This document shows, piece after piece, positions 1-64,000 of a stretch of DNA of 64,000 bases. Source of the stretch: an uncultured Prevotellaceae bacterium. Lineage in GTDB: Bacteria; Bacteroidota; Bacteroidia; Bacteroidales; Bacteroidaceae. The position numbers and the translations under genes were made by a program. The notes under the pieces were generated by a model. The model was given only the letters and a program-made list of their open reading frames with translations. It was not told the DNA's origin and made no database searches. The stretch spans positions 44,511 to 108,510 of the forward strand of contig CACYJV010000010.1 of the NCBI GenBank assembly GCA_902774815.1, written 5' to 3'. How positions within the stretch are numbered: the stretch's first letter is position 1; each line of letters starts with the position of its first letter.

Positions 1-2627
1 AGTGCAGTGGCGTTGGATCCTGCTGCCTCCTCCACCTCGCGCGACATGCCACCATACTCATAACCGTAGCCGTTGGGCATCGTTTCCTTGAACACCTCGG
101 CTATAGCCTTGTGGGCATCACCCTCAGAGAAACCACTGGCAGTCATCACGCCGCAGGTGATGCTTTGGAACAGATTGAAGTGATCGACAGATGCCGAACC
201 GACGATTTCTTTCAGCGTGACGAACTCGGAGATTGGCGACATCCTGCCTCCACGCACACGGACGAAAATATTGTTTAACGAAGAAGGATCAAGGCGATAC
301 TCCGGTGCAGCGTTGGCCATGATGCGATACACCTTACCGAACTGATTGAAATTTCCCACATACGAACCACCGCAATAGGAACCTAAAGTCCTGAGTACGG
401 CAGCTGGTGAGATGCCTGCACGGTCGCATTGTGGTGCATCGATTTCGACTTGATACTTCGGGAAACGCTCAGAGTAGGTCGACATAGCCATCATAATCTC
501 CGGTCGCTCATTCAACTTAGCAAGGAACTTCGTGGCATCGGCATTAAACTCTGACATAGATCGGTCCTGCATGTCCTGCAAGACAAGGTTCACACTGCTA
601 TTCGAACCGTAACCCGGAACCTGAGGCATTTGGAATGGGATGACTTTCGCATTCTTTATGTCCTTGCAGTCAAAGGCAAAGCGTCCATAGACGAGCATGA
701 TGTTGTGGTTCATGCCAGGGCGATCGTCCCAATTCTTCAGGCGGATGATGAGCGTGGCATAGCAACTGCCCGAGCGTCCTGCCATCATTCCGTAACCGGC
801 AATGACGGCATAGCTCTCCAACTCGGGAATCTTCTTTACCTTTTCCTCCACCTTCTTCACAATCTCCTGCGTCTCATGCAGGGTACAGCCTTCCGGCGCA
901 CGTACCTCGGCGAAGAACACGCCTTGGTCCTCTTGTGGTACAAGACCGCTGGGCAAACTACGCATGAAGAATATGAGCAACAGGGCAGTAACGGCCAACA
1001 ATATGCCGGAAAGAACAGGGCGCTTGATGAACTTGCTCACGCTCTTGCTGTACTTCTTCAGTATGGCGTTGTAGCTGGCAGTATAGGCCTTGGTGACATA
1101 ATAGTTCAGGTCTTTCTTTTCCTTACCATCCTTCGAATAGCGCATCATGATGGCACAGAGGGCGGGACACAAAGTCAAGGCCGACACACACGACAAACCT
1201 ACTGCAGAAGCAAGCGTGACACCGAACTGGGTGAAGAACGAACCTGATGTGCCAGGCATGAAGGCCACGGGGATGAACACGGCCATGAAAACCAATGTAC
1301 ACGAGATAACGGCTATCGAAACATCGCTCATGGCCTGACGGGTTGCCTCCCTGGCATCCGATATGCCACCCTCCATCTTCGCCATTACCGCCTCGACCAC
1401 CACAATGGCATCATCGACCACCGTACCGATGGCCAACACTAATGCAAACAGCGTCAGGATGTTCAGCGAGAAGCCTGCCAGCGAAACGATGGCAAAGGTG
1501 CCCAGCAGTGACACGATAATCGATAGCGAAGGAATGACCGTTGCCTTGAAACTCTGCAGGAAAAAATATACCACCAGAATCACAAGGATGATGGCTATGA
1601 TGAGTGTCTCTACCACATTATGGATGGCGGCAAAGAGGAAGTCATCGCTGGTTTCCAGTATCTCGAACTCAAGCCCGGCGGGCATCGTAGGCTTCAGGTC
1701 CTCGTAAAGCTTATTGATGCGGGCGTTCACTTCCGTAGCATTGGCCCCAGGAGCTTGGAACACCATGTATATAGTACCAGGTTTGCCATCGATGTTCGAC
1801 GTGAAGTTGTAGCTCACGGCACCAATCTCGACATCGGCCACATCGCTCAAGTGCAGCAAGTGGCCACCTTCGCTGGTACGTAGCACAATGTCGTTGAACT
1901 CCTCGACCGTCTTCAACGTTCCTTTGTACTCCATCGAATACTGATAGGCGTTCTCACTTTGCTCGCCTAAAGAGCCGGTTGCAGCAACGAAACTTTGTCC
2001 ACCGATAGCCGCAAACACATCGTTCGGCTCTAAACCGTATTGTGCCATCACGTCGGGCTTCAGCCAAATACGCAAGGCGTAGGTGTTACCCAATGCCATC
2101 ACATCGCCTACACCAGTGATACGCATCAGTCGGGGGCGCACGTTGATGTCTATATAGTTAGCTATGAAGTCGGCATCGTACTTGCCATCAATACTCTTCA
2201 GGGCGCCGATGTGCAGGATGTTGCTCTGCTGTTTCATCACCTGCACGCCCACTTTCGTCACCTCAGAGGGCAAAAGGGCAGTAGCACGGCTGACACGGTT
2301 CTGCACGTTCACGGCAGCAAGGTCGGGATCGGTGCCCTGCTCGAAATAGACCTGAATCGAGACGTCGCCCGATGCAGACGCCGAACTGGTGATATAGGTC
2401 ATGCCGGGCACACCGTTGATGTTCTCCTCCAACGGCTGTACCACCGACTTCATGATGGTATTTGCATCTGCACCAGTATACGACGTGGAGACACGCACCG
2501 TTGGCGGTGCAATGTTGGGATACTGCTCGATGGGCAGCGTCGACATACAGATGAAGCCTACCAACGTGATGACAATCGCTATGGCACACGCCATCACGTA
2601 TCTGTTGATGAAAATATTATTCTTCAT
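1..2627 (-). CDS. RND (HAE1/AcrB-like) efflux pump inner-membrane subunit, C-terminus cut by window edge
   Basis: Inner-membrane proton-driven transporter of the hydrophobe/amphiphile efflux family; it would export drugs or other small hydrophobic compounds with the adaptor encoded just upstream. About 875 codons are visible, against roughly 1,040-1,060 for the family, so the last helices are outside the window. Seen directly: an N-terminal helix after the ATG at 2627, the early porter-domain motif PTVRVSTSYTGA, and the transmembrane-helix-4 motif GTVVDDAIVVVEAVM with the acidic pair at about residues 405-406 that carries protons in this family. The start lies 2 bases after the adaptor stop codon, so the two are surely cotranscribed. 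An outer-membrane TolC-like channel is not visible and could follow beyond the left edge. The substrate cannot be told from sequence. Confidence 0.95.
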   Translation of the reverse strand, partial: MKNNIFINRYVMACAIAIVITLVGFICMSTLPIEQYPNIAPPTVRVSTSYTGADANTIMKSVVQPLEENINGVPGMTYITSSASASGDVSIQVYFEQGTDPDLAAVNVQNRVSRATALLPSEVTKVGVQVMKQQSNILHIGALKSIDGKYDADFIANYIDINVRPRLMRITGVGDVMALGNTYALRIWLKPDVMAQYGLEPNDVFAAIGGQSFVAATGSLGEQSENAYQYSMEYKGTLKTVEEFNDIVLRTSEGGHLLHLSDVADVEIGAVSYNFTSNIDGKPGTIYMVFQAPGANATEVNARINKLYEDLKPTMPAGLEFEILETSDDFLFAAIHNVVETLIIAIILVILVVYFFLQSFKATVIPSLSIIVSLLGTFAIVSLAGFSLNILTLFALVLAIGTVVDDAIVVVEAVMAKMEGGISDAREATRQAMSDVSIAVISCTLVFMAVFIPVAFMPGTSGSFFTQFGVTLASAVGLSCVSALTLCPALCAIMMRYSKDGKEKKDLNYYVTKAYTASYNAILKKYSKSVSKFIKRPVLSGILLAVTALLLIFFMRSLPSGLVPQEDQGVFFAEVRAPEGCTLHETQEIVKKVEEKVKKIPELESYAVIAGYGMMAGRSGSCYATLIIRLKNWDDRPGMNHNIMLVYGRFAFDCKDIKNAKVIPFQMPQVPGYGSNSSVNLVLQDMQDRSMSEFNADATKFLAKLNERPEIMMAMSTYSERFPKYQVEIDAPQCDRAGISPAAVLRTLGSYCGGSYVGNFNQFGKVYRIMANAAPEYRLDPSSLNNIFVRVRGGRMSPISEFVTLKEIVGSASVDHFNLFQSITCGVMTASGFSEGDAHKAIAEVFKETMPNGYGYEYGGMSREVEEAAGSNATA

Positions 2628-2629
2628 GA

Positions 2630-3799
2630 CTACTTACTTTTCGCTTCCGCTGGGAAAAGTACCCGTTCTCCTTCCTGTACATTATTGGCACCGACTGTCA
2701 CAATTCTGTCACCGACGTTCAAGCCACTCGTCACAATGAAATCCTGTCCGTTTCCTGCATCTTGCGTTGTGACGGTGACGGCAGTGGCTGTGCTATCGGC
2801 CTTTATTTTATAGACTAACGACTTGTCCTGAAGACGCAGCACGGCCGCCTGCGGTATCACCATCACGTCTTTCTTTGACGACGGCATCACCACAGTGCCC
2901 TGAATGCCCGAGTAGAGCAATCCATTGGGGTTCGGGAAAGTAGCCTTACAGGCAATGGTTCCGGTCGTAGCGTTCACTATACCCGTGGCGCTACTGATTC
3001 GCCCCTTGTGTTCGTACTCCGTTCCATTCTTCAACACAAACGACACGTCGGGGAACAACTTCAATGCATCCTCAACCTTTGTGCTGTAGCCTGCAGCGAG
3101 GGCCTTTTCCAGTATCGACTCCGGCAGCGAGAACTCAGCTTCCATGTTGGTATTGCCGCTGACGATGGTCAAATGAGAGGCTGGCGACACCTGATCTCCT
3201 GAGCGTACGGGTATTTCACCGATTACACCTGTGACAGGTGCCGTTATGGTGCAGAAACCGAGATTCACCTTGGCGCGATTCACTGCCGACTGTGCCTGTG
3301 TGATAGAAGCCCTGGCCTGACTGACAGCCGCTTGTGCCTGCTTGTAACTATTCGAGGAATTCTCCAACATATAGTTACTCACAATCTTCTTCTCAAACAG
3401 GTTCTTATTGCTTTCATACTCTAGCTTCGCGCTGTTTTCCTGAGCCTGGGCTGCTTGCAAGTTGGCCCGGGCTGCCTGCAGGTTGGCCTGAGCAGCTTCC
3501 AACTCATGCTGGGCATTGCGTGAGTCGATAACAAAAAGGACCTGACCTTTTCGCACTTGCTGGCCCTCGCTCACACGAATCTGCAACAACTGCCCGCTTA
3601 CCTGTGGCGTAATCGTCACATCAGCCTGTCCCTTCAGCTTTGCGCTGAACTTTACTGGCACCGTAAGATCTTGCTTCTTCACGGTCATCGTTTCGTAAGA
3701 CGTCTTCGTTTCCTTGGGCATGTCCAATCCACAAGACATAAGACAGCCGACAGCCGTGCAAACGACCACTGCCCACACCAAAGTTTTTTTGTTTTTCAT
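2630..3799 (-). CDS. RND efflux periplasmic adaptor (membrane fusion) lipoprotein, AcrA/MexA type
   Basis: Periplasmic adaptor of 389 residues that links the RND pump to an outer-membrane channel. The N-terminus is a lipoprotein signal with lipobox LMSC (cysteine near residue 23), so it is probably anchored in the inner membrane. The order is that of the HlyD/AcrA family: a lipoyl half (TPQVSGQLLQIRVSEGQQV, residues about 65-85), a long Ala/Gln-rich coiled-coil hairpin (about 100-175), the second lipoyl half (ITAPVTGVIGEIPVRSGDQV), then beta-barrel and membrane-proximal domains. It is the first gene of a two-gene operon with the pump. No clear TAnnTTTG promoter was found directly upstream and no regulator gene lies next to it. 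Confidence 0.95.
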   Translation of the reverse strand: MKNKKTLVWAVVVCTAVGCLMSCGLDMPKETKTSYETMTVKKQDLTVPVKFSAKLKGQADVTITPQVSGQLLQIRVSEGQQVRKGQVLFVIDSRNAQHELEAAQANLQAARANLQAAQAQENSAKLEYESNKNLFEKKIVSNYMLENSSNSYKQAQAAVSQARASITQAQSAVNRAKVNLGFCTITAPVTGVIGEIPVRSGDQVSPASHLTIVSGNTNMEAEFSLPESILEKALAAGYSTKVEDALKLFPDVSFVLKNGTEYEHKGRISSATGIVNATTGTIACKATFPNPNGLLYSGIQGTVVMPSSKKDVMVIPQAAVLRLQDKSLVYKIKADSTATAVTVTTQDAGNGQDFIVTSGLNVGDRIVTVGANNVQEGERVLFPAEAKSK

Positions 3800-4191
3800 T
3801 ACGTTGTAATTTCTTATAGTAAATATTCTTCCACGTCGTGAACGCCATCACATAGAGATAGAGTACGCAAACCATGATCATCGCAAAAGACAATAGATCG
3901 CATTATTCGCAGCCTCATCTCTTGATACGTCCGATTTTCGGTGTAAAATTAAAAAAAAATGACGAAAAAAAGAACATCTGCTTGATTTTTTTTTCAAAAG
4001 CAAGCATAAAAGTGTTGTCATAGCCTCCATCTTCTCTTTTTAAGCATGAACATAACTACTTGTTGGTTGTTCATGTGAGTTCGGTGCCGCGAAGCTAAAC
4101 AATCACCAAATTGCTGATTCTTACCATAAAGCACTACTTCGCTGCCTATAGCCCATTACTATCTCACTTAAAGACCATTGACTTTACATCT
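3800..4191. other. Intergenic stretch upstream of the RND operon
   Basis: No gene is visible between the adaptor start and the repeat array beginning at 4192. The stretch is AT-rich with long A runs near 3950-3970. A small hairpin is present (CATGAACA at 4045-4052 pairing with TGTTCATG at 4068-4075). The operon promoter should lie here but no good match to the Bacteroidetes consensus was recognised. Confidence 0.5.
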
Positions 4192-4345
4192 CTCAAGCAT
4201 TGCTTTGCAGGCTACATCTCATTGCTTTGTCACTTACAGAGCAATGCTTTTAAGGCTTCAAAGCATAGCTCTATACCCCTATAAAGCATAGCTTTATATT
4301 GTAGAAAGCAATGCTCCATGATGTAGAAAGCATTGCTTTGTTTGG
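4192..4345. repeat. 22-base-period palindromic repeat array A (7 units)
   Basis: Seven diverged units follow each other with start-to-start spacing 22, 22, 22, 23, 22 and 22 bases (core C at 4198, 4220, 4242, 4264, 4287, 4309, 4331). Each unit centres on a short palindrome of the form AAAGC-N3-GCTTT, for example AAAGCATTGCTTT and AAAGCATAGCTTT; the other half of each unit is more variable. The array lies about 150 bases past the stop of the symporter-fusion gene at 4493. Related arrays occur at 22958-23092 and 54724-54852. It is not a CRISPR: there are no unique spacers and the whole unit is only 22 bases. Confidence 0.85.
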
Positions 4346-4492
4346 CAGTAAAGGAGTAAGGAGATGTTGAGTAAGGTACTGCCACCTCTTCCGTTTGCAT
4401 TGAACCTATTGACTGACAAGGCATTGCGGTTCTGTAGAAAAGCGAAAGAGGCGGCAGCAAATACCGATCTTCAACTATAAAAATGCGAAAAA

Positions 4493-7180
4493 CTATTCCA
4501 ACGTCTTCCAAGTGAAGCCCTTCAAGGGGCGACGTTCGGGCCAAACGAGCGAGAGTAGCAGTGCAACGAGTGTGCTGACAACGATAGCGGTGAAGCCAAA
4601 GAGCAGGAAGTTGGCCGTGGTGCAGAAGTTCATCCAGAACACCGTTAGCGTTCCTGCCACAAACCCTACGAAGGCTGCGCGGGCACCGATACGCGGGAAG
4701 AAGATGCCCATGATGAACAGGGCACCTACAGCACCAGAGAGCAGACCGAGAATGGTGTTGAAATAGTCGAGCAGCGACTGGATGTTCATCGTGGCCATAA
4801 GGATGGCGATGAGCATGCCGATAAGTCCGCTGACGATGCCTGTCAGACGTGCCGTCTGCACAGTAGCCTTGTCGCTCAGCTGCGGGCGGTGCTTCTTCCA
4901 AATGTCAACAGTAAATGCTGTAGAGATGCTGTTGATATTCGATGAAATGGTCGACATTGTGGCAGCAAACACGGCAGCAATGAGCAGCCCTGCCACACCG
5001 GCAGGCAGTTGGCTCATCATGAAGAACGGGAAGATGGCGTCGGTCTTCTGCATAGTCAGGTCGGTGGCCATGGGATGGGTTTGGTAGAAGGTGTAGAGAC
5101 CCGTGCCGATGGTGAAGAAAGCAATGGTTACGACGACCGACATCATACCGTTGGTGAGGATGCTGCGTGCTGCCGACCGCTCGTCCTTTGTGGTGAGATA
5201 GCGTTGGATGACGGTCTGGTCGCTGGTATAGGAGATGATGTTGTTGGCCAATCCACCGAGTATGACAACCCAGAACGTTGCCGTGCGATAGTCGAACGAC
5301 CAGTCGAAGAGTCGGAACTTATCGTTGTCGCTGGCTATCTGGAAGAAGTCGGCAGGACCATTGCCCGTGTTGAAGATGAGGTAGGCGGCAGCAAGGAAGG
5401 CACCTCCCACGAGTATGATGCCCTGTACGACATCGCCCCAGACCACAGCTTCGACACCGCCCATGGTACAATAGATAATCGTTACCACAGCCATGACGAC
5501 GATGCAAACATAGATGTCGATACCCGTAACGGCTGTCATGGCGAGCGACGGCAAGAAAAGCACAAGTGCCATGCGTGCCACCATGAACACGATGAACAGA
5601 ACCGATGCCATGAGCCGGATGGCATACGAGAAGCGATGCTCCAGATACTCATAAGCTGTTGTGACATTCAGCCGGCGGAAGAAAGGCAGGAAGTAGCGGA
5701 TGACGGGGAACGACACGATGAGAATACAGATCTGCATGGGATAGTAGGTCCAATCGGTCATGTAGGCCTTGGCTGGTATCGACATATAGGTAATGGCCGA
5801 AAGCATGGTGGCAAAGATACTGATGCCTGCTGCCCACCACGGAATGCGATTGCCACCCTTGAAGAAATCTTCAGATCCCGACTCGCGTTGCATGAAGTAG
5901 TAGCCCAACAGGAGCATGGCGATGAGGTAGACTATGAGCACCAAGTAGTTGAGCCATCCGAATTGAGCCGTATAAGAGATGGTGAAACGGGTGGCATCGG
6001 CAGAGCGAACGCCCGGTTTCAGTTCGCCATTGACAATATAATAGGTATTAGCCGAATTGCCTTTCACCACAGCTGCGCCCGCACGGGCCAACCGCTTGTC
6101 GGCATAGACATTCGACCAAGCACCAGTGATGGTGTTGTATACCAACAGTGAATCGTGGAAATGATACCACTCTACAGGGTGCATCAGGTAGTCGGGCTGT
6201 GGGTGTTGCAGGGCATTGTCGAACGTTTGTTTGTCGACACCACCGAAGAACAGCACATTGTCGGCACCGCAAGGCATGGCCGTGGCACCAACAAGGGCAA
6301 ACAGCCGCGAGGCGTCATCGTATTTGAGTTGGTTGTCATCCGTTGTAGTTGTGCTACGTTTGGGTTGGCCTAAACAAAGGTCGAAGGTACGCAAGGCCTT
6401 CGTCTTCAGGTTCCAGGCGTAGCCTTGGGAACAAGACTCCTTCTCCACGGGATTGAAACCGCCAAAGAGTAGCAACTCCGGTCCATTGCAACCATTCTGT
6501 ACAGCCAGACAAGGTTGCAGGCAACCATGCCACGATGGGACTTCCTCGGCTGCGGCAAAAGTGGTCCACTTGCGGCTGGCCATATCGAAGGCATAGACAG
6601 AGGTGTTCAACTCGCCATCGGTCTGTCCGCCAGCCACATAGACGATACCTGCGGCAAAGGCTGCCGCCATCTGGTCAAGTCCTTTGGGAAGGCTGGGCAG
6701 AGGCTCACAACGACTACCGCCATCCTTCAGCATGAACACGTCACGCAGGGATGTCTTTCCATCGGAAGTTCCACCCATGCAGACGATACCATCGGGCGTG
6801 ACCACACTGGCTCCATAGGCCAAGGGACGAGGCAGCTGTCCCACGGAAACCCAACCGTGCGGATTGGCTGTAGAGAGCACAAAGACATCGGCATAGAAAC
6901 GCTTCTCCCCTCCGCTGGCAGCAGAGGTATCGGGAAAGTTGCACCCACCTGCCACGATGAGCCACTCGCCATCCATGCCTGCAAAGGGAGCCGCCACACC
7001 CTGCAGACTGTCACCTACAGCCAACTGTGGCAGTTCCTCTGTTAGAAAACTATTGAAAAGCTTTTCATCATTCTTGTTTCCGCATCCTGCAACGATGAGC
7101 GTAATAAAGGAAATAACCAACAAAGAAATGCCTTTCAGACACGCCCTGTATATTTTACCGTATTCAGCCATTCTCACCAT
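4493..7180 (-). CDS. Fusion of Kelch-type (sialic acid mutarotase-like) propeller and sodium/solute symporter
   Basis: Protein of 895 residues made of two families. Residues about 35-385 carry Kelch repeats (WLIVAGG, VYVAGGQTDG, LLLFGGFNP) typical of the cyclically permuted mutarotase family related to NanM/YjhT, which interconverts sugar anomers. Residues about 415-885 are a sodium:solute symporter (SSSF) domain with many membrane helices. The N-terminus has a hydrophobic segment ending in AGC, like a lipoprotein signal, which would place the propeller in the periplasm. The inferred role is opening or epimerising a sugar and passing it straight to the attached transporter; sialic acid is a guess from the family, not shown here. 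ATG codons at 7180 and 7171 are both possible. It follows the MFS gene by 6 bases, so they share a transcript. Confidence 0.85.
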   Translation of the reverse strand: MVRMAEYGKIYRACLKGISLLVISFITLIVAGCGNKNDEKLFNSFLTEELPQLAVGDSLQGVAAPFAGMDGEWLIVAGGCNFPDTSAASGGEKRFYADVFVLSTANPHGWVSVGQLPRPLAYGASVVTPDGIVCMGGTSDGKTSLRDVFMLKDGGSRCEPLPSLPKGLDQMAAAFAAGIVYVAGGQTDGELNTSVYAFDMASRKWTTFAAAEEVPSWHGCLQPCLAVQNGCNGPELLLFGGFNPVEKESCSQGYAWNLKTKALRTFDLCLGQPKRSTTTTDDNQLKYDDASRLFALVGATAMPCGADNVLFFGGVDKQTFDNALQHPQPDYLMHPVEWYHFHDSLLVYNTITGAWSNVYADKRLARAGAAVVKGNSANTYYIVNGELKPGVRSADATRFTISYTAQFGWLNYLVLIVYLIAMLLLGYYFMQRESGSEDFFKGGNRIPWWAAGISIFATMLSAITYMSIPAKAYMTDWTYYPMQICILIVSFPVIRYFLPFFRRLNVTTAYEYLEHRFSYAIRLMASVLFIVFMVARMALVLFLPSLAMTAVTGIDIYVCIVVMAVVTIIYCTMGGVEAVVWGDVVQGIILVGGAFLAAAYLIFNTGNGPADFFQIASDNDKFRLFDWSFDYRTATFWVVILGGLANNIISYTSDQTVIQRYLTTKDERSAARSILTNGMMSVVVTIAFFTIGTGLYTFYQTHPMATDLTMQKTDAIFPFFMMSQLPAGVAGLLIAAVFAATMSTISSNINSISTAFTVDIWKKHRPQLSDKATVQTARLTGIVSGLIGMLIAILMATMNIQSLLDYFNTILGLLSGAVGALFIMGIFFPRIGARAAFVGFVAGTLTVFWMNFCTTANFLLFGFTAIVVSTLVALLLSLVWPERRPLKGFTWKTLE

Positions 7181-7186
7181 AAATAG

Positions 7187-8614
7187 TCACTTTGTCTTGA
7201 TGTTAGCTTGTTCCAATCCATAATGATGGCGTTTGTCCATGAAAAGCAACAGGGCTGCCGTGAGCGTAGCAGCAAGTGCGAGCAAGGCAAATACCGACAT
7301 CGGCATCGTGAAGTCAACGTGCCCGTCGGCAAAGGTATGCTGATCAATGATGTTGCCAATGAACATAGGTGCAAGCATGAGACCAATGTTCTGCACGTAG
7401 TAGATGATGCTATAGGAAGTTCCAAGCAAACTCATGGGAACAAGTTTCGGTACGCTTGGCCACATGGCACTGGGCACCAATGAAAACGCCACGCCCAACA
7501 GTACCATGACCACTGTTGCCACCCATGTGGCATTAACGACGGGCAAAGCCAATACGACGTGGCATCCAAAAACCAACGCGCAACCTATCAGCATGAGTGT
7601 GGCACCACGCCCGATGCGGTCGTAGACACTCCCGAAGAATGGCGTGAGCACGATGGTTCCGTAGGGTAATAGCGAAACAATCCATCCTGCCGTGACGGGA
7701 TCAACTCCATATTTATTGATAAGTACGTCGGTGGCAAACTTCAGGAACGGTCGAAGGCTGGTGTAGAACAATACGCAGAGCAAGGCAATGAGCCAGAAAC
7801 CGGGATTCTTCAGGAGCAAAGGAATATAAGAGCGCAGGAGTGGCGACTTGTGTTGAGTCTCTACAGTATCTTGCTCAGCATGACGATTGCCTTGGGTAGT
7901 CCCTTCCTTTTCGTCTTTCATCCTATCCATAAACGTATAGACCACGAACATTAGGAATCCGATGAGAAGGAGCAAAGAACCAACAAGCAAAGGAGCCGAA
8001 AGCCCGAACGATTGAGCGATGACGGGACTCAAGCTGATAGCAGAAGCTGTTCCCAGACGAGCCATTGCCACCTGTATGCCCATGGCAGACGCCAGTTCAT
8101 GTCCCGTGAACCATTTCGTGACAACCTTCGATACGGTAATTCCAGTGATGTCGCAACCAACGCCGAACATGCCAAAGCCTATGGCTGATACCAAAACCTG
8201 TGTCTTCATATGTTCAGGAATCAGGCCGAAAAGCGTGAAAGGCATATTGACATAGGTCGTCGGCACTATGCGAACGAGTGCCCACCAATTGACAAAAGCA
8301 CCGGCGAGCATCATACCCGTTGCCAAAAGACCTGTAAAACGGATGCCACACTTGTCAAGGATGACACCACCCAGGAAGAGCATCAACAGGAAAATGTTGA
8401 AAATGCTGTAGGAACCTGCATAGAATCCATACTCCCGGGCCGTCCATGCCATGCCTCCTTCACCAAGAGGTGCCTTCAACGTAGTGGAAAGAGGCGACAC
8501 AACGTCCCAAAACACATACCCCATCATCATGGCTACGGCCACGATGAACAACACGGTCCACCGACGTGTGGGGCTGTCGGCAGCGTCATGTATGGATGTC
8601 ATAGTATTTTTCAT
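7187..8614 (-). CDS. MFS transporter, probably sugar or sugar-acid uptake
   Basis: Major facilitator protein of 475 residues with about 12 hydrophobic helices and a hydrophilic central loop near residues 230-255 (DRMKDEKEGTTQGN). The MFS loop motif is recognisable in the second half as GSVYDRIGRGATLML. It is placed 17 bases after rnfA and 6 bases before the mutarotase-symporter fusion, so it is probably cotranscribed with both. Its partner suggests a carbohydrate substrate, and in Bacteroidetes NanT-type sialic acid carriers are MFS proteins, but no nan catabolic genes are in view. The substrate is inference only. Confidence 0.85.
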   Translation of the reverse strand: MKNTMTSIHDAADSPTRRWTVLFIVAVAMMMGYVFWDVVSPLSTTLKAPLGEGGMAWTAREYGFYAGSYSIFNIFLLMLFLGGVILDKCGIRFTGLLATGMMLAGAFVNWWALVRIVPTTYVNMPFTLFGLIPEHMKTQVLVSAIGFGMFGVGCDITGITVSKVVTKWFTGHELASAMGIQVAMARLGTASAISLSPVIAQSFGLSAPLLVGSLLLLIGFLMFVVYTFMDRMKDEKEGTTQGNRHAEQDTVETQHKSPLLRSYIPLLLKNPGFWLIALLCVLFYTSLRPFLKFATDVLINKYGVDPVTAGWIVSLLPYGTIVLTPFFGSVYDRIGRGATLMLIGCALVFGCHVVLALPVVNATWVATVVMVLLGVAFSLVPSAMWPSVPKLVPMSLLGTSYSIIYYVQNIGLMLAPMFIGNIIDQHTFADGHVDFTMPMSVFALLALAATLTAALLLFMDKRHHYGLEQANIKTK

Positions 8615-8632
8615 GACTGATAGAAGGAAAGA

Positions 8633-9232
8633 TTATGTGCCGAAGAGCGAGCGCAAGCCCATGTCGACGCCACTGAATCCCATGAATGCCAGCGACAGCA
8701 GACCTGCCGTGATGAGCACGATGGCAATGCCACTCATACCCTTTGGTACATCGGCGAGTTCCAATTGCTCACGCAGACCTGCAAACACCACCAATGCCAA
8801 GGCAAAACCAATGGCCGTTGACAATGCATAGACAACACTCTCAAGCAACGTAAAGTCCTTCTGTATGACGAGCAAAGCCACGCCTAACACGGCACAGTTG
8901 GTCGTGATGAGTGGCAGGAAGATGCCCAAAGCCTGATAGAGAGCTGGCGAAACCGACTTCAACACGATCTCGACCAATTGTACCAACGAGGCAATGACAA
9001 GAATAAATGCCAGCGTCTGCAGGTACTGAAGGCCGAGCACGTTGAGCACATAGTGCTGGATGAGCCACGTAACGATGGTGGCAAGCGTCATGACAAAGGC
9101 CACAGCGGCTCCCATACCCAATGAGGTGTCGATGCGTCGCGACACGCCCAGGAACGGGCAGATGCCCAAAAACTGCGACAGGATGATATTGTTGACGAAT
9201 ATCGCCGATACAAAAATGAGAATATATTCCAT
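8633..9232 (-). CDS. rnfA: Rnf electron transport complex subunit RnfA
   Basis: Six-helix inner-membrane subunit (199 residues) of the Rnf complex, which couples electron flow between ferredoxin and NAD to sodium or proton pumping. The start MEYILIFVSAIFVNNIILSQ and the segment GICPFLGVSRRI are characteristic, as are the Cys residues in helices 1 and 4 (ICPF, TNCAVLG) that bind an iron-sulfur cluster between RnfA and RnfE. Length matches the family. It is the last rnf gene, 27 bases after rnfE, and is followed at once by two transporter genes. Confidence 0.97.
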   Translation of the reverse strand: MEYILIFVSAIFVNNIILSQFLGICPFLGVSRRIDTSLGMGAAVAFVMTLATIVTWLIQHYVLNVLGLQYLQTLAFILVIASLVQLVEIVLKSVSPALYQALGIFLPLITTNCAVLGVALLVIQKDFTLLESVVYALSTAIGFALALVVFAGLREQLELADVPKGMSGIAIVLITAGLLSLAFMGFSGVDMGLRSLFGT

Positions 9233-9259
9233 AGGGTTAAATGTTGAGAGTTCTTATGA

Positions 9260-9844
9260 TTATTTCTTGCCGAGATGCCCCATAAGGGCAGTAAGAAGGC
9301 CTAACGTGATAAAAGCGCCCGGAGGCAACACAAAGAGAAGGATGTTACCGCTCTCGGGCAGGATGGTGGCTCCAAACAGGGAACCTGTTCCCAGCAGTTC
9401 ACGTACCATGCCAAGCATAGTCAACGCAAGGGTGAAGCCAAGGCCAATGCCGATGCCATCGAAGATGCTGGCCACGGGCGACTGCTTGCAAGCAAATGCC
9501 TCTGCACGACCAAGGATGATGCAGTTGACCACAATGAGTGGAATGAAGATGCCAAGACTCTTATCGATGTCTGGCAGATAGGCTTTCACGATGAGTTGCA
9601 GCACCGTGACAAATGCCGCAATGACCACCACGAAGACAGGGATGCGCACCTTGTCTGGCGTGACGCTCTTAATGCATGAGATAACGAAGTTGGTGCAAAT
9701 GAGTACTGCCATCGTGGCAACTCCCATCGACAAGCCATTGAGGGCACTCGTTGTGGTAGCCAGTGTGGGACACATACCAAGGAGTAGTACAAATGTAGGG
9801 TTCTCCTTGACGATACCGTTATTTAATATTTTAATGTAGTTCAT
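9260..9844 (-). CDS. rnfE: Rnf electron transport complex subunit RnfE
   Basis: Membrane subunit of the Rnf complex, paralogous to RnfA. The frame gives MNYIKILNNGIVKENPTF, then GMCPTLATTTSA and VNCIILGRAEAFA, where the two Cys residues match the cluster ligands shared with RnfA. The ATG at 9844 is chosen; a TTG two codons upstream is also in frame but less likely. It lies 53 bases after rnfG and 27 bases before rnfA in a single transcription direction. Confidence 0.96.
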   Translation of the reverse strand: MNYIKILNNGIVKENPTFVLLLGMCPTLATTTSALNGLSMGVATMAVLICTNFVISCIKSVTPDKVRIPVFVVVIAAFVTVLQLIVKAYLPDIDKSLGIFIPLIVVNCIILGRAEAFACKQSPVASIFDGIGIGLGFTLALTMLGMVRELLGTGSLFGATILPESGNILLFVLPPGAFITLGLLTALMGHLGKK

Positions 9845-9897
9845 GAGCAATAGGGACTTATGAGGGTTGAATGATTAGAGTTGAATGACGAGTGTTG

Positions 9898-10491
9898 CTA
9901 TTGGTCTGCCTTAAGATTCATGGCATAGGCATCATAAGCAGCGTTGACCGCATTGAGGAAGGCACGGCTGGTAATAGTCGATGCCGTGATGGCATCGACA
10001 TCGCCTCCATCCTTGGTCACTTGCAAAGGCTTTTGAGAAGGACTCTTCCCTATGATATTTCCTTTGCTTCCCTCTTGAAACCACTTGTCGGCTTTAGCAC
10101 CGAGTCCAGGCGTCTCTGTATGTTGGAGAATGGTGTAACCCACTATGGTTCCTTCAGTGTCAAAACCAACCAACACCTTCAAATCGCCGCCAAAACCCAA
10201 GGTGGTCGATTCAATGGCTACGCCAAGCGGACGCTTATGGCTGTCTTGCGTCTTATGAACGATGAAAGTCTGTGGCTTACCGTCGTTATATGTGATGGTA
10301 TCGGTGCCTATCACAGTGAGTTTCTCGCCACCCATCACCTTCTTGATACCGGCAGCCAGCGTCTGTTGTTCCTGTAGGGCGATGGGGCCTTCAGTGATGT
10401 GGTTGACCCAAGCCAAGATGCCACCCATGACGAGCGATACGGCAACTAATACAAGGATCATATTGCTGAGCGATGACCGAAGTTTCTTCAT
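9898..10491 (-). CDS. rnfG: Rnf electron transport complex subunit RnfG (covalent FMN protein)
   Basis: Protein of 197 residues with one N-terminal membrane anchor (residues about 10-29) and a periplasmic FMN-binding domain. The motif DAITASTITSRAF near residues 165-177 matches the S(T)GAT(S/T) type site where FMN is linked to a Thr through phosphate. It also has the ETPGLGAK segment common to RnfG and NqrC. In the complex it passes electrons between the periplasmic flavin and membrane subunits. It sits between rnfD and rnfE. Confidence 0.96.
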   Translation of the reverse strand: MKKLRSSLSNMILVLVAVSLVMGGILAWVNHITEGPIALQEQQTLAAGIKKVMGGEKLTVIGTDTITYNDGKPQTFIVHKTQDSHKRPLGVAIESTTLGFGGDLKVLVGFDTEGTIVGYTILQHTETPGLGAKADKWFQEGSKGNIIGKSPSQKPLQVTKDGGDVDAITASTITSRAFLNAVNAAYDAYAMNLKADQ

Positions 10492-10547
10492 ATCTTGCTA
10501 TGTTTGTTTCGTACTTTATAATATAATAATGTGTAAACTATCACTTG

Positions 10548-11558
10548 CTATTTTGCAGGAGCAGGCTGAGGTGTCTCACCAAAGCGGTGGGGCTTACAGT
10601 AGTTGTTAATGAGCGGCGTGAATGCATTCATTATGAGAATGGCAAATGACATACCCTCAGGATAGCTGCCCCAGTTGCGAATGACGACTGTCAACAGACC
10701 AATGGACACACCATAGATGAGTTGACCGCGTGTAGTCATCGGCGAGGTCACATAGTCGGTAGCCATGAAGATGGCACCCAGCATGAGACCACCACTAAGA
10801 ATCACTTGAAAAGGATTGGCATAGACAGGACTTGCCAAATGCAGAACCGTACTGAACAGGAAAACCGTGGCGATGATGCTCACAGGAATATGCCACGTGA
10901 TAATCTTCTGCCAGAGCATGAATGCCAATCCTGCAAGCAATGCCAAGGCACACACCTCACCAATAGTGCCAGCACCAAAGCCGTTGCTGACGTTTCCAAG
11001 TAACATATCAAGAGAGTTGGGCAGACGATCCAAAATGGAGGTATCGCCAGTCTTAATGGCTGTCTTCATGAGAGCCAGCGGAGTGGCTCCTGTTGTGGCA
11101 TCGGTATAGTTGAAGAACTGTCCGATAACCGGCCAAGAAGTCATAGCAGCAGGAAAGCTCACCAACAGGAAACAACGTCCAACGATAGCGGGATTGAAAA
11201 GGTTTTGGCCAAGGCCACCATAGCACATCTTACCGATGCCAATGGCAACCAAGGCGCCCAGAATGACCATCCAAATGGGTAGGTTGCTTGGCAGGTTGAG
11301 GCCGAGAAGGATTCCCGTAATGATGGCAGAGCCGTCGGTCAGGGTTGGCCGGCGATGGAGCATGTATTTGGCGATGGCCCACTCAAAGAGCATACAGGCA
11401 ACTACACTGGTTGAACATACAACGACACTACCGATGCCGAAGTAGAGGAACGATACCAGTAGTGTTGGAATCAGCGCAATGATGACACCATACATGTTCT
11501 TCTCGACAGACTCACTGCCATGGGCATGTGGCGATAGCGATACAATCAGTTTACTCAT
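10548..11558 (-). CDS. rnfD: Rnf electron transport complex subunit RnfD (covalent FMN membrane protein)
   Basis: Multi-helix membrane subunit homologous to NqrB/RnfD. Seen: MSKLIVSLSPHAHGSES start, the conserved LTDGSAIITGILLGLNLP, NLFNPAIVGRCFLL and the covalent flavin site ATTGATPLAL. The ATG at 11558 is preferred because the preceding in-frame residues are not family-like and a start at 11606 would overlap the rnfC end. About 336 residues. The C-terminus ends in a short Pro-rich tail. Confidence 0.96.
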   Translation of the reverse strand: MSKLIVSLSPHAHGSESVEKNMYGVIIALIPTLLVSFLYFGIGSVVVCSTSVVACMLFEWAIAKYMLHRRPTLTDGSAIITGILLGLNLPSNLPIWMVILGALVAIGIGKMCYGGLGQNLFNPAIVGRCFLLVSFPAAMTSWPVIGQFFNYTDATTGATPLALMKTAIKTGDTSILDRLPNSLDMLLGNVSNGFGAGTIGEVCALALLAGLAFMLWQKIITWHIPVSIIATVFLFSTVLHLASPVYANPFQVILSGGLMLGAIFMATDYVTSPMTTRGQLIYGVSIGLLTVVIRNWGSYPEGMSFAILIMNAFTPLINNYCKPHRFGETPQPAPAK

Positions 11559-11595
11559 ATATTTCTTGTTCTTTTCGTTCGGTAATAAAGATGGT

Positions 11596-12945
11596 TTACT
11601 TCGCATTCCTGGCGCGTATGATGCCCATCACGGCTGCCTTACCAAGGGAAATATTGTCGAGCAGCGGACGATGCGACGGGCAAGTGAACTGACAGGAACC
11701 GCAGGAGATACACGACGTGATGTCCTCATGCTCTGCACGATCATAGAGCTTATGGGCTGAAAGCTTAGCCAACAGATAGGGCTCAAGACCCATGGGACAT
11801 ACGCTGACACACTTAGCGCAACGGATGCAAGGTTGCACAGGCTTGCGTTTGGCATCATCGTCAGACAAAATGGTCACTGCATTGGTTCCTTTGCAGATAG
11901 GCACATCGGTCGTCATCAACGACCTACCCATCATCGGACCTCCTGCCAACACTTTGTTGTCGCCTTCTGGCATTCCGCCGCAAAGATCGATCAATTGCGA
12001 CATGGGAGTACCCATGCGAACGAGGAAGTTGGCAGGATGTGCAAGGCGTTTGCCACTCACCGTGGTGTAGCGTTCGAACAGAGGTTTGTGCTTCATCACT
12101 GCCTGATAGACGGCAAAAGCGGTACCGACGTTCTGCACAATGGCTCCAACGTTGACGGGAATGGCTGGCGGAGCAGGAACCTGTCGGCCGGTGACAGCAT
12201 CGACAAGTTGCTTTTCGCCGCCTTGCGGGTACTTCGTTTTGAGTGCAACCACCTCAATTCCCGGTATGTTGGCCGTCTTCTCACTCAGCAGGTCAATGGC
12301 CTTGGGCTTGTTTTGTTCAATACCAATGTAACCACGGCTGACCTTTGCAGCCTTCATCAGTAGTTGCAAACCTACGACAATCTCGTCAGGGTGCTCCATC
12401 ATCAAACGATAGTCGGAAGTGATATAAGGTTCACATTCCACAGCGTTGATGATGACGCACTCTGCCTTGGCGGTTGGTGGCGGACAAAGTTTCACATGGG
12501 TTGGGAAACCAGCACCGCCCATACCAGTTATGCCTCCACGCTTCACACGCTCAACAATTTCCTCGGGTGTCAACTCGGGATGATCTTCCAGACGTTCCAG
12601 TTTGTCACTGCGGTCAATGCTCTCTTCCCATTCGTCGCCTTCGGTAGTGATGACAATCACAGGCTTACGATAGCCAGTCGCATCGATAGCGGTATCTATT
12701 TTCAGAACTGTGCCTGATACAGATGAGTAGATGGGTGCCGAAACGAAACCACCAGCCTCAGCAATGAGCGTTCCAACCTTTACCTTGTCGCCCTTAGCAA
12801 CGACTGGTTTTGCTGGTGCACCGATATGCTGCGAAAGTGGAAACACGGCTTGTGCGGGCAGAGGCGCCACCTGCGTTGCTACTTCGGCCGTCAGTTTGTT
12901 CTCTTCGGGGTGAATACCACCTATTTTGAATGTCTTCATTTTCAT
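11596..12945 (-). CDS. rnfC: Rnf electron transport complex subunit RnfC (NADH/FMN and iron-sulfur subunit)
   Basis: Peripheral subunit of 449 residues. It has the N-terminal barrel-sandwich segment, the Rossmann-like region with GGITGMGGAGFPTHVK (FMN/NADH site), and two [4Fe-4S] motifs near the end: CIRCAKCVSVCP (about 370-381) and CISCGSCQFTCP (about 410-421). It would exchange electrons with NADH. The start overlaps the rnfB stop by 4 bases (ATGA), a sign of translational coupling; a second ATG is two codons in. It lacks the very long Ala-rich C-terminal extension seen in some proteobacterial RnfC. Confidence 0.97.
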   Translation of the reverse strand: MKMKTFKIGGIHPEENKLTAEVATQVAPLPAQAVFPLSQHIGAPAKPVVAKGDKVKVGTLIAEAGGFVSAPIYSSVSGTVLKIDTAIDATGYRKPVIVITTEGDEWEESIDRSDKLERLEDHPELTPEEIVERVKRGGITGMGGAGFPTHVKLCPPPTAKAECVIINAVECEPYITSDYRLMMEHPDEIVVGLQLLMKAAKVSRGYIGIEQNKPKAIDLLSEKTANIPGIEVVALKTKYPQGGEKQLVDAVTGRQVPAPPAIPVNVGAIVQNVGTAFAVYQAVMKHKPLFERYTTVSGKRLAHPANFLVRMGTPMSQLIDLCGGMPEGDNKVLAGGPMMGRSLMTTDVPICKGTNAVTILSDDDAKRKPVQPCIRCAKCVSVCPMGLEPYLLAKLSAHKLYDRAEHEDITSCISCGSCQFTCPSHRPLLDNISLGKAAVMGIIRARNAK

Positions 12946-13829
12946 GCCTGATCCTCCTTTTTGGGTTCAACATTAGTTTGCGGTAGCTCAACGGCAGGCT
13001 TCGGAGCAGGGAAATTAACTGCCACAATAGCTCCTGTGGGACAGGCTGCCACACACTTCTTGCATAAACGACACTTCTGCCAATCGATGTAGGAAAGATT
13101 ATCGGCAATGGTAATGGCCTCAAACTTACACTCTTTCAGGCACTTGCTGCAACCAATACAAGCCGACATGCATGCCTTTCGTGCAACTGCTCCCTTGTCT
13201 TTGTTGACACAGCTCACGTAGACACGACGTCCGCGGATGCCCTTCTTTCGCAATTCAATGATGTGGCGTGGGCACTGCTTCACACAAGCACCACAAGCGG
13301 TACACTTTTCTTCGTCAACCTTCGGAAGCCTCGTCTCGTCATCAATGACAATAGCGCCAAACTTGCAGGCTGATACGCAGTCACCGCAACCTAAACAACC
13401 ATAGCCACAACCTGATTCGCCGGCACTACACATGTTCATGGCAGCGCAGGTCGGCATACCGTCATATTGAGCAATGGTGGGACGATGTTCCTTGCATCCA
13501 TTGCATCTGACCACTGCCACCTTTGGTTCGGTTTCTGCGACAGAAATACCAAGGATGTCGGCCACTTGCCCCATGACCTTCGAACCGCCTGCAGGACAAT
13601 TGAGTCCTTCGAGCGATCCTTTGTCTGCAGCTTTCACAAGAGCTTCGGCCATGGCACTACACCCAGGAAATCCGCAACCTCCACAGTTGGCTCCAGGAAG
13701 AGCCTCACCCACATTGGTTATACGTGGGTCTTCTTCGACATAGAACTTCTTAGCCGCAACATACAGTCCTATTGCGGCAATAAGAGCGATGGTTCCTAAA
13801 ACTAATACGGCTGTAATCATGAAATCCAT
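12942..13829 (-). CDS. rnfB: Rnf electron transport complex subunit RnfB (multi-cluster ferredoxin)
   Basis: Protein of 295 residues: one N-terminal helix (about 5-27), an Fe-S domain with CGGCGFPGC (Cys 49, 52, 57 and a fourth near 78), then a Cys-rich region with several [4Fe-4S] motifs (CGDCVSACKFGA, CTACGACVKQCP, CIGCSKCLKECK, CRLCKKCVAACP). This is the entry point for electrons from ferredoxin in Rnf complexes. The C-terminal tail is Pro- and Glu-rich. First gene of the rnfBCDGEA set and 44 bases after rseC. Confidence 0.97.
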   Translation of the reverse strand: MDFMITAVLVLGTIALIAAIGLYVAAKKFYVEEDPRITNVGEALPGANCGGCGFPGCSAMAEALVKAADKGSLEGLNCPAGGSKVMGQVADILGISVAETEPKVAVVRCNGCKEHRPTIAQYDGMPTCAAMNMCSAGESGCGYGCLGCGDCVSACKFGAIVIDDETRLPKVDEEKCTACGACVKQCPRHIIELRKKGIRGRRVYVSCVNKDKGAVARKACMSACIGCSKCLKECKFEAITIADNLSYIDWQKCRLCKKCVAACPTGAIVAVNFPAPKPAVELPQTNVEPKKEDQA

Positions 13830-13873
13830 CTGTACTTCTTTCTTATTAAATAATGAATAATCTTAATGATAAC

Positions 13874-14296
13874 TTAAATCAACTTGGTCACCCGAAACTG
13901 CAGTTGGTGTTCTATACGACCACTTATCATCCGCATACACAGGAAGCATACCACCAAAGCAGCAAGCGAAGCCAACGCCCCAAGCCCTTCATTCCCTGTC
14001 AGTGCGGTAACGATGGCAAGTGTAGCCACTATTACCACCAACGGAATGACAAAAGCCATAACCAGGGCACGTACAGCCACCTGCTTTGTCTCAACGATGC
14101 GAACTCGTTCGCCCACCGTGTAATTTGCAACATCAGCATTGGCAATATCGACTGTCATGGGCTTACCTTCTGCTGCAATGCAATGTGTGGCAACCTTGCA
14201 TGCCTCACAAGCCGATTGCCGGGTAATGCTGACCTGCATGTGGCCATCGTCGATGCTGACGACTGTTCCTTCGTGACTAATCTCGTTATGCTTCAT
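13874..14296 (-). CDS. rseC: RseC/MucC-family membrane protein
   Basis: Protein of 140 residues. The N-terminal half has the family Cys cluster CEACKVATHC followed by a beta-rich segment; two hydrophobic helices lie at about residues 77-99 and 104-122. RseC proteins sit beside rnf genes in many bacteria, and in E. coli the Rsx (Rnf) complex with RseC keeps SoxR reduced; the exact role in Bacteroidetes is not known. Its start overlaps the end of the asparaginase gene by 11 bases, so it is translated from the same message. Confidence 0.92.
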   Translation of the reverse strand: MKHNEISHEGTVVSIDDGHMQVSITRQSACEACKVATHCIAAEGKPMTVDIANADVANYTVGERVRIVETKQVAVRALVMAFVIPLVVIVATLAIVTALTGNEGLGALASLAALVVCFLCMRMISGRIEHQLQFRVTKLI

Positions 14297-15329
14297 GAAC
14301 CGTGGTTATTTCGCCTGCGATACTAGTCGTCATGAGTTGCCGAATGAGTTGATGGTCATTGGGATAGAGTGCGTGCAGGTACATGAGTTTCGTGATGGCT
14401 GCTTCTACTGTACTGTCAAGGCCGCTGATGATGCCAGCGCTCATCAGTTGATAACCAGCATCATAACGTTGCATGGCCACTTGTCCTTCCACGCATTGAC
14501 TGATGTTCACAATGATGACGCCACGCTCTGTGGCTTGGCGAAGTGCATCTATGAGCCAAGGTTGTTCGGGTGCGTTGCCACTGCCAAAGCTGCGCATAAC
14601 GATGGAGTGAAGTCCTTCTATGTTGAGCATGTCACGCACAATGCGTTCCTGAATACCAGGGAATAGCGAGAACACCATCACGCCAGGATCCATATCGGTA
14701 TGTGGCGTCATTGGCCGATTGTAGTCGGGTTGCAGTATGTTGTGGCGATGGAAATTGAAAGTGACGCCTGCATCGCACAAGTGTGGATAGTTAAAGGAGT
14801 CAAAGGCGTCGAAACCGTCGGCATTCTGCTTTGTTGCCCGATTGCCACGCAAGAGTCGACCACTGAAATAAATTCCCACCTCAGGAACCATGGCACGCCC
14901 ATCGCTTCTATGAGCAGCAGCCAATTCAATGCTTGTGAGCAGGTTCTCCTTGCCATCAGTACGTAGTTGCGCTATAGGAAGTTGAGAACCAGTCAGTATG
15001 ACAGGCTTCGTCAGGTTCTCCAACATAAACGACAGAGCCGATGCCGTGTAGGCCATGGTATCAGTACCATGCAGTACGACGAAACCATCGTATTCGTCGT
15101 AACGATCATTGATGATGCTTACAAGTTGTGCCCAGGTAGCTGGATCCATGTTACTCGAGTCGATGGGCGTTGGAAACTGGCATACATCAATGCCCGTCTG
15201 AATCAGTTTCATTTCAGGCATATTGTCCAAAAGATGGGCAAAGTCAAGAGGTTCGAGGGCTCCAGTGACCGGGTTGAGACCCATACCAATAGTTCCTCCC
15301 GTATAGATGATCAATACTTTGTTTTGCAT
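14286..15329 (-). CDS. ansA: Type I L-asparaginase
   Basis: Cytoplasmic L-asparaginase (347 residues) that hydrolyses asparagine to aspartate and ammonia. The first catalytic threonine is in YTGGTIGM near the N-terminus and the second in the motif HGTDTMAYTASALSF. No signal peptide, and the length fits the AnsA (type I) group rather than the periplasmic type II. It is the first gene of a probable long transcript running through rseC and the rnf genes, overlapping rseC by 11 bases; the promoter TATCTTTG lies 21 bases upstream. Confidence 0.95.
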   Translation of the reverse strand: MQNKVLIIYTGGTIGMGLNPVTGALEPLDFAHLLDNMPEMKLIQTGIDVCQFPTPIDSSNMDPATWAQLVSIINDRYDEYDGFVVLHGTDTMAYTASALSFMLENLTKPVILTGSQLPIAQLRTDGKENLLTSIELAAAHRSDGRAMVPEVGIYFSGRLLRGNRATKQNADGFDAFDSFNYPHLCDAGVTFNFHRHNILQPDYNRPMTPHTDMDPGVMVFSLFPGIQERIVRDMLNIEGLHSIVMRSFGSGNAPEQPWLIDALRQATERGVIIVNISQCVEGQVAMQRYDAGYQLMSAGIISGLDSTVEAAITKLMYLHALYPNDHQLIRQLMTTSIAGEITTVHEA

Positions 15330-15349
15330 GACATAAACAGGTTTTGGTG

Positions 15350-15379
15350 CAAAGATACGAAAAAGATTCGACTTTCAAG
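15350..15379 (-). promoter_or_regulatory. Promoter for ansA-rseC-rnf transcript
   Basis: On the minus strand TATCTTTG (15357-15350) matches the Bacteroidetes -7 element TAnnTTTG, with CTTG at 15379-15376 as a -33 element 18 bases away. It is back to back with the uxaC promoter. Confidence 0.7.
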
Positions 15380-15380
15380 T

Positions 15381-15411
15381 TTTGAGTTTCGAGTTTTTTT
15401 TTGTACCTTTG
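15381..15411 (+). promoter_or_regulatory. Promoter for uxaC
   Basis: TTTG at 15381-15384 and TACCTTTG at 15404-15411 are separated by 19 bases, a full Bacteroidetes-type promoter, 46 bases before the start codon. Confidence 0.75.
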
Positions 15412-15457
15412 CGGAAAATATAGTATTCATACAGTAAAACCTAAGCAAACCAAAACA

Positions 15458-16861
<1,404 letters not shown>

Positions 16862-16887
16862 TACTTAGGCATTTACAATTAAGATGA

Positions 16888-16946
16888 GGGTAAAAAGGTA
16901 AAAAATGACGATTTGTCTTTACTTTTTTACCCTTTTGCTTTTTTAG
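16888..16946 (+). terminator. Terminator after uxaC
   Basis: GGGTAAAAAGGTAAA (16888-16902) pairs with TTTACTTTTTTACCC (16918-16932), with one wobble pair, followed by TTTTGCTTTTTT. Confidence 0.7.
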
Positions 16947-16969
16947 CTATGATTTTTTTTGTAATTTTG
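16934..16969 (+). promoter_or_regulatory. Probable promoter of polysaccharide export lipoprotein gene
   Basis: TAATTTTG at 16962-16969 matches the -7 element, 34 bases before the start codon. The nearest TTTG (16934-16937) is 24 bases upstream, slightly too far, so the -33 element is weak. Confidence 0.5.
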
Positions 16970-17003
16970 CACCGAATTTAACGAAATCATTTTAGAAAAG
17001 AAT

Positions 17004-17804
17004 ATGAAGAAGATTCTCATCCCGTTTGTCGTGCTGGCCATGATCGTACTCATGGGCAGCTGCACAGGTAGTAAGGAAGTGGCCTACTTCCAGAACATCG
17101 ACTCGCTGAGTTTGGCTGCATCGAAGGGACTTTACGATGCCCGTATCATGCCGAAGGACATGCTTACCATCACCGTGAGCGCATCCGATCCAAAGGCTGT
17201 GAGCCACTTCAACCTCTCGGTGTCTAACACGCTGAACCCAACTGGCAGTCTTTCAACAGGCGCCGGTACACTGCAGGGCTATCTCGTCGACAACGACGGC
17301 TACATCAACTTCCCCATCATCGGTCGTCTGCATGTGGTTGGCAAGACAAAGTCGGAGTGCGAACAGATGATCCACGATAAAGTGAAGCCTTATCTGGCAG
17401 CTACTGAGGATCCTATCGTGACGGTGCGCATGGCCAGTTACCGCGTGACCGTGATCGGTGAGGTCAGCGGCCCGAAAGTGGTGCCCGTGTCGACCGAGAA
17501 GATGAGCATCATCGAAGCCCTTGCGCAGGCTGGCGACCTCTCAATCTACGGTAAGCGCGACAACGTGCTGCTGATTCGCGAGGATGCCACGGGCCAGAAG
17601 ACCCACGTGCGCCTGAACCTGAATGATGCCAATATTTTCAACTCGCCGTATTATTACCTGCAGCAGAACGACATTATCTACGTGGAGCCCAACCGCGTGA
17701 AAGCCAAGAACTCTGCCATCGGCCAATCTACGACCATTTGGTTCTCCTTCATCGGTATCGTAACGTCGGTTGCTTCGCTGCTGGTAAACATCCTGAGAAA
17801 TTAA
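17004..17804 (+). CDS. Polysaccharide export outer-membrane lipoprotein (Wza-like, Poly_export plus SLBB)
   Basis: Lipoprotein of 266 residues with signal ending in lipobox MGSC (Cys near residue 20). The Poly_export domain covers about residues 45-150 (IMPKDMLTITVSASDP, PIVTVRM) and an SLBB segment about 150-235 (VTVIGEVSGPKVVPV). One hydrophobic segment is at the C-terminus (about 243-262), as in many Bacteroidetes members. It would form part of the outer-membrane exit for capsule or exopolysaccharide. The usual partner, a Wzc-type chain-length kinase, is not adjacent, so it is an orphan here. Strong terminator directly downstream. Confidence 0.9.
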   Translation: MKKILIPFVVLAMIVLMGSCTGSKEVAYFQNIDSLSLAASKGLYDARIMPKDMLTITVSASDPKAVSHFNLSVSNTLNPTGSLSTGAGTLQGYLVDNDGYINFPIIGRLHVVGKTKSECEQMIHDKVKPYLAATEDPIVTVRMASYRVTVIGEVSGPKVVPVSTEKMSIIEALAQAGDLSIYGKRDNVLLIREDATGQKTHVRLNLNDANIFNSPYYYLQQNDIIYVEPNRVKAKNSAIGQSTTIWFSFIGIVTSVASLLVNILRN

Positions 17805-17817
17805 GCTAACAGTAAAG

Positions 17818-17863
17818 AAAGAAGAATGAACATGACGAACGCCCTGTTCATTCTTCTTTTTTT
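17818..17863 (+). terminator. Terminator after polysaccharide export gene
   Basis: A 15-base perfect stem (AAAGAAGAATGAACA at 17818-17832 and its complement at 17845-17859) followed by a T run. Confidence 0.85.
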
Positions 17864-17930
17864 ATTCCATATCTTCAATACAATAGTTTTCAGAACGACA
17901 CTCTTTTAGCACACAACTCATCCTCCCATA

Positions 17931-19769
17931 ATGGAACAACTCAAACACGAATGTGGCGTTGCCATGATACGCCTCTTGAAGCCACTCGAATACTATGAAC
18001 AGAAGTATGGCACATGGAAGTATGGCTTGAACAAACTCTATCTGATGATGGAGAAAGAGCACAACAGGGGACAAGAAGGCGCAGGCATAGCCAGTGTGAA
18101 ACTAGATACAGAACCAGGTCACGAATATATGTTCCGTGAACGTGCAGAGGGCAAAGATGCCATTGATAAGATTTTTGCCACCGACGTCAACAAGTTCAAA
18201 GGTGAACTCTACATGGGACATCTGCGCTATTCGACGACTGGAAAAAGCGGCATGTCATATGTCCACCCATTCCTGCGGCGCAACAACTGGAAGGCAAAGA
18301 ACCTCTGTCTGTGTGGTAATTTCAACATGACCAACATCGACGAGATCTTCGAAAAGCTTACTCGCCAGGGCCAATGCCCACGCATCTACAGCGATTCCTA
18401 CATCATGCTTGAATTCATGGGACACCGTCTCGACCGCGAAGTGGAACGCAATTTCACTGCTGCTCAAGCTATGGAGCTCGTCGATACCGACATCACCCGC
18501 TACATAGAGGATCATGTGAAGATGAGCAACGTGCTGAAGACGGCAATGGCCGACTTCGATGGAGGCTATGTGGTATGTGGTATGACAGGCTCAGGCGAGA
18601 TGTTTTCCATGCGCGACCCATGGGGTATTCGTCCAGCATTCTACTACATCAACGACGAAGTGGCTGTGCTCGCCAGTGAGCGTCCGGTACTTCAGACTTG
18701 CTTCGACCTGGAGTGTGACGAAATCAAAGAACTCGAACCCGGCACTGCTTTGCTCATTAAGCGCAACGGACAGTGCTCCATTGAGCGCATACTTGAACAG
18801 AAAGGCGATTCAAAGTGCTCGTTTGAGCGCATCTACTTCAGCCGAGGTAACGACCGCGACATCTATAAGGAGCGTAAGCAACTGGGCGAACAGCTCACTC
18901 AGCCCGTGCTCCGTGCCATTGATTACGACACCGAACACACTGTATTCTCATTCATTCCCAATACTGCCGAAGTAGCTTTCTATGGTATGCTCGACGGTTT
19001 CAAGCACTACGTGAACGAGAAGAAGGTGGACAAGATTCAAGAGATAATCGGTAAAAATCCCTCACGCGAAGAACTCGAAGCTATCCTTGCCGAGTATGTT
19101 CGCACTGAGAAAGTGGCCTGGAAAGACATCAAACTGCGTACTTTCATCACTGAAGACTCGTCGCGAAACGACCTTGCTTCGCATGTCTACGACATCACTT
19201 ACGAGAGCTTACGCACTGGTGTCGACAACCTTGTGGTCATCGATGACAGTATCGTCAGGGGAACAACGCTGAAAGAAAGCATCTTCCGCATTCTCGATCG
19301 CCTGCATCCGAAGAAGATAGTCATGGTCAGCAGCGCGCCACAAATACGCTATCCCGACTACTATGGCATAGACATGGCCCGTCTGGAGGAGTTCTGTGCC
19401 TTCCGTGCAGCTATCGATCTGCTGAAGGAACGCAATTTGCACGACATCATCGACACGACCTATCGCCGTTGCCTTGAGGAACTTCGCAAGCCGAAAGACG
19501 AGATGACGAACCACGTACGCAACATCTACGAGCCCTTCACCGTGGAAGAGATTAACCATAAAATCGTCGACATGCTTCGCCCCAACAACGTGACGACGCC
19601 CATCGAACTGGTGTTCCAGTCCATCGAAGGACTCCATGAGGCGATCCCCGAGAACCGTGGCGACTGGTACTTCACGGGCCGCTACCCCACCCCAGGCGGC
19701 ACGAAGCTCTGTCTGCAGGCCTTTGTCAACTACATTGAACACTACTATCAGTTTGAGCATAAGTTCTAG
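17931..19769 (+). CDS. Amidophosphoribosyltransferase-type class II glutamine amidotransferase, long form
   Basis: Protein of 612 residues related to PurF, which makes phosphoribosylamine from PRPP and glutamine in purine synthesis. The presumed nucleophile is Cys 8 in HECGVAMI, so a 7-residue propeptide would have to be removed. Other amidotransferase features are RGQEGAGIAS and the CGNFNMTN oxyanion segment. The PRPP-binding loop VVIDDSIVRGTT is at about residues 435-446. It is about 100 residues longer than E. coli PurF, with extra sequence between the domains and at the C-terminus. Many Bacteroidetes carry such a long homologue besides a normal-length PurF, so purF is not assigned with certainty. 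Single-gene unit, terminator downstream. Confidence 0.85.
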   Translation: MEQLKHECGVAMIRLLKPLEYYEQKYGTWKYGLNKLYLMMEKEHNRGQEGAGIASVKLDTEPGHEYMFRERAEGKDAIDKIFATDVNKFKGELYMGHLRYSTTGKSGMSYVHPFLRRNNWKAKNLCLCGNFNMTNIDEIFEKLTRQGQCPRIYSDSYIMLEFMGHRLDREVERNFTAAQAMELVDTDITRYIEDHVKMSNVLKTAMADFDGGYVVCGMTGSGEMFSMRDPWGIRPAFYYINDEVAVLASERPVLQTCFDLECDEIKELEPGTALLIKRNGQCSIERILEQKGDSKCSFERIYFSRGNDRDIYKERKQLGEQLTQPVLRAIDYDTEHTVFSFIPNTAEVAFYGMLDGFKHYVNEKKVDKIQEIIGKNPSREELEAILAEYVRTEKVAWKDIKLRTFITEDSSRNDLASHVYDITYESLRTGVDNLVVIDDSIVRGTTLKESIFRILDRLHPKKIVMVSSAPQIRYPDYYGIDMARLEEFCAFRAAIDLLKERNLHDIIDTTYRRCLEELRKPKDEMTNHVRNIYEPFTVEEINHKIVDMLRPNNVTTPIELVFQSIEGLHEAIPENRGDWYFTGRYPTPGGTKLCLQAFVNYIEHYYQFEHKF

Positions 19770-19810
19770 ATGCAGCTTGTAAACGGGCACTTTTGAGCAT
19801 CAAAACAAGC

Positions 19811-19858
19811 AGGATGGCATTGAAACACATGGTGTATTTCAATGCCATCCTTCATTTT
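19811..19858 (+). terminator. Terminator after the PurF-like gene
   Basis: A 15-base perfect stem (AGGATGGCATTGAAA at 19811-19825; complement at 19837-19851), 11-base loop, then a T-rich tail. Confidence 0.8.
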
Positions 19859-19886
19859 TGCGACCCAAATACTTCTGTAAAGGGCA

Positions 19887-19916
19887 CAAAAAACCGCCAG
19901 GTCTGAGACCCAGCGG
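19887..19916 (-). terminator. Terminator after the small lipoprotein gene
   Basis: On the minus strand CCGCTGGGTC pairs with GACCTGGCGG (two G-U pairs), loop TCA, followed by six T. It faces the terminator of the opposite-strand gene at 19811. Confidence 0.75.
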
Positions 19917-19947
19917 CATTCTCTCACTTTTCAGTTCAAGCTTTTTC

Positions 19948-20118
19948 TTACTCAGCAACTGTGGTGTCTGCAGCAGCAGTGTCAGCAGCCAGAGTGTCGG
20001 CAGCCAAAGTGTCAACAGCAACAGTGTCCTCAACGACCTCAGCCTTGGGCTGGTTGTTACCACAAGATGCGAACGACATGGCAGCCATAGCTACGAACAT
20101 AAAAACTAATTTCTTCAT
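19948..20118 (-). CDS. Small repetitive lipoprotein
   Basis: Predicted secreted lipoprotein of 56 residues. The signal peptide ends in lipobox SFASC (Cys near residue 19). The mature part is almost only an acidic Ala/Asp/Thr repeat (VAVDTLAADTLAADTAAADT), encoded by short tandem DNA repeats. No function is known; similar small lipoproteins with Asp/Ala/Thr tails are common in Bacteroides and Prevotella. ATG at 20118 is preferred over an upstream one at 20148 because MKKLVF begins a normal signal peptide. Monocistronic, with its own promoter and terminator. Confidence 0.75.
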   Translation of the reverse strand: MKKLVFMFVAMAAMSFASCGNNQPKAEVVEDTVAVDTLAADTLAADTAAADTTVAE

Positions 20119-20170
20119 TTTCTTTGCTTTTTTAAATCTGTAAAACAATCATTTGTTTATTAAAACGATG

Positions 20171-20178
20171 CAAAGGTA
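20171..20178 (-). promoter_or_regulatory. -7 element of the small lipoprotein promoter
   Basis: TACCTTTG on the minus strand (20178-20171), 52 bases before the start. No clear -33 element. Confidence 0.5.
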
Positions 20179-20331
20179 ATCATTTTTTTAATACGGCGTA
20201 TACTTTTTCAGAACTTTTTTTTGGTGCTTTTTGTAACTTTTTTGTAACTGATTGAAATTCAATAAATTACAAATTGTAAACAAAAGTTAAAGTTTTTGTG
20301 TCCCCACACAATTGACAAAAAACGGGCATTT

Positions 20332-20364
20332 TTTGCCATTTTTCAACTTTTCTTTGTACCTTTG
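20332..20364 (+). promoter_or_regulatory. Promoter of mtaB
   Basis: TTTG at 20332-20335 and TACCTTTG at 20357-20364 with a 21-base spacer, 44 bases before the start codon. Confidence 0.75.
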
Positions 20365-20408
20365 CAAAACGGAAGCATACCGCCCCCTATTATATATATA
20401 TAAGGTAT

Positions 20409-21749
20409 ATGATCAATACATCGGCTTTTCAAGGCAAGAAGGCAGCTTACTTCACTCTTGGCTGCAAACTCAACTTCTCGGAAACGTCAACTTTCGGACA
20501 GGCGTTGCAGCAACTTGGCGTGCAGACAGCAGCCAAAGGCGAGCATGCCGACCTGGTTCTTGTCAACACTTGCTCCGTCACCGAGGTGGCCGACCACAAG
20601 TGTAGGCAAGCCATCCACCGCATGATTCGCAACCATCCCGGTGCCTTTGTCGTCGTAACAGGCTGCTATGCCCAGCTGGAACCACAGACAATTGGACGTA
20701 TCGAGGGTGTCGATCTGGTGCTGGGAGCCAATGAGAAAGCCAATCTCATACAGTTTCTGAGCGATGCGTGGACGGCTGATCGCGGCGAAACCATCGTGAA
20801 AGCCGTCGAGAAAACGCGCGACATCACCACCTTTGCCCCCTCGTGTTCACGCGGCAACCGTACGCGTTACTTCCTGAAAGTGCAGGATGGCTGCAACTAT
20901 TTCTGTACCTATTGCACCATTCCCTTTGCCCGTGGCTTCTCGCGAAACCCATCCATCAGTTCGCTGGTGGCCCAGGCTGAGGAGGCTGCAAGTGAGGGTG
21001 GCAAGGAGATAGTGATAACTGGCGTCAACATAGGCGACTTCGGTCGCACCACAAACGAGTCGTTTCTCGACCTCGTGAAGGCGCTTGACCAAGTGCAAGG
21101 CATCAGCCGTTTCCGCATCAGCAGCCTCGAACCCGACCTGCTGAGCGATGAGTTGATTGACTATTGTGCCCATAGCCGGGCATTCATGCCACACTTTCAC
21201 ATCCCCTTGCAGAGTGGAAGCGACGAGGTATTGCAGCTCATGCACCGACGTTACGACACGGCTCTCTTTGCCCATAAGATTGCGCTCATCAAGCAAAAGA
21301 TGCCCGATGCATTCATCGGAGTCGATGTCATGGTGGGCACACGCGGCGAGACACCCGAGTATTTCGAGGCCTGCTACGACTTCCTCAACAGCCTCGACGT
21401 CACGCAACTGCACGTGTTTCCCTATTCAGAGCGCCCGGGTACCGCTGCATTGCGCATCCCCTACGTCGTCAGCGATCAGGAAAAGAAGCTGCGTTCGCAC
21501 CGGCTGTTGCAACTCTCCGACCAGAAGACAGAGGCCTTCTATGCCCGTCACATCGGACAAACGGCCGAGGTGCTCTTCGAAAAAGCCCCCCGTGGACGAG
21601 CCATGCATGGCTTCACGCGCAACTATATCCGTGTGGAGTTGCCGCCATCGGAGGCACGTGCCGAGTACGACAACCAACTCCTCACCGTCCGCCTTGGCCA
21701 GTTCAACCACGACAAGTCGGCACTCATGGCCCATTTCACGCAACCCTAA
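20409..21749 (+). CDS. mtaB: tRNA t6A37 methylthiotransferase MtaB (radical SAM)
   Basis: Radical-SAM methylthiotransferase of 446 residues that adds a methylthio group to N6-threonylcarbamoyladenosine 37 of tRNA. The N-terminal UPF0004 domain has the three cluster Cys (19 in LGCKLN, 55 in NTCSVTE, 86 in TGCYAQ); the radical SAM motif is CNYFCTYC (Cys 162, 166, 169). The segment HIPLQSGSDEVLQLMHRRY and the C-terminal TRAM-like part (about 380-440) fit the family. The LGCKLN/NxSE pattern favours MtaB over MiaB or RimO. The glycosyltransferase gene starts 18 bases downstream. Confidence 0.93.
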   Translation: MINTSAFQGKKAAYFTLGCKLNFSETSTFGQALQQLGVQTAAKGEHADLVLVNTCSVTEVADHKCRQAIHRMIRNHPGAFVVVTGCYAQLEPQTIGRIEGVDLVLGANEKANLIQFLSDAWTADRGETIVKAVEKTRDITTFAPSCSRGNRTRYFLKVQDGCNYFCTYCTIPFARGFSRNPSISSLVAQAEEAASEGGKEIVITGVNIGDFGRTTNESFLDLVKALDQVQGISRFRISSLEPDLLSDELIDYCAHSRAFMPHFHIPLQSGSDEVLQLMHRRYDTALFAHKIALIKQKMPDAFIGVDVMVGTRGETPEYFEACYDFLNSLDVTQLHVFPYSERPGTAALRIPYVVSDQEKKLRSHRLLQLSDQKTEAFYARHIGQTAEVLFEKAPRGRAMHGFTRNYIRVELPPSEARAEYDNQLLTVRLGQFNHDKSALMAHFTQP

Positions 21750-21767
21750 CAACCATCAACGATAAAG

Positions 21768-22784
21768 ATGAAGATAGCCATCGTCATACTCAACTGGAAC
21801 GGACGCAAGATGCTGGAGCAGTATCTGCCATCTGTGTTGGAATATTCTCGCAACGACGCCACCGTCATAGTGGCCGACAATGCCTCTACCGACGGCTCAT
21901 TGGCCTTTTTGGCCGAACATTATCCAAAGGTGGAGACCATCTTTCTCGACCAGAACTACGGTTTTGCCGAAGGCTATAACCGTGCCCTGCGCCAGGTGGA
22001 TGCCGAATACTACGTGTTGCTGAACAGCGATGTGGAGGTGACGCACCATTGGCTTGAGCCGCTGGTCGAGTACATGGACAACCACGAAGAGGTGGCCGCC
22101 TGCCAGCCAAAGCTGCTTTCGTTCGTCAACAGGGACAAGTTTGAGTATGCCGGAGCATCGGGTGGCTACATCGATCGCTATGGCTATCCGTTCTGTCGGG
22201 GACGATTGTTCGACACAGTGGAGACCGATAATGGCCAGTACGACTACGCCGCACCCGTGCTTTGGGCAACAGGCGCCTGCCTTTTCATTCGTAGTAAGGA
22301 TTATTGGATGGCCAATGGCCTCGACGGACGTTTCTTTGCTCACAACGAAGAGATTGACCTCTGCTGGCGACTGCACATCATGGGGCGTCAGGTGGTATGC
22401 CTGCCCGACAGCGTTGTCTATCACTTAGGCGGAGGAACGCTGCCAAAGGGAAATCCACGCAAGACCTTCCTCAATTTCCGCAATAACCTGACGATGCTCT
22501 ACAAGTGCCTGCCCGATGAGGAGTTGCGCCACGTCATGCGCTGGCGATGGTTTCTCGACTATCTGGCTGCATGGCAGACGCTGATCCTAAACCGCAACCT
22601 TGGCGATTTCCGGGCCATCTATCGTGCACGCAAAGCTTTCAAGCACTGGTTGCCTCAGTTTGAGGAAGACCGTCGACAGATACAGCAAAGCCGCGTGGCC
22701 AAGGACATTCCCGAGCAGAAACACTTCTCCTTGCTATGGCAATACTACGCCCATCGCCGTCGCATTTATTCGCAATTGCCGTAG
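21768..22784 (+). CDS. Family 2 glycosyltransferase (rhamnosyltransferase-like)
   Basis: GT-A type glycosyltransferase of 338 residues. Motifs: nucleotide-binding start IVILNWNGRKMLEQYLPSV, VADNASTDGS, NYGFAEGYNRAL, the metal-binding LLNSDVEV, and HNEEIDLCWRLH near the likely catalytic base. No signal peptide and no clear membrane helix, so it acts in the cytoplasm on a lipid- or sugar-linked acceptor, probably in cell-surface polysaccharide synthesis. Cotranscribed with mtaB (18-base gap). Donor and acceptor cannot be told. Confidence 0.9.
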   Translation: MKIAIVILNWNGRKMLEQYLPSVLEYSRNDATVIVADNASTDGSLAFLAEHYPKVETIFLDQNYGFAEGYNRALRQVDAEYYVLLNSDVEVTHHWLEPLVEYMDNHEEVAACQPKLLSFVNRDKFEYAGASGGYIDRYGYPFCRGRLFDTVETDNGQYDYAAPVLWATGACLFIRSKDYWMANGLDGRFFAHNEEIDLCWRLHIMGRQVVCLPDSVVYHLGGGTLPKGNPRKTFLNFRNNLTMLYKCLPDEELRHVMRWRWFLDYLAAWQTLILNRNLGDFRAIYRARKAFKHWLPQFEEDRRQIQQSRVAKDIPEQKHFSLLWQYYAHRRRIYSQLP

Positions 22785-22848
22785 CAAACCGATGGTCTGA
22801 AAGCCACATATCTGAACCTCTATCAAGAAAAAAGATAAAGCCCAAAAG

Positions 22849-22893
22849 CACTTCACTATGGTAAAGCAATTACTTTACTGTGGTGAAGTGTTT
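22849..22893 (+). terminator. Long hairpin after the glycosyltransferase
   Basis: An 18-base stem (22849-22866 with 22873-22890) in which the only three non-Watson-Crick positions are G-U pairs in RNA, loop CAATTA; flanking A and T extend it by about three pairs. Only a short T run follows. It lies in the 3' flank shared with repeat array B. Confidence 0.6.
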
Positions 22894-22957
22894 ACGTTAC
22901 AAAGGTATAGCGATCATATCGCAATAGTATAACTCTCCGAAACCATTCCTTTGGGTC

Positions 22958-23092
22958 CTCAAAAGCATTGAGTTTATACCCTAAAAAGCATTGAGTTAGT
23001 CCCTCAAAAGCATTGAGTTTGTACATCGAAAGCATTGAGTTTGTCCCCCAAAAGCATTGAGTTCGAAGGACGAAACCAATGCTTTTGAGGGA
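22958..23092. repeat. 22-base-period repeat array B (5 direct units and 1 inverted)
   Basis: AAAGCATTG occurs at 22962, 22985, 23007, 23029 and 23051 (spacing 23, 22, 22, 22), each followed by AGTT and a more variable half, and once inverted as CAATGCTTT at 23077-23085. Several units contain CTCAA-AAGCA-TTGAG, a 5-base stem with a 5-base loop. The array lies between two convergent genes, so it is in the 3' flank of both. It belongs with arrays A (4192) and C (54724). Confidence 0.88.
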
Positions 23093-23210
23093 CAATAGTA
23101 GTGACTTGATGGAATTACACCGCAGAAGAAAGGCCTTAAACCTTAGTGAAACGCCATTCAACAGTCGCCTATGCCATCTAGAAGGGCATGGAACAACCGC
23201 GCTCCACGCA

Positions 23211-24866
23211 TTATTTCACGGTGAAAACTACGATGCTCTTCGCAGGAAGCTGGATGCGCAGTTTGCCCTGGTTGCCCTTTACGGGTGTAATCTTCAGGGG
23301 CTGGCGCTTGTCGGCCGTAGCCACACTGACTTCCTTTCCTGGTTTGCTGCTGGCAAAACTGACGGGCTGAACACGCTGCGGATGCTCGAAGTCGTTGAAG
23401 TCGCGCACATCAGCCGACGTAAGCAGGTCGCCCTGAATGTTAGCCGCTGCACTGGACGGCAGACTGACTTCCACCACTTGCGCCTTGTCGAGCGACACGT
23501 TGCTAAGCGACACCACGACGGCTCCATCCTTGGTCTTTGCAGCTGATGCACTGACGAGAGGCAGCGTGCGGAAACCGTTGGCATCGGTCTCGTCGATAGC
23601 CTTGCGCATGTCGTGGCGCACCTTCATCTCGTCGCACTTCACGTCGAGGGGCAGATAGGTGGCCTCCTGGAACGGTGTGTACATGCGGAAGACGTGATAA
23701 GTGGGCGTTAGCACCATGTGACCGCCATCCTTCGTGTCGGTAAGAATCATAGACTGCAGCACGTTTACCACCTGTGCGATGTTGGCCATGCGCACACGGT
23801 CGCAATGACGGTGGAAGACGTTCAGCGAAAGTGCAGCCACAAAGGCATCGCGCATGGTGTTCTGCTGATAGAGGTGTCCGCGCACGGTGCCAGGCTCTTC
23901 GTCCCACCATGTGCCCCACTCGTCTACCATCAGTCCGATGCGCTTCTGCGGGTCGCTTTCGTCCATGATGTCAGAGTGGCGCTTGATGACGTCCTCTATT
24001 TCGAGGCACTTGCCAAGAGTCCAGTAGTACTCATCGTTATCGTAAACCAATGCCGAGCCCTTCGAACCGTCCCATCCGCTCACGGTGTAGTAGTGCAGGG
24101 AGACGCCGTTCATCTGTGTTCCCACCTGCTTCATGAGTACCTTTGTCCAGTTGTAGTCGTAGTCGCTGGCACCCGATGCAATCTTATAGAGCCGGTTGCC
24201 GTCGTAGTTGCGGCAATAGGTCTGGTATCTACGGTAGAGATCGGCATAGTATTCGGGGCGCATGTTACCACCACAGCCCCACGACTCGTTGCCTACGCCC
24301 AGATATTTCACCTTCCAGGCCTTGTCGCGACCGTTCTGCCGGCGCAATTTGGCCATGGGCGTGTCGCCATCGCTGGTCATATACTCCACCCACTTAGCCA
24401 GTTCCTCGACCGTACCCGACCCGACGTTGCCGCTGATGTAGGGCTCGCAGCCGATGAGTTCGCACAGATTCAGGAACTCGTGCGTACCAAACGAGTTGTC
24501 CTCGATGGTCCCGCCCCAGTTGTTGTTTTGCATTTTCGGGCGTTCTGAGCGTGGTCCGATGCCGTCGCGCCAGTGGTATTCGTCGGCAAAGCAGCCACCT
24601 GGCCAGCGCAAAACAGGCACTTTCAGGTCGCGAAGCGCCTGAAGCACGTCGTTTCGATAGCCCTGCGTGTTGGGAATGGCCGACTCCGGCCCTACCCACA
24701 GACCGCCATAGATACACGTTCCGAGATGTTCGGCAAACTGCCCGTAGATTTCTTTGTGGATTTTCTGGTTGCCATCAGCATTGCGGACGGCCACCGTAGC
24801 ATCCTGAGCCATTGCCGACGTGGCAGCAAAGGCACTGAGCAAGCAAATCAAAAGTTTCTTCATCAT
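23211..24866 (-). CDS. Secreted alpha-L-arabinofuranosidase, glycoside hydrolase family 51
   Basis: Enzyme of 551 residues that releases terminal L-arabinofuranose from arabinan and arabinoxylan. Signal peptide at residues 1-20 (cleavage after AMA), so it is exported. The (beta/alpha)8 catalytic domain has the acid/base Glu 194 in [11 protein letters not shown] and the nucleophile Glu 316 in VDEWGTWW, both typical of clan GH-A family 51. A C-terminal beta-sandwich covers about 385-551. No type IX tail is present, so it is probably periplasmic or reaches the surface another way. Stands alone between array B and a divergent secreted protein gene. Confidence 0.94.
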
Positions 24867-24895
24867 GTATTGGTTTCGTTTGGTTGTTGTGTTTG

Positions 24896-24903
24896 CAAAT
24901 ATA
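24896..24903 (-). promoter_or_regulatory. -7 element of the GH51 gene promoter
   Basis: TATATTTG on the minus strand (24903-24896), 29 bases before the start; no clear -33 element. Confidence 0.5.
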
Positions 24904-24942
24904 CAAATAAAAAGCGAGAATACCGTTTTTTAACGGCAATTA

Positions 24943-24974
24943 TTTGGATAAATCACGAAAAATGGCGAACTTTG
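24943..24974 (+). promoter_or_regulatory. Candidate promoter of the tandem Omp28-like gene
   Basis: TTTG at 24943-24946 and the slightly off-consensus GAACTTTG at 24967-24974, 20-base spacer, 64 bases before the start codon. Confidence 0.4.
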
Positions 24975-25038
24975 CAAGCCTTAAGCCATATATATAAATA
25001 AGGTGTAGACCTTCACGATATTACCAACTAACGATATT

Positions 25039-28000
25039 ATGCTCAAAAAATGTCAACTACTATTGGCTTTGCTGCTCATTACAATGGCAGCAACCGCACA
25101 AGACGTGCAGAAAAGTAGCACGCTTCGACTTCGTCCCCAGCATGCCATAAAGGCCGCCGACAGCCAGATGTGGTGGGGCTACTACATGGATGATGCCAAT
25201 CTCTCTGGCTTTGGCACACAGGAAGCTGAAACCTACGATGCCGCTATCGGCATTCCGTCGTCGCTGACGTTTGCACAAGGCCTGCAGATCAAGGCGCTTC
25301 GCTTCATCGTAAGCGGCACACAGGCAATGAAAGACTTCAGTGTCTGGATTTCAGAAACGCTTCCTTCGGCTTCGGCAAGCAACTATCAGCGATTTGCTCT
25401 GGACATGTCGCAGGTGAAGGATGGCACGTACACTGAGTTCGAACTGCCGCAACCCTACACCATCACATCGAAAGGCGTCTATGTAGGCATCTCGTTCACC
25501 ATCACAAACACCAACAGCGAGGGCGCCAGATATCCGCTACTCGTCACCAACGACGGAACCAACATCCCGCAGGCATTGCTCGTCAGGACGTCAGGCAGGT
25601 TGACGGAGTGGCGCGACTTTGCCGATAGCGAGTCGGGTTACGGCAAACTGGCCATGCAAGTGCTGCTCGAGGGCGATTTCATGGAGAACGCTGTGTCGCT
25701 GGGGTCGTTCCGCGACGTGTTCTCGCTCATCAGTAGCTCGGGCGATGCAGAGCTTGAGCTGTTCAATCATGGCACCAACGAGGTGAATAGCATTGACTAT
25801 GCCGTGACCGACGGCAACGGAAACACGAAAGACTATCACCTTGACTTGCCTGCATGCAAGCCTTATGGTGCTGCAACCACCATCAACCTGCCCGTCGAAG
25901 GCGACGCTGTGGCTGGACGTACTGCACGTACCATCAAGGTAACGAAGGTGAACGGCCAACCTAACGCCATCACCGGAGCCACGGCCGAGACCTCTGGCTA
26001 CATGGTAACGCTATCGCAGTTCTCGCCCAAGCGCACGTTGGTGGAGGAATTCACTGGCACTTGGTGCGGCTGGTGTCCTCGTGGAATCACAGGACTCGAC
26101 ATGCTTAACGAGCAGATGGCTGACGAAGTGGTGACCGTAGCCATCCATAGCGACGACCCAATGGCCATTAGCTATGGCGTCGAAGCACCCAGTTATCCCT
26201 ATGCCATGGTGAACAGGAGCATCGCTGCCGACCCTTATATGGGCAAGACGCAGGCTCCGTTCGGCATCGGCGACCTCGTTGCCAAGTGCAACAAGACGCC
26301 AGCCGAGGCATCGGTAGAGCTTGGCGACCTCGAACTGGCCTCCAATGGACGCATCAACGTGACCACGAATGTGGTGTTCCGATACAACAGCGACAAGGCT
26401 CCCTATGCCCTGGCCTACGTATTGCTGGCCGACAGCCTGACGGGTGATGCCAGAAACTGGTGGCAACACAACTACTATACGGGCCGCCAAGAGTATGCCT
26501 ACGACGAAAACCTGAAGTATTGGGTTGACGAGAAAGAGTATGTTCACATGCCTTTCCACCACGTTGCCATCGCTTCGAAGAGCGTTGCCAACGGCATTAC
26601 CAACAGCATTAAGGCGCCCATCGTGGACGGTGCCGCACAGAAACACACCACGACGTTCACCCTGACCGGCAACGCGCTGGCACAGAACCTGGACAAACTC
26701 AGCGTGGTAGCCATGCTCATCAACACCGAAACGGGCACCGTGGTCAACGCAACTGTGAAACCTGTGGCGCTGGCCGACAACTTCCCATGCAACAGTGCTT
26801 CGGTGAACGACTTCGCACAGACGGTTGTCGTGCTGGGCGACACGGCTGAGGTTGAAATGCCTATCACATCGCTGGGCAAGAACCCCATCACAAGCATCGA
26901 CTACACCATCCGTACGGGACGCGTGGAGTCGGATACCATCCACATGGAGCTGCCTGAGCCCATCTCTACCTATGGTCTGCGCACCACCATCCAGGTAAAA
27001 GTGCCTTCCGACACGATCACTGGCATCATCACACGCTACATCACGATTCGTGGAATCAATGGCGAAACCAATGAGGCAGGTACGGCTCGTAGCACGGGTA
27101 AGATTCTGACCATCGCCCAAAAGTCGCCGAAGCGTACGGTGTTTGAGGAGTTTACTGGCACTTGGTGCATCTGGTGTCCACGCGGACTCGTCAGCATGGA
27201 CCACGTGACCGAACGCTATCCCAACGATGCCGTGGTCATTGCCATCCACGGAGGCGACGACCCAATGGCCCTGAGTGCCTTCAATGGTCTTACCAGCGGC
27301 ATGTCGATGCCTACGCTTTGGGTGAACCGCTACATCAAACCCGACAACAAAAATAAGCCCGATGTATACACTGGCTATCGCGACAGCGGTTGGGGCATTG
27401 GCGACATCATCGAACAGGAACAGAAAAAGCTGGCCGAGGCTGCCATTGAGCTGTCGACGCCTGTGCTAGACGAGGAGACTGGCGACATATCGTTCTCGAC
27501 TGACGTCACGTTCCAGTTCAATCGCCGCAGCGCACCCTACACGTTGGCTTACGCATTGCTGGCCGATGGACTGACGGGAACGACCTCTGCATGGAACCAA
27601 GCCAACATCTTCTCGCTCTATGCAGGTAGCTACGACGACGATCCCGAGATGAAATACTGGACCGAACAGGGCACTTCCGTGCCTGGCTACATCTACAACC
27701 ACGTGGCCATCGCCCACATCGGGCTCACCGCTTCGCCCGGTATCACCGGCAGTCTGACCAGTAAGGCCGAGGTAGGCGTCACGCAGAGCTACGCTTCGAA
27801 GTTCAATATCAAGAACAGCTCGCTGGCCAAGATTGCCAAGAAGCTGCATGTGGTAGCCCTACTCTACGACAAGGAACGCGGTGCTTGGGTGAATGCCGAC
27901 ATCAAGGATGTCATCAGCGGAACCGAAGGCGTCAGCACGCTGCCTGCCAGTGACGACATTCGTGAAGTGGCTCGCTACACCATCGACGGCAAACGCATCT

Positions 28001-28071
28001 CCCATCCACAGAAAGGCATCAACATCGTGAAGATGAGCGATGGCAAGGTGCACAAGATCGTCGTGAGATAA
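25039..28071 (+). CDS. Secreted protein with two Omp28/thioredoxin-like units and type IX sorting tail
   Basis: Protein of 1,010 residues. Signal peptide ends after residue 20 (ATA-QD). Two repeated units begin with KRTLVEEFTGTWCGWCPRG and KRTVFEEFTGTWCIWCPRG; the CxxC pairs are Cys 343/346 and 710/713, 367 residues apart. Each continues with a similar segment (VAIHSDDPMA / VAIHGGDDPMA, then APYALAYVLLADSLTG / APYTLAYALLADGLTG). This resembles the Omp28-related outer-membrane proteins of Bacteroidetes, which have a thioredoxin-like FTG..C..C start. The C-terminus (YTIDGKRISHPQKGINIVKM) looks like a type A type IX sorting domain. Role unknown; a surface thiol-disulfide or scaffolding function is inference. 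Confidence 0.75.
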   Translation: MLKKCQLLLALLLITMAATAQDVQKSSTLRLRPQHAIKAADSQMWWGYYMDDANLSGFGTQEAETYDAAIGIPSSLTFAQGLQIKALRFIVSGTQAMKDFSVWISETLPSASASNYQRFALDMSQVKDGTYTEFELPQPYTITSKGVYVGISFTITNTNSEGARYPLLVTNDGTNIPQALLVRTSGRLTEWRDFADSESGYGKLAMQVLLEGDFMENAVSLGSFRDVFSLISSSGDAELELFNHGTNEVNSIDYAVTDGNGNTKDYHLDLPACKPYGAATTINLPVEGDAVAGRTARTIKVTKVNGQPNAITGATAETSGYMVTLSQFSPKRTLVEEFTGTWCGWCPRGITGLDMLNEQMADEVVTVAIHSDDPMAISYGVEAPSYPYAMVNRSIAADPYMGKTQAPFGIGDLVAKCNKTPAEASVELGDLELASNGRINVTTNVVFRYNSDKAPYALAYVLLADSLTGDARNWWQHNYYTGRQEYAYDENLKYWVDEKEYVHMPFHHVAIASKSVANGITNSIKAPIVDGAAQKHTTTFTLTGNALAQNLDKLSVVAMLINTETGTVVNATVKPVALADNFPCNSASVNDFAQTVVVLGDTAEVEMPITSLGKNPITSIDYTIRTGRVESDTIHMELPEPISTYGLRTTIQVKVPSDTITGIITRYITIRGINGETNEAGTARSTGKILTIAQKSPKRTVFEEFTGTWCIWCPRGLVSMDHVTERYPNDAVVIAIHGGDDPMALSAFNGLTSGMSMPTLWVNRYIKPDNKNKPDVYTGYRDSGWGIGDIIEQEQKKLAEAAIELSTPVLDEETGDISFSTDVTFQFNRRSAPYTLAYALLADGLTGTTSAWNQANIFSLYAGSYDDDPEMKYWTEQGTSVPGYIYNHVAIAHIGLTASPGITGSLTSKAEVGVTQSYASKFNIKNSSLAKIAKKLHVVALLYDKERGAWVNADIKDVISGTEGVSTLPASDDIREVARYTIDGKRISHPQKGINIVKMSDGKVHKIVVR

Positions 28072-28136
28072 TCCATCTGTACGCGTGAGATAATCCATCT
28101 ATGTGTGTGGGTTAGCTCCTCTAACCCAGCCACATA
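28063..28136. repeat. Short direct repeat and hairpin after the Omp28-like gene
   Basis: CGTGAGATAATCCATCT is present twice, 20 bases apart, the first copy spanning the stop codon of the gene at 25039. A hairpin follows: TATGTG + GGGTTAG (28100-28115) pairing with CTAACCC + CACATA (28121-28136). Confidence 0.6.
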
Positions 28137-28156
28137 GCCCTCGTAAAGATATAACA

Positions 28157-28205
28157 AAAGAGAGCGGGACGACCACCTTGGGTGATTGTCCCGCTCTCTT
28201 TAATG
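28157..28205. terminator. Bidirectional terminator between convergent genes
   Basis: Perfect 14-base stem AAAGAGAGCGGGAC (28157-28170) with its complement at 28188-28201 and an inner CACC/GGTG pairing. A-rich on one side and T-rich on the other, so it can work for both the plus-strand Omp28-like gene and the minus-strand RNase G gene. Confidence 0.85.
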
Positions 28206-28240
28206 TTGTTTCTTCATCAGAAGAAGTCAAAGGTTCTCAG

Positions 28241-29815
28241 CTATTTCGTCTCAATCTCCTCCTTCATGTCAATGAACTGCTTGTTGGAGTCGTAGAATTC
28301 ATACTGCAAAAAGGCTAGTTTCTGCGAAGAGACGATGTGCACTCCCATGCCATACTTCATCTGCCAACGACGTTTCAACGAGAAGAAGCCCTGGTTGATG
28401 AAGGCAGCCACATAAGGATGAACGTGCAAATAGAACCTCTTGACGCCAATCTTGTTGACGAGGTTTTCAATCTTGCTCTCTAATTGATCTGTGAAAAGGA
28501 TGCTTGACTTGATGGTTCCTTTTCCAAAACACGTGGGACAGGTCTCTTCCACGCTGACGTCCATGGCCGGACGAACACGCTGGCGTGTGATTTGCATCAG
28601 TCCGAACTTCGACAACGGAAGAATGTTGTGCCGTGCGCGGTCCTGTTGCATGTTTTTGCACATACGCTCGTAAAGCATCTGGCGGTCCTCGGCAAGGTTC
28701 ATATCGATGAAGTCAACGACAATGATACCTCCCATATCGCGCAGCCGGAGCTGACGTGCCAGTTCGTCGGCAGCTCCAAGGTTAACGTCGAGCGCATTGG
28801 CCTCCTGTCCTTCGGCCGAACGTGTGCGATTGCCACTGTTTACATCCACCACGTGCAGTGCCTCGGTATGCTCAATGATGAGGTAGGCACCATGTTTGTA
28901 GTTTACAATCTTACCGAAACTCGACTTGATTTGTTTCGTGATGTTGAAGTTGTCAAAGATAGGCACCTTGCCAGTGTAGCGTTTCACGATGTTAGCTTTC
29001 TCCGGAGCTATGAGAGTGATATAGTTTTTCACTTCATTGAACACCTCGTCGTCGTTGACGTGGATGCTCTCATAGGTCGGATTAAACAAATCGCGCAACA
29101 GGGCAACGGCTCTTCCGGTCTCTTCATACACCAGTTGTGGACGCTGTTGGGTCTTCTGCACCTTCTGAATGGTGTCTTCCCATCGTTTGTTGAGCACTTT
29201 GAGCTCAGCGTCGAGTTCGGCAACTCTTTTTCCTTCTGCCACCGTGCGTACAATAACGCCGCAGTTGCGTGGCTTAATGCTGTGGATGAGTTGTTTCAGG
29301 CGGGCACGTTCTTCGCCGCTTTTGATTTTCGACGACACAGAAACCTTATCGTTGAATGGAATGAGCACCAGATAACGTCCAGCGAAAGATATTTCGCCCG
29401 TCAGGCGAGGACCCTTTGTCGAGATGGGTTCTTTCACTATTTGCACCAGAACCTCCTGCCCCAGCTTCAGCGTGTTCTGCACGCTGCCGTCTTTCTTCAG
29501 GTCGGGCTGCCTGGATGCTTTGCTAAATGGATAAAGTTTCTTGCGATCGCTCTGTACCTGTTTGAGGTACTTCTCGTAAGAGCTGAATTGATTTCCCAAG
29601 TCAAGGTAGTGCAGAAAGGCGTCGCGTTCATAGCCGACATCCACAAAGCAGGCGTTGAGTCCTGGCATGAGCTTTTTCACCTTAGCCATGTAGATGTTAC
29701 CAACAGAGAAGGATGCCGAGCGGGGCTCGTTTTGGTACTCTACGAGTTTCTGATCCTCCAGTAGGGCAATCGAAATCTGTTTCTGTTGGACGTCAATTAC
29801 AACTTCGCTGGTCAT
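28241..29815 (-). CDS. rng: Ribonuclease G/E family endoribonuclease
   Basis: Single-strand endoribonuclease of 524 residues for 16S rRNA 5'-end maturation and mRNA decay. An S1-like domain lies at about residues 35-140 (VGNIYMAKVKKLMPGLNACFVDVG). The catalytic metal-binding Asp residues are in ALHVVDVNSGN and IIVVDFIDM; the zinc link is CPTCFGKG. The length is RNase G-like with no RNase E C-terminal scaffold. The ORF for the small basic protein lies 78 bases upstream in the same direction. Confidence 0.95.
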   Translation of the reverse strand: MTSEVVIDVQQKQISIALLEDQKLVEYQNEPRSASFSVGNIYMAKVKKLMPGLNACFVDVGYERDAFLHYLDLGNQFSSYEKYLKQVQSDRKKLYPFSKASRQPDLKKDGSVQNTLKLGQEVLVQIVKEPISTKGPRLTGEISFAGRYLVLIPFNDKVSVSSKIKSGEERARLKQLIHSIKPRNCGVIVRTVAEGKRVAELDAELKVLNKRWEDTIQKVQKTQQRPQLVYEETGRAVALLRDLFNPTYESIHVNDDEVFNEVKNYITLIAPEKANIVKRYTGKVPIFDNFNITKQIKSSFGKIVNYKHGAYLIIEHTEALHVVDVNSGNRTRSAEGQEANALDVNLGAADELARQLRLRDMGGIIVVDFIDMNLAEDRQMLYERMCKNMQQDRARHNILPLSKFGLMQITRQRVRPAMDVSVEETCPTCFGKGTIKSSILFTDQLESKIENLVNKIGVKRFYLHVHPYVAAFINQGFFSLKRRWQMKYGMGVHIVSSQKLAFLQYEFYDSNKQFIDMKEEIETK

Positions 29816-29849
29816 TTCTTTTACTTCCTTGTTTTTGAGGTTTTAATAC

Positions 29850-29880
29850 AAAGGCGTTGGGACCGTGGCCCAACGCCTCT
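29850..29880 (-). terminator. Hairpin between the small basic protein gene and rng
   Basis: AGGCGTTGGG (29852-29861) pairs with CCCAACGCCT (29869-29878), loop of 7. On the minus strand it is followed only by TTTGTATTTTT-like weakly T-rich sequence, so termination may be partial and allow readthrough into rng. Confidence 0.55.
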
Positions 29881-29893
29881 GACAGACATTCAC

Positions 29894-29983
29894 TTACTTG
29901 CTCTTATGTCTGTTCTTTCTAAGTCTTTTTTTACGCTTATGCGTAGCCATCTTGTGGCCCTTTTTCTTTTTACCGTTTGGCAT
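29894..29983 (-). CDS. 29-residue basic protein, AURKAIP1/COX24 (mS38/bS22-like) family
   Basis: The frame from ATG at 29983 to TAA at 29894 encodes MPNGKKKKGHKMATHKRKKR followed by LRKNRHKSK; 18 of 29 residues are Lys, Arg or His. This composition and the KMATHKRKKRLRKNRHK core match the tiny AURKAIP1/COX24-domain proteins found next to HU or RNase G genes in Bacteroidetes, related to mitochondrial ribosomal protein mS38 and actinobacterial bS22. It is therefore probably a small-subunit ribosomal protein; this is family knowledge and not proven here. It sits between HU (91 bases upstream) and rng, all on the minus strand. Confidence 0.75.
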   Translation of the reverse strand: MPNGKKKKGHKMATHKRKKRLRKNRHKSK

Positions 29984-30074
29984 AATTGTTTAATTGTTTA
30001 AATGTGACTTGTATTTGTTGATTTTTGAGTATTCACTATCATAGGCTCACCCTCACTCAGGAGAGCCTAAAGAG

Positions 30075-30353
30075 TTAGCCCTTCATCTGCTCGACGAAAC
30101 TCTTGGCGGGCTTGAAGCTTGGAAGATCGTGAGCCTCGACGGTGATAGTAGTGTTCTTCTGAATGTTGCGAGCTGTTTTAGCGGCACGATGCTTAATATT
30201 GAAACTGCCGAATCCACGCAGATAGACATTCTCCCGTTTTTCGAGAAGGCTCGACTTAATAGTCTCCATGAAGCTTTCAACGACTACGCCCACATCTTTC
30301 TTGGGGAGTCCCGTCGTCATAGCAATCTGATTGATAATCTCTGCCTTTGTCAT
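30075..30353 (-). CDS. HU/IHF-family DNA-binding protein
   Basis: Protein of 92 residues that bends and compacts DNA as a dimer. The two N-terminal helices (MTKAEIINQIAMTTGLPKKDVGVVVESF) and the arm region GFGSFNIKHRAAKTARN followed by PSFKPAKSF match the HU family at its normal length. Which of the usual several Bacteroidetes HU paralogues this is cannot be said. It has its own promoter at 30406-30413. Confidence 0.93.
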   Translation of the reverse strand: MTKAEIINQIAMTTGLPKKDVGVVVESFMETIKSSLLEKRENVYLRGFGSFNIKHRAAKTARNIQKNTTITVEAHDLPSFKPAKSFVEQMKG

Positions 30354-30405
30354 TTTTTTTGATTCTTAAATGTTTAATAATTCTCTCTTGTTCGTTTTTG
30401 GGATG

Positions 30406-30413
30406 CAAAGATA
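30406..30413 (-). promoter_or_regulatory. -7 element of the HU gene promoter
   Basis: TATCTTTG on the minus strand (30413-30406), 52 bases before the start codon; -33 element unclear. Confidence 0.55.
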
Positions 30414-30503
30414 CGAGTTTTTCGTGTGATTTGAAAATTTATTAGTATTTTTTTGCTTATTTTTTTGCAGAAGTGTCTTATTTTCAGTCTTTTATCCATA
30501 AAG

Positions 30504-30537
30504 AAAGGGAGCGAAACCTACATTTCGCCCCCTTTTT
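30504..30537. terminator. Terminator hairpin after the DUF4332 gene
   Basis: AAAGGGAGCGAAA (30504-30516) pairs with TTTCGCCCCCTTT (30523-30535) with one mismatch; flanked by A- and T-rich sequence on both sides. Confidence 0.65.
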
Positions 30538-30556
30538 ACTGGTTGAAGGTTGTGAT

Positions 30557-30964
30557 TTAGTATTCCATTTTCGGCTCCAAATCCTTGGCCTGAGCAACCA
30601 TCCGCTCAACTTCCGAGAGGCTGGGAACACGACCTACGAGGTGCTTCTGCTCATTGACCTCCTCAAGTTTGGGCTGCAGATTGGCAGGTACACGATTGCG
30701 GAACTCCTTCACGGTGTCTACGCCGGCGGCTTCGAGCAACTCCGAGAACTGGGGGCCTACGCCTTTGATGCGCATCAGGTCTGCATGGTTGCACCAAGTC
30801 AGGATGAGCTTGCCGCTGATGCCAGTCTCTTCTTCCAAAGCCTTGCGGCCTGCAGGCTTACAGCCTTTCTCGAGCAGCTGTTCTACGGTATTGATACCGA
30901 CTTCCTTTAGTTTCAGTCCATACACTTCGCCGATTCCCTCGACGTCAATAATTTTGTAAGCCAT
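30557..30964 (-). CDS. DUF4332 helix-hairpin-helix protein
   Basis: Protein of 135 residues with two helix-hairpin-helix-like units: VEGIGEVYGLKLKEVGI (about 9-25) and IKGVGPQFSELLEAAGV (about 66-82), the pattern of the DUF4332 family. Such units bind nucleic acid backbones, but no function has been assigned to the family. No signal peptide or membrane segment. It has its own promoter at 31018 and is divergent from dinB. Confidence 0.85.
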   Translation of the reverse strand: MAYKIIDVEGIGEVYGLKLKEVGINTVEQLLEKGCKPAGRKALEEETGISGKLILTWCNHADLMRIKGVGPQFSELLEAAGVDTVKEFRNRVPANLQPKLEEVNEQKHLVGRVPSLSEVERMVAQAKDLEPKMEY

Positions 30965-31017
30965 AGGTTTTGATGTTTAAGTGAATAATAAAATTGTCTT
31001 TGTTAGTTTTGATTGGG

Positions 31018-31049
31018 CAAATATAGATAAAAAATTCCAACGGCGCAAG
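31018..31049 (-). promoter_or_regulatory. Promoter of the DUF4332 gene
   Basis: Minus-strand TATATTTG (31025-31018) with CTTG (31049-31046) 20 bases upstream. It shares the 120-base divergent region with dinB. Confidence 0.65.
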
Positions 31050-31068
31050 TTTTTTCACACGTTTTTGT

Positions 31069-31076
31069 TATCTTTG
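31069..31076 (+). promoter_or_regulatory. -7 element of dinB, almost touching the start codon
   Basis: TATCTTTG ends at 31076 and the ATG begins at 31087. With transcription normally starting a few bases after this element, the leader would be only about 4-7 bases. No good -33 TTG is visible. Confidence 0.55.
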
Positions 31077-31086
31077 CACGAAATTC

Positions 31087-32172
31087 ATGCGAAAGATAAT
31101 CCACATCGATATGGACGCCTTCTTTGCTTCGGTTGAGCAGAGAGACGACCCTTCTCTTCGAGGTCTGCCCATTGCCGTAGGCTTCGATGGCGATCGCGGT
31201 GTAGTATCGACGGCCAGTTACGAAGCCCGTCCTTATGGTGTCCATTCGGCACAGTCCATCGTTGTAGCCAAAAGGCTCTGCCCTAACCTCATCATAGTGC
31301 CTCCTCATTTTGCCAAATACAAGGAAGTGTCGGCCCAAGTGCATGAGGTTTTCCACGAATACACCGACCTGGTGGAGCCACTGTCGCTCGACGAGGCCTT
31401 TCTCGATGTCAGCCAGAACAAGTTTGGCATGGAATATGCTCAGGACATAGCCGCAGAGATTAAGCAAAAGATTCATCAGCGTACACAACTCACGGCTTCG
31501 GCAGGCGTCAGCTACAACAAGTTTCTGGCAAAGATAGCCAGCGACTATCGAAAGCCCGACGGTCTGTTCGTGATTCATCCCGACCGCGCGTTGGAATTCA
31601 TCGGGAAACTACCCATTGAGCGTTTCTGGGGCGTCGGGCCAAAGACAGCTGAGCGCATGCACCGCATGGGAATCTTCACTGGAGCACAACTTCGGCAGGC
31701 ATCACTTCAGCACTTGACCGATGTATTTGGCAAAGCCGGGCCTGTCTATTACGAATTCGCTCGTGGCATTGACAATCGCGAAGTCATAGTTGAACGCGAA
31801 CGTAAGTCAGTGGGCTGCGAACAGACATTTCTGCAGGACATTGGCAAGCGATCTGCCCTGCTCATTGAACTATACCACACGGTTCTCGAACTGGAGACAC
31901 GCATTGCCCGCTCGCAGTTCGAGGGTCGCACCCTTACGTTAAAGGTTAAGTATTACGACTTCACGCAGATAACTCGTAGTATCACCAGCAACACAACCCT
32001 CACGACGAAAGACCAGTTGCTGCCACTGGCCAAGAAACTCTTGGCTGAGGTTGAGGTATCGACCGAGCGTCCCGTCCGCCTGCTGGGCCTGTCGGTTTCG
32101 CGTACTTCAGCCTCATCGCCATTGACTGACGATGCCGTTTGGGAAGAAGGATGGCTCGACTTTGCCCCGTGA
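31087..32172 (+). CDS. dinB: DNA polymerase IV (Y-family translesion polymerase)
   Basis: Error-prone translesion polymerase of 361 residues. The catalytic palm motifs are IHIDMDAFFASVEQ (Asp 8) and LSLDEAFLDVS (Asp 102, Glu 103). Fingers segment VVSTASYEARPYGV, thumb with helix-hairpin-helix (IERFWGVGPKTAERMHRMGI), and the little-finger domain from about 240 are all present. It ends EEGWLDFAP with no evident beta-clamp box beyond that. The start is fixed by the conserved N-terminus, which makes the leader extremely short (see the promoter entry). Confidence 0.96.
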   Translation: MRKIIHIDMDAFFASVEQRDDPSLRGLPIAVGFDGDRGVVSTASYEARPYGVHSAQSIVVAKRLCPNLIIVPPHFAKYKEVSAQVHEVFHEYTDLVEPLSLDEAFLDVSQNKFGMEYAQDIAAEIKQKIHQRTQLTASAGVSYNKFLAKIASDYRKPDGLFVIHPDRALEFIGKLPIERFWGVGPKTAERMHRMGIFTGAQLRQASLQHLTDVFGKAGPVYYEFARGIDNREVIVERERKSVGCEQTFLQDIGKRSALLIELYHTVLELETRIARSQFEGRTLTLKVKYYDFTQITRSITSNTTLTTKDQLLPLAKKLLAEVEVSTERPVRLLGLSVSRTSASSPLTDDAVWEEGWLDFAP

Positions 32173-32337
32173 AAGCCAAGGTTCAGCATGGGTCCATACT
32201 TGTTCTAAGTTCACGATCCCATTCGTTTAGGCATCCTTCCTCATAGCTGCTAATGGCATAAAACGCTCGGAAAAAAACAAGATGATGGACATTTATGTTA
32301 CATTTCAGGCTGTTTTGCGTTAATTCTCCATAATCCG

Positions 32338-32369
32338 TTGTTCTTTACAACTTTTTTTTCGTATCTTTG
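32338..32369 (+). promoter_or_regulatory. Promoter of the secreted BNR/LamG protein
   Basis: TTG at 32338-32340 and TATCTTTG at 32362-32369, 21-base spacer, 36 bases before the start. Confidence 0.7.
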
Positions 32370-32405
32370 TAGGCAAATCTGAAATCAAAAGCTACAAACA
32401 ATCAT

Positions 32406-35246
32406 ATGAAAAGATTCATCTCGTTTATTAGTATCGCATGGTTCTTGGCCACGACCATGTGTGCACAAAGTGCAGAAAACTATTCCGGTACCGTCATCAG
32501 CGACGAAGGCGCATGGTGTTGGTTTGCCGACTCTCGGGCTATATATTATAAAGGTGTTGCCTACGTGGGCTATATCGACGTACATGGAAACGTGAAGGCA
32601 GCACAGATGATGGTTGGTGCCGACGGAGTAACCAAGAAAGAAGAGGTTCTCGTGCGTAGCTACTTCCAACCCGACGACCACAACAATCCAACCTTCCTCG
32701 TGCTTCCCGACGAGCGCATCATGATCTTCTACACCCGCCATACCGACGAGGCCAAGATATGGTATCGCATCTCGCGCAAGCCTCTGGACATCACGCAGTT
32801 GGGCGACGAGAAATACCTGACCACGGCCAACAACACTACCTACCCATCGCCTTTCATTCTCAGCGACGATCCTGACCACATCTACCTCTGCTGGAGAGGC
32901 ATCAACTGGCATCCCACCATTGCCCGGTTAACCATGCCCGACAGTAATGACGATTGCCGTTTCGACTTCGGACCCAAGCAGATTGTGCAGTCAACGGGTG
33001 CAAGGCCTTACGCCAAGTACCACAGCAACGGCAAGGACAAGATCTACCTCTGCTACACCACGGGACATCCTGACAACGAACAACCCAACTGGCTGTACTT
33101 CAACGTCATCGACATCAACAAAGGCAATGGTCCTATCCTGCGCGACATCAACGGTAAACAACTGAGCATCATCAACAACGGGACGTTTGCCGTGAACAAG
33201 ACTACTACTTATGCCAACAACTATCCGTTGACCGTCGTCGACAAGACCGACAACATCCGCAACTGGGTGTGGCAGATTTCGCTCGACAAGGACGAAAACC
33301 CCGTCATCGCATTTACACACATTGACGACGCAAAGACCACCCACGTCTATTGGTATGGCCGATGGACTGGTTCAGAGTGGCAGCGCACATGGGTGCAATA
33401 TGCCGGACATGCCTTCCACCAGAACTGGAACTCCACCGAACGCTGCTATTCGGGCGGCATGGCTATCGACCCTGAGAACACTGGCGACCTCTACCTTTCC
33501 ATCCCTACCAAGAACGGTGCCTATAACAAGGACGGTGTCTACGAGATTTGGAAATATAGCATCAGCAGCGACGGAAAAGTGACTGGTTCTGAGCAGGTTA
33601 CCCACAATTCCGTAAAGAACAACATGCGCCCGTTCGTCATGCCTGGAGCTGAGGGAGCCAAGCTGCGCCTGCTTTGGATGAACGGCGACTACTATTACTG
33701 GATGGTCAACAAGAACTATCCCAGCGGCTATCCCACCGATGTGCGAATGCACTGCCCCTACGACGAGGCTTCAATGACGTTGCCCACCCTGGCCCCCGTC
33801 TATCGCGACGTTCCCAATGCTGCCATTACTAACGATAGTCCCGTCAATATCGATCCCTTAGGCGAAGGCAAGAGCAGTGCATCGTTCGCCATTTTCCTCA
33901 ACTGGGCACTTGATGCCGACAACTATGGTGGACCGATGCTTACGATGGGCGACCTCGAATACGGCGTGAACAAGCAGACTTTGAAACCCTATGTGAAGAT
34001 AGGCGACCAGACATTCAGCAGCCAGAACATGCTCTGCACGTCGGATGCCTGGAAGACAGGCGCAACTGGAACCGACGGCAAGTCGTATATGACGAAGATG
34101 GGGCTGTTCAACACTGCCATTAGCTATGATGCATCAACGAAATTGCTCACCGTCTATCGCAACGGACTCATCGACCAGCGTTTTGAAACCGATGGTCTCA
34201 AACTCTCACCGTTCACAGTGGGCGGATTCACGGGGAGCCTTGTCAGTGTAACAGTCTATGATGACGCTGCAGGCATCAGCTTCCTCGAACAGCAACTGGC
34301 TGAGGCACAGCTCGATGCCATCAAAGTACCTGCTGACGTTTATACCGACATCGTACTGCCATCCGCCACTGCCGATGGAAAGTCTATCACTTGGACCAGC
34401 AGTCAGACATCTATTATCACGGCAAAAGGCATCGTTAAGTTGCCGCAACAGCCTACATCCGTCACGTTGACGGCAAAGACACAAGCCGGCCAACGTAGCT
34501 TTACGGCAACGGTTCATCCACGCGACATCAGCAACAACCTGCGGTATCAGCATGACGAAGTCATCGACCTGACACGCAACACAGAGACCGGCTTCAGTAC
34601 CAACCAAAGCCTGACGGCTCCGGCAGGATTGCTTAGCGGACTGCGCTCCTACACGTTTCTGCTTACAGCCAATGCCAAGCGGTTGACCAAGCAGCCACGC
34701 TTCTACGACTTTGGTTGCAGTTCGGGCAACAGCGTGTTTCTTCGCGCCAACCAACTCTCAGCAGGCATCAAGTTGAACGGCGGCACTACGACGATGGTGA
34801 ATGGCAAGACCTCCCTGCAAGTTAATCGCGACTACAAGCTGGCCGTGACTTTCGACGCGGCCACAAAGAAAACCAGCATCTACATCGACGGCGTATTGGA
34901 TGCCTCAGGTACCGCCAATCAAGCTGAGCCTTATCAATTAGTCGAGGCTGCTACTGACAGCCGTAACTACATTGGCCGAACGCAATGGTGGGACAGCAGC
35001 TACGGCGGCGACAATGCTGATTTCGCTGGAACTATAGGTGGTTTCCGCCTTTACGACATCGCCCTCACTCGCGAGGAGATTGGCCAAGTGCAGAACGAGA
35101 TTGACGGCATCCAGCTAGTTGACAGCGACAGAAGGCAGACCGCCGATGATTCCATCTACGACCTGCAAGGCCGCCGATTGGGCAACGATATGGGTATGTT
35201 GCAGCACGGCATCTTCATCAGTCGTGGACAGAAGTTTGTGAAATGA
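32406..35246 (+). CDS. Secreted multi-domain protein: BNR propeller, Ig-like, LamG-like, type IX tail
   Basis: Protein of 946 residues. Signal peptide at residues 1-20. Residues about 25-450 form a BNR_4-type beta-propeller (AWCWFADSRAIYYKGVAYVGY start, several D-x-P-x-I strands). Residues about 640-720 look like a bacterial Ig-like domain (ITWTSSQTSIITAKGIVKL). Residues about 740-900 look like a LamG/concanavalin-type lectin domain ending in IGGFRLYDIALTREEIGQV. The C-terminus SIYDLQGRRLGNDMG...HGIFISRGQK is a type IX sorting tail. BNR_4 proteins are often polysaccharide lyases or glycosidases, so a surface polysaccharide-degrading or -binding role is likely, but the activity cannot be named. 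Confidence 0.82.
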   Translation: MKRFISFISIAWFLATTMCAQSAENYSGTVISDEGAWCWFADSRAIYYKGVAYVGYIDVHGNVKAAQMMVGADGVTKKEEVLVRSYFQPDDHNNPTFLVLPDERIMIFYTRHTDEAKIWYRISRKPLDITQLGDEKYLTTANNTTYPSPFILSDDPDHIYLCWRGINWHPTIARLTMPDSNDDCRFDFGPKQIVQSTGARPYAKYHSNGKDKIYLCYTTGHPDNEQPNWLYFNVIDINKGNGPILRDINGKQLSIINNGTFAVNKTTTYANNYPLTVVDKTDNIRNWVWQISLDKDENPVIAFTHIDDAKTTHVYWYGRWTGSEWQRTWVQYAGHAFHQNWNSTERCYSGGMAIDPENTGDLYLSIPTKNGAYNKDGVYEIWKYSISSDGKVTGSEQVTHNSVKNNMRPFVMPGAEGAKLRLLWMNGDYYYWMVNKNYPSGYPTDVRMHCPYDEASMTLPTLAPVYRDVPNAAITNDSPVNIDPLGEGKSSASFAIFLNWALDADNYGGPMLTMGDLEYGVNKQTLKPYVKIGDQTFSSQNMLCTSDAWKTGATGTDGKSYMTKMGLFNTAISYDASTKLLTVYRNGLIDQRFETDGLKLSPFTVGGFTGSLVSVTVYDDAAGISFLEQQLAEAQLDAIKVPADVYTDIVLPSATADGKSITWTSSQTSIITAKGIVKLPQQPTSVTLTAKTQAGQRSFTATVHPRDISNNLRYQHDEVIDLTRNTETGFSTNQSLTAPAGLLSGLRSYTFLLTANAKRLTKQPRFYDFGCSSGNSVFLRANQLSAGIKLNGGTTTMVNGKTSLQVNRDYKLAVTFDAATKKTSIYIDGVLDASGTANQAEPYQLVEAATDSRNYIGRTQWWDSSYGGDNADFAGTIGGFRLYDIALTREEIGQVQNEIDGIQLVDSDRRQTADDSIYDLQGRRLGNDMGMLQHGIFISRGQKFVK

Positions 35247-35268
35247 CAACCTAAACCAACCAAAACAT

Positions 35269-35889
35269 ATGAAACAGCTATTCCTCATTGTCATGGCCTC
35301 CCTCATGAGCATGAGTGCCATGGCACAGAACACCATCCAACTGCCTGCGCCAAAGTACGACAAGAAGGCCAGTAACGCCAAACTCGTTGACGTGCTGCAG
35401 CAACGCGAGTCCGTCAGAGAATATGCGGCAACACCGCTCACCGATCAAGAACTCGCCAATGTGCTGTGGGCAGCCTGCGGCATCAACCGTCCTGAGTCGA
35501 AACGTCTCACGGCTCCATCAGCCATCAATGCACAGGATATCACCGTCTACGTTTGTCGTGCCGATGGTACATGGCGCTTCGATGCACAGACGAATACGCT
35601 TACCAAGGCAAGCAATCTCGACCTGCGACAGGCTGTTGCCGGGCGTCAGGAGTTTGCCGCCAAGGCTCCAGTCTGCCTTTTGTTGGTCAGCGACATCAAG
35701 AAAGTGCACGGCCAAAGAGAGTTTGGTGCCATGGATGCTGCATATGTGTCGGAGAATATCTACCTCGTTTGCACAGCTATGGGACTGAAAACCGTGGCTC
35801 GTGCCATGATGGAACGCGATGCCCTCATTCGTGAACTGCATCTGAGTGATACCGAGATACCCATGCTCAACCATCCCATCGGAAAGTAG
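35269..35889 (+). CDS. Exported nitroreductase-family protein
   Basis: Flavoprotein-like protein of 206 residues with a signal peptide (cleavage after AMA-QN, residue 20), unusual for a nitroreductase. Family features: LQQRESVREYAATPLTDQELANVLWAACGINRP near the start (FMN phosphate contacts), APVCLLLVSDI, and GAMDAAYVSENIYLVCTAMGLKTV. It belongs with the SagB/ThcOx-like group rather than with NfsA/NfsB. Located 22 bases after the BNR/LamG gene. The substrate is unknown; periplasmic location is inferred from the signal peptide. Confidence 0.85.
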   Translation: MKQLFLIVMASLMSMSAMAQNTIQLPAPKYDKKASNAKLVDVLQQRESVREYAATPLTDQELANVLWAACGINRPESKRLTAPSAINAQDITVYVCRADGTWRFDAQTNTLTKASNLDLRQAVAGRQEFAAKAPVCLLLVSDIKKVHGQREFGAMDAAYVSENIYLVCTAMGLKTVARAMMERDALIRELHLSDTEIPMLNHPIGK

Positions 35890-35928
35890 AACAATGGGAA
35901 GTTTATTGCCAACTAATAATCAAAGAAT

Positions 35929-37386
35929 ATGAAACAGACAAAGATAGTATGCTCCATCAGCGACTTCCGCTGTGACGTGGAGTTTCTGCGCAAACTGTTC
36001 TTCGCCGGCATGAATGTCGTTCGAATGAACACCGCCCATGCCACCATCGAAGGAATGACGCAGGTCATCAACAATGTGCGTACGGTATCGCCACACATCG
36101 GAATCCTCATCGATACGAAGGGACCTGAGGTGCGTTCAACAACCGTAAAGGAGCCCATCCAGTACAAGACCGGCGACGTTGTGAAGGTGTTCGGACGTCC
36201 CGAAATGGAGACTACCCACGACATAGTCAACGTCAGTTACAAAGATTTCTGCAGCGACGTGCACGAAGGCGACCACATTCTCTTTGACGACGGTGCCCTG
36301 GATATGCTCGTTATGGAGAACACAGGCCCCATGATCGTGGCACAAGTGCAGAACGACGGTGTGCTGGGAGCCCGCAAGAGCGTCAACGTGCCAGGCGTCC
36401 ATATCGACCTTCCGGCCATTACCGAGAAGGACCGCCGCAACATTCTCTTCGCCATCGAACAGGACATCGACTTCATTGCCCACTCCTTCGTGCGCTCTGC
36501 TGCCGACGTGAAGGCCGTACAGGACATCCTTGACGAGCACCACAGCGACATCAAGATCATCTCGAAGATTGAGAATCAGGAAGGTGTCGACAACATCGAC
36601 GAGATCATCGAAGCCAGTTACGGCATCATGATTGCCCGAGGCGACCTCGGCATTGAGATTCCTTTGGAGCGCATACCAGGTATCCAGCGCGAAATCATCA
36701 GCAAGTGCGTCCACGCTCGCAAGCCTGTCATCGTGGCAACGCAGATGCTCCACTCCATGATTACGCAGCCACGCCCAACGCGTGCCGAGGTTACCGACAT
36801 CGCCAACGCCATCTATATGCGTACCGATGCGCTGATGCTTTCGGGTGAAACCGCAACGGGAAAATACCCCATCGAGGCTGTTGAGACCATGGCTACCATC
36901 GCCGAACAAGCCGAAAAGGACCGCCAGCGACTGAGTCACTTCGACTTGCCGCTCTCAGAAGATTGCTCGCAGAAGGAGTTCCTGGCTCATGCAGCCATTG
37001 ATTCCACACGCCGACTGGGCGTGGCAGGCATCATTGCCGACTCCATGACGGGCGAGGTGGTACGCTATCTGGCCTCTTTCCGCGGACCGAAGCCTATCCT
37101 TGCCATTTGCTATCGCGACAAAACGCAGCGACTGCTGAACCTCTCCTACGGCGTCATCCCTATCTATCAGCACGACCAACGCTCACCGGAGTATATCTTC
37201 CTGGCCGCATTGCGTATGCTCAAGCAGAAGGGTTACGTCGAACTTGACGACAAGATTGCCTACCTGAGCGGTAACCTCGGACTGGCAGCTGGTACGACTT
37301 TCCTCGAGATCAACCCCATTCGTCGCGTGTTTGAGAACGTGGATTTCTTCCACCTCCCACAGTATTCCGACCACAGAATCGAATAA
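35929..37386 (+). CDS. pyk: Pyruvate kinase
   Basis: Glycolytic enzyme of 485 residues converting phosphoenolpyruvate and ADP to pyruvate and ATP. Motifs: GMNVVRMNTAHAT (usually MNFSHG), LIDTKGPEVR, SKIENQEGVDNIDEII with the catalytic Lys, GIMIARGDLGIEIPLE, and LSGETATGKYPIEAVETM. The C-terminal regulatory domain is complete. The Asn-Thr-Ala substitution in the first motif is seen as a mild variant and does not suggest loss of activity. An inverted repeat follows at 37421. Confidence 0.96.
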   Translation: MKQTKIVCSISDFRCDVEFLRKLFFAGMNVVRMNTAHATIEGMTQVINNVRTVSPHIGILIDTKGPEVRSTTVKEPIQYKTGDVVKVFGRPEMETTHDIVNVSYKDFCSDVHEGDHILFDDGALDMLVMENTGPMIVAQVQNDGVLGARKSVNVPGVHIDLPAITEKDRRNILFAIEQDIDFIAHSFVRSAADVKAVQDILDEHHSDIKIISKIENQEGVDNIDEIIEASYGIMIARGDLGIEIPLERIPGIQREIISKCVHARKPVIVATQMLHSMITQPRPTRAEVTDIANAIYMRTDALMLSGETATGKYPIEAVETMATIAEQAEKDRQRLSHFDLPLSEDCSQKEFLAHAAIDSTRRLGVAGIIADSMTGEVVRYLASFRGPKPILAICYRDKTQRLLNLSYGVIPIYQHDQRSPEYIFLAALRMLKQKGYVELDDKIAYLSGNLGLAAGTTFLEINPIRRVFENVDFFHLPQYSDHRIE

Positions 37387-37420
37387 TCTCCACGCTAAAC
37401 GCCACCTTTTAATGGCTCAA

Positions 37421-37479
37421 ATGGCAGCAATAATGCACCTAAATCACTGCATTATTGCTGCCATTGCTATGCTATTGAG
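37421..37479. repeat. Perfect 17-base inverted repeat between pyk and queC
   Basis: ATGGCAGCAATAATGCA (37421-37437) and its exact complement (37448-37464) enclose a 10-base loop. A second pairing CTCAA (37416-37420) with TTGAG (37475-37479) is possible beyond a bulge. No T run on either side, so it may be more than a simple terminator; it lies between convergent genes. Confidence 0.8.
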
Positions 37480-37556
37480 GCACGAAAGCACAGGTTTTTC
37501 AGCACTTCCCCAACATAGGCCTTCAATAAAGAAAAGATTGTTATGTCCCGTTCACC

Positions 37557-38210
37557 CTAGTCAGCGTACTCGGTGGTGTCTTCTATGCCAGCTTCCGCCA
37601 AGGCTTCGCGACGCTCAACGCATGTGCCGCAACGGCCACAGTGAACATCCTCGCCCTTATAGCACGACCAAGTTTCCGAGTAGTCTATGCCCAGCTCCTT
37701 GCCTCGGCGGGCTATGTCGGCCTTCGTCATGTGGCAATAGGGCGACAACAGGCGTACGCCATTGAAGGTGCCTGCTTCTGCTGCTCGATCGAATGCCTCC
37801 ACAAACTCAGGCCGGCAGTCGGGATAGATGGTATGGTCGCCTCCATGGTTGGCCATCATCACGTTCTTCAAGTCGTTCGATTCAGCCATGCCCACGGCAA
37901 CAGCCAACATGATGCCATTGCGGAAGGGTACCACCGTCGAATGCATATTCTCGTCGTCGTAATGACCTTCAGGTATCGCCTCTGCCCCATCGAGAAGCGA
38001 CGAGCGGAAGTAGCGCCGCATGAAGTCAAGCGGTATCACTGCATGAGTGATGCCAAGTCGCTCGCAATGCAGGGATGCACATTTGATTTCACGACGGTTG
38101 TGGTTCGCCCCGTAGTCGAAAGAGATAGCCATGGCAATGCGATCTTTGTACTCGTAGAGCATCGTTGTGGAGTCCATACCTCCACTCAAAATAAGGATTG
38201 TATCTTTCAT
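37557..38210 (-). CDS. queC: 7-cyano-7-deazaguanine synthase QueC
   Basis: ATP-dependent enzyme of the queuosine pathway, about 217 residues, making preQ0 from 7-carboxy-7-deazaguanine. P-loop-like PP motif ILSGGMDSTTMLYEY at the start, then FDYGANHNRRE and VPFRNGIMLAVAVG, and the zinc-binding SCYKGEDVHCGRCGTC-VER at the end with four Cys. ATG at 38210 is chosen since the preceding 11 residues overlap the promoter region. No other queuosine genes are next to it. Confidence 0.95.
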   Translation of the reverse strand: MKDTILILSGGMDSTTMLYEYKDRIAMAISFDYGANHNRREIKCASLHCERLGITHAVIPLDFMRRYFRSSLLDGAEAIPEGHYDDENMHSTVVPFRNGIMLAVAVGMAESNDLKNVMMANHGGDHTIYPDCRPEFVEAFDRAAEAGTFNGVRLLSPYCHMTKADIARRGKELGIDYSETWSCYKGEDVHCGRCGTCVERREALAEAGIEDTTEYAD

Positions 38211-38240
38211 TTTTCTTTTCAATGTATTCGTTTTCGGCGG

Positions 38241-38272
38241 CAAAGGTACAAATAAGCAAGCGAAATGACAAG
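38241..38272 (-). promoter_or_regulatory. Promoter of queC
   Basis: Minus-strand TACCTTTG (38248-38241) with CTTG (38272-38269) 20 bases upstream; 30 bases before the start codon. Confidence 0.65.
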
Positions 38273-38440
38273 CAAAAAACGAAGTTTTTGATGGTTTTAC
38301 AGAGCGAAAGTATCCTAAATTCGCGCCAATAGAACTAAAAACACCTTATCCTTTTGCTTCTTTCGTTCGGCTTTACCCCCATTTTCGTTATTAACGAAAA
38401 AAAAGAACTTCTTTAATTTCCATAACTGCTTTTTTTTTAT

Positions 38441-38448
38441 TACCTTTG
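38441..38448 (+). promoter_or_regulatory. -7 element of tkt promoter
   Basis: TACCTTTG, 41 bases before the transketolase start, after a T-rich stretch; no clear -33 element. Confidence 0.6.
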
Positions 38449-38489
38449 CAATCTACTACGAATTTACCATCATCAAACAAAATATTAAA

Positions 38490-40499
38490 ATGAACGACAA
38501 CAAAGTAATGATGCGTGCAGCCGACAACATTCGTATTCTGGCTGCCGCTATGGTCGAAAAGGCCAAGAGTGGTCATCCCGGTGGCGCCATGGGTGGTGCC
38601 GATTTCATCAACACGCTCTATTCGGAATTCCTCGTTTATGATCCCGAACATCCTGAGTGGGAAGGTCGCGACCGTTTCTTCCTCGATCCCGGCCACATGG
38701 CTCCGATGCTCTACTCGCAGCTGTGCCTCATCGGCAAGTACACGCTGGAAGATCTGCAGAATCTGCGCCAGTGGGGAAGTGTTACTCCTGGACATCCCGA
38801 GCGCGAAATCGCACGCGGCATTGAGAACACCAGTGGTCCTCTCGGACAAGGTCACACCTTCGCAGTGGGTGCTGCTATCGCAGCCAAGTTCTTGAAGGCT
38901 CGCCTGGGCGACGTGATGAATCAGACCATCTATGCATACATCTCTGACGGTGGTGTGCAGGAGGAAATCTCGCAGGGCGCTGGCCGTATCGCTGGTAACC
39001 TGGGTCTCGACAACCTCATCATGTTCTACGATGCCAACGACATCCAGCTCTCTACCCGTACGGAAGTGGTGACCTGCGAGGACACCGCTAAGAAGTATGA
39101 GGCATGGGGATGGTTCGTTCAGAACATCGACGGTAACGATGTTGATCAGATTCGCGAGGCTCTGCGCAAGGCTCAGGCCGAGAAAGAGCGTCCAAGCCTG
39201 ATCATTGGTCATTGCGTCATGGGCAAGGGTGCCCGCAAGGCCGACGGTTCAAGCTATGAGTCAAACTGTGCCACACACGGTGCACCGCTTGGCGGCGACA
39301 ACTTCGTACAGACGATGAAGAACTTGGGTGCCGATCCCGAGAATCCCTTCCAGGTATTCCCCGAGGTACAGGAGCTCTATGCACGCCGTGCTGAGGAACT
39401 GAAGAAGATCTGTGCCGAGCGCTATGCCCAGAAGGCTGAGTGGGCTAAGCAGAATCCTGAGAAGGCTGCTCTCATGGAAGAGTGGTTCAGCGGCAAGGCT
39501 CCGAAGATTGACTGGACAGCCGTTCAGCAGAAGGCCGGTGCTGCCACACGTGGCGCTTCGGCTACCGTTCTGGGTGTTCTGGCTGAGCAGGTTCCCAACA
39601 TGATCTGCGCTTCGGCCGACCTCTCGAACTCCGATAAGACCGACGGCTTCCTGAAGAAGACTCACGACCTTGTGAAGGGCGACTTCTCGGGTGCTTTCTT
39701 CCAGGCTGGTGTTGCCGAGCTGACCATGGCTTGCTGCTGCATCGGTATGGCTCTGCATGGTGGAGTTATCCCCGCTTGCGGTACGTTCTTCGTGTTCAGC
39801 GACTACATGAAGCCCGCCGTTCGTATGGCTGCCCTGATGGAGCTGCCCGTGAAGTTCATTTGGACGCACGATGCATTCCGCGTGGGCGAGGATGGTCCTA
39901 CGCACGAGCCTGTTGAGCAGGAGGCACAGATCCGCCTGATGGAGAAACTTAAGAACCACCACGGCCGTAACTCGATGCTCGTGGTTCGTCCCGCCGATGC
40001 CGAGGAGACAACCGTCTGCTGGCGCATGGCAATGGAGAACGTCGACACGCCTACAGCCCTCATTTTCTCGCGTCAGAACATCGAGATGCTGCCTGAAGGC
40101 AATGACTACAATCAGGCAACCCGCGGTGCCTATGTCGTTGCAGGTAGCGATGAGGACTATGATGTCATCCTCCTGGCCAGTGGTTCCGAGGTTTCCACCC
40201 TCGAGGCTGGTGCCAAGTTGCTCCGCGAGGACGGCGTGAAGGTTCGTCTGGTGAGCGTTCCCTCCGAAGGACTGTTCCGTTCGCAGCCCGTTGAGTATCA
40301 GCAGAGCGTGCTGCCCGCAGGCAAGAAGAAGTTCGGTATGACCGCTGGTCTGCCCGTCACCCTCGAAGGACTTGTCGGCAGCGACGGTTGTGTATGGGGC
40401 CTCAACAGCTTCGGTTTCTCAGCTCCCTACAAGGTGCTCGATGAGAAGCTCGGTTACAATGGCCAGAACGTTTACGAGCAGGTGAAGAAACTCTTATAG
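38490..40499 (+). CDS. tkt: Transketolase
   Basis: Thiamine-diphosphate enzyme of 669 residues in the non-oxidative pentose phosphate pathway. N-terminal ThDP domain: KSGHPGGAMGGADF, DPGHMAPMLYSQL, GPLGQGHTFAVG, YISDGGVQEEISQGAG (the GDG-type cofactor motif). Pyr domain: ITFAVAEL-like region GVAELTMACCCIGMA, and THDAFRVGEDGPTHEPVEQ. The C-terminal domain is complete. It is followed by rpiB in the same direction, another pentose phosphate enzyme, so the pair forms a functional unit. Confidence 0.97.
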   Translation: MNDNKVMMRAADNIRILAAAMVEKAKSGHPGGAMGGADFINTLYSEFLVYDPEHPEWEGRDRFFLDPGHMAPMLYSQLCLIGKYTLEDLQNLRQWGSVTPGHPEREIARGIENTSGPLGQGHTFAVGAAIAAKFLKARLGDVMNQTIYAYISDGGVQEEISQGAGRIAGNLGLDNLIMFYDANDIQLSTRTEVVTCEDTAKKYEAWGWFVQNIDGNDVDQIREALRKAQAEKERPSLIIGHCVMGKGARKADGSSYESNCATHGAPLGGDNFVQTMKNLGADPENPFQVFPEVQELYARRAEELKKICAERYAQKAEWAKQNPEKAALMEEWFSGKAPKIDWTAVQQKAGAATRGASATVLGVLAEQVPNMICASADLSNSDKTDGFLKKTHDLVKGDFSGAFFQAGVAELTMACCCIGMALHGGVIPACGTFFVFSDYMKPAVRMAALMELPVKFIWTHDAFRVGEDGPTHEPVEQEAQIRLMEKLKNHHGRNSMLVVRPADAEETTVCWRMAMENVDTPTALIFSRQNIEMLPEGNDYNQATRGAYVVAGSDEDYDVILLASGSEVSTLEAGAKLLREDGVKVRLVSVPSEGLFRSQPVEYQQSVLPAGKKKFGMTAGLPVTLEGLVGSDGCVWGLNSFGFSAPYKVLDEKLGYNGQNVYEQVKKLL

Positions 40500-40594
40500 A
40501 GCCCACCCACCAAGATCAATTAATTCTTTAATATCGGAAAGATATTACCAGAAATCAACCGGAAATATTCATCAATAACACTGCTTATAGATAG

Positions 40595-40626
40595 AATTTC
40601 TTCCAATTTCTTCTAATTTCTTTCCG
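40595..40626. repeat. Threefold 10-base tandem repeat before rpiB
   Basis: AATTTCTTCC, AATTTCTTCT and AATTTCTTTCC follow directly at 40595, 40605 and 40615 in the 146-base gap between tkt and rpiB. The last copy ends in CTTTCCGATA, the complement of TATCGGAAAG at 40532-40541, so the gap may fold. Confidence 0.55.
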
Positions 40627-40645
40627 ATAAATAATAAGATTAACT

Positions 40646-41083
40646 ATGGAAAAGCTCCCTATTGGCATCGCTAGCGATCACGCCGGCTTTGCCTTGAAAC
40701 AATTTGTGAAGAAATATCTCGAAGAGAAAGGCATGCCTTATAAGGACTATGGTACTTATACGGAGGACTCGTGCGACTACTCTGACTTCGGTCACGCATT
40801 GGCTCGCGGCATCGAAGCAGGCGAAGTGTTCCCCGGCATTGCCATCTGTGGCTCGGGCGAAGGCATCAACATGACGTTGAACAAGCACCAGAGCATCCGT
40901 GCCGGACTCTGCTGGATTCCTGAGATTGCACACCTCATCCGCCAGCACAACAATGCCAACGTGCTCGTGATGCCCGGCCGCTTCATCGACGAAGACATGG
41001 CCCGCAAAATCATGGACGAGTTCTTCGCCACAGAGTTCGAGGGCGGTCGCCACCAGCGCCGTATCGACAAGATACCTGTATAA
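40646..41083 (+). CDS. rpiB: Ribose-5-phosphate isomerase B (RpiB/LacAB family)
   Basis: Sugar-phosphate isomerase of 145 residues interconverting ribulose 5-phosphate and ribose 5-phosphate. Signature IGIASDHAGFALKQFVKKYL, the base Asp in YGTYTEDSCDY, AICGSGEGINMTLNKH with the catalytic-Cys loop, and GRFIDEDMARKIMDEFF. The length is normal. It is probably cotranscribed with tkt, although the gap is 146 bases. A long inverted repeat follows immediately after the stop. Confidence 0.95.
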   Translation: MEKLPIGIASDHAGFALKQFVKKYLEEKGMPYKDYGTYTEDSCDYSDFGHALARGIEAGEVFPGIAICGSGEGINMTLNKHQSIRAGLCWIPEIAHLIRQHNNANVLVMPGRFIDEDMARKIMDEFFATEFEGGRHQRRIDKIPV

Positions 41084-41087
41084 TCAT

Positions 41088-41206
41088 ATTTACGATTTAC
41101 GGATTTACCATTTACGATTCTATATTTTCAGCAGAGAAAACGTTGCATTATCTATGCATGAAGACAACTGCAGAAATCGTAAATAGTAAATCCGTAAATC
41201 GTAAAT
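41088..41206. repeat. 32-base inverted repeat between rpiB and the dockerin gene
   Basis: The arm at 41088-41119 and the arm at 41175-41206 are reverse complements at 31 of 32 positions, with a 55-base spacer. Each arm is itself a run of four 7-8 base units (ATTTACG, ATTTACGG, ATTTACC, ATTTACG). It begins 5 bases after the rpiB stop codon and ends 5 bases before the stop of the convergent gene, so it nearly fills the intergenic space. Confidence 0.85.
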
Positions 41207-41211
41207 CACTC

Positions 41212-41907
41212 TTAGTTCTTTCCCAAAATGATGTTTACCAAAGCAGTAACGTCAGCAATTGTGATAACTTCGTCCTTGTTCACGTTAGCTGCCTCGTGAT
41301 CATATATGTATGGTACGGTATTGTCCTTTCCAAGGATGATATTCACCAAGGCAGTCACATCCGCAATCGTAATTGCTTTATCCTTATTGACGTCGCCCAA
41401 CTGTGTTTCAAGACCTATATGAACGGAAAAAGTGCAATCTGGCAAGTCAACACGATCCAAATTCTGGTCAGAACAGATGATGTTTTCGATGCCTGCTTCA
41501 TAATTGCCTTCTGCAACATCATCCGCACAAGTCAGTTCTATGGAAAACAACTCACCGCTATTGCCCTTGATGGTCTTGAGCGAATTGGAATAGGAAAGAA
41601 TATGATAGCGACCGTCGGCATCCAACGCCACTTCCAATTCAAACTTGTTGAGGCGAGTACTGTTCAGTATAACGACATAATCGCCCTCTTCGTCCTTCGG
41701 GATTGATACGCCCTCAGGCAATCGCATCCAGAACTCAATGCCTGTCAATGTCGTTGTGTTCTGCAACTCCACCGAGATAGTCTTGTTCTGGCCAGGCATC
41801 ATGCTGATGTTGGCCACCTTTACCTCATCGGCCCAGGTACTGTCTGCAAAGGCAAGCAGCACCATAAGGATTGTCGTTCTCAGTAGTTTCATCTTATCTG
41901 CCATCAT
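41212..41907 (-). CDS. Secreted protein with cohesin-like domain and double dockerin repeat
   Basis: Protein of 231 residues. Signal peptide to about residue 26 (TWA-DE). A cohesin-like beta-sandwich follows (about 28-145; VANISMMPGQNKTISVELQN, GELFSIELTCADD). The C-terminus carries two dockerin-type EF-loop repeats, GDVNKDKAITIADVTALVNI and NVNKDEVITIADVTALVNI, each followed by ILGK. It is paralogous to the cohesin/dockerin section of the larger gene upstream. The start ATG at 41907 overlaps the stop of that gene (ATGA), so translation is coupled; ATG at 41892 is an alternative. Role unknown; calcium-dependent surface assembly is inference. Confidence 0.75.
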   Translation of the reverse strand: MMADKMKLLRTTILMVLLAFADSTWADEVKVANISMMPGQNKTISVELQNTTTLTGIEFWMRLPEGVSIPKDEEGDYVVILNSTRLNKFELEVALDADGRYHILSYSNSLKTIKGNSGELFSIELTCADDVAEGNYEAGIENIICSDQNLDRVDLPDCTFSVHIGLETQLGDVNKDKAITIADVTALVNIILGKDNTVPYIYDHEAANVNKDEVITIADVTALVNIILGKN

Positions 41908-44900
41908 TTAACCACCTGTTTCTTTCCGTTCACTATCAGCACCTCATGTTTGAAGGGCTGCAGCGTGTCGTGCTTCCTGCCCTGCAGGTCGTACACACTT
42001 GAATTTTCAATTATCAATTTTCCATTTTCCATTTGCATGATTCCCGTCGTATATCCCCCAGATGTCGGAGCAAAGGTCACGCCTTTGTAGTCCTCGTCAA
42101 CCAGCATGGCATCGCGAACGGTCACCAAACCTTCGCCACTCACGTGTAGCGTCAGCATGGCATCAGTGTCAGCAAACTGCTGATTGCTCGACGAATACGT
42201 CATCACCTTGAAATGCGTATCGTCCACAGGCACAAACGCTGCACGGTGCTGCTTGTCGGTAGTCACATCCTCCAAGCTCTGGCCGCTGCCCACCTCAACG
42301 ATAAACTCCGATGCCACGTACGGAATATCGGTATTAACGCCTACGGCAATCGTTCCGTCGGCACGGGTGTTGAGCAGCAAACTGTTATCAGTCCAGGGCT
42401 GGGCAGGTGCGGCCGCTGACGACGACATAATCATACTCACGATGCGCACCAGGTCTACCACGTTAATGGATCCGTCGTTGTCCATGTCGGCTGCGCCAAA
42501 GATGAAGTCTGCAGTGCCGTTACCCATGATATAGGCAACCGTCTGCACCACATCCATCACGTTGATATCGCCGTCGTTGTTCACGTCGCCCGGATCGGCA
42601 TTAATCACTTCCACACCGAACGTATAGTCTGCCAATGTAATCTTCTTCAAGTCGGGATCAGAAAGGATGATATTCTTCACCGTGGCCTCGTAAGTACCCT
42701 CAGCCATGCTCTCATCGCATACGAATTCGACGCTCAGCAGTTCGCCATCGTTGCCCGTAAACACCTTGTTTGTGTTCGAATAGCAGAGGAAGTGATAGAT
42801 GCCATTACCCCTATCCGACACTTCCAGCACATGCTTACTGGCTCGGCTTCCCAGCGTACGAATCACGTCGCCGTCGTCATCCTTCGCCAGCGTAATGCCA
42901 TTCGGCAACTGCAAGTCAAACTCACAAGCGATAATCACATCCTCGTTCGTCAGGCTCAGGCTCATAGTAGAACTCTTGCCTGTCAGGAGAGTGGGAACAG
43001 AGGCTGAGAGGGTATTGTTCGTGCTTGGCTCTGGGCCCTCGAAACGAGCAACATAACTTCTCTCTAAAGTGCCTGAAAACCATTCGTCAGGATCGAAAGT
43101 AATACTATAAGAGTTGTCAGAAATTTCTCGGAAGAGGTCATGCTCCTCGTACCCATAATGCTCACCACCCACGAAACTTGTGAGTGTGCTGCCAGCATCA
43201 GGTACAAACACAAGTTTCATCACATCGCCATATTCATAAACAGCAGTGATAAGGTTGAGACTTGTATTATAAGAATTCTGAGTTGACGTTGTCCCCACAT
43301 ATTGTCCATTTTTATACATCTCAACTTTTCCCGGTCCTTCTGCTACGCAGCCAAGAGTTCTATAATCTGTGCGAAGATAGGGTTTGACCTCCACCGTTGT
43401 ATTCTCCGAAAGACTTTCAATTTGATAAACATATACAGATGGAGCAGTATTTTCTTCCCAATCAACTACAGAATTACCATTGACTATAATGTCTTGAATA
43501 TAGAATGCGCCATAACATGATGCCGAAATCAAGATACGACTACCAGCATTAAATTCTGCGCTGGTGCCAAACATATGAGGATCGTCCGATTGAATTTCGG
43601 AGAATCTTGATTCATCCAAATTAACACCTATATCTCCATTTACTGTTACCGTATACTTTTCAGGTGCACCATATTCTATAATCTCCTTGAAATTCCCCCA
43701 ATAAGGAGCAGCCTCGTATGCAGCTTTGGTGCCATAAGGAACATAAAGGGTGGCATTGAAGCAGCTGGGGAACCAATCACTAATTTCACTTGTCGAGGTA
43801 ATAGGCTCCGCCCATTCTACAGTCATAGAAGTCAAACTCTCACATCCCCAAAAGGCATATCTATCAATTGAAGCAACACTAGCTGGAATGGTAATTTCCT
43901 TAAGACTTGTAATGTCTGCAAAAGCTGCTTCTCCTATTGCTGTTACCGATTCTGGAATTGTAGTGTTGAAACAACCTGCAATCAATTCGTTCGTGGCCGT
44001 TTTTATCACAGCATTGCAGTTGTCACGAGAATCATATACGGGATTCGCAGCATCGACAGTAATTGACCTGAAAGCATTACCCGGCAATGCTCCACTTTTA
44101 ATATATGTAATGGAACTCGGTAATTTCAAATCAAAGTTACTGCTCATCATTGAATAATCGAATCCTGAATCACGATTGATGGTGGTTATAGTATAAACTT
44201 TTCCAGACTGCCCGCTGGCAACCGTCGAAGGAACGTTAAAGGTTCCTGAAACTGAAACTCCACCTTCAACAGGCCAAAAAACAGCAATCTCAGCTGTAGA
44301 TTGTTCTGCACTGATAACACGCATTAGGCAACCAAGTTCATCAAGATTAAAATAGTCATCGTCTTCTTCAATCGCAACATACTCCTTGAAGCCTGGCCAA
44401 TTATCCATATAGGCTTGGTGACTATCAATGAAATTATGAGATCCACCTTCTTTTCTTAGGGAAAGGCCTGGGGTGTATAGTGTTGCATTAGCGCAATTTG
44501 AGAACGTCGATACTACATCCATTTCTGAGGGTTCACCTTCACGTACTCTCACCGATGTAAGATTATCACAATCACTGAAAGCCCCTTCTGAGATTGTCAC
44601 TCCTGCAGGGATATCGATAGAAGTTAGGCCATCGCAATCGTAGAATGCACTTCCTTCAATTGTTTCCAAGCCTTCATGCAATGTTACTGATCCAAGACTT
44701 GATTCCGCAAATGCATTACTACCGATGGTTTTGACACTACTTGGAATATCAATTCCTGAAATCCGACTTCTGCCAAACGCTCCATTTCCTATCGTCACCA
44801 ATGTAGAAGGAAGTTTTACTGATTGAATATAGTTTCCATCTGGATTAAACCCAGGAATTTGGATGAAGGCACATGGGCCTATGCTTGTTATGCCTTCAGG

Positions 44901-45536
44901 TATTACCAAGTCTGTCACTTCCTTTCCATTAACGATAATACACCCATTATAAGACATAGGGTTAGCATAAGAACCCTGGAAGTCTATTCCACACCAAGCT
45001 GCTAAGTCTGCAATTTCTACTTTTTCCACTCCTCTCCAAAATGCGTTCTCTCCTACAGTCTTAATCGTTGACGGAAAGTAGACATAGCTATGCGCATATT
45101 CATGATGACTTTGGTCTCCACTTAAACCTGCAAACGCACTGCTGCCGATGTTAACGACACCCTCTGGAAGAATGATACGTCCCAAGTCGTCACAGCCTGC
45201 AAAAGCACAATTGCCAATAGACGTGATATTATTAGGAAAGACGACAGAACAAATACTGCTACCCATAAAAGCCTCGTCATTGATACTTGTTAGGCCAGTG
45301 AAATACTGGAGTTCATCAAAAGAAGTGATTTCGGTATTTCCTTTGAACACTTCACCCAACGACATCACGGCTGCAGCCTCAGCCTCGCTTAGTTCGCCAT
45401 CGTGATTAGTATCCCAGTTAGCAACACAGATTGCCTTTACATTCGCATCTGCAAAGACGATGTTACCTGCAAAAACATTCATGTGAGCCATACTCAGAAG
45501 CAGGCTCAGCAACAATGTAAAACGTATTTGTTTCAT
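41904..45536 (-). CDS. Large BspA-type leucine-rich-repeat surface protein with cohesin-like, dockerin and type IX tail
   Basis: Protein of 1,210 residues. Signal peptide to about residue 23. An EF-hand-like loop DTNHDGELSEAE is at 42-53, then BspA/LRR_5 repeats (about 60-640; units such as TSIGNCAFAGCDDLGRIILPEGV). Later come beta-rich segments, a cohesin-like domain (about 845-960), paired dockerin repeats (GDVNNDGDINVMDVV and DMDNDGSINVVDLV, about 968-1,020), a second cohesin-like domain, and a type IX tail (SVYDLQGRKH...VLIVNGKKQ). BspA proteins of this group bind host matrix or other bacteria. No enzyme domain is visible. It is coupled to the next gene. Confidence 0.82.
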   Translation of the reverse strand: MKQIRFTLLLSLLLSMAHMNVFAGNIVFADANVKAICVANWDTNHDGELSEAEAAAVMSLGEVFKGNTEITSFDELQYFTGLTSINDEAFMGSSICSVVFPNNITSIGNCAFAGCDDLGRIILPEGVVNIGSSAFAGLSGDQSHHEYAHSYVYFPSTIKTVGENAFWRGVEKVEIADLAAWCGIDFQGSYANPMSYNGCIIVNGKEVTDLVIPEGITSIGPCAFIQIPGFNPDGNYIQSVKLPSTLVTIGNGAFGRSRISGIDIPSSVKTIGSNAFAESSLGSVTLHEGLETIEGSAFYDCDGLTSIDIPAGVTISEGAFSDCDNLTSVRVREGEPSEMDVVSTFSNCANATLYTPGLSLRKEGGSHNFIDSHQAYMDNWPGFKEYVAIEEDDDYFNLDELGCLMRVISAEQSTAEIAVFWPVEGGVSVSGTFNVPSTVASGQSGKVYTITTINRDSGFDYSMMSSNFDLKLPSSITYIKSGALPGNAFRSITVDAANPVYDSRDNCNAVIKTATNELIAGCFNTTIPESVTAIGEAAFADITSLKEITIPASVASIDRYAFWGCESLTSMTVEWAEPITSTSEISDWFPSCFNATLYVPYGTKAAYEAAPYWGNFKEIIEYGAPEKYTVTVNGDIGVNLDESRFSEIQSDDPHMFGTSAEFNAGSRILISASCYGAFYIQDIIVNGNSVVDWEENTAPSVYVYQIESLSENTTVEVKPYLRTDYRTLGCVAEGPGKVEMYKNGQYVGTTSTQNSYNTSLNLITAVYEYGDVMKLVFVPDAGSTLTSFVGGEHYGYEEHDLFREISDNSYSITFDPDEWFSGTLERSYVARFEGPEPSTNNTLSASVPTLLTGKSSTMSLSLTNEDVIIACEFDLQLPNGITLAKDDDGDVIRTLGSRASKHVLEVSDRGNGIYHFLCYSNTNKVFTGNDGELLSVEFVCDESMAEGTYEATVKNIILSDPDLKKITLADYTFGVEVINADPGDVNNDGDINVMDVVQTVAYIMGNGTADFIFGAADMDNDGSINVVDLVRIVSMIMSSSAAAPAQPWTDNSLLLNTRADGTIAVGVNTDIPYVASEFIVEVGSGQSLEDVTTDKQHRAAFVPVDDTHFKVMTYSSSNQQFADTDAMLTLHVSGEGLVTVRDAMLVDEDYKGVTFAPTSGGYTTGIMQMENGKLIIENSSVYDLQGRKHDTLQPFKHEVLIVNGKKQVVK

Positions 45537-45646
45537 AATTATAGGTTTTTATTTATTTCTATAAATCCAGGTTTCGGCCAATGTTACATTATAGCTCAAT
45601 CAATTTATCAACCCACCGAGCCAACGAGGGTCTGCTTTGCCGGCTA

Positions 45647-45654
45647 CAAAATTA
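45647..45654 (-). promoter_or_regulatory. -7 element of the BspA/dockerin operon promoter
   Basis: TAATTTTG on the minus strand (45654-45647), giving a leader of about 105 bases; no clear -33 element. Confidence 0.45.
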
Positions 45655-45696
45655 CTAAAAATATCTGAAATACGAGATAAACGCTGTGGACGAGCG

Positions 45697-46197
45697 TCAG
45701 ACTATTTTATACCGGATGCGGAAGGAACGCTTATCGTTATCCCAGTTGGTGCCGAGGAGTTCGAAGCGGCCGATTTGTGAGGTGGAACGCACATGTTTGC
45801 CGATGCAAGGGCACACGTCGAAGTCACCAATGCGGACAAGGCGGATGGTCTCAGAAGCATCGTCAGGCAGGCGATCGAGCGAGATGTGTGCATCAGGCGA
45901 ATCCTCGTCGGCACTGAACACGATGCCTTCGAGTTCGGCACGCGTGTGGAACTCGAACGTCACGGGCAGGTCCAGATCTATGAGTTCATTCATCTGCCGC
46001 GTGATGGCCTGCTCGTCCTTACGGTCAGGCTTGCGGTCTAGGATCCACGAGATTTTGCTCTTCTTCCGCTCAATGTGCGCATTGTTCGAACGTTCGCAGC
46101 CAAACATGCGCTGCATCACCTGATTCAAGAGGTGTTCCGCCGTATGTGCCGGCGGAAACTCCTCTTTGTTATGATCATTCAAAATATACTCGTCCAT
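45697..46197 (-). CDS. AlaX-like trans-editing protein (AlaRS/ThrRS second additional domain)
   Basis: Protein of 166 residues matching the stand-alone editing domain that removes wrongly charged amino acid from tRNA-Ala or tRNA-Thr. The zinc site is HTAEH (His 18 and 22) with Cys 131 and His 135 in CPCIGKH, the HxxxH...CxxxH arrangement. It is shorter than AlaRS editing domains with extra parts, so it is an AlaXp-S type. It starts 3 bases after the stop of the giant C10 protease gene, so it may be translated from the same message, a strange pairing of a housekeeping enzyme with a surface protease. Confidence 0.85.
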   Translation of the reverse strand: MDEYILNDHNKEEFPPAHTAEHLLNQVMQRMFGCERSNNAHIERKKSKISWILDRKPDRKDEQAITRQMNELIDLDLPVTFEFHTRAELEGIVFSADEDSPDAHISLDRLPDDASETIRLVRIGDFDVCPCIGKHVRSTSQIGRFELLGTNWDNDKRSFRIRYKIV

Positions 46198-46200
46198 GTT

Positions 46201-49200
46201 TTATTTCTTGGTTTGAACCATCTTCTTTCCACCTACCACGTAGATACCCTTTGGCAATTCGCCTTTGACCTTTGACCACTGCCCATTGGCTACTTTACGT
46301 CCCTGCAGATCGTAGACAGCCGTAGGAGCATCATCATTTTGCAGTACGTCGATACCAGTGGGATCATTCTCAATGGTAAGCACGCCCGAGACATACTCGA
46401 ACACGTAGTTCTGCGCCTCGGCACCCGATACACGAATCTCGTACTCGCCTGCAGGACTAGTCTCTGTTGCATCGCATTCGATAACGGGTTCCTTCAGCAG
46501 CACATCCTCAGCCTTCTCGCGATTGCGGAAGGTGCGATAGGTGACCTCAAACTCAGGATTCGGCTGGCCATACTGGCGTGTGTACGATTGGGCAGTGACG
46601 GTTACCGATGCCGGTTCGATGGTGAGCACACCGGGAACATACGTGACACCATTTGTCGTAATGGTTCCTGGATAGACCTCAAGGGCATATTCACCGACCG
46701 GTGTTGTCTGGTCTACCTCACTGTAAACATCAGGCTTACCGTTAACCGGTGCGCCCTTCACCTCGAACTTATAGCCGATTGTACGGCCATACTGACGGCT
46801 CAGGTCGGTGGCAACAACTGTTGGCTTGCCCGTGAACTCCTCGTAGGAGAAGCGGCTCCAATATTCGTCGGCAGCATAGGCCTCCATAGCAGCAGTAGGC
46901 ACGAACATCGTTGCTGCACGAGGTATCGACGACGAGCTGGCACTGATAGGCTGGGCCGTGGCATTGGGCAGAGCCACATACTTCAGGTTGCCACAGCTGC
47001 TGAAAGCGTTCTTGTCGATCAGCGTTACGTTGGCAGGAATGTAAAGCGAAACCAGTTGCGAACAGTTGGCAAAGGCATTCTCTGGAATCTCGGTGATAGA
47101 GGTGAAGTACCGCAACTCGTCGACACTCGTCATCGAAGCACGGCGGAAGGCCGTACCAATGCTCTTCACGGCAGCTGCCTCCTCCAGACTCAGCTCGTAG
47201 TCGCCATCGTCATCCCAGTTGTTCACACAGACGGTTTGGGCAGCGTAGTGATCAAATGATATGTAGTGCAACTTCTCGCGCAGCGAAGCAATGGCATCGT
47301 CAATCTGCTGATTGCTGCTCTCCAGATTATCGTAAACAGCCTGTTCGCTAGTAGCATCGATGCCACGTTCGTTAGCACGGTCAAGCAACGTCTTCAGTTC
47401 CTTGGCATGCTCAAGTGCCGCCTTGGCCCCCTCAATTTCTACCCTTGGGACAAATGCCCACTGGCAGTTCTCGGGTTTCGTCGCATAATTCACATCGTAG
47501 TAGACACCACTGGTCGGGCGAGCGTAGCTGCTTTCGTGGTTGCTCTGCGTTCCGAGATACTGGCCCTCCACATAGCTGGCGTCAGTCTCGGGCACCTGCA
47601 GCGTGTAGATGTTGTCGCCAACAAGCTGAACCTTCCAATAGGCTTTCTCAGAAAGCGCTCCATCAACGAAGCAAGCCTTCACGCCCGTACCCACCTTCGA
47701 ATCGGTGTCGGTACGGAAGAGGGTGTTGCTTGAATTGCCTGTCTCGTAGGCTTGCAGATACCAGATGTCGTCGCCCGTTCCGCTGGTATACAGTGCATAG
47801 ACCGTTGGTTGGGTACCCACAACAGCTTGCGTGCCGTAGGCCTCGCCTGCCGTGAGATATCGCCGCGTACCTATGTTATAGACATAAACCATCTCTCCTT
47901 CAAGGATTTCAGCGAATTCAGGCTCACCCAAGGCACGCATCTCCTTGATCTGGCCGAAATTCTTCCACACGGCGGCATTTGCATACAACTCGCGTGAGCC
48001 TTGCGGCACATAGAGCGTAGCTGCCGAGAGGTCCACACCCTGGAAAGCATTACTCGTCACCGTGACATAGGCAGGATCGCTGACAGCGATGCTGAACGTA
48101 CGCAGGCTGGTGCAACCGGAGAAGGCGCTGTTGCCGATGCTGGTGACATACTGCGGCAGCGAAACTTCTGTCATTGCCACACTATTGCTGAAGGCATATG
48201 ACCTCACGGAAGTCACTGCATCCGGCACCGTTATCTTCTTCAGGTTTGGACACTCGCCAAACGCAAAGGAACCGATTGTGGAGAGATGGACAAAATAGTC
48301 GAGTTCGTCGAACGATTCAATCCAGCTATTGTTGAATGCGAGTCCGAAGTCGGTGACGATGGCAGCCTCGGCAGTACTGATTTCGCCATTGGCGTCATAG
48401 TCGAAGTTTTCAGCGCAGATGGTACGCACTGTGGGGTCCTCGAAGTGGATGAATCCAAGTTTGCGGCGTAGCTTGCGCTGAGCATTCTCCAGTTCGGCAA
48501 GTGTGCTCTCCATGTTGTCGAGAACAGCCTGTTCCTGCTGGGTTTCCATGTTGCGGGCATTGGCCAGTTCAAGCAGTTCCTCCAGCTTCTGGGCTGCCTC
48601 GTAAGTACCATAGACGGCATCGATGTCGACAAATGCCCACTGGCAAGCCTCCTCGTTGCCCACATACTTGATGTCGTAGTAGGCGCCATAGGTAGGCTTG
48701 GCGGCATTGCTGGCATGCGAAGTGAGCACACCGAGATACAGCCCGTCGGCATAGTCGGCCGATGAAGATGGTGGTTGCAGCGTATAGTGATCGTTGCCTA
48801 CGGACTTGATCACCCAGTAGGCATTTTCGCGCAAGATGCCATCAACGAAACACGCCTTCACGCCAGATCCTACATTCGTATCAGTGGAGGTGCGGAAGAG
48901 TACCTTGTTGGAATTTGGGGTGTCATCGGAATATAGGTAGTATGTGCCTTCGGGCATGGAAGCCGATCGTTTCACGATGTAACGCATAGGTTCGTCGCCG
49001 ACAATGGCCTGCGTTCCCCACGCCTCACCTTTGGTAAGATAGCGGCCTGTCCCGACATTATAGATATAGACAAGTCGATCGGTCTGCATGGCCGAGAACG
49101 TCGGAGTTGGCACGGAACGGTATTCGCGAATGACGCCAAACTCCTTCCACTGGTCAGCCTTGGCAAAGAGTGCCTTACCTCCCTGCTCAACGGTGAGGAT

Positions 49201-50928
49201 AGCCGTGGAAAGCGGCATGCCACTGAACACGTCGGCACCCAAGGCGATATTGGCTGGATTGCCATTGTTCACGCGGAAGGCAGCCAACTTGGCAGCACCC
49301 GCAAAGGCGCGGTTGCCAAGGCGCTTCACACTGGCAGGCAGATTCATCTGGGTGATGGCAGCACAATTCTCAAAGGTGCCGTTTTCGACAGCTGTCAACC
49401 CTTCGGGCAGCGTCATAGCTGCAAGCATCTTACAACCATTGAAGGCCTCCTCGCCAATCGCAGCAACCGATTCAGGCAGGGCGAGTGCCGTCAACGCACG
49501 ACAACCGCTGAAAGCGCGTGCACCGATGCTCTTGATGCCCTGTGGCAACGTGATATTGGCCAGCGACGCGCAATCGCTAAAGGCATCGTCGGCAATTGCG
49601 GTGAGACCGGTGAATTGGCGCAACTCCTTGAAATTCCTGATCGTCTGCCCTTGGAACACGGTGCCCAGGTCTTTCACCTCGGCGGCCTCGCCATAGCTGA
49701 ACTTGCCATCGCCATTGGTGTCCCAATTGGCTACGCAGAGCACCCTCACACGCGAGTCGCTGAAGTTGATCGCCATGTCGGAGAAGTTCTCAGGTTCCAT
49801 ACCGATAATGGCCTCGACACCCGAGTTATAGCCATCGCTGCTTCCGCCAATGCCCTGTGAACCAGGCGAGAGATTGGAAAGCAGGAAGTAACCATCGCTC
49901 TGTCCGCCCCATCCCCAGTTGATGTGGTAACGGCGGTCGCCATCGTAGCCGTCGCAAACGAATGCATGACCAGCCTCGCTGTTGGCACCACTCAGGTAGA
50001 AAGCGCGTCCGTTGGCAAGTTCGTTGTAAAGCACCTCATCCCACTGGTCGTTCGAGTAGGACGACTGCTGTATGTACTGCACGGACGAACCGTAGCCAAA
50101 GTAAGCTTTCAGGGCATCGGCAACGCGATAGCTGTAGGCACCAGAGGCCGAGTTGGTATAGTCCATCTGTACCGACACACCGCAATACAACATCAGATTG
50201 GCAACTGCCTCGCGCTGAACAGCACTCTCGCTGCCGTTATAGCTATCGCGCATATTGGCCCAATCAATGGGTGCACCCTCAGGAATGCCGTCGACGTGCA
50301 ACTGACCATAGATTTCATGCTTGGTCGGGGCTGTATAGGCTGGGATGGCAGCCAAGGTACGGTCGGTGGACTTGTCGCGCTGATAGTACATAACCTGTGC
50401 CATGGCAGTAGCGACACATCCCGTCACGGACTTGCCAAGGCTAAAGTAGTTGGGGCAGTTCTGGTTGTAGGGGTTGCCCTGGTTCCACTTGCTGGTCATC
50501 AGCTGTGGCACCTTCGGATGCTTCTCGGCCAATGGCACACGCCGAGCCGATGCCCCCTGCTGGCGCAGGTGGTCGATTTGGTTCTCGTACTCAGCGAGTA
50601 GTGACTTCATGTTGTCGGGAATCTGACTATAGTCGAAGCTGCCGCTATCGGTATAACCCAGCACGGCAGGCGTCAGGTCGTCACCCGAAATGATGACAAA
50701 GCCCTCGTTCTGGCCGCGATTGAAAACGTAGTAAGCCTCGTCCTGACTCACACCTTGTCGGCGGGGAGCCAGTTTGGCACGTTCGGCAACAGCCTCCAAC
50801 TGCTGGTTACCGCCAAGACTTTTCACAAACTGAACAGCCTGCTGTAGTGCTTGTTGACGGGTAATGGGGCCTGCATGGACCATTGTCAAAGCCATCAGGG
50901 CCACGAAAAGAAGTAGTAGTCGTTTCAT
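46201..50928 (-). CDS. Giant C10 (streptopain-like) protease with BspA repeats, MBG domains and type IX tail
   Basis: Protein of 1,575 residues from ATG at 50928. Signal peptide to about residue 20. A C10 propeptide and protease domain fill about 20-395, with the nucleophile Cys 171 in SVTGCVATAMAQVM and His 321 in AGHAFVCDGYDG, then HINWGWGG. Then come three EF-hand-like loops (starting at 403, 843, 1,239), each followed by BspA-type leucine-rich repeats, and two similar beta-rich units (VYIYNVGTGRYLTKGEAWGT / VYVYNIGTRRYLTAGEAYGT). Near the end are MBG-like domains (about 1,395-1,530) and a type IX tail (YDLQGRKVANG...KGIYVVGGKK). C10 members include SpeB and PrtT/interpain. Likely a surface protease acting on host proteins. 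Confidence 0.88.
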   Translation of the reverse strand: MKRLLLLFVALMALTMVHAGPITRQQALQQAVQFVKSLGGNQQLEAVAERAKLAPRRQGVSQDEAYYVFNRGQNEGFVIISGDDLTPAVLGYTDSGSFDYSQIPDNMKSLLAEYENQIDHLRQQGASARRVPLAEKHPKVPQLMTSKWNQGNPYNQNCPNYFSLGKSVTGCVATAMAQVMYYQRDKSTDRTLAAIPAYTAPTKHEIYGQLHVDGIPEGAPIDWANMRDSYNGSESAVQREAVANLMLYCGVSVQMDYTNSASGAYSYRVADALKAYFGYGSSVQYIQQSSYSNDQWDEVLYNELANGRAFYLSGANSEAGHAFVCDGYDGDRRYHINWGWGGQSDGYFLLSNLSPGSQGIGGSSDGYNSGVEAIIGMEPENFSDMAINFSDSRVRVLCVANWDTNGDGKFSYGEAAEVKDLGTVFQGQTIRNFKELRQFTGLTAIADDAFSDCASLANITLPQGIKSIGARAFSGCRALTALALPESVAAIGEEAFNGCKMLAAMTLPEGLTAVENGTFENCAAITQMNLPASVKRLGNRAFAGAAKLAAFRVNNGNPANIALGADVFSGMPLSTAILTVEQGGKALFAKADQWKEFGVIREYRSVPTPTFSAMQTDRLVYIYNVGTGRYLTKGEAWGTQAIVGDEPMRYIVKRSASMPEGTYYLYSDDTPNSNKVLFRTSTDTNVGSGVKACFVDGILRENAYWVIKSVGNDHYTLQPPSSSADYADGLYLGVLTSHASNAAKPTYGAYYDIKYVGNEEACQWAFVDIDAVYGTYEAAQKLEELLELANARNMETQQEQAVLDNMESTLAELENAQRKLRRKLGFIHFEDPTVRTICAENFDYDANGEISTAEAAIVTDFGLAFNNSWIESFDELDYFVHLSTIGSFAFGECPNLKKITVPDAVTSVRSYAFSNSVAMTEVSLPQYVTSIGNSAFSGCTSLRTFSIAVSDPAYVTVTSNAFQGVDLSAATLYVPQGSRELYANAAVWKNFGQIKEMRALGEPEFAEILEGEMVYVYNIGTRRYLTAGEAYGTQAVVGTQPTVYALYTSGTGDDIWYLQAYETGNSSNTLFRTDTDSKVGTGVKACFVDGALSEKAYWKVQLVGDNIYTLQVPETDASYVEGQYLGTQSNHESSYARPTSGVYYDVNYATKPENCQWAFVPRVEIEGAKAALEHAKELKTLLDRANERGIDATSEQAVYDNLESSNQQIDDAIASLREKLHYISFDHYAAQTVCVNNWDDDGDYELSLEEAAAVKSIGTAFRRASMTSVDELRYFTSITEIPENAFANCSQLVSLYIPANVTLIDKNAFSSCGNLKYVALPNATAQPISASSSSIPRAATMFVPTAAMEAYAADEYWSRFSYEEFTGKPTVVATDLSRQYGRTIGYKFEVKGAPVNGKPDVYSEVDQTTPVGEYALEVYPGTITTNGVTYVPGVLTIEPASVTVTAQSYTRQYGQPNPEFEVTYRTFRNREKAEDVLLKEPVIECDATETSPAGEYEIRVSGAEAQNYVFEYVSGVLTIENDPTGIDVLQNDDAPTAVYDLQGRKVANGQWSKVKGELPKGIYVVGGKKMVQTKK

Positions 50929-50971
50929 TATAAGAATTTTGTAAAGATTACATTGATTAGGTTTCACGATG

Positions 50972-50979
50972 CAAAGATA
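50972..50979 (-). promoter_or_regulatory. -7 element of the C10 protease promoter
   Basis: TATCTTTG on the minus strand (50979-50972), 43 bases before the start at 50928. -33 element unclear. Confidence 0.55.
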
Positions 50980-51023
50980 CAAAATAGTTTGCAACTATCG
51001 GATAAATAATGAAAAGTTTTTAT

Positions 51024-51031
51024 TAACTTTG
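51024..51031 (+). promoter_or_regulatory. -7 element of folA, 4 bases before the start codon
   Basis: TAACTTTG at 51024-51031; ATG at 51036. Transcription would begin at or next to the start codon, implying a leaderless message. No good -33 element is seen. Confidence 0.5.
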
Positions 51032-51035
51032 CAAC

Positions 51036-51545
51036 ATGAAACCTGAAATCTGCATCATTGCCGCAGTGGCACGCAATCGCGCCCTCGGCCTAAAGAACAA
51101 GTTGTTGTACTGGTTGCCCAACGACCTGAAGCGTTTCAAGCAACTCACGACGGGCCATACCATCGTGATGGGACGCCGCACCTACGAGTCACTGCCAAAG
51201 GGCGCACTGCCCAACCGACGCAACGTCGTGCTGTCGCGTAGCGTGAACGGCATCGCCGACGAGCGATTCCCTGGATGCGACTGCTATCGTTCGCTGGCTG
51301 ATGCACTAAAGAGTTGCGCCACCGACGAGCAGGTGTTCGTCATCGGTGGTGCAAGCATTTACAAACAGGCGTTGCCATTGGCCGATCGCCTCTGTCTGAC
51401 TGAGATCGATGATGTGCCAGCTGAGGCTGACGTGTTCTTCCCTCCTTATGAGGAAGAATGGCAGCTGACGTGGAGTGAGCATCATGAAGCCGACGAACGG
51501 CACACGCACGCTTACACTTTCGCCGACTATCAGCGAAAAGCATAA
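51036..51545 (+). CDS. folA: Dihydrofolate reductase
   Basis: NADPH-dependent reductase of 169 residues making tetrahydrofolate. Family motifs: IIAAVARNRALGLKNKLLYWLPNDLKRFK with the active-site acidic Asp in the LPNDL segment, TIVMGRRTYESLP, NVVLSRS, and VFVIGGASIYKQALPLADRL. Length is normal. It stands alone between the divergent C10 protease and a convergent Lrp-type regulator. The YWLPND form is a common variant of the WxLPxDL motif. Confidence 0.95.
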   Translation: MKPEICIIAAVARNRALGLKNKLLYWLPNDLKRFKQLTTGHTIVMGRRTYESLPKGALPNRRNVVLSRSVNGIADERFPGCDCYRSLADALKSCATDEQVFVIGGASIYKQALPLADRLCLTEIDDVPAEADVFFPPYEEEWQLTWSEHHEADERHTHAYTFADYQRKA

Positions 51546-51647
51546 ATCTCTCCTTCAACGCTGCAAAGCAGTATTTACACGACGAAGGGCTTTCCACTCG
51601 CGAAGCGTCTTCGCACGAACGTAGGTCCCTGCACGCTACAGAGTTTC
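51546..51647. other. Intergenic region between folA and the Lrp gene
   Basis: Two small hairpins are visible: CTGC-AAA-GCAG (51561-51571) and GCGAAG-CGT-CTTCGC (51600-51614). TGCACGCTAC (51630-51639) also occurs at the end of array C (54849-54858). Spacing does not clearly follow the 22-base pattern. Confidence 0.4.
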
Positions 51648-52109
51648 TTACTCGTCAAGGATCGGCAATTGTCTATCGATGACGGCATTGAAAGCTACGA
51701 TGGTTTCGCTACGCGAAAGACCAAGCGGCTGCAGCTTGTCGTGAATGATGTTCAGCAGATCGTGGTTGTTACGGGCATAGAGTTTGATGAACAGGTCGTA
51801 ACCTCCAGTAGTATAGCTGCACTCCACTACTTCAGGAATCTTCTTCAATTCTTCCACCACATGATCAAACGAACCCGGGTCTTTCAGGTAAAGGCCTATG
51901 TAGGCACATGTTTCATAACCGATCTTCTCAGGGTCGAGAATAAACTGCGAACCCTTGATTACACCCTGATTGGTGAGTTTCTGGATGCGCTGGTGGATGG
52001 CTGCTCCGCTGACGTTACAAGCACGTGCAACTTCAAGGAACGGCACGCGTGCATCATCAGAAATCATCTTCAGAATGTTCTTGTCTAATGAATCTAAGCG
52101 CTGTGACAT
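51648..52109 (-). CDS. Lrp/AsnC-family transcriptional regulator
   Basis: Regulator of 153 residues: N-terminal winged helix (LDKNILKMISDDARVPFLEVARACNVSGAAIHQRIQKL, about 6-45) and a C-terminal ligand-binding (RAM/AsnC) domain (about 65-140; VVECSYTTGGYDLFIKLYAR). Such proteins sense amino acids and act as octamers or larger. Single gene with its own promoter at 52136. Target genes are not indicated. Confidence 0.94.
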   Translation of the reverse strand: MSQRLDSLDKNILKMISDDARVPFLEVARACNVSGAAIHQRIQKLTNQGVIKGSQFILDPEKIGYETCAYIGLYLKDPGSFDHVVEELKKIPEVVECSYTTGGYDLFIKLYARNNHDLLNIIHDKLQPLGLSRSETIVAFNAVIDRQLPILDE

Positions 52110-52135
52110 GTTTTAGTCTTAATGATTTAATTTTG

Positions 52136-52143
52136 CAAAATTA
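52136..52143 (-). promoter_or_regulatory. -7 element of the Lrp gene promoter
   Basis: TAATTTTG on the minus strand (52143-52136), 26 bases before the start codon; no clear -33 element. Confidence 0.45.
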
Positions 52144-52265
52144 CATAAAAAATCAAATAAGAATACGAAAACAATTGGTAAAAAACATTAAAAGTAAAAT
52201 CTATTTACAATAGAACTACCAATCTGTAATCATTCGGGGCAGTTTTGTTGGCAAACTGTAAGCAT

Positions 52266-52715
52266 TCACGATTTTGGAAGGGGCGCCTGTGCGCTGTAGA
52301 AGATATGGCCGACGCGGGCTTCGCGCAACGCCTGCTTGACCTGCAGAATGAGTTGCATAGGCGTTTTCTTGTCGGCTTTCAGGCAAACCACCATCTGCTG
52401 ACGATCATCTGCTGACATACGGCGTCGCTCATCGGCTAATGCTACCGACATGGCTTCTGACAGTCCTTTCCCTTCTGTGGTTGGAAGGACCCGATTGCCT
52501 ACCTGCACGCGTCCCTCACCAACATAGACATAGACCAAGGCCGACTTATGTTCGGGCTTCAATAGCATGGTACCCTGCGGAGTCTCGACCTTCATCTTCG
52601 GTGCTGAACTGCGCATGTGGGTGGAGATCATGAAGAAAAACAAGACCGTGAAAATGAGATCGGGCATAGATGCCAGATTCAGATTCGGGACGTTATGTTT
52701 TCTTCGCTTGATCAC
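52266..52715 (-). CDS. ExbD/TolR-family proton-channel protein (second copy)
   Basis: Inner-membrane protein of 149 residues with one helix (about 18-34, PDLIFTVLFFFMISTH) carrying the conserved Asp that takes part in proton flow, and a periplasmic domain. It works with ExbB to power TonB-dependent transport or a related process. It differs much from the other ExbD copy just upstream (44-base gap); two different ExbD proteins together are usual in Bacteroidetes. Confidence 0.88.
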   Translation of the reverse strand: MIKRRKHNVPNLNLASMPDLIFTVLFFFMISTHMRSSAPKMKVETPQGTMLLKPEHKSALVYVYVGEGRVQVGNRVLPTTEGKGLSEAMSVALADERRRMSADDRQQMVVCLKADKKTPMQLILQVKQALREARVGHIFYSAQAPLPKS

Positions 52716-52758
52716 GGGTTTTTATAATAACTTGATGAACTTTCGATATTAGAAGAAA

Positions 52759-53265
52759 CTACGAATTCTTGTCAGCAATGCGTTGCGGACACTGTTCGCG
52801 AATGAGGTCGCGCTGCGACTCGCTGATTTGCTGGAACGAACGGCCATACTTCTGATGCGACAACTGGTTCCGCACGTCGCGATAGGCACCCATCAGGGCT
52901 TCCTGCACGCAAAAGTATGCTTCGTAGGTAGCCTGTGGATGGGCATCGATCATGATGAGATGTGTCGATGCACGCTGGGCGATGAAATCGGCCATCATCG
53001 GACGAAGCTGGGCCGGTGAGACAGGCTGTCCGTTGAGTTGGCACTCGTCGTTCTGACTGATGCTGACTGTGAGCAACTGGTCGCGTTCCACCAATGCCTC
53101 GAGTGGCTGCTCCTGCTTATCCAAGGGAGGAAGCACGCGGGCAAGTCCCTTGTCGATGTCCATCGAGGAGGTCACAAGGAAGAAGATGAGCAACATGAAC
53201 GAAATGTCAGCTGTCGACGTGGTGTTCAGTGCTGGTACGCTACGATTGCTACGACGTCTGATCAT
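52759..53265 (-). CDS. exbD: ExbD/TolR-family proton-channel protein (first copy)
   Basis: Protein of 168 residues. N-terminal basic stretch MIRRRSNRSVPALN, one helix with the key Asp (TADISFMLLIFFLVTSS), and a periplasmic TolR-like domain. It partners with ExbB two genes upstream. The C-terminal tail is Arg/Gln-rich. It starts 6 bases after the stop of the small membrane protein gene, so it is in the same operon. Confidence 0.9.
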   Translation of the reverse strand: MIRRRSNRSVPALNTTSTADISFMLLIFFLVTSSMDIDKGLARVLPPLDKQEQPLEALVERDQLLTVSISQNDECQLNGQPVSPAQLRPMMADFIAQRASTHLIMIDAHPQATYEAYFCVQEALMGAYRDVRNQLSHQKYGRSFQQISESQRDLIREQCPQRIADKNS

Positions 53266-53271
53266 GATTTT

Positions 53272-53679
53272 CTATGCCCCCTCCCGTTTGCTTTTGTTTA
53301 TCTTCACGCTTCGACGGCCAGATGCACCGCCCCGAAGCTCGCTATAGGCATAGGCGACGGCTCCTACGACGAGCAGCACGCCTGCCGTCACGATGAACAT
53401 ATCGGCAGCACGAAGCCACAGACCGTCATCGTAAGTGCGGCCATTGACCACGATGGTTTCAGACGACCCCAAGAGAAACGACAGCACACCGATGAGCAGG
53501 GTGCCTGCAGCCACGCCTGCAACGATGCGTCGCAGAGGCACATGGTTCTCCTGTCTCGGCACTCCCCCACTCCGCTTGCGCAATGCGGTCGTCGTAGCCC
53601 AGACCACGGCAACGAGTGCTCCCAGCAATGCTACAGCCATGAGCACAAGCATACAGGTGGCCAGTAGTTCGTAGTTCAT
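53272..53679 (-). CDS. Small membrane protein of the exb cluster
   Basis: Protein of 135 residues with three predicted helices (about 5-29, 50-70 and 92-112) and a basic C-terminal tail (GRRSVKINKSKREG). No family recognised. Its start overlaps the exbB stop by 4 bases and it lies between exbB and exbD, so it is probably an accessory part of that motor or an assembly factor; this is inferred only from position. Confidence 0.75.
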   Translation of the reverse strand: MNYELLATCMLVLMAVALLGALVAVVWATTTALRKRSGGVPRQENHVPLRRIVAGVAAGTLLIGVLSFLLGSSETIVVNGRTYDDGLWLRAADMFIVTAGVLLVVGAVAYAYSELRGGASGRRSVKINKSKREGA

Positions 53680-54596
53680 GCGTTGACGTTTGTTTGGTGA
53701 GCCGACTTTCTCCTGCCGATGGCATCGAGCAACGTGATGCTGGTCTCCTCCATTTGTGCAACGAGCCTGTCGATCTTCGTATTGATGTAGTTATAGAACA
53801 GCTGTAGGATCAGCGCTACGATGATACCGAATACGGTCGTGATGAGGGCAACCTTCATGCCTTCGGCCACGACTGAAGCATTCAAGTCGCCAGCCAGTTC
53901 AATGTTCTCGAAGGCCATGACCATACCGATGACTGTTCCAAGGAATCCCAGCGAGGGAGCCATACCGATGAACAAGCGTATCCACGAGCAGCCCTTTTCC
54001 AGCAGCGATGCCTGCACGGAGCCATAGCTCTCTACCGAGCGTTCGATGGCCTCCATGGGTTCATCGGCCCGAAGCAGTCCCTGGTAGCACACCGAGGCGA
54101 CAGGACCGCGGGTATTACGGCACAGTTCACGAGCCTCATCCATTTGCCCTTCGTCGACCAAACGGCTCAGGTCGTCGGCAAAGCGGCGTGCATCGATTTC
54201 CGACAAGGTCAGATAGATGATGCGCTCGATGGAGAACGCCAATCCCAAGACCAAAGCCAGTGCGACAAGTGACATGAAGCCTGCATTGCCTTCGATGAAC
54301 TTTTTCTTCAGCGCGTGGTGCAGTCCGGTGCCTTCGTCGGCTTTCAGGGGAGTCTCGTCGTTGGCAACGGCCTGCAGCAATGCAGAGTCAACAGCCACCG
54401 AATCGGCACCCGTCATCATCGTCACAGCCGAGTCGGCGACGGTTTTTTGCCCATCGTTCTCAGCCATGGCAGAGGTTTGTGTTATTTGTGGCGTGCCCGT
54501 CTGCTGTGCCAAGCCACGCATGGGGCTTCCCATCAGCACCAGTGCTAGCAGCACAATACCAAAAGCACTGGTCAGAATATTTCCTGTTTTCTTCAC
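53676..54596 (-). CDS. exbB: ExbB/TolQ-family proton-channel protein with N-terminal extension
   Basis: Protein of 306 residues with a signal-like N-terminus (to about residue 30) and a long low-complexity linker before the first main helix (about 104-124). The MotA/TolQ/ExbB domain covers about 150-290 with helices near 215-235 and 250-275 (IGMAPSLGFLGTVIGMVMAFE). It forms the ring around ExbD that converts proton flow to movement of TonB. No tonB gene is adjacent. Leads the cluster exbB, membrane protein, exbD, exbD. Confidence 0.92.
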   Translation of the reverse strand: MKKTGNILTSAFGIVLLALVLMGSPMRGLAQQTGTPQITQTSAMAENDGQKTVADSAVTMMTGADSVAVDSALLQAVANDETPLKADEGTGLHHALKKKFIEGNAGFMSLVALALVLGLAFSIERIIYLTLSEIDARRFADDLSRLVDEGQMDEARELCRNTRGPVASVCYQGLLRADEPMEAIERSVESYGSVQASLLEKGCSWIRLFIGMAPSLGFLGTVIGMVMAFENIELAGDLNASVVAEGMKVALITTVFGIIVALILQLFYNYINTKIDRLVAQMEETSITLLDAIGRRKSAHQTNVNA

Positions 54597-54650
54597 CTTT
54601 TATAATTATAGATGGTTCAATATTTCACTTCAAAATCATAGAAATCGCTG

Positions 54651-54682
54651 CAAAGTTACGAAAAGTTGTGGGCTGGACAAAA
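54651..54682 (-). promoter_or_regulatory. Promoter of the exb cluster
   Basis: Minus-strand TAACTTTG (54658-54651) and TTTTG (54682-54678) with about a 19-base spacer, 54 bases before exbB. Confidence 0.65.
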
Positions 54683-54723
54683 GAATTTCGTTTCTTTTTT
54701 ATACCGACACGATGTATGTACGT

Positions 54724-54858
54724 TATAAAACATAGCTCTATAACCTACATAGCATAGCTCTATGACCAACAAATCATAGGTCTATAACCTACATAGCATA
54801 GGTCCTTATCGTACAAAGCAATCATTGGTAGCGCACAAAGCCATGCTTTGCACGCTAC
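54724..54858. repeat. 22-base-period repeat array C (6 units)
   Basis: Units start every 22 bases exactly, with the core C at 54731, 54753, 54775, 54797, 54819 and 54841. The first four share CATAG(C/G)TCTAT and ACCTA/ACCAA halves; the last two turn to AAAGCAATCATTG and AAAGCCATGCTTTG. GCATAGCTCTAT (54752-54763) is identical to 4263-4274 in array A. The array is just after the stop of the gene at 54884 and before the exb promoter. Confidence 0.88.
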
Positions 54859-54883
54859 CAGGTAAGATTTCTTGACGTTTGCT

Positions 54884-57800
54884 TCATTCCTTGCCCAGGA
54901 TGATATTGACGAGTTTCGTCACGTCGGCAATGGTTACTGCGCCGTCGCCGTTGACATCGTGACTGTTGCCAGCCTTACTGAACAAGAACACCCATTGGCC
55001 GTCGGTTCGGAACGGGGCAACATCCGCCCACTCGCTCAGCATGTAGTAATTGCCACTGGTGGGAACAAATTTGCTGGTATATTCAATGCCATTGAACCAA
55101 GCCTTGAAGCTGACTCCTTCCTTTACCATCAGATTGGCGATGACGCCATTGATATCGTCAGCCTTCAGGTTGGTTTCAACCTGTGCATACGTAGTTTCGT
55201 TATTCAGGCTTCCAAGCATTAAGTTGCTGTCTCCATTTGGCATGACGTTTGCAAAGCATCCGTTCTCAACATCGCCCACAACGAAGCCCGTCCAAGTGAT
55301 GCCCTTGCTGACAGCAGGTTCATCCTTTTCATAGACAATGGACCACATGCTGTTGGCGTTCCGATAGTCGCTGCCATTGCACTGCAGCTGCCACGCATCG
55401 GCATCAGACCGAATGAGCGAACTGACGTCGGTGTCGTTGAAATAGACTTTTACGCTATAGCCCTCAATGGAAGGCAGGGCGAAGGCAATACCGTCATTGG
55501 CTGATGCCGCGACGTTGGGCATATAGAATTCGTTGATTCCCGTCTGGAGTGCCTTGATGTCGTATGCCCCCGTGGCATCGGTATTGTAGCGACACTGCAG
55601 CCCCGTGACCACCTGTTCGCCAGTCGTGACGAGTGCCTGCACACGGATGGAGTCGCCATGGTCGACTGCAGTGGTTTTGGGATCAGGAGCAAACATGACG
55701 GTGAATTGTGCCGTGCTACGTGTCTGGAACAACGAGTCGAGATCGACGTAGTAGCACAGACGTCCGTTGAGGTCGCGGTCAAGTTTGTTCAAGATGTCGT
55801 TGGTCCGGTTGCCTCCATTGATGTAGAAGCTGATGGGCGTACCCTCTTCAAACGGTGTGAGGAAGAGTTTGTTCTGCACGTGATGCTCGTCGGAACGGCT
55901 GTAATGCACCGTCTGGGTGCGACCAACGGTACTGGCGTTGGTCATGTAGTCCTTGAGATAGGGCTCCTTGGTATAGACGTATTCATTGGTCCACGCATCT
56001 TGTGCCAAGAAGGTCATGTAGCCCGCGCTGACGCCACCATTGCCAGCCCAGTTGACAACATAGCTGATATCATCATTCTCGCTCTCGTCCTTGGGCTCAT
56101 ACATGAGCATCACGGCAGTATTGTAGAGTCCGCGAAGGGTGTAGGTGTAAGCAATTTCCGAACCCAAGTTGATGGGAGTCAGCTTGTCGGTCACATCGAC
56201 TTCGCCAACCATGAGTTTTGAAATCTTGTAGTTGTAGTCGGGCAACATGTACAACATCACATGGTCGTAGCCGTTGACCTTGATGGTCGACACCTTATTA
56301 GGCTGCTGTTCGACATTGACGGTCTGAACAGTATAGCCGGTGGCATTCCTACAATACGCCGTCATCGAGCCGCCCTTGTTAACGCCGAAGGTGACGTTAA
56401 TGTCCTGAAGGGCATCAAGGTCGGTAGCCAAATAAGTGACAATCCACTCGCTGCAGAGGAAGAGTGGGTTGATGTTGAAAGTGAGCGTCTTCTGATCGGG
56501 CGACGGATTGCTTTGCGAGGAGATGTCGTTGCCGTTCTTGTAGACATGCAGTCCGTTGCCTGTCTTGACTGTAAGGGTGGCTGAGGCAACAGTAGCCACG
56601 TCGATGTCAAAGGTATTCCACTGCCCTACCGGGAAATTCAGGGTTTGCCTGGTGCCATTGTTCAAGATGATGTTGAACGTGGCAGCATTGGCCATATTGC
56701 CAAACAAACGCATGCCCAAATTGCGATAGTCAACGTAGACAGGTACCGTTTCGCCTTTCTCAGGGGTGACGAGTTGGAAACAGTTAATCCTGTTGGCGCC
56801 GTCGACGACCATGTTGGGAACTCCCTGAGTAGTGTTTCCGTTTACCGTGTAGAAGGCTTTGGCAGTTCCCGATTCAGGCACGGCAGAGAAAGTGACGAAG
56901 TAGCCACCCTTGTTGGCTTCCACATTTGCATGTTCATAACTGCCTATGGTGTAGTATTTCTTCTCGGTGCCCACCAACGACTGAACATTGACGGTGCCAT
57001 TGCCCAAATTGTAAACCTGATAGTTGCAGCGTATGGGCTCGAAGTTGATTTCGTAGACAGCATTGTCGCGTCCTGGCGGCGTGTCGAAGGTGTAGGTAAA
57101 CTCTCCTGTCTGCGTCAGTGGCACTTCAACGCCGTCGAGTTTCACCTCAGCTGTATAGAGATCACTCTGATATTGTATCTTTCCGCTGAAGGCAGATCCA
57201 TTCCACACTCCGGTCTTTGTGCCGCCATTGGCTGGATCCATCACCACACCGCCAACCTGTACGCTGAGGGCTCCTGGCGTACTGATGACGGTGAAGTGGC
57301 GCTGCAATGGCCTGAACTGAATGTCGATGGTGGGGTTTTCTTCTCCTATATAGGGAATGTAGACGACATCGCTCTCCCCATCTTCTATGACAGAAAGTTG
57401 ATGACTGTTGCCGCCGCTGCCCACATAGGTCACCACGGGATGGGTGGTGGCGCGGTCATATCTCAGTCTAAACCTAAGCAGGACGTTATCTTTGAAATCT
57501 GTGCCAACATAGGCACGTGGCCTGTAATGGTAATCAATTGTATAGCTGCCAGGGGCATCGAAAGTCCGATTCGTCTGGGAATTACCACTCAGGTTGCCAT
57601 AATAGACCACAGTCACTTGGCCTTCACCCGCGATGTTCAGGTTCACGTTTGTCTCTTCCGGGATGAATCGTATGTTGTAGGTGGTGTTGTCAAAGGATGG
57701 TTTCAGCAGAAAATGCGTACGAATTTGTGTATCGCCCTGATTCTCGTAGCTTTTTATTTCGCTTCGCCATGATCCATTCTTGTCGACGCGTTCAATGTAG

Positions 57801-58576
57801 GGAAAAACACCGGGTGAATGGAAAGCATAGCCATAAGCGTTGCTTTCGTCCCTCATCAACGAAGAATACTTCAACTGAACCGACCCACCACTCTCGGGAA
57901 TGATGCCGTCGGTACCTAACTGATTGAACACTACGGTGCCACCCCCGAGGCTGTTCACGTTCACGTCGAAATAGTTGAAGTATGTGACGTTTCTAAACAC
58001 AGAGGGGGAATAAGTGTTGGCAACGTAGAAAGCATTCGAACCAAATGGGGCGCAAATATAGGGTTTCACGTATTTGGTGTCAAGAACGTCTGTATAAAAC
58101 TGGCATGGCCCGAGCGTACTGCCATAATAAAAAATATTATATTCAGAGACTGAAAGTACTCCGTCACTGACATTCGGCAAACATAAGCTTGTGTTGAATT
58201 CAACGTTGTCGGCATTCACGTAAACATAGATGTTGCACTCTAATTCAGTGGTACTGTTGCTGAGTCGTCCCACATACTTCGTGTTCTTGCCCAGAATGAT
58301 TGTGAAGGAAGAAGAAGTATTTCTTTCCAAATTGAACTGCCTGATGCCGAGCACGGGCACATAAGTGCCGTCGCTGGCGCGCACTTCATCGGGCACAATC
58401 CATTCGTTGTCAACGCCCGTCACCGTGCAAGGACTTGCCTGTGCGACATAGGCACCCTCAGATGTTATCTGATACTGGACGCCATTGTATTGGATCATCT
58501 CTTCGCTCTGTGCCGATGCTTTCGGCAAGAACATGAAGGCCGCGAGCAGGGCCGTTAATAGTTGTTTGGTTCTCAT
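54884..58576 (-). CDS. Very large secreted beta-rich protein ending in a single dockerin repeat
   Basis: Protein of 1,230 residues. Signal peptide to about residue 22 (ASA-QS). The rest is beta-strand-rich with no enzyme motif recognised; there are several segments of a repeating style (VNLNIAGEGQVTVVYYGN, TVISTPGALSVQVGGVV, CNYQVYNLGNGTVNVQ), which suggest repeated small beta domains like those seen after BspA repeats. It ends with half a dockerin (DVNGDGAVTIADVTKLVNII, then LGKE) and has no type IX tail, unlike the other giants here. The terminal repeat closely resembles those ending the gene at 41212. Function unknown. Confidence 0.72.
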   Translation of the reverse strand: MRTKQLLTALLAAFMFLPKASAQSEEMIQYNGVQYQITSEGAYVAQASPCTVTGVDNEWIVPDEVRASDGTYVPVLGIRQFNLERNTSSSFTIILGKNTKYVGRLSNSTTELECNIYVYVNADNVEFNTSLCLPNVSDGVLSVSEYNIFYYGSTLGPCQFYTDVLDTKYVKPYICAPFGSNAFYVANTYSPSVFRNVTYFNYFDVNVNSLGGGTVVFNQLGTDGIIPESGGSVQLKYSSLMRDESNAYGYAFHSPGVFPYIERVDKNGSWRSEIKSYENQGDTQIRTHFLLKPSFDNTTYNIRFIPEETNVNLNIAGEGQVTVVYYGNLSGNSQTNRTFDAPGSYTIDYHYRPRAYVGTDFKDNVLLRFRLRYDRATTHPVVTYVGSGGNSHQLSVIEDGESDVVYIPYIGEENPTIDIQFRPLQRHFTVISTPGALSVQVGGVVMDPANGGTKTGVWNGSAFSGKIQYQSDLYTAEVKLDGVEVPLTQTGEFTYTFDTPPGRDNAVYEINFEPIRCNYQVYNLGNGTVNVQSLVGTEKKYYTIGSYEHANVEANKGGYFVTFSAVPESGTAKAFYTVNGNTTQGVPNMVVDGANRINCFQLVTPEKGETVPVYVDYRNLGMRLFGNMANAATFNIILNNGTRQTLNFPVGQWNTFDIDVATVASATLTVKTGNGLHVYKNGNDISSQSNPSPDQKTLTFNINPLFLCSEWIVTYLATDLDALQDINVTFGVNKGGSMTAYCRNATGYTVQTVNVEQQPNKVSTIKVNGYDHVMLYMLPDYNYKISKLMVGEVDVTDKLTPINLGSEIAYTYTLRGLYNTAVMLMYEPKDESENDDISYVVNWAGNGGVSAGYMTFLAQDAWTNEYVYTKEPYLKDYMTNASTVGRTQTVHYSRSDEHHVQNKLFLTPFEEGTPISFYINGGNRTNDILNKLDRDLNGRLCYYVDLDSLFQTRSTAQFTVMFAPDPKTTAVDHGDSIRVQALVTTGEQVVTGLQCRYNTDATGAYDIKALQTGINEFYMPNVAASANDGIAFALPSIEGYSVKVYFNDTDVSSLIRSDADAWQLQCNGSDYRNANSMWSIVYEKDEPAVSKGITWTGFVVGDVENGCFANVMPNGDSNLMLGSLNNETTYAQVETNLKADDINGVIANLMVKEGVSFKAWFNGIEYTSKFVPTSGNYYMLSEWADVAPFRTDGQWVFLFSKAGNSHDVNGDGAVTIADVTKLVNIILGKE

Positions 58577-58801
58577 ATTAGTGTTTTTTAGTGTTTAGTC
58601 AGCAATGTTAGCAGTCCATGGAAACTACATCCTCCCACGCCATAGCTATCGGCCACGATGGGTTTGAAAAGTGCGTGGTTCGAGGAAGTACCCATATCGA
58701 TGCAAAGATACAAAATAATTTCCAATAAACCATCATTTTTCGGTTATTTTTTAATATAGGAACAATGTGCCAAAACTGAAAAACACCGGAGGGACAGTCC
58801 G
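58577..58801. other. Leader and promoter region of the 1,230-residue protein gene
   Basis: TATCTTTG on the minus strand (58710-58703) is a likely -7 element and gives an unusually long leader of about 125 bases. No gene is seen here. Confidence 0.45.
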
Positions 58802-59980
58802 TCACTCTTTGATGTTAGGGAGGAAATAGGCTGCGGCACCAAGAAGTGGGAGGAAGGCAGTCAGCTGGAAAACGTACTGGATGCTGGTCAGGTCGGCAAG
58901 CCACCCGAACAAGGCTGAACCGATGCCGCCAAGGCCAAACGACAGCCCGAAGAAGGCACCCGAAATCATGCCCACGTTGCCTGGCAGCAGTTCGGTGCCA
59001 TAGACGAGGATGGCCGACATAGCGGACGACATCACCATGCCGACGAGGATAGCCAGGACTATGGTCCACGCCACATTGCAATAAGGCAGGAGCAAGGCAA
59101 ATGGCGACGAACCGAGAATGCTGAACCAGATGACGTACTTGCGGCCATAGCGGTCGCCTACTTCACCTCCGATGAGCAAGCCTACGGCAGTGGAGACGAG
59201 GAACGCGAAGAGTACGTATTGCGATGCGGTGACGGAGAGTCCGAACTTCTCAATCATGTAGAACGTCAGATAGCTCTGGATGTTGGCCGTATAGAAATCC
59301 TTTGAGAACATCAGCACCAACAGTACGACAAGGGCCACAACGATCTGCCGCCGCGAAAGATGGCTCACGTTCTCAAGGTCGAACTTCGACTTGCTACGGC
59401 CGTAGAGCTCCAGCTGCCGACGATACCAACGACAAATGCGCGTGAGAACCCACAAGGCAACTACTGCCAACAGGGCAAACCAGCGGATGCTGCCTTGTCC
59501 GTGAGGAACGACCACCAATGCCACGGCAACAGGACCGATGGCGCGTCCAACGTTACCGCCCACCTGGAAGACGGACTGTGCCATGCCCTTGGCACCACCC
59601 GATGCCATGCGTGCTATCTTCGAAGACTCGGGGTGAAGCACCGACGAACCCACCCCGACGAATGCCACCGACAACAGCACAAGTGGGAAACTGTTGGCCA
59701 TCGACAGCAACATCAGTCCTGCCAGTGTGAAACACATACCAACGACCAACGCATAGGGTTTCGGATGCCGGTCGGAGAAATAGCCCACCAACGGCTGGAG
59801 CAGCGACGACGTGATCTGATTGGTCAGCGTGATGGCGCCTATCTGCATGAAACTCAGTCCCAGCGCCTCCTTGATCATCGGATAGATGGAAGGAATGACC
59901 GACTGGAACATGTCGTTCAACAAATGGCCCATGCTGACCATCAGCAGGACAGACGTTGCGGCTTTGCTCTTGGTGTTCAT
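58802..59980 (-). CDS. MFS transporter, fosmidomycin resistance (Fsr) type
   Basis: Major facilitator protein of 392 residues with 12 hydrophobic helices. Typical features: SMGHLLNDMFQSVIPSIYPMIKE at the start, LVGYFSDRHPKPYALVVGM, and VGVGSSVLHPESSKIARMASGGAKGMAQSVFQVGG, which are hallmarks of the Fsr group of drug exporters. ATG at 59980 gives MNTKSKAATSVLL; an upstream in-frame extension is His/Pro-rich and not family-like. Natural substrate unknown. It is a single gene, last before the probable acquired region. Confidence 0.9.
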   Translation of the reverse strand: MNTKSKAATSVLLMVSMGHLLNDMFQSVIPSIYPMIKEALGLSFMQIGAITLTNQITSSLLQPLVGYFSDRHPKPYALVVGMCFTLAGLMLLSMANSFPLVLLSVAFVGVGSSVLHPESSKIARMASGGAKGMAQSVFQVGGNVGRAIGPVAVALVVVPHGQGSIRWFALLAVVALWVLTRICRWYRRQLELYGRSKSKFDLENVSHLSRRQIVVALVVLLVLMFSKDFYTANIQSYLTFYMIEKFGLSVTASQYVLFAFLVSTAVGLLIGGEVGDRYGRKYVIWFSILGSSPFALLLPYCNVAWTIVLAILVGMVMSSAMSAILVYGTELLPGNVGMISGAFFGLSFGLGGIGSALFGWLADLTSIQYVFQLTAFLPLLGAAAYFLPNIKE

Positions 59981-60460
59981 TTTGGGTGGTGGGTGATGGT
60001 GATGAGTGGCGTGTGATGAGGGTATGCTGTATGGTAATCTCTTAAAAAAGATGCAGCGACCTCCCAATGGTGGAATGCCGCTGACTATCAATTCTAATCA
60101 CTTATCGGAAAGAACAGAGACTTCGAGGATTTAGCCTCGGAACTTTGAATCCATTCATTCCTGCGGAGAGAACAGCTACACTGCCCCCATTTTCGCGGAG
60201 AGACGGGGATTTAGTATCATATTTCCTAAGGAGAAGGAATAAGTGAACTTTGCCCATTCTCAGCTACTATTTCCAGTATGACTTATATAGCCAAACATTT
60301 AAATTATTTTTTGCAAATGTACTCATTATTTCTCGATTCAGAGGTGTTTTCCTTAAATAATTTAATGTATTTTATAGTATTTCAAGAAAATTAAGAATTT
60401 CTCGTTATCATACCAATTTTTTCCCATTTTTGCTTCAAAATAGCTGCTTTTTTTACTAAT
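59981..60460. other. Long non-coding region with decayed repeats upstream of the MFS gene
   Basis: No gene is visible. CGGAGAGA occurs at 60164 and 60196 and a related CGGAAAGA near 60106; GGATTTAG occurs at 60127 and 60207. A possible minus-strand -7 element TACATTTG is at 60321-60314. The base composition turns AT-rich at about 60240, a possible edge of acquired DNA. Confidence 0.45.
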
Positions 60461-60990
60461 CGGCAAAAATGGCATTTTGCAGTTTCAAAAAAAAGCTTTA
60501 TTTTTGCGAACGCAATTGATTTGGCTTGCAGGGGTATTGATGGCCAAAATGTGGACGCAAATTAGTGGGGTTCCACATCATCTGTTACCTCTATGGCTGA
60601 CAAGACAGCACTTTGGAATGCTTTTAATAAAGACAACTCAAGATGTTGTTGACATTTGCTAACATCCTAATCAGAACTGGATATCGAAGGTTCAAAATCC
60701 CTGCTATTTCATCGGCAATTTTGTTCGAATTGCAGCGAACATTGTGTTCACTAAACAGCGAACGCTATTTTTGCCGCAGTCGGCAAAAAAATGGCACTTT
60801 TTACGGTGTTGTGTGCGGAAACACACGACATTTTGTAAAGAAAATCGCAAATTTGCCGAGGTTTTGGATTTTGAGCCTATTTTTTGAGAAAAAGCGCGAA
60901 CGGTGTATGCAAAACCGCGAACGCATTCGGCAAAAATAGAGAAGAAAGATCCATCATTTTATGCGAACGCACTGTATATGTGAGATGAGC
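60461..60990. repeat. Cluster of GCGAAC and CGGCAAAAA motifs in front of the recombinase gene
   Basis: GCGAAC is found six times on the plus strand: 60506, 60735, 60758, 60896, 60917 and 60963, four of them as GCGAACGC. A second motif CGGCAAAAA(AA)TGGCA occurs near 60461 and 60780, with a shorter copy at 60928. No convincing gene fills this 580-base AT-rich stretch. The position upstream of int suggests recombinase, excision or replication binding sites; this is inference. Confidence 0.65.
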
Positions 60991-61048
60991 AAAACCTGCC
61001 TGATGAAACCTGCGACGCAACTTATGTCTAACTTTTAAAAAGATTAAA

Positions 61049-62770
61049 ATGATGGAGATTAAGAAATCAGTTAGATTCAATCTGATGTCTCGTAAGACTA
61101 CAGACAAAGTCAGTGGGAAAAGGGTGTTCAAGAAAAAGAACCTTCTCATTGTAATGACAGTCAGGTATTGTGGTAATCGTATAGGACTGTCCACCAATTT
61201 GCATATTGATAGGGACCTGTGGGATGCCAGATGCCAAAGGGTTACTGGGGATAATCTTTATATGAGAATGTCCGAGGCGCAGATTAACTTTACCCTTGAA
61301 ATGCTAAGAAACGGTGTCAGTAGTGTGATGCACAATTTTGAGAGACTGAATGTCATACCTACGGTAGAGCAGTTCAAAAGATCCTTTGAGAGCTACAGAA
61401 TATCTTTTGGCCAGGCAGGATGTGGTATTCAGTCCGTTCCTGAAATGACAGCAAGCTTAAATTCTCCTATTGCACCCCCTCCCTATCAATCGGTGCCGTA
61501 CATGCCACAGCAGATGCAAGGAACCTATCATCCAGGCTTTCCTCAGCAGCCTTTCTTCCCTTCCAACGGTTATGTCTTTCCACAGCAGCAGCCGGAAAGG
61601 GTGATACGTGAGAACATGGAATATTCGAATCCAAAATGGAATCGAAGTACCCCTACACCCAATTTTAACAAAGATTCAGAATTAGTGTCAAATGAGGCAG
61701 GATTACTATCAAATGATGATGATATGGATATTGATGATGATTTGTCTGAGGTCAAAAAGCCGAAAGAGCAAGTTGGAAAGGTAAATCCCGCCGATGGTGT
61801 CGAAAAAGACATATGGTGGTCACTTGACCAGTTCGTAACAGTCATGGGTAAGCAGAATGAATGGACGCATGCTACCTATCAAAAATTTGACGCCCTAGAA
61901 AACCACCTGAAGAAGTTTCGTGAAGACCGAAGGGAAAAACTGAAGAATAAAAAGTTTGAGCTCTCCTTTTCATATTTTGACGAAGAGGGACTTCTGAACT
62001 TTGTGGAATTCCTGAGTAAAGTCAAGAAGATGAAAAACACGTCGATTGACAAACAACTTGACTTCCTAAGATGGTTCTTTCGTTGGACACTTGCCAAGCG
62101 TTTTCATGACGTGAATTACTTCGAGTCATTCCGTCCTAAATTGAAGAAGACACAAAACAGGGTCGTTTTCCTGACAAAGGACGAGCTGGAGAAACTGAAG
62201 AAATATGTGGCACCTGAAGACAGGAAGAACTTGGAGAGAGTCAGGGACGTGTTCCTTTTTCAGTGCAGCACAGGACTTCGTTATTCCGATGTGTTCAATC
62301 TTCGCCGGTGTGATGTTCATGAAGACCATATCGATGTCACGACCATCAAGACCAATGACACCTTGCGCATAGAGCTGAATGAGGAGAGCAAGAGCATTCT
62401 GGACAGATACAGCAACATAACATTTGAAAATGACAAGGCATTACCTGTCATTTCAAACCAGAAGATGAATGACAGTCTCCATGATCTCTGTAAACTTGCC
62501 GGCATCAATGAAATGGTTCGCAAGACTTACTTCAGGGGAAAGGAACGTATTGATGAAATCAAGCCTAAGTGGGAACTTGTGGGAACTCATACAGGTCGCA
62601 GGACATTCATCTGTCATGCTTTGTCGATGGGCATACCACCCGAAATTGTCATGAAATGGACTGGGCACAGTGACTACAAGGCCATGAAGCCATACATCGA
62701 CGTGGTTGACGCAATCAAGGCTGAGTCAATGAAGAAATTTGATGGCCTGTTTGGTAAGTCCCAAAATTAA
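61049..62770 (+). CDS. Large tyrosine recombinase (site-specific integrase) with Pro/Gln-rich and acidic insertion
   Basis: Recombinase of 573 residues. N-terminal arm-binding region (about 10-120, with ITV-like MTVRYCGNRIGLSTNLHIDRDLWDAR), then an insertion of about 110 residues rich in Pro, Gln, Tyr (PPPYQSVPYMPQQMQGTYHP at about 148-167) and acidic residues (SNDDDMDIDDDLSE), a core-binding SAM-like domain (about 255-370), and the catalytic domain. The full catalytic set is present: Arg 411 (TGLRYSD), Lys 434, His 514 and Arg 517 (HTGRRTF), His 540 (WTGHSDYKAM), Tyr 549 (KPYIDVV). It is much AT-richer than nearby genes. Start ATG 61049 or 61052. Confidence 0.93.
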   Translation: MMEIKKSVRFNLMSRKTTDKVSGKRVFKKKNLLIVMTVRYCGNRIGLSTNLHIDRDLWDARCQRVTGDNLYMRMSEAQINFTLEMLRNGVSSVMHNFERLNVIPTVEQFKRSFESYRISFGQAGCGIQSVPEMTASLNSPIAPPPYQSVPYMPQQMQGTYHPGFPQQPFFPSNGYVFPQQQPERVIRENMEYSNPKWNRSTPTPNFNKDSELVSNEAGLLSNDDDMDIDDDLSEVKKPKEQVGKVNPADGVEKDIWWSLDQFVTVMGKQNEWTHATYQKFDALENHLKKFREDRREKLKNKKFELSFSYFDEEGLLNFVEFLSKVKKMKNTSIDKQLDFLRWFFRWTLAKRFHDVNYFESFRPKLKKTQNRVVFLTKDELEKLKKYVAPEDRKNLERVRDVFLFQCSTGLRYSDVFNLRRCDVHEDHIDVTTIKTNDTLRIELNEESKSILDRYSNITFENDKALPVISNQKMNDSLHDLCKLAGINEMVRKTYFRGKERIDEIKPKWELVGTHTGRRTFICHALSMGIPPEIVMKWTGHSDYKAMKPYIDVVDAIKAESMKKFDGLFGKSQN

Positions 62771-62784
62771 GAAGAATATGAGGA

Positions 62785-62818
62785 ATTTTGGGCAGGATTG
62801 AAAGATTTTGCCCAAAAT
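62785..62818. terminator. Hairpin between the recombinase and the toxin gene
   Basis: ATTTTGGGCA (62785-62794) pairs with TGCCCAAAAT (62809-62818), with AGG and CCT extending it past a one-base bulge; loop of 14. It overlaps the start of the toxin-antitoxin promoter and may end int transcription. Confidence 0.6.
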
Positions 62819-62820
62819 CC

Positions 62821-62851
62821 TTGGATTTTGTAAACCAATTAGTTAACTTTG
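62821..62851 (+). promoter_or_regulatory. Promoter of the HigBA-type operon
   Basis: TTG at 62821-62823 and TAACTTTG at 62844-62851 with a 20-base spacer; the start codon is only 11 bases further, so the leader is very short. Confidence 0.7.
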
Positions 62852-62862
62852 CAAAGCGAAAT

Positions 62863-63228
62863 ATGAAAAAGGAATTCAAGAGGCAGGTCACCGTCTATGG
62901 TGACTACTTCAAGAAGTTCAAGCGGACGCTCAGTCAGCAGACCATCAAAAAGATATACCAGGTACTCGTCTACATCATGACACTGGATGTCATACCGCAG
63001 ACCTACCTGAAGTCCATTTCGGGCGTACCGGGCCTGTTTGAGATACGGGTGGAAGACCAGGGAAACATCTACCGGATATTCTGCTGTATGGATGAAGGAA
63101 ACCTTGTGATACTCTTCAACGGCTTCCAGAAGAAGACGCAGAAGACACCGCGCAAGGAGATTGAGACCGCCGCGAGAATCATGAAAGAATATTTCAACAA
63201 CAAGAAAAAACTCGAAGACCATGGATAG
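62863..63228 (+). CDS. RelE-superfamily toxin, HigB/Gp49 type
   Basis: Toxin-like protein of 121 residues of the phage-derived Gp49/HigB group, which cuts mRNA at the ribosome. Seen: VTVYGDYFKKFKRTL, GLFEIRVEDQGNIYRIFCCMDEGNLVILFNGFQKKTQKTPRKEIETA-type core, with the basic and aromatic residues of the active site (Arg in LFEIRV, YRIF, Lys in FQKKTQKTP). ATG at 62863 is chosen because it follows a full promoter and gives a family-like N-terminus. It overlaps the antitoxin gene by 8 bases, toxin first, as is usual for higBA. Confidence 0.9.
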   Translation: MKKEFKRQVTVYGDYFKKFKRTLSQQTIKKIYQVLVYIMTLDVIPQTYLKSISGVPGLFEIRVEDQGNIYRIFCCMDEGNLVILFNGFQKKTQKTPRKEIETAARIMKEYFNNKKKLEDHG

Positions 63229-63529
63229 AGAAAAGATGAAGCAGTTGAATCTGACACCGATAGAGGATTTGATAGAGGAAGATTTCGGTAAGGAAGGCAC
63301 ACCGTTAAGGCTGGAGTTCGAGAACGGCTGTGATGCCTTCATCATTGGTGAGCGCCTGAAGGAGGAACGCCTCAGGGCTGGACTCACCCAGGAGCAGCTG
63401 GCATCAAGAATCGGAACGAAGAAGGCCTACATCTCCCGTGTGGAGAACGGCCACACCGACGTACAGGTTTCCACGCTCTTCAAGATATTCGAGGGGCTTG
63501 GCCGCCGAATCAGCATCAACATTTTGTGA
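63221..63529 (+). CDS. XRE/HTH antitoxin, HigA type
   Basis: Antitoxin and repressor of 102 residues. N-terminal toxin-binding helix (about 1-40, acidic), then an XRE helix-turn-helix (about 44-97; IGERLKEERLRAGLTQEQLASRIGTKKAYISRVENGH). It would neutralise the toxin and repress the promoter at 62821. It overlaps the toxin gene by 8 bases. The cluster is immediately downstream of the recombinase. Confidence 0.92.
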   Translation: MDREKMKQLNLTPIEDLIEEDFGKEGTPLRLEFENGCDAFIIGERLKEERLRAGLTQEQLASRIGTKKAYISRVENGHTDVQVSTLFKIFEGLGRRISINIL

Positions 63530-63553
63530 CCCATTTAAATCAAACGACAAGAC

Positions 63554-63685
63554 ATGAAACAGGAATATGCCCGGGCATACGCAGTTGTGCCCGAAAGCAA
63601 AGACGTGAAGAAAAAAACAGTCGCCGAAGTCTCAAACGAGATTGACAGTGGCGACATCAAGGAACAATATACCATTCAACTCTGA
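63554..63685 (+). CDS. Small hypothetical protein (43 residues)
   Basis: The frame from ATG at 63554 encodes MKQEYARAYAVVPESKDVKK, continuing to a stop at 63683-63685. It starts 24 bases after the antitoxin and ends 6 bases before the nitroreductase gene, so it is in a tight row of genes, which supports it being real. The charged sequence has no recognisable motif and no signal peptide. Confidence 0.4.
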   Translation: MKQEYARAYAVVPESKDVKKKTVAEVSNEIDSGDIKEQYTIQL

Positions 63686-63691
63686 AAAGAC

Positions 63692-64000
63692 ATGAATACT
63701 ATCGATTGCATCAAGACGCGCCGCAGTGTGCGCAAGTTCAGGAATGAGCAGATCAAGGATGACGAACTCATCCAGATACTGGAAGCCGGAACATGGTCAC
63801 CTACCAGCATGGGTGCCCAACATCCCCATATCATAGCTGTGCAGAATCCGGCATTCATCGAACGGCTGAGGAAGATGAACGCCGAGGTGATGGGCACCAC
63901 GGGCGATCCCTATTACGGTGCGCCTACCATCATCCTCGTCCTTACCGACAGGGGCTACGGCAATGAAGTCTATGACGGCAGCATCGTCCTTCAGACCATG
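63692..64000 (+). CDS. Nitroreductase-family protein, cut by the window edge
   Basis: First 103 residues of an FMN-binding nitroreductase: CIKTRRSVRKFRNEQIKDDEL (FMN contact), EAGTWSPTSMGAQHPHIIAV, and a segment APTIILVLTDRG. No signal peptide. Base composition is back to that of the chromosome backbone, so it may mark the end of the acquired region, or be cargo. Different from the exported nitroreductase at 35269. Confidence 0.88.
   Translation, partial: MNTIDCIKTRRSVRKFRNEQIKDDELIQILEAGTWSPTSMGAQHPHIIAVQNPAFIERLRKMNAEVMGTTGDPYYGAPTIILVLTDRGYGNEVYDGSIVLQTM

Follow-up and report, generated by a model that had tools for sequence, protein, structure and literature searches.

Dispersed rows of a 13-bp dyad on a 22-bp step in a Prevotellaceae genome: putative phased binding sites past the ends of genes

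The genome of an uncultured Prevotellaceae bacterium carries a dispersed family of intergenic arrays in which a 13-bp dyad, AAAGCA-W-TGCTTT, recurs with a fixed step. In the 1.244 Mb that were read out of 3.67 Mb, 63 arrays comprising 512 units were found, and by extrapolation the whole genome would hold about 190. The dyad is the conserved part of the unit and the 9-nt linkers between dyads are nearly free in sequence, while 379 of 449 steps measure exactly 22 bp and 437 fall at 21-23 bp; the rows run from about 3 to about 15 sites. There is, in our judgement, about an even chance that each array is a two-turn-phased binding row for a putative dimeric DNA-binding protein with a role at the level of the chromosome. 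A preliminary description, made from three arrays, had proposed a single family with little drift of its period. Both points hold in the larger sample, and the further copies on which such a family depends are plentiful, at about 50 arrays per Mb or roughly one per 20,000 bases.

The three arrays first described, at 4192-4345, 22958-23092 and 54724-54858, lie in the window, by which we mean the whole stretch of 64,000 nucleotides that was analysed. All three are present with slightly different extents in our motif-chain scan (Table 1), however, a fourth and weaker array had been overlooked. Maximum scores of the scan in 864 kb of control sequence were 25.6 (reversed) and 22.0 (dinucleotide-resampled). 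Tandem Repeats Finder reports array B (22961-23063, score 108) and array C (54731-54801, score 107), both with period 22, and has no row for array A, the units of which have drifted. Over stretches of 88 bases, the strongest signals of the window among lags 10-59 are found at lag 22 (67/88 in array B, 65/88 in array C). In array B, counting copies, the core AAAGCATTGAGTT occurs five times inside 22961-23063, followed by an inverted copy. Array A is flanked by two minus-strand genes, the stop of the one at 4493-7120 being 153 bp away; array C lies 34 bp beyond the stop of its neighbour. The other two arrays are placed between convergent genes, with stops 133 and 103 bp off for array B and, for the fourth array, 54 and 59 bp off (pyruvate kinase and queC). 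Rfam gave no match at gathering score within the window, and an Rfam RNA family was rejected on this ground.

Table 1. Arrays of the window and their neighbouring genes
Feature	Position	Strand	Content or annotation	Basis
Array A	4128..4339	.	10 dyad sites, 22-bp step	Motif-chain score 137
Gene with array A in its 3' flank	4493..7120	-	Kelch/N-acetylneuraminate-epimerase-like and sodium:solute symporter domains	Pfam on 4493-7180; start as called by our own dicodon script
Left convergent neighbour of array B	21768..22784	+	Family 2 glycosyltransferase	Pfam
Array B	22918..23107	.	9 sites	Chain score 109
Right convergent neighbour of array B	23211..24866	-	Alpha-L-arabinofuranosidase	Pfam
Left convergent neighbour of fourth array	35929..37386	+	Pyruvate kinase	Pfam
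Fourth array	37441..37497	.	3 sites	Chain score 31.6
Right convergent neighbour of fourth array	37557..38210	-	QueC	Pfam on 37557-38243
Array C	54727..54849	.	6 sites	Chain score 66.6
Gene with array C in its 3' flank	54884..58534	-	No Pfam match at E <= 0.001	Pfam on 54884-58576

Genes called with our own dicodon script, and no standard caller, contain none of the 63 array midpoints, and the period is not divisible by 3; a coding repeat was therefore rejected, in agreement with the non-coding character given earlier. Among gaps of at least 150 bp, an array is held by 31 of the 51 between convergent genes (Fisher p 1.9e-13), by 25 of 185 between tandem genes and by 6 of 89 between divergent genes. 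Array edges lie at a median of 80 bp from stops (n=88) as against 173 bp from starts (n=37), so the 3'-flank location noted for the first three arrays extends to the family. The arrays are also kept apart from one another: gaps of 0.6-5 kb between arrays are absent where 8.8 are expected, and gaps of 15-25 kb number 22 as against 11.1 expected, with a median gap of 16 kb and one close pair 433 bp apart. In G208, a genome of another genus, convergent gaps are likewise preferred (8 of 24 occupied, p 0.001) and the median gap is 11 kb in the portion read, however, the spacing exclusion is not significant there (P 0.32, one close pair at 307 bp), and of the 600 kb that were read the final 260 kb contain no lag-22 array.

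Core, linker and flank were compared in 45 arrays, namely the 51 rows of the chain scan minus 6 decay tails. Core identity is 0.67 within an array and 0.61 between arrays, while linker identity falls from 0.52 in adjacent units to 0.40 within an array and 0.30 between arrays; the likeness of adjacent linkers indicates that local duplication also shapes the arrays. The working form suggested in the preliminary description was a small RNA hairpin within each unit. Compensatory double changes between the two half-sites of a unit are not in excess, either in a set of 345 sites (48 vs 52 expected) or in one of 502 sites (59 vs 72.6 +/- 7.8 expected from shuffled halves), and on these counts we reject the within-unit RNA hairpin as well as a DNA cruciform. 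The half-sites vary independently, as expected from protein contacts and not from base pairing.

Read as RNA, all six strands of arrays A-C fold better than their shuffles (z -2.7 to -6.0), with a long stem at the end of array B made by its inverted copy and, on the minus strand, a 14-bp stem hairpin of which the last unit of array C is part. Pairing between units may thus occur, and hairpins of this kind could act as 3'-end elements that stabilise, process or end messages from both directions, a role with which the position of the arrays just past stop codons agrees. We nevertheless consider such a role unlikely. Along with the missing compensatory excess, stems do not extend into the linkers beyond chance, and the sense strand of tandem arrays has no clear bias of G.U over A.C (88 vs 73). 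Terminator-like hairpins, counted with a scan of our own, stand between stop and array at 16 of 57 gene ends, which is near their general frequency in 3' flanks (63/287); the terminating role put forward earlier loses its footing here. Six of the 63 arrays lie between divergent genes, and a function in RNA would leave unexplained both the spacing exclusion and a 22-bp step common to unrelated sequences. An intrinsic terminator, which would show as a GC-paired hairpin with a T run behind it, was rejected as the nature of the array, since a signal of this type lies inside the array at 8 of the 57 gene ends and a separate one ahead of it at the 16 mentioned.

Conservation of the period in related genomes was followed at 80 enolase loci picked blind to arrays, enolase itself having been chosen since its copy in the present genome adjoins an array. 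The 44 nearer loci (L171-L220 minus six loci named as other phyla, including some labelled only Bacteroidales and one Parabacteroides) hold 22 arrays at lag 22, whereas the other non-triplet lags give 0.4 on average; at a threshold of 40/66 the figures are 25 and 0.47. Seven of the 22 come from the 84 kb that lie no more than 1 kb from enolase and 15 from the remaining 624 kb. The enolase spot is thus enriched, however, away from it lag 22 still gives 15 arrays vs a mean of 0.27. In Segatella copri (locus L181) an array stands some 1 kb from enolase. The 22-base period is retained while unit sequences differ from species to species, a single genome can carry more than one family of units, and some families lack an A-tract, as at L177 and in the second array at L241, for example. 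Dyad symmetry at p<0.05 is seen in 64% of 25 arrays of named relatives vs 14% of 44 other-lag control arrays, which include coding repeats; in each genome set, between a quarter and a half of the arrays fail this test when taken singly.

For the most part, species of the genus do not share array positions: a motif array at most 600 bp from the stop is present at 2 of 30 enolase loci and at 1 of 30 thyA loci, the present genome included in both counts. In the 27 remaining Bacteroidales loci, 3 arrays are found at lag 22, no more than at lag 42 (4) or lag 21 (3). Six further genomes were selected from motif-search listings (G208, G028, G181, G024, G064 and G068). In 200 kb of G064, four places give a weak lag-22 signal, and in 100 kb of G068 one 22-bp row occurs and lag 48 alone reaches three or more, hence the class is not uniform. 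Viral contigs gave nine stretches. Three of them, on two contigs, comprise four or five sites and reach chain scores of 48-72, and each of the remaining six has just two sites; arrays are therefore rare in that collection. A search for related loci with one protein of the window found none.

The arrays may also be viewed as selfish or neutral minisatellites, enlarged through duplication of neighbouring units, purged from genes and promoters and seeded at a distance resembling target immunity. The shared linkers of adjacent units and the turnover of array positions between species agree with this view, and target immunity would lead one to expect the exclusion below 5 kb. It appears improbable to us, however, as neutral duplication predicts neither a single period for unrelated sequences nor a conserved symmetric core beside a decaying linker. 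The flanks also speak against it: in an all-against-all BLASTN comparison of 400-bp flanks, the flanks of 31 of the 45 arrays match those of no other array, and the remaining 14 have 32 matches of 16-78 bp, in part belonging to a separate REP family of the genome.

BIMEs bind gyrase. By analogy, the arrays could be targets of a topoisomerase or nucleoid protein, serving as a supercoil sink between convergent genes, with a loose readout based on bending or on A/T steps in phase and no dedicated, specific protein. The convergent and 3' placement, the retention of the period through changes of sequence between species, and the AAA and TTT of the main core, which are about one helical turn apart, are consistent with this; REPs, according to PMC3733652, likewise occur mainly between convergent and unidirectional genes. 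On the other hand, one 13-mer, whose C/G positions carry as much as 1.4 bits, dominates in this genome, which indicates sequence-specific reading, and some families elsewhere lack the A-tract. We regard this possibility as quite unlikely.

The likeness to REP/BIME elements, as PMC3733652 presents them, extends to high-copy intergenic palindromes and species-specific sequences, whereas the present arrays have a 13-bp dyad, a strict 22-bp step, rows of up to about 15 sites and no tag. REP elements mobilised by a RAYT transposase would account for such features, and the genome does contain three Y1 transposase (Y1_Tnp) genes. However, a GTAG/CGTC tag stands beside 32 of 512 units vs 30 in shuffled flanks, and within 1.5 kb the dyad does not flank any of the three transposase genes on both sides, although one of these genes has an array about 1.4 kb to one side. 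A GTAG-tagged REP family does exist in this genome (41 matches in 1.244 Mb, 23 plus and 18 minus), and it is separate from the dyad arrays and differs from them in sequence. An origin of the arrays through RAYT transposition is thus very improbable.

Porphyromonas belongs to Bacteroidales. The 22-base repeats of P. gingivalis named in the preliminary description are indeed in print: PMC4596501 mentions 41-, 23- and 22-nt tandem repeats in strain W83, the last having the same period as the present arrays, with which they were compared by period alone. In the same paper, the BrickBuilt MITE of P. gingivalis is a single family of 19 copies, with imperfect 23-nt repeat rows that are always intergenic. 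Its rows are enclosed by a leader and a tail that bear IS5-like terminal inverted repeats, and some copies are without the leader or the tail. Although intergenic rows of imperfect short repeats are thus found in another Bacteroidales genus, the arrays described here are far more numerous by extrapolation, have no leader or tail common to the flanks of the 45 arrays, and change their letters between species; a BrickBuilt-type MITE was rejected on the flank comparison given above. The TAACTGA heptamers of Beggiatoaceae, Cyanobacteria and some Bacteroidetes are, according to PMC4679880, abundant intergenic direct repeats and proposed binding sites, located in a Beggiatoaceae genome mostly directly upstream of start codons. 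They are 7-base repeats with no dyad, whereas the present arrays have period 22 and a dyad and lie past stop codons.

CRISPR arrays have near-identical repeats, unique spacers of about 30 bp and adjacent cas genes; CRISPR was rejected on account of cores that vary within arrays and 9-nt linkers that are often alike between neighbours. By the features examined, the arrays are not REP, CRISPR or a BrickBuilt-type MITE. The open-access literature searched yielded no account of a class of repeats in Prevotella or Bacteroides that keeps a 22-bp period while its sequence changes. Phased operator or iteron rows may offer an analogy, that of a cooperative protein on repeated sites; BldC reportedly forms a cooperative multimer on DNA direct repeats. 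The arrays have in common with such rows a conserved motif on a constant helical step, however, operator and iteron rows such as those of BldC are single regulatory sites, whereas the present arrays are dispersed chromosome-wide.

In the phased binding row that we propose, a dimeric protein with two-fold symmetry would read the 13-bp dyad, and adjacent dimers, spaced by exactly two helical turns, would all occupy one face of the DNA, binding cooperatively along the sites of a row. The helical repeat of bacterial DNA in vivo is about 11 bp per turn according to PMC8501960, and a 22-bp step therefore fits two turns; two-turn phasing with a protein-array function, as first suggested, is to this extent supported as a possibility. 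Such arrays would act chromosome-wide rather than for single genes, as points for anchoring, for domains or for the handling of supercoils, at places where transcripts arriving from the two sides come to an end. What we infer from the pattern is the protein itself, its cooperative binding and its chromosomal role. As letters vary by species and more than one family can be present per genome, recognition specificity would have to turn over fast while the geometry is kept. One candidate binder, HU-HIG, was rejected, since its matches number 4 in the present array-rich genome, 19 in G064 and 22 in G045, the arrays of the last being uncounted.

We tentatively propose, as clearly less likely than not, that Prevotella and near relatives possess a class of elements defined by geometry, namely intergenic rows of dyads with a two-turn step of 22 bp, with letters rewritten between species, room for several letterings side by side in a genome and, in the present genome, a minimum spacing. 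If the period is conserved while the sequence is free, this would be a rare bacterial DNA element conserved in geometry and not in letters, and motif searches would miss elements of this kind. In eukaryotic centromeric satellites, monomer length outlives monomer sequence; if the proposal is true, the arrays would constitute a satellite-like chromosome organiser with a fast-evolving reader protein, following a similar logic. To our knowledge, chromosome folding and division in Bacteroidales are poorly understood, and dense, dispersed and phased sites with a fixed step, a preference for convergent gaps and a minimum spacing may provide a handle on chromosome organisation in this order.

Arrays A, B and C, the 22-base-period repeat arrays of the window, were found on direct reading of the sequence where the preliminary description had placed them, and the strongest 88-base autocorrelation in the window (lags 10-59 compared) is at lag 22, with 67/88 and 65/88. 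Tandem Repeats Finder gave a period of 22 for B and C and no row for A. The further copies which that description had proposed to look for do exist: in the own genome (GCA_902774815.1; 3.67 Mb, 62 contigs) a two-unit pattern with up to 3 mismatches has 438 forward and 424 reverse matches, against 1 + 1 for the backward control, and in a sample of 1.244 Mb (the window and 1.18 Mb more) a symmetric motif of 13 columns, built from chained sites, detects 63 arrays with 512 sites, the median being 8 sites per array. The density is ~50 arrays per Mb, or ~190 per genome by extrapolation. The motif-scan cut-off was 26.6, the best control scores in the first 864 kb being 25.6 (reversed) and 22.0 (dinucleotide-resampled). 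The scan missed 4 of 43 arrays detected by autocorrelation at lag 22 in this genome, one of which holds a dyad copy.

Each unit comprises a 13-bp dyad core, AAAGCA-W-TGCTTT in the motif scan of the own genome, and a 9-nt linker. The step is exactly 22 in 379 of 449 cases and 21-23 in 437 of them (1.244 Mb), and core columns hold 0.36-1.48 bits against 0.03-0.27 bits outside the core. Across 45 arrays, core identity is 0.67 within and 0.61 between arrays. Because the linkers of adjacent units are alike (0.52) beyond those of non-adjacent units of an array (0.40) or of different arrays (0.30), these alignments indicate that arrays expand partly through local duplication and that, in the copies so made, linkers lose their likeness while cores keep theirs.

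Features located in the window, the own genome and relatives
Feature	Source	Position or locus
Array A	window	4128-4339
Array B	window	22918-23107
Array C	window	54727-54849
Array C, last unit	window	54828-54858
Heptamer repeats	window	15367-15396, 41088-41119, 41174-41207, 42002-42034, 59983-60008
GTAG-tagged REP examples	own genome	C1:885, C11:73536, C5:11512
Stretch without lag-22 array	G208	C1:1338477-1600000
Arrays within 1 kb of enolase	named loci	L172, L180, L181, L198, L202, L214, L217
Treponema-, Selenomonadaceae- or Selenomonadales-labelled contigs	named loci	L190, L196, L200, L203, L207, L210
Dyad sites in viral contigs	viral contigs	L296, L299, L301

None of the 63 array midpoints falls within a gene called by our in-house script (1.244 Mb). 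Among gaps of at least 150 bp in the own genome, arrays are present in 31/51 convergent, 25/185 tandem and 6/89 divergent ones (Fisher p 1.9e-13), and the median distance of array edges is 80 bp to stop codons (n=88) vs 173 bp to start codons (n=37), in agreement with the preference for 3' flanks proposed earlier. Against a null that redraws an equal number of gaps per class per contig, inter-array distances of 0.6-5 kb are missing from the 1.244 Mb (0 vs 8.8 expected; short-side P 0.0003), as they were from the first sample (0 vs 7.2 expected, P 0.0002), where the overall spread of gaps (CV) was not unusual (P 0.21). The single close pair is 433 bp apart, and distances of 15-25 kb number 22 vs 11.1 expected. 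G208, of a different genus, also prefers convergent gaps (8/24 with an array, p 0.001); spacing exclusion is not significant there (P 0.32). The last ~260 kb of the 600 kb read from G208 has no lag-22 array and the preceding 338 kb holds 20, perhaps a regional effect.

The exact motif is patchy among relatives: of 60 genomes in the genus, the own one among them, 19 have any match with 2 mismatches, and at least 20 forward matches occur in just six, the own genome and G006, G012, G014, G039 and G047. The family-level draw adds G064 and G195, and the maximum outside the genus is 14 forward matches (G208). In the first 200 kb of G208, lag 22 gives 12 arrays, lag 44 gives 5 and every other lag from 10 to 60 fewer than 3. 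Lag 22 also leads in G028 (6 arrays in 100 kb), G181 (3) and G024 (4); G064 has weak lag-22 places only and G068 one 22-bp row. Since these genomes were drawn from motif listings, 80 named loci centred on enolase, chosen since the own copy adjoins an array, were taken instead. The period anticipated for related genomes recurs here, with 22 lag-22 arrays in 15 of 44 loci of nearer relatives (766 kb); 27 other Bacteroidales loci have 3 in 2 loci, not above some triplet lags, and the 9 loci named as other phyla have none. With lag 44 left out, the other non-triplet lags average 0.4-2.0 arrays in the nearer group across several thresholds, vs 22-28 at lag 22. Seven of the 22 arrays lie <1 kb from enolase (7 in 84 kb vs 15 in 624 kb elsewhere), whose flanks may be a favoured site; with these removed, lag 22 still has 15 vs a mean of 0.27.

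Unit sequences seem unrelated from one species to another, for instance among Segatella copri, Prevotella pallens, Phocaeicola oris and rumen Prevotella. Dyad symmetry (p<0.05) is seen in 64% of 25 arrays of the named set, 57% of 28 in the own genome and 55% of 11 in G208, the share among 44 arrays at other lags being 14%. Few array positions are kept from one species to the next: among same-genus loci, own included, a motif array occupies the 3' flank of enolase in 2/30 and of thyA in 1/30, and for either gene a 22-bp array of another type stands in one more flank (G259, G034; both 41/66). Enolases on the Treponema-, Selenomonadaceae- or Selenomonadales-labelled contigs are 79-87% identical to the own Prevotella-like one, reflecting either gene transfer or mislabelled bins. 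Three stretches on two viral contigs, either in phage DNA or in host flank, carry 4-5 sites of the dyad found in the own genome, at a 22-bp step.

The preliminary description saw a small hairpin in each RNA unit and a possible terminating function. Units working as hairpins should have arm changes mirrored in the opposite arm, hence a compensatory-change test; double changes show no surplus (48 vs 52 expected at 345 sites; 59 vs 72.6 at 502), the dyad stops at the linkers with no stem extension (identity 0.293 vs 0.289), and sense-strand G.U is not clearly above A.C in tandem arrays (88 vs 73), all of which speaks against the unit hairpin. Termination fares no better: where an array lies 35-700 bp from a gene end (57 ends), a separate terminator-like hairpin precedes it in 16 cases, about the usual rate for 3' flanks (63/287); at enolase a hairpin and T run lie between stop codon and array. 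The window arrays nevertheless fold strongly as RNA: all 6 strands examined have z of -2.7 to -6.0, since every unit is able to pair with all the rest. This keeps alive the rival explanation that arrays act at the RNA level through pairing between units, which we regard as unlikely. The last unit of array C is enclosed in a hairpin (14-bp stem, 3-nt loop) that lacks a clear T run. The two linkers of this unit are nearly complementary to each other, such pairs occurring at 4/481 sites vs 3.6 by chance.

Among known repeats, REP/BIME elements have a similar placement (PMC3733652), but their tag is missing from the 22-bp units (32/512 vs 30 shuffled). BrickBuilt of Porphyromonas (PMC4596501) has 23-nt rows with leader, tail and terminal repeats, whereas the 22-bp arrays have no leader or tail common to them; heptamer repeats (PMC4679880) differ in period. 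With no tag, leader/tail or matching period, the 22-bp arrays are counted as a variant of dispersed intergenic repeats distinct from all three. The own genome has a separate GTAG-tagged REP family (GTAGGGGCAGACTCCCGTGTCTGCCC; 23 plus- and 18 minus-strand, 41 matches in 1.244 Mb), with no match in the window; 5 of the 23 plus-strand matches lie <300 bp from a 22-bp array. It also has heptamer direct repeats, which differ widely in lettering (30 noncoding places at lag 7 vs at most 7 at other lags 4-13; 1.244 Mb) and may be another example of a constant period with unconstrained sequence; the excess is slight in the 44 named nearer loci (lag 7, 8; lag 9, 6).

In vivo measurements in bacteria give a helical repeat of ~11 bp per turn (PMC8501960), so 22 bp makes two turns. 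The fixed two-turn step, symmetric core and independent half-sites would fit selection by a cooperative dimeric DNA-binding protein. HU-HIG proteins were rejected as the binder, their counts not following array richness, and Y1 transposases as a partner, none of the three in the own genome being bracketed by the dyad. The stronger reading, which we hold tentatively, is a geometry-defined class of elements whose period is kept as the letters change. Convergent-gene placement and the minimum distance suggest that the arrays would serve a chromosome-level role and not the control of the adjoining gene.
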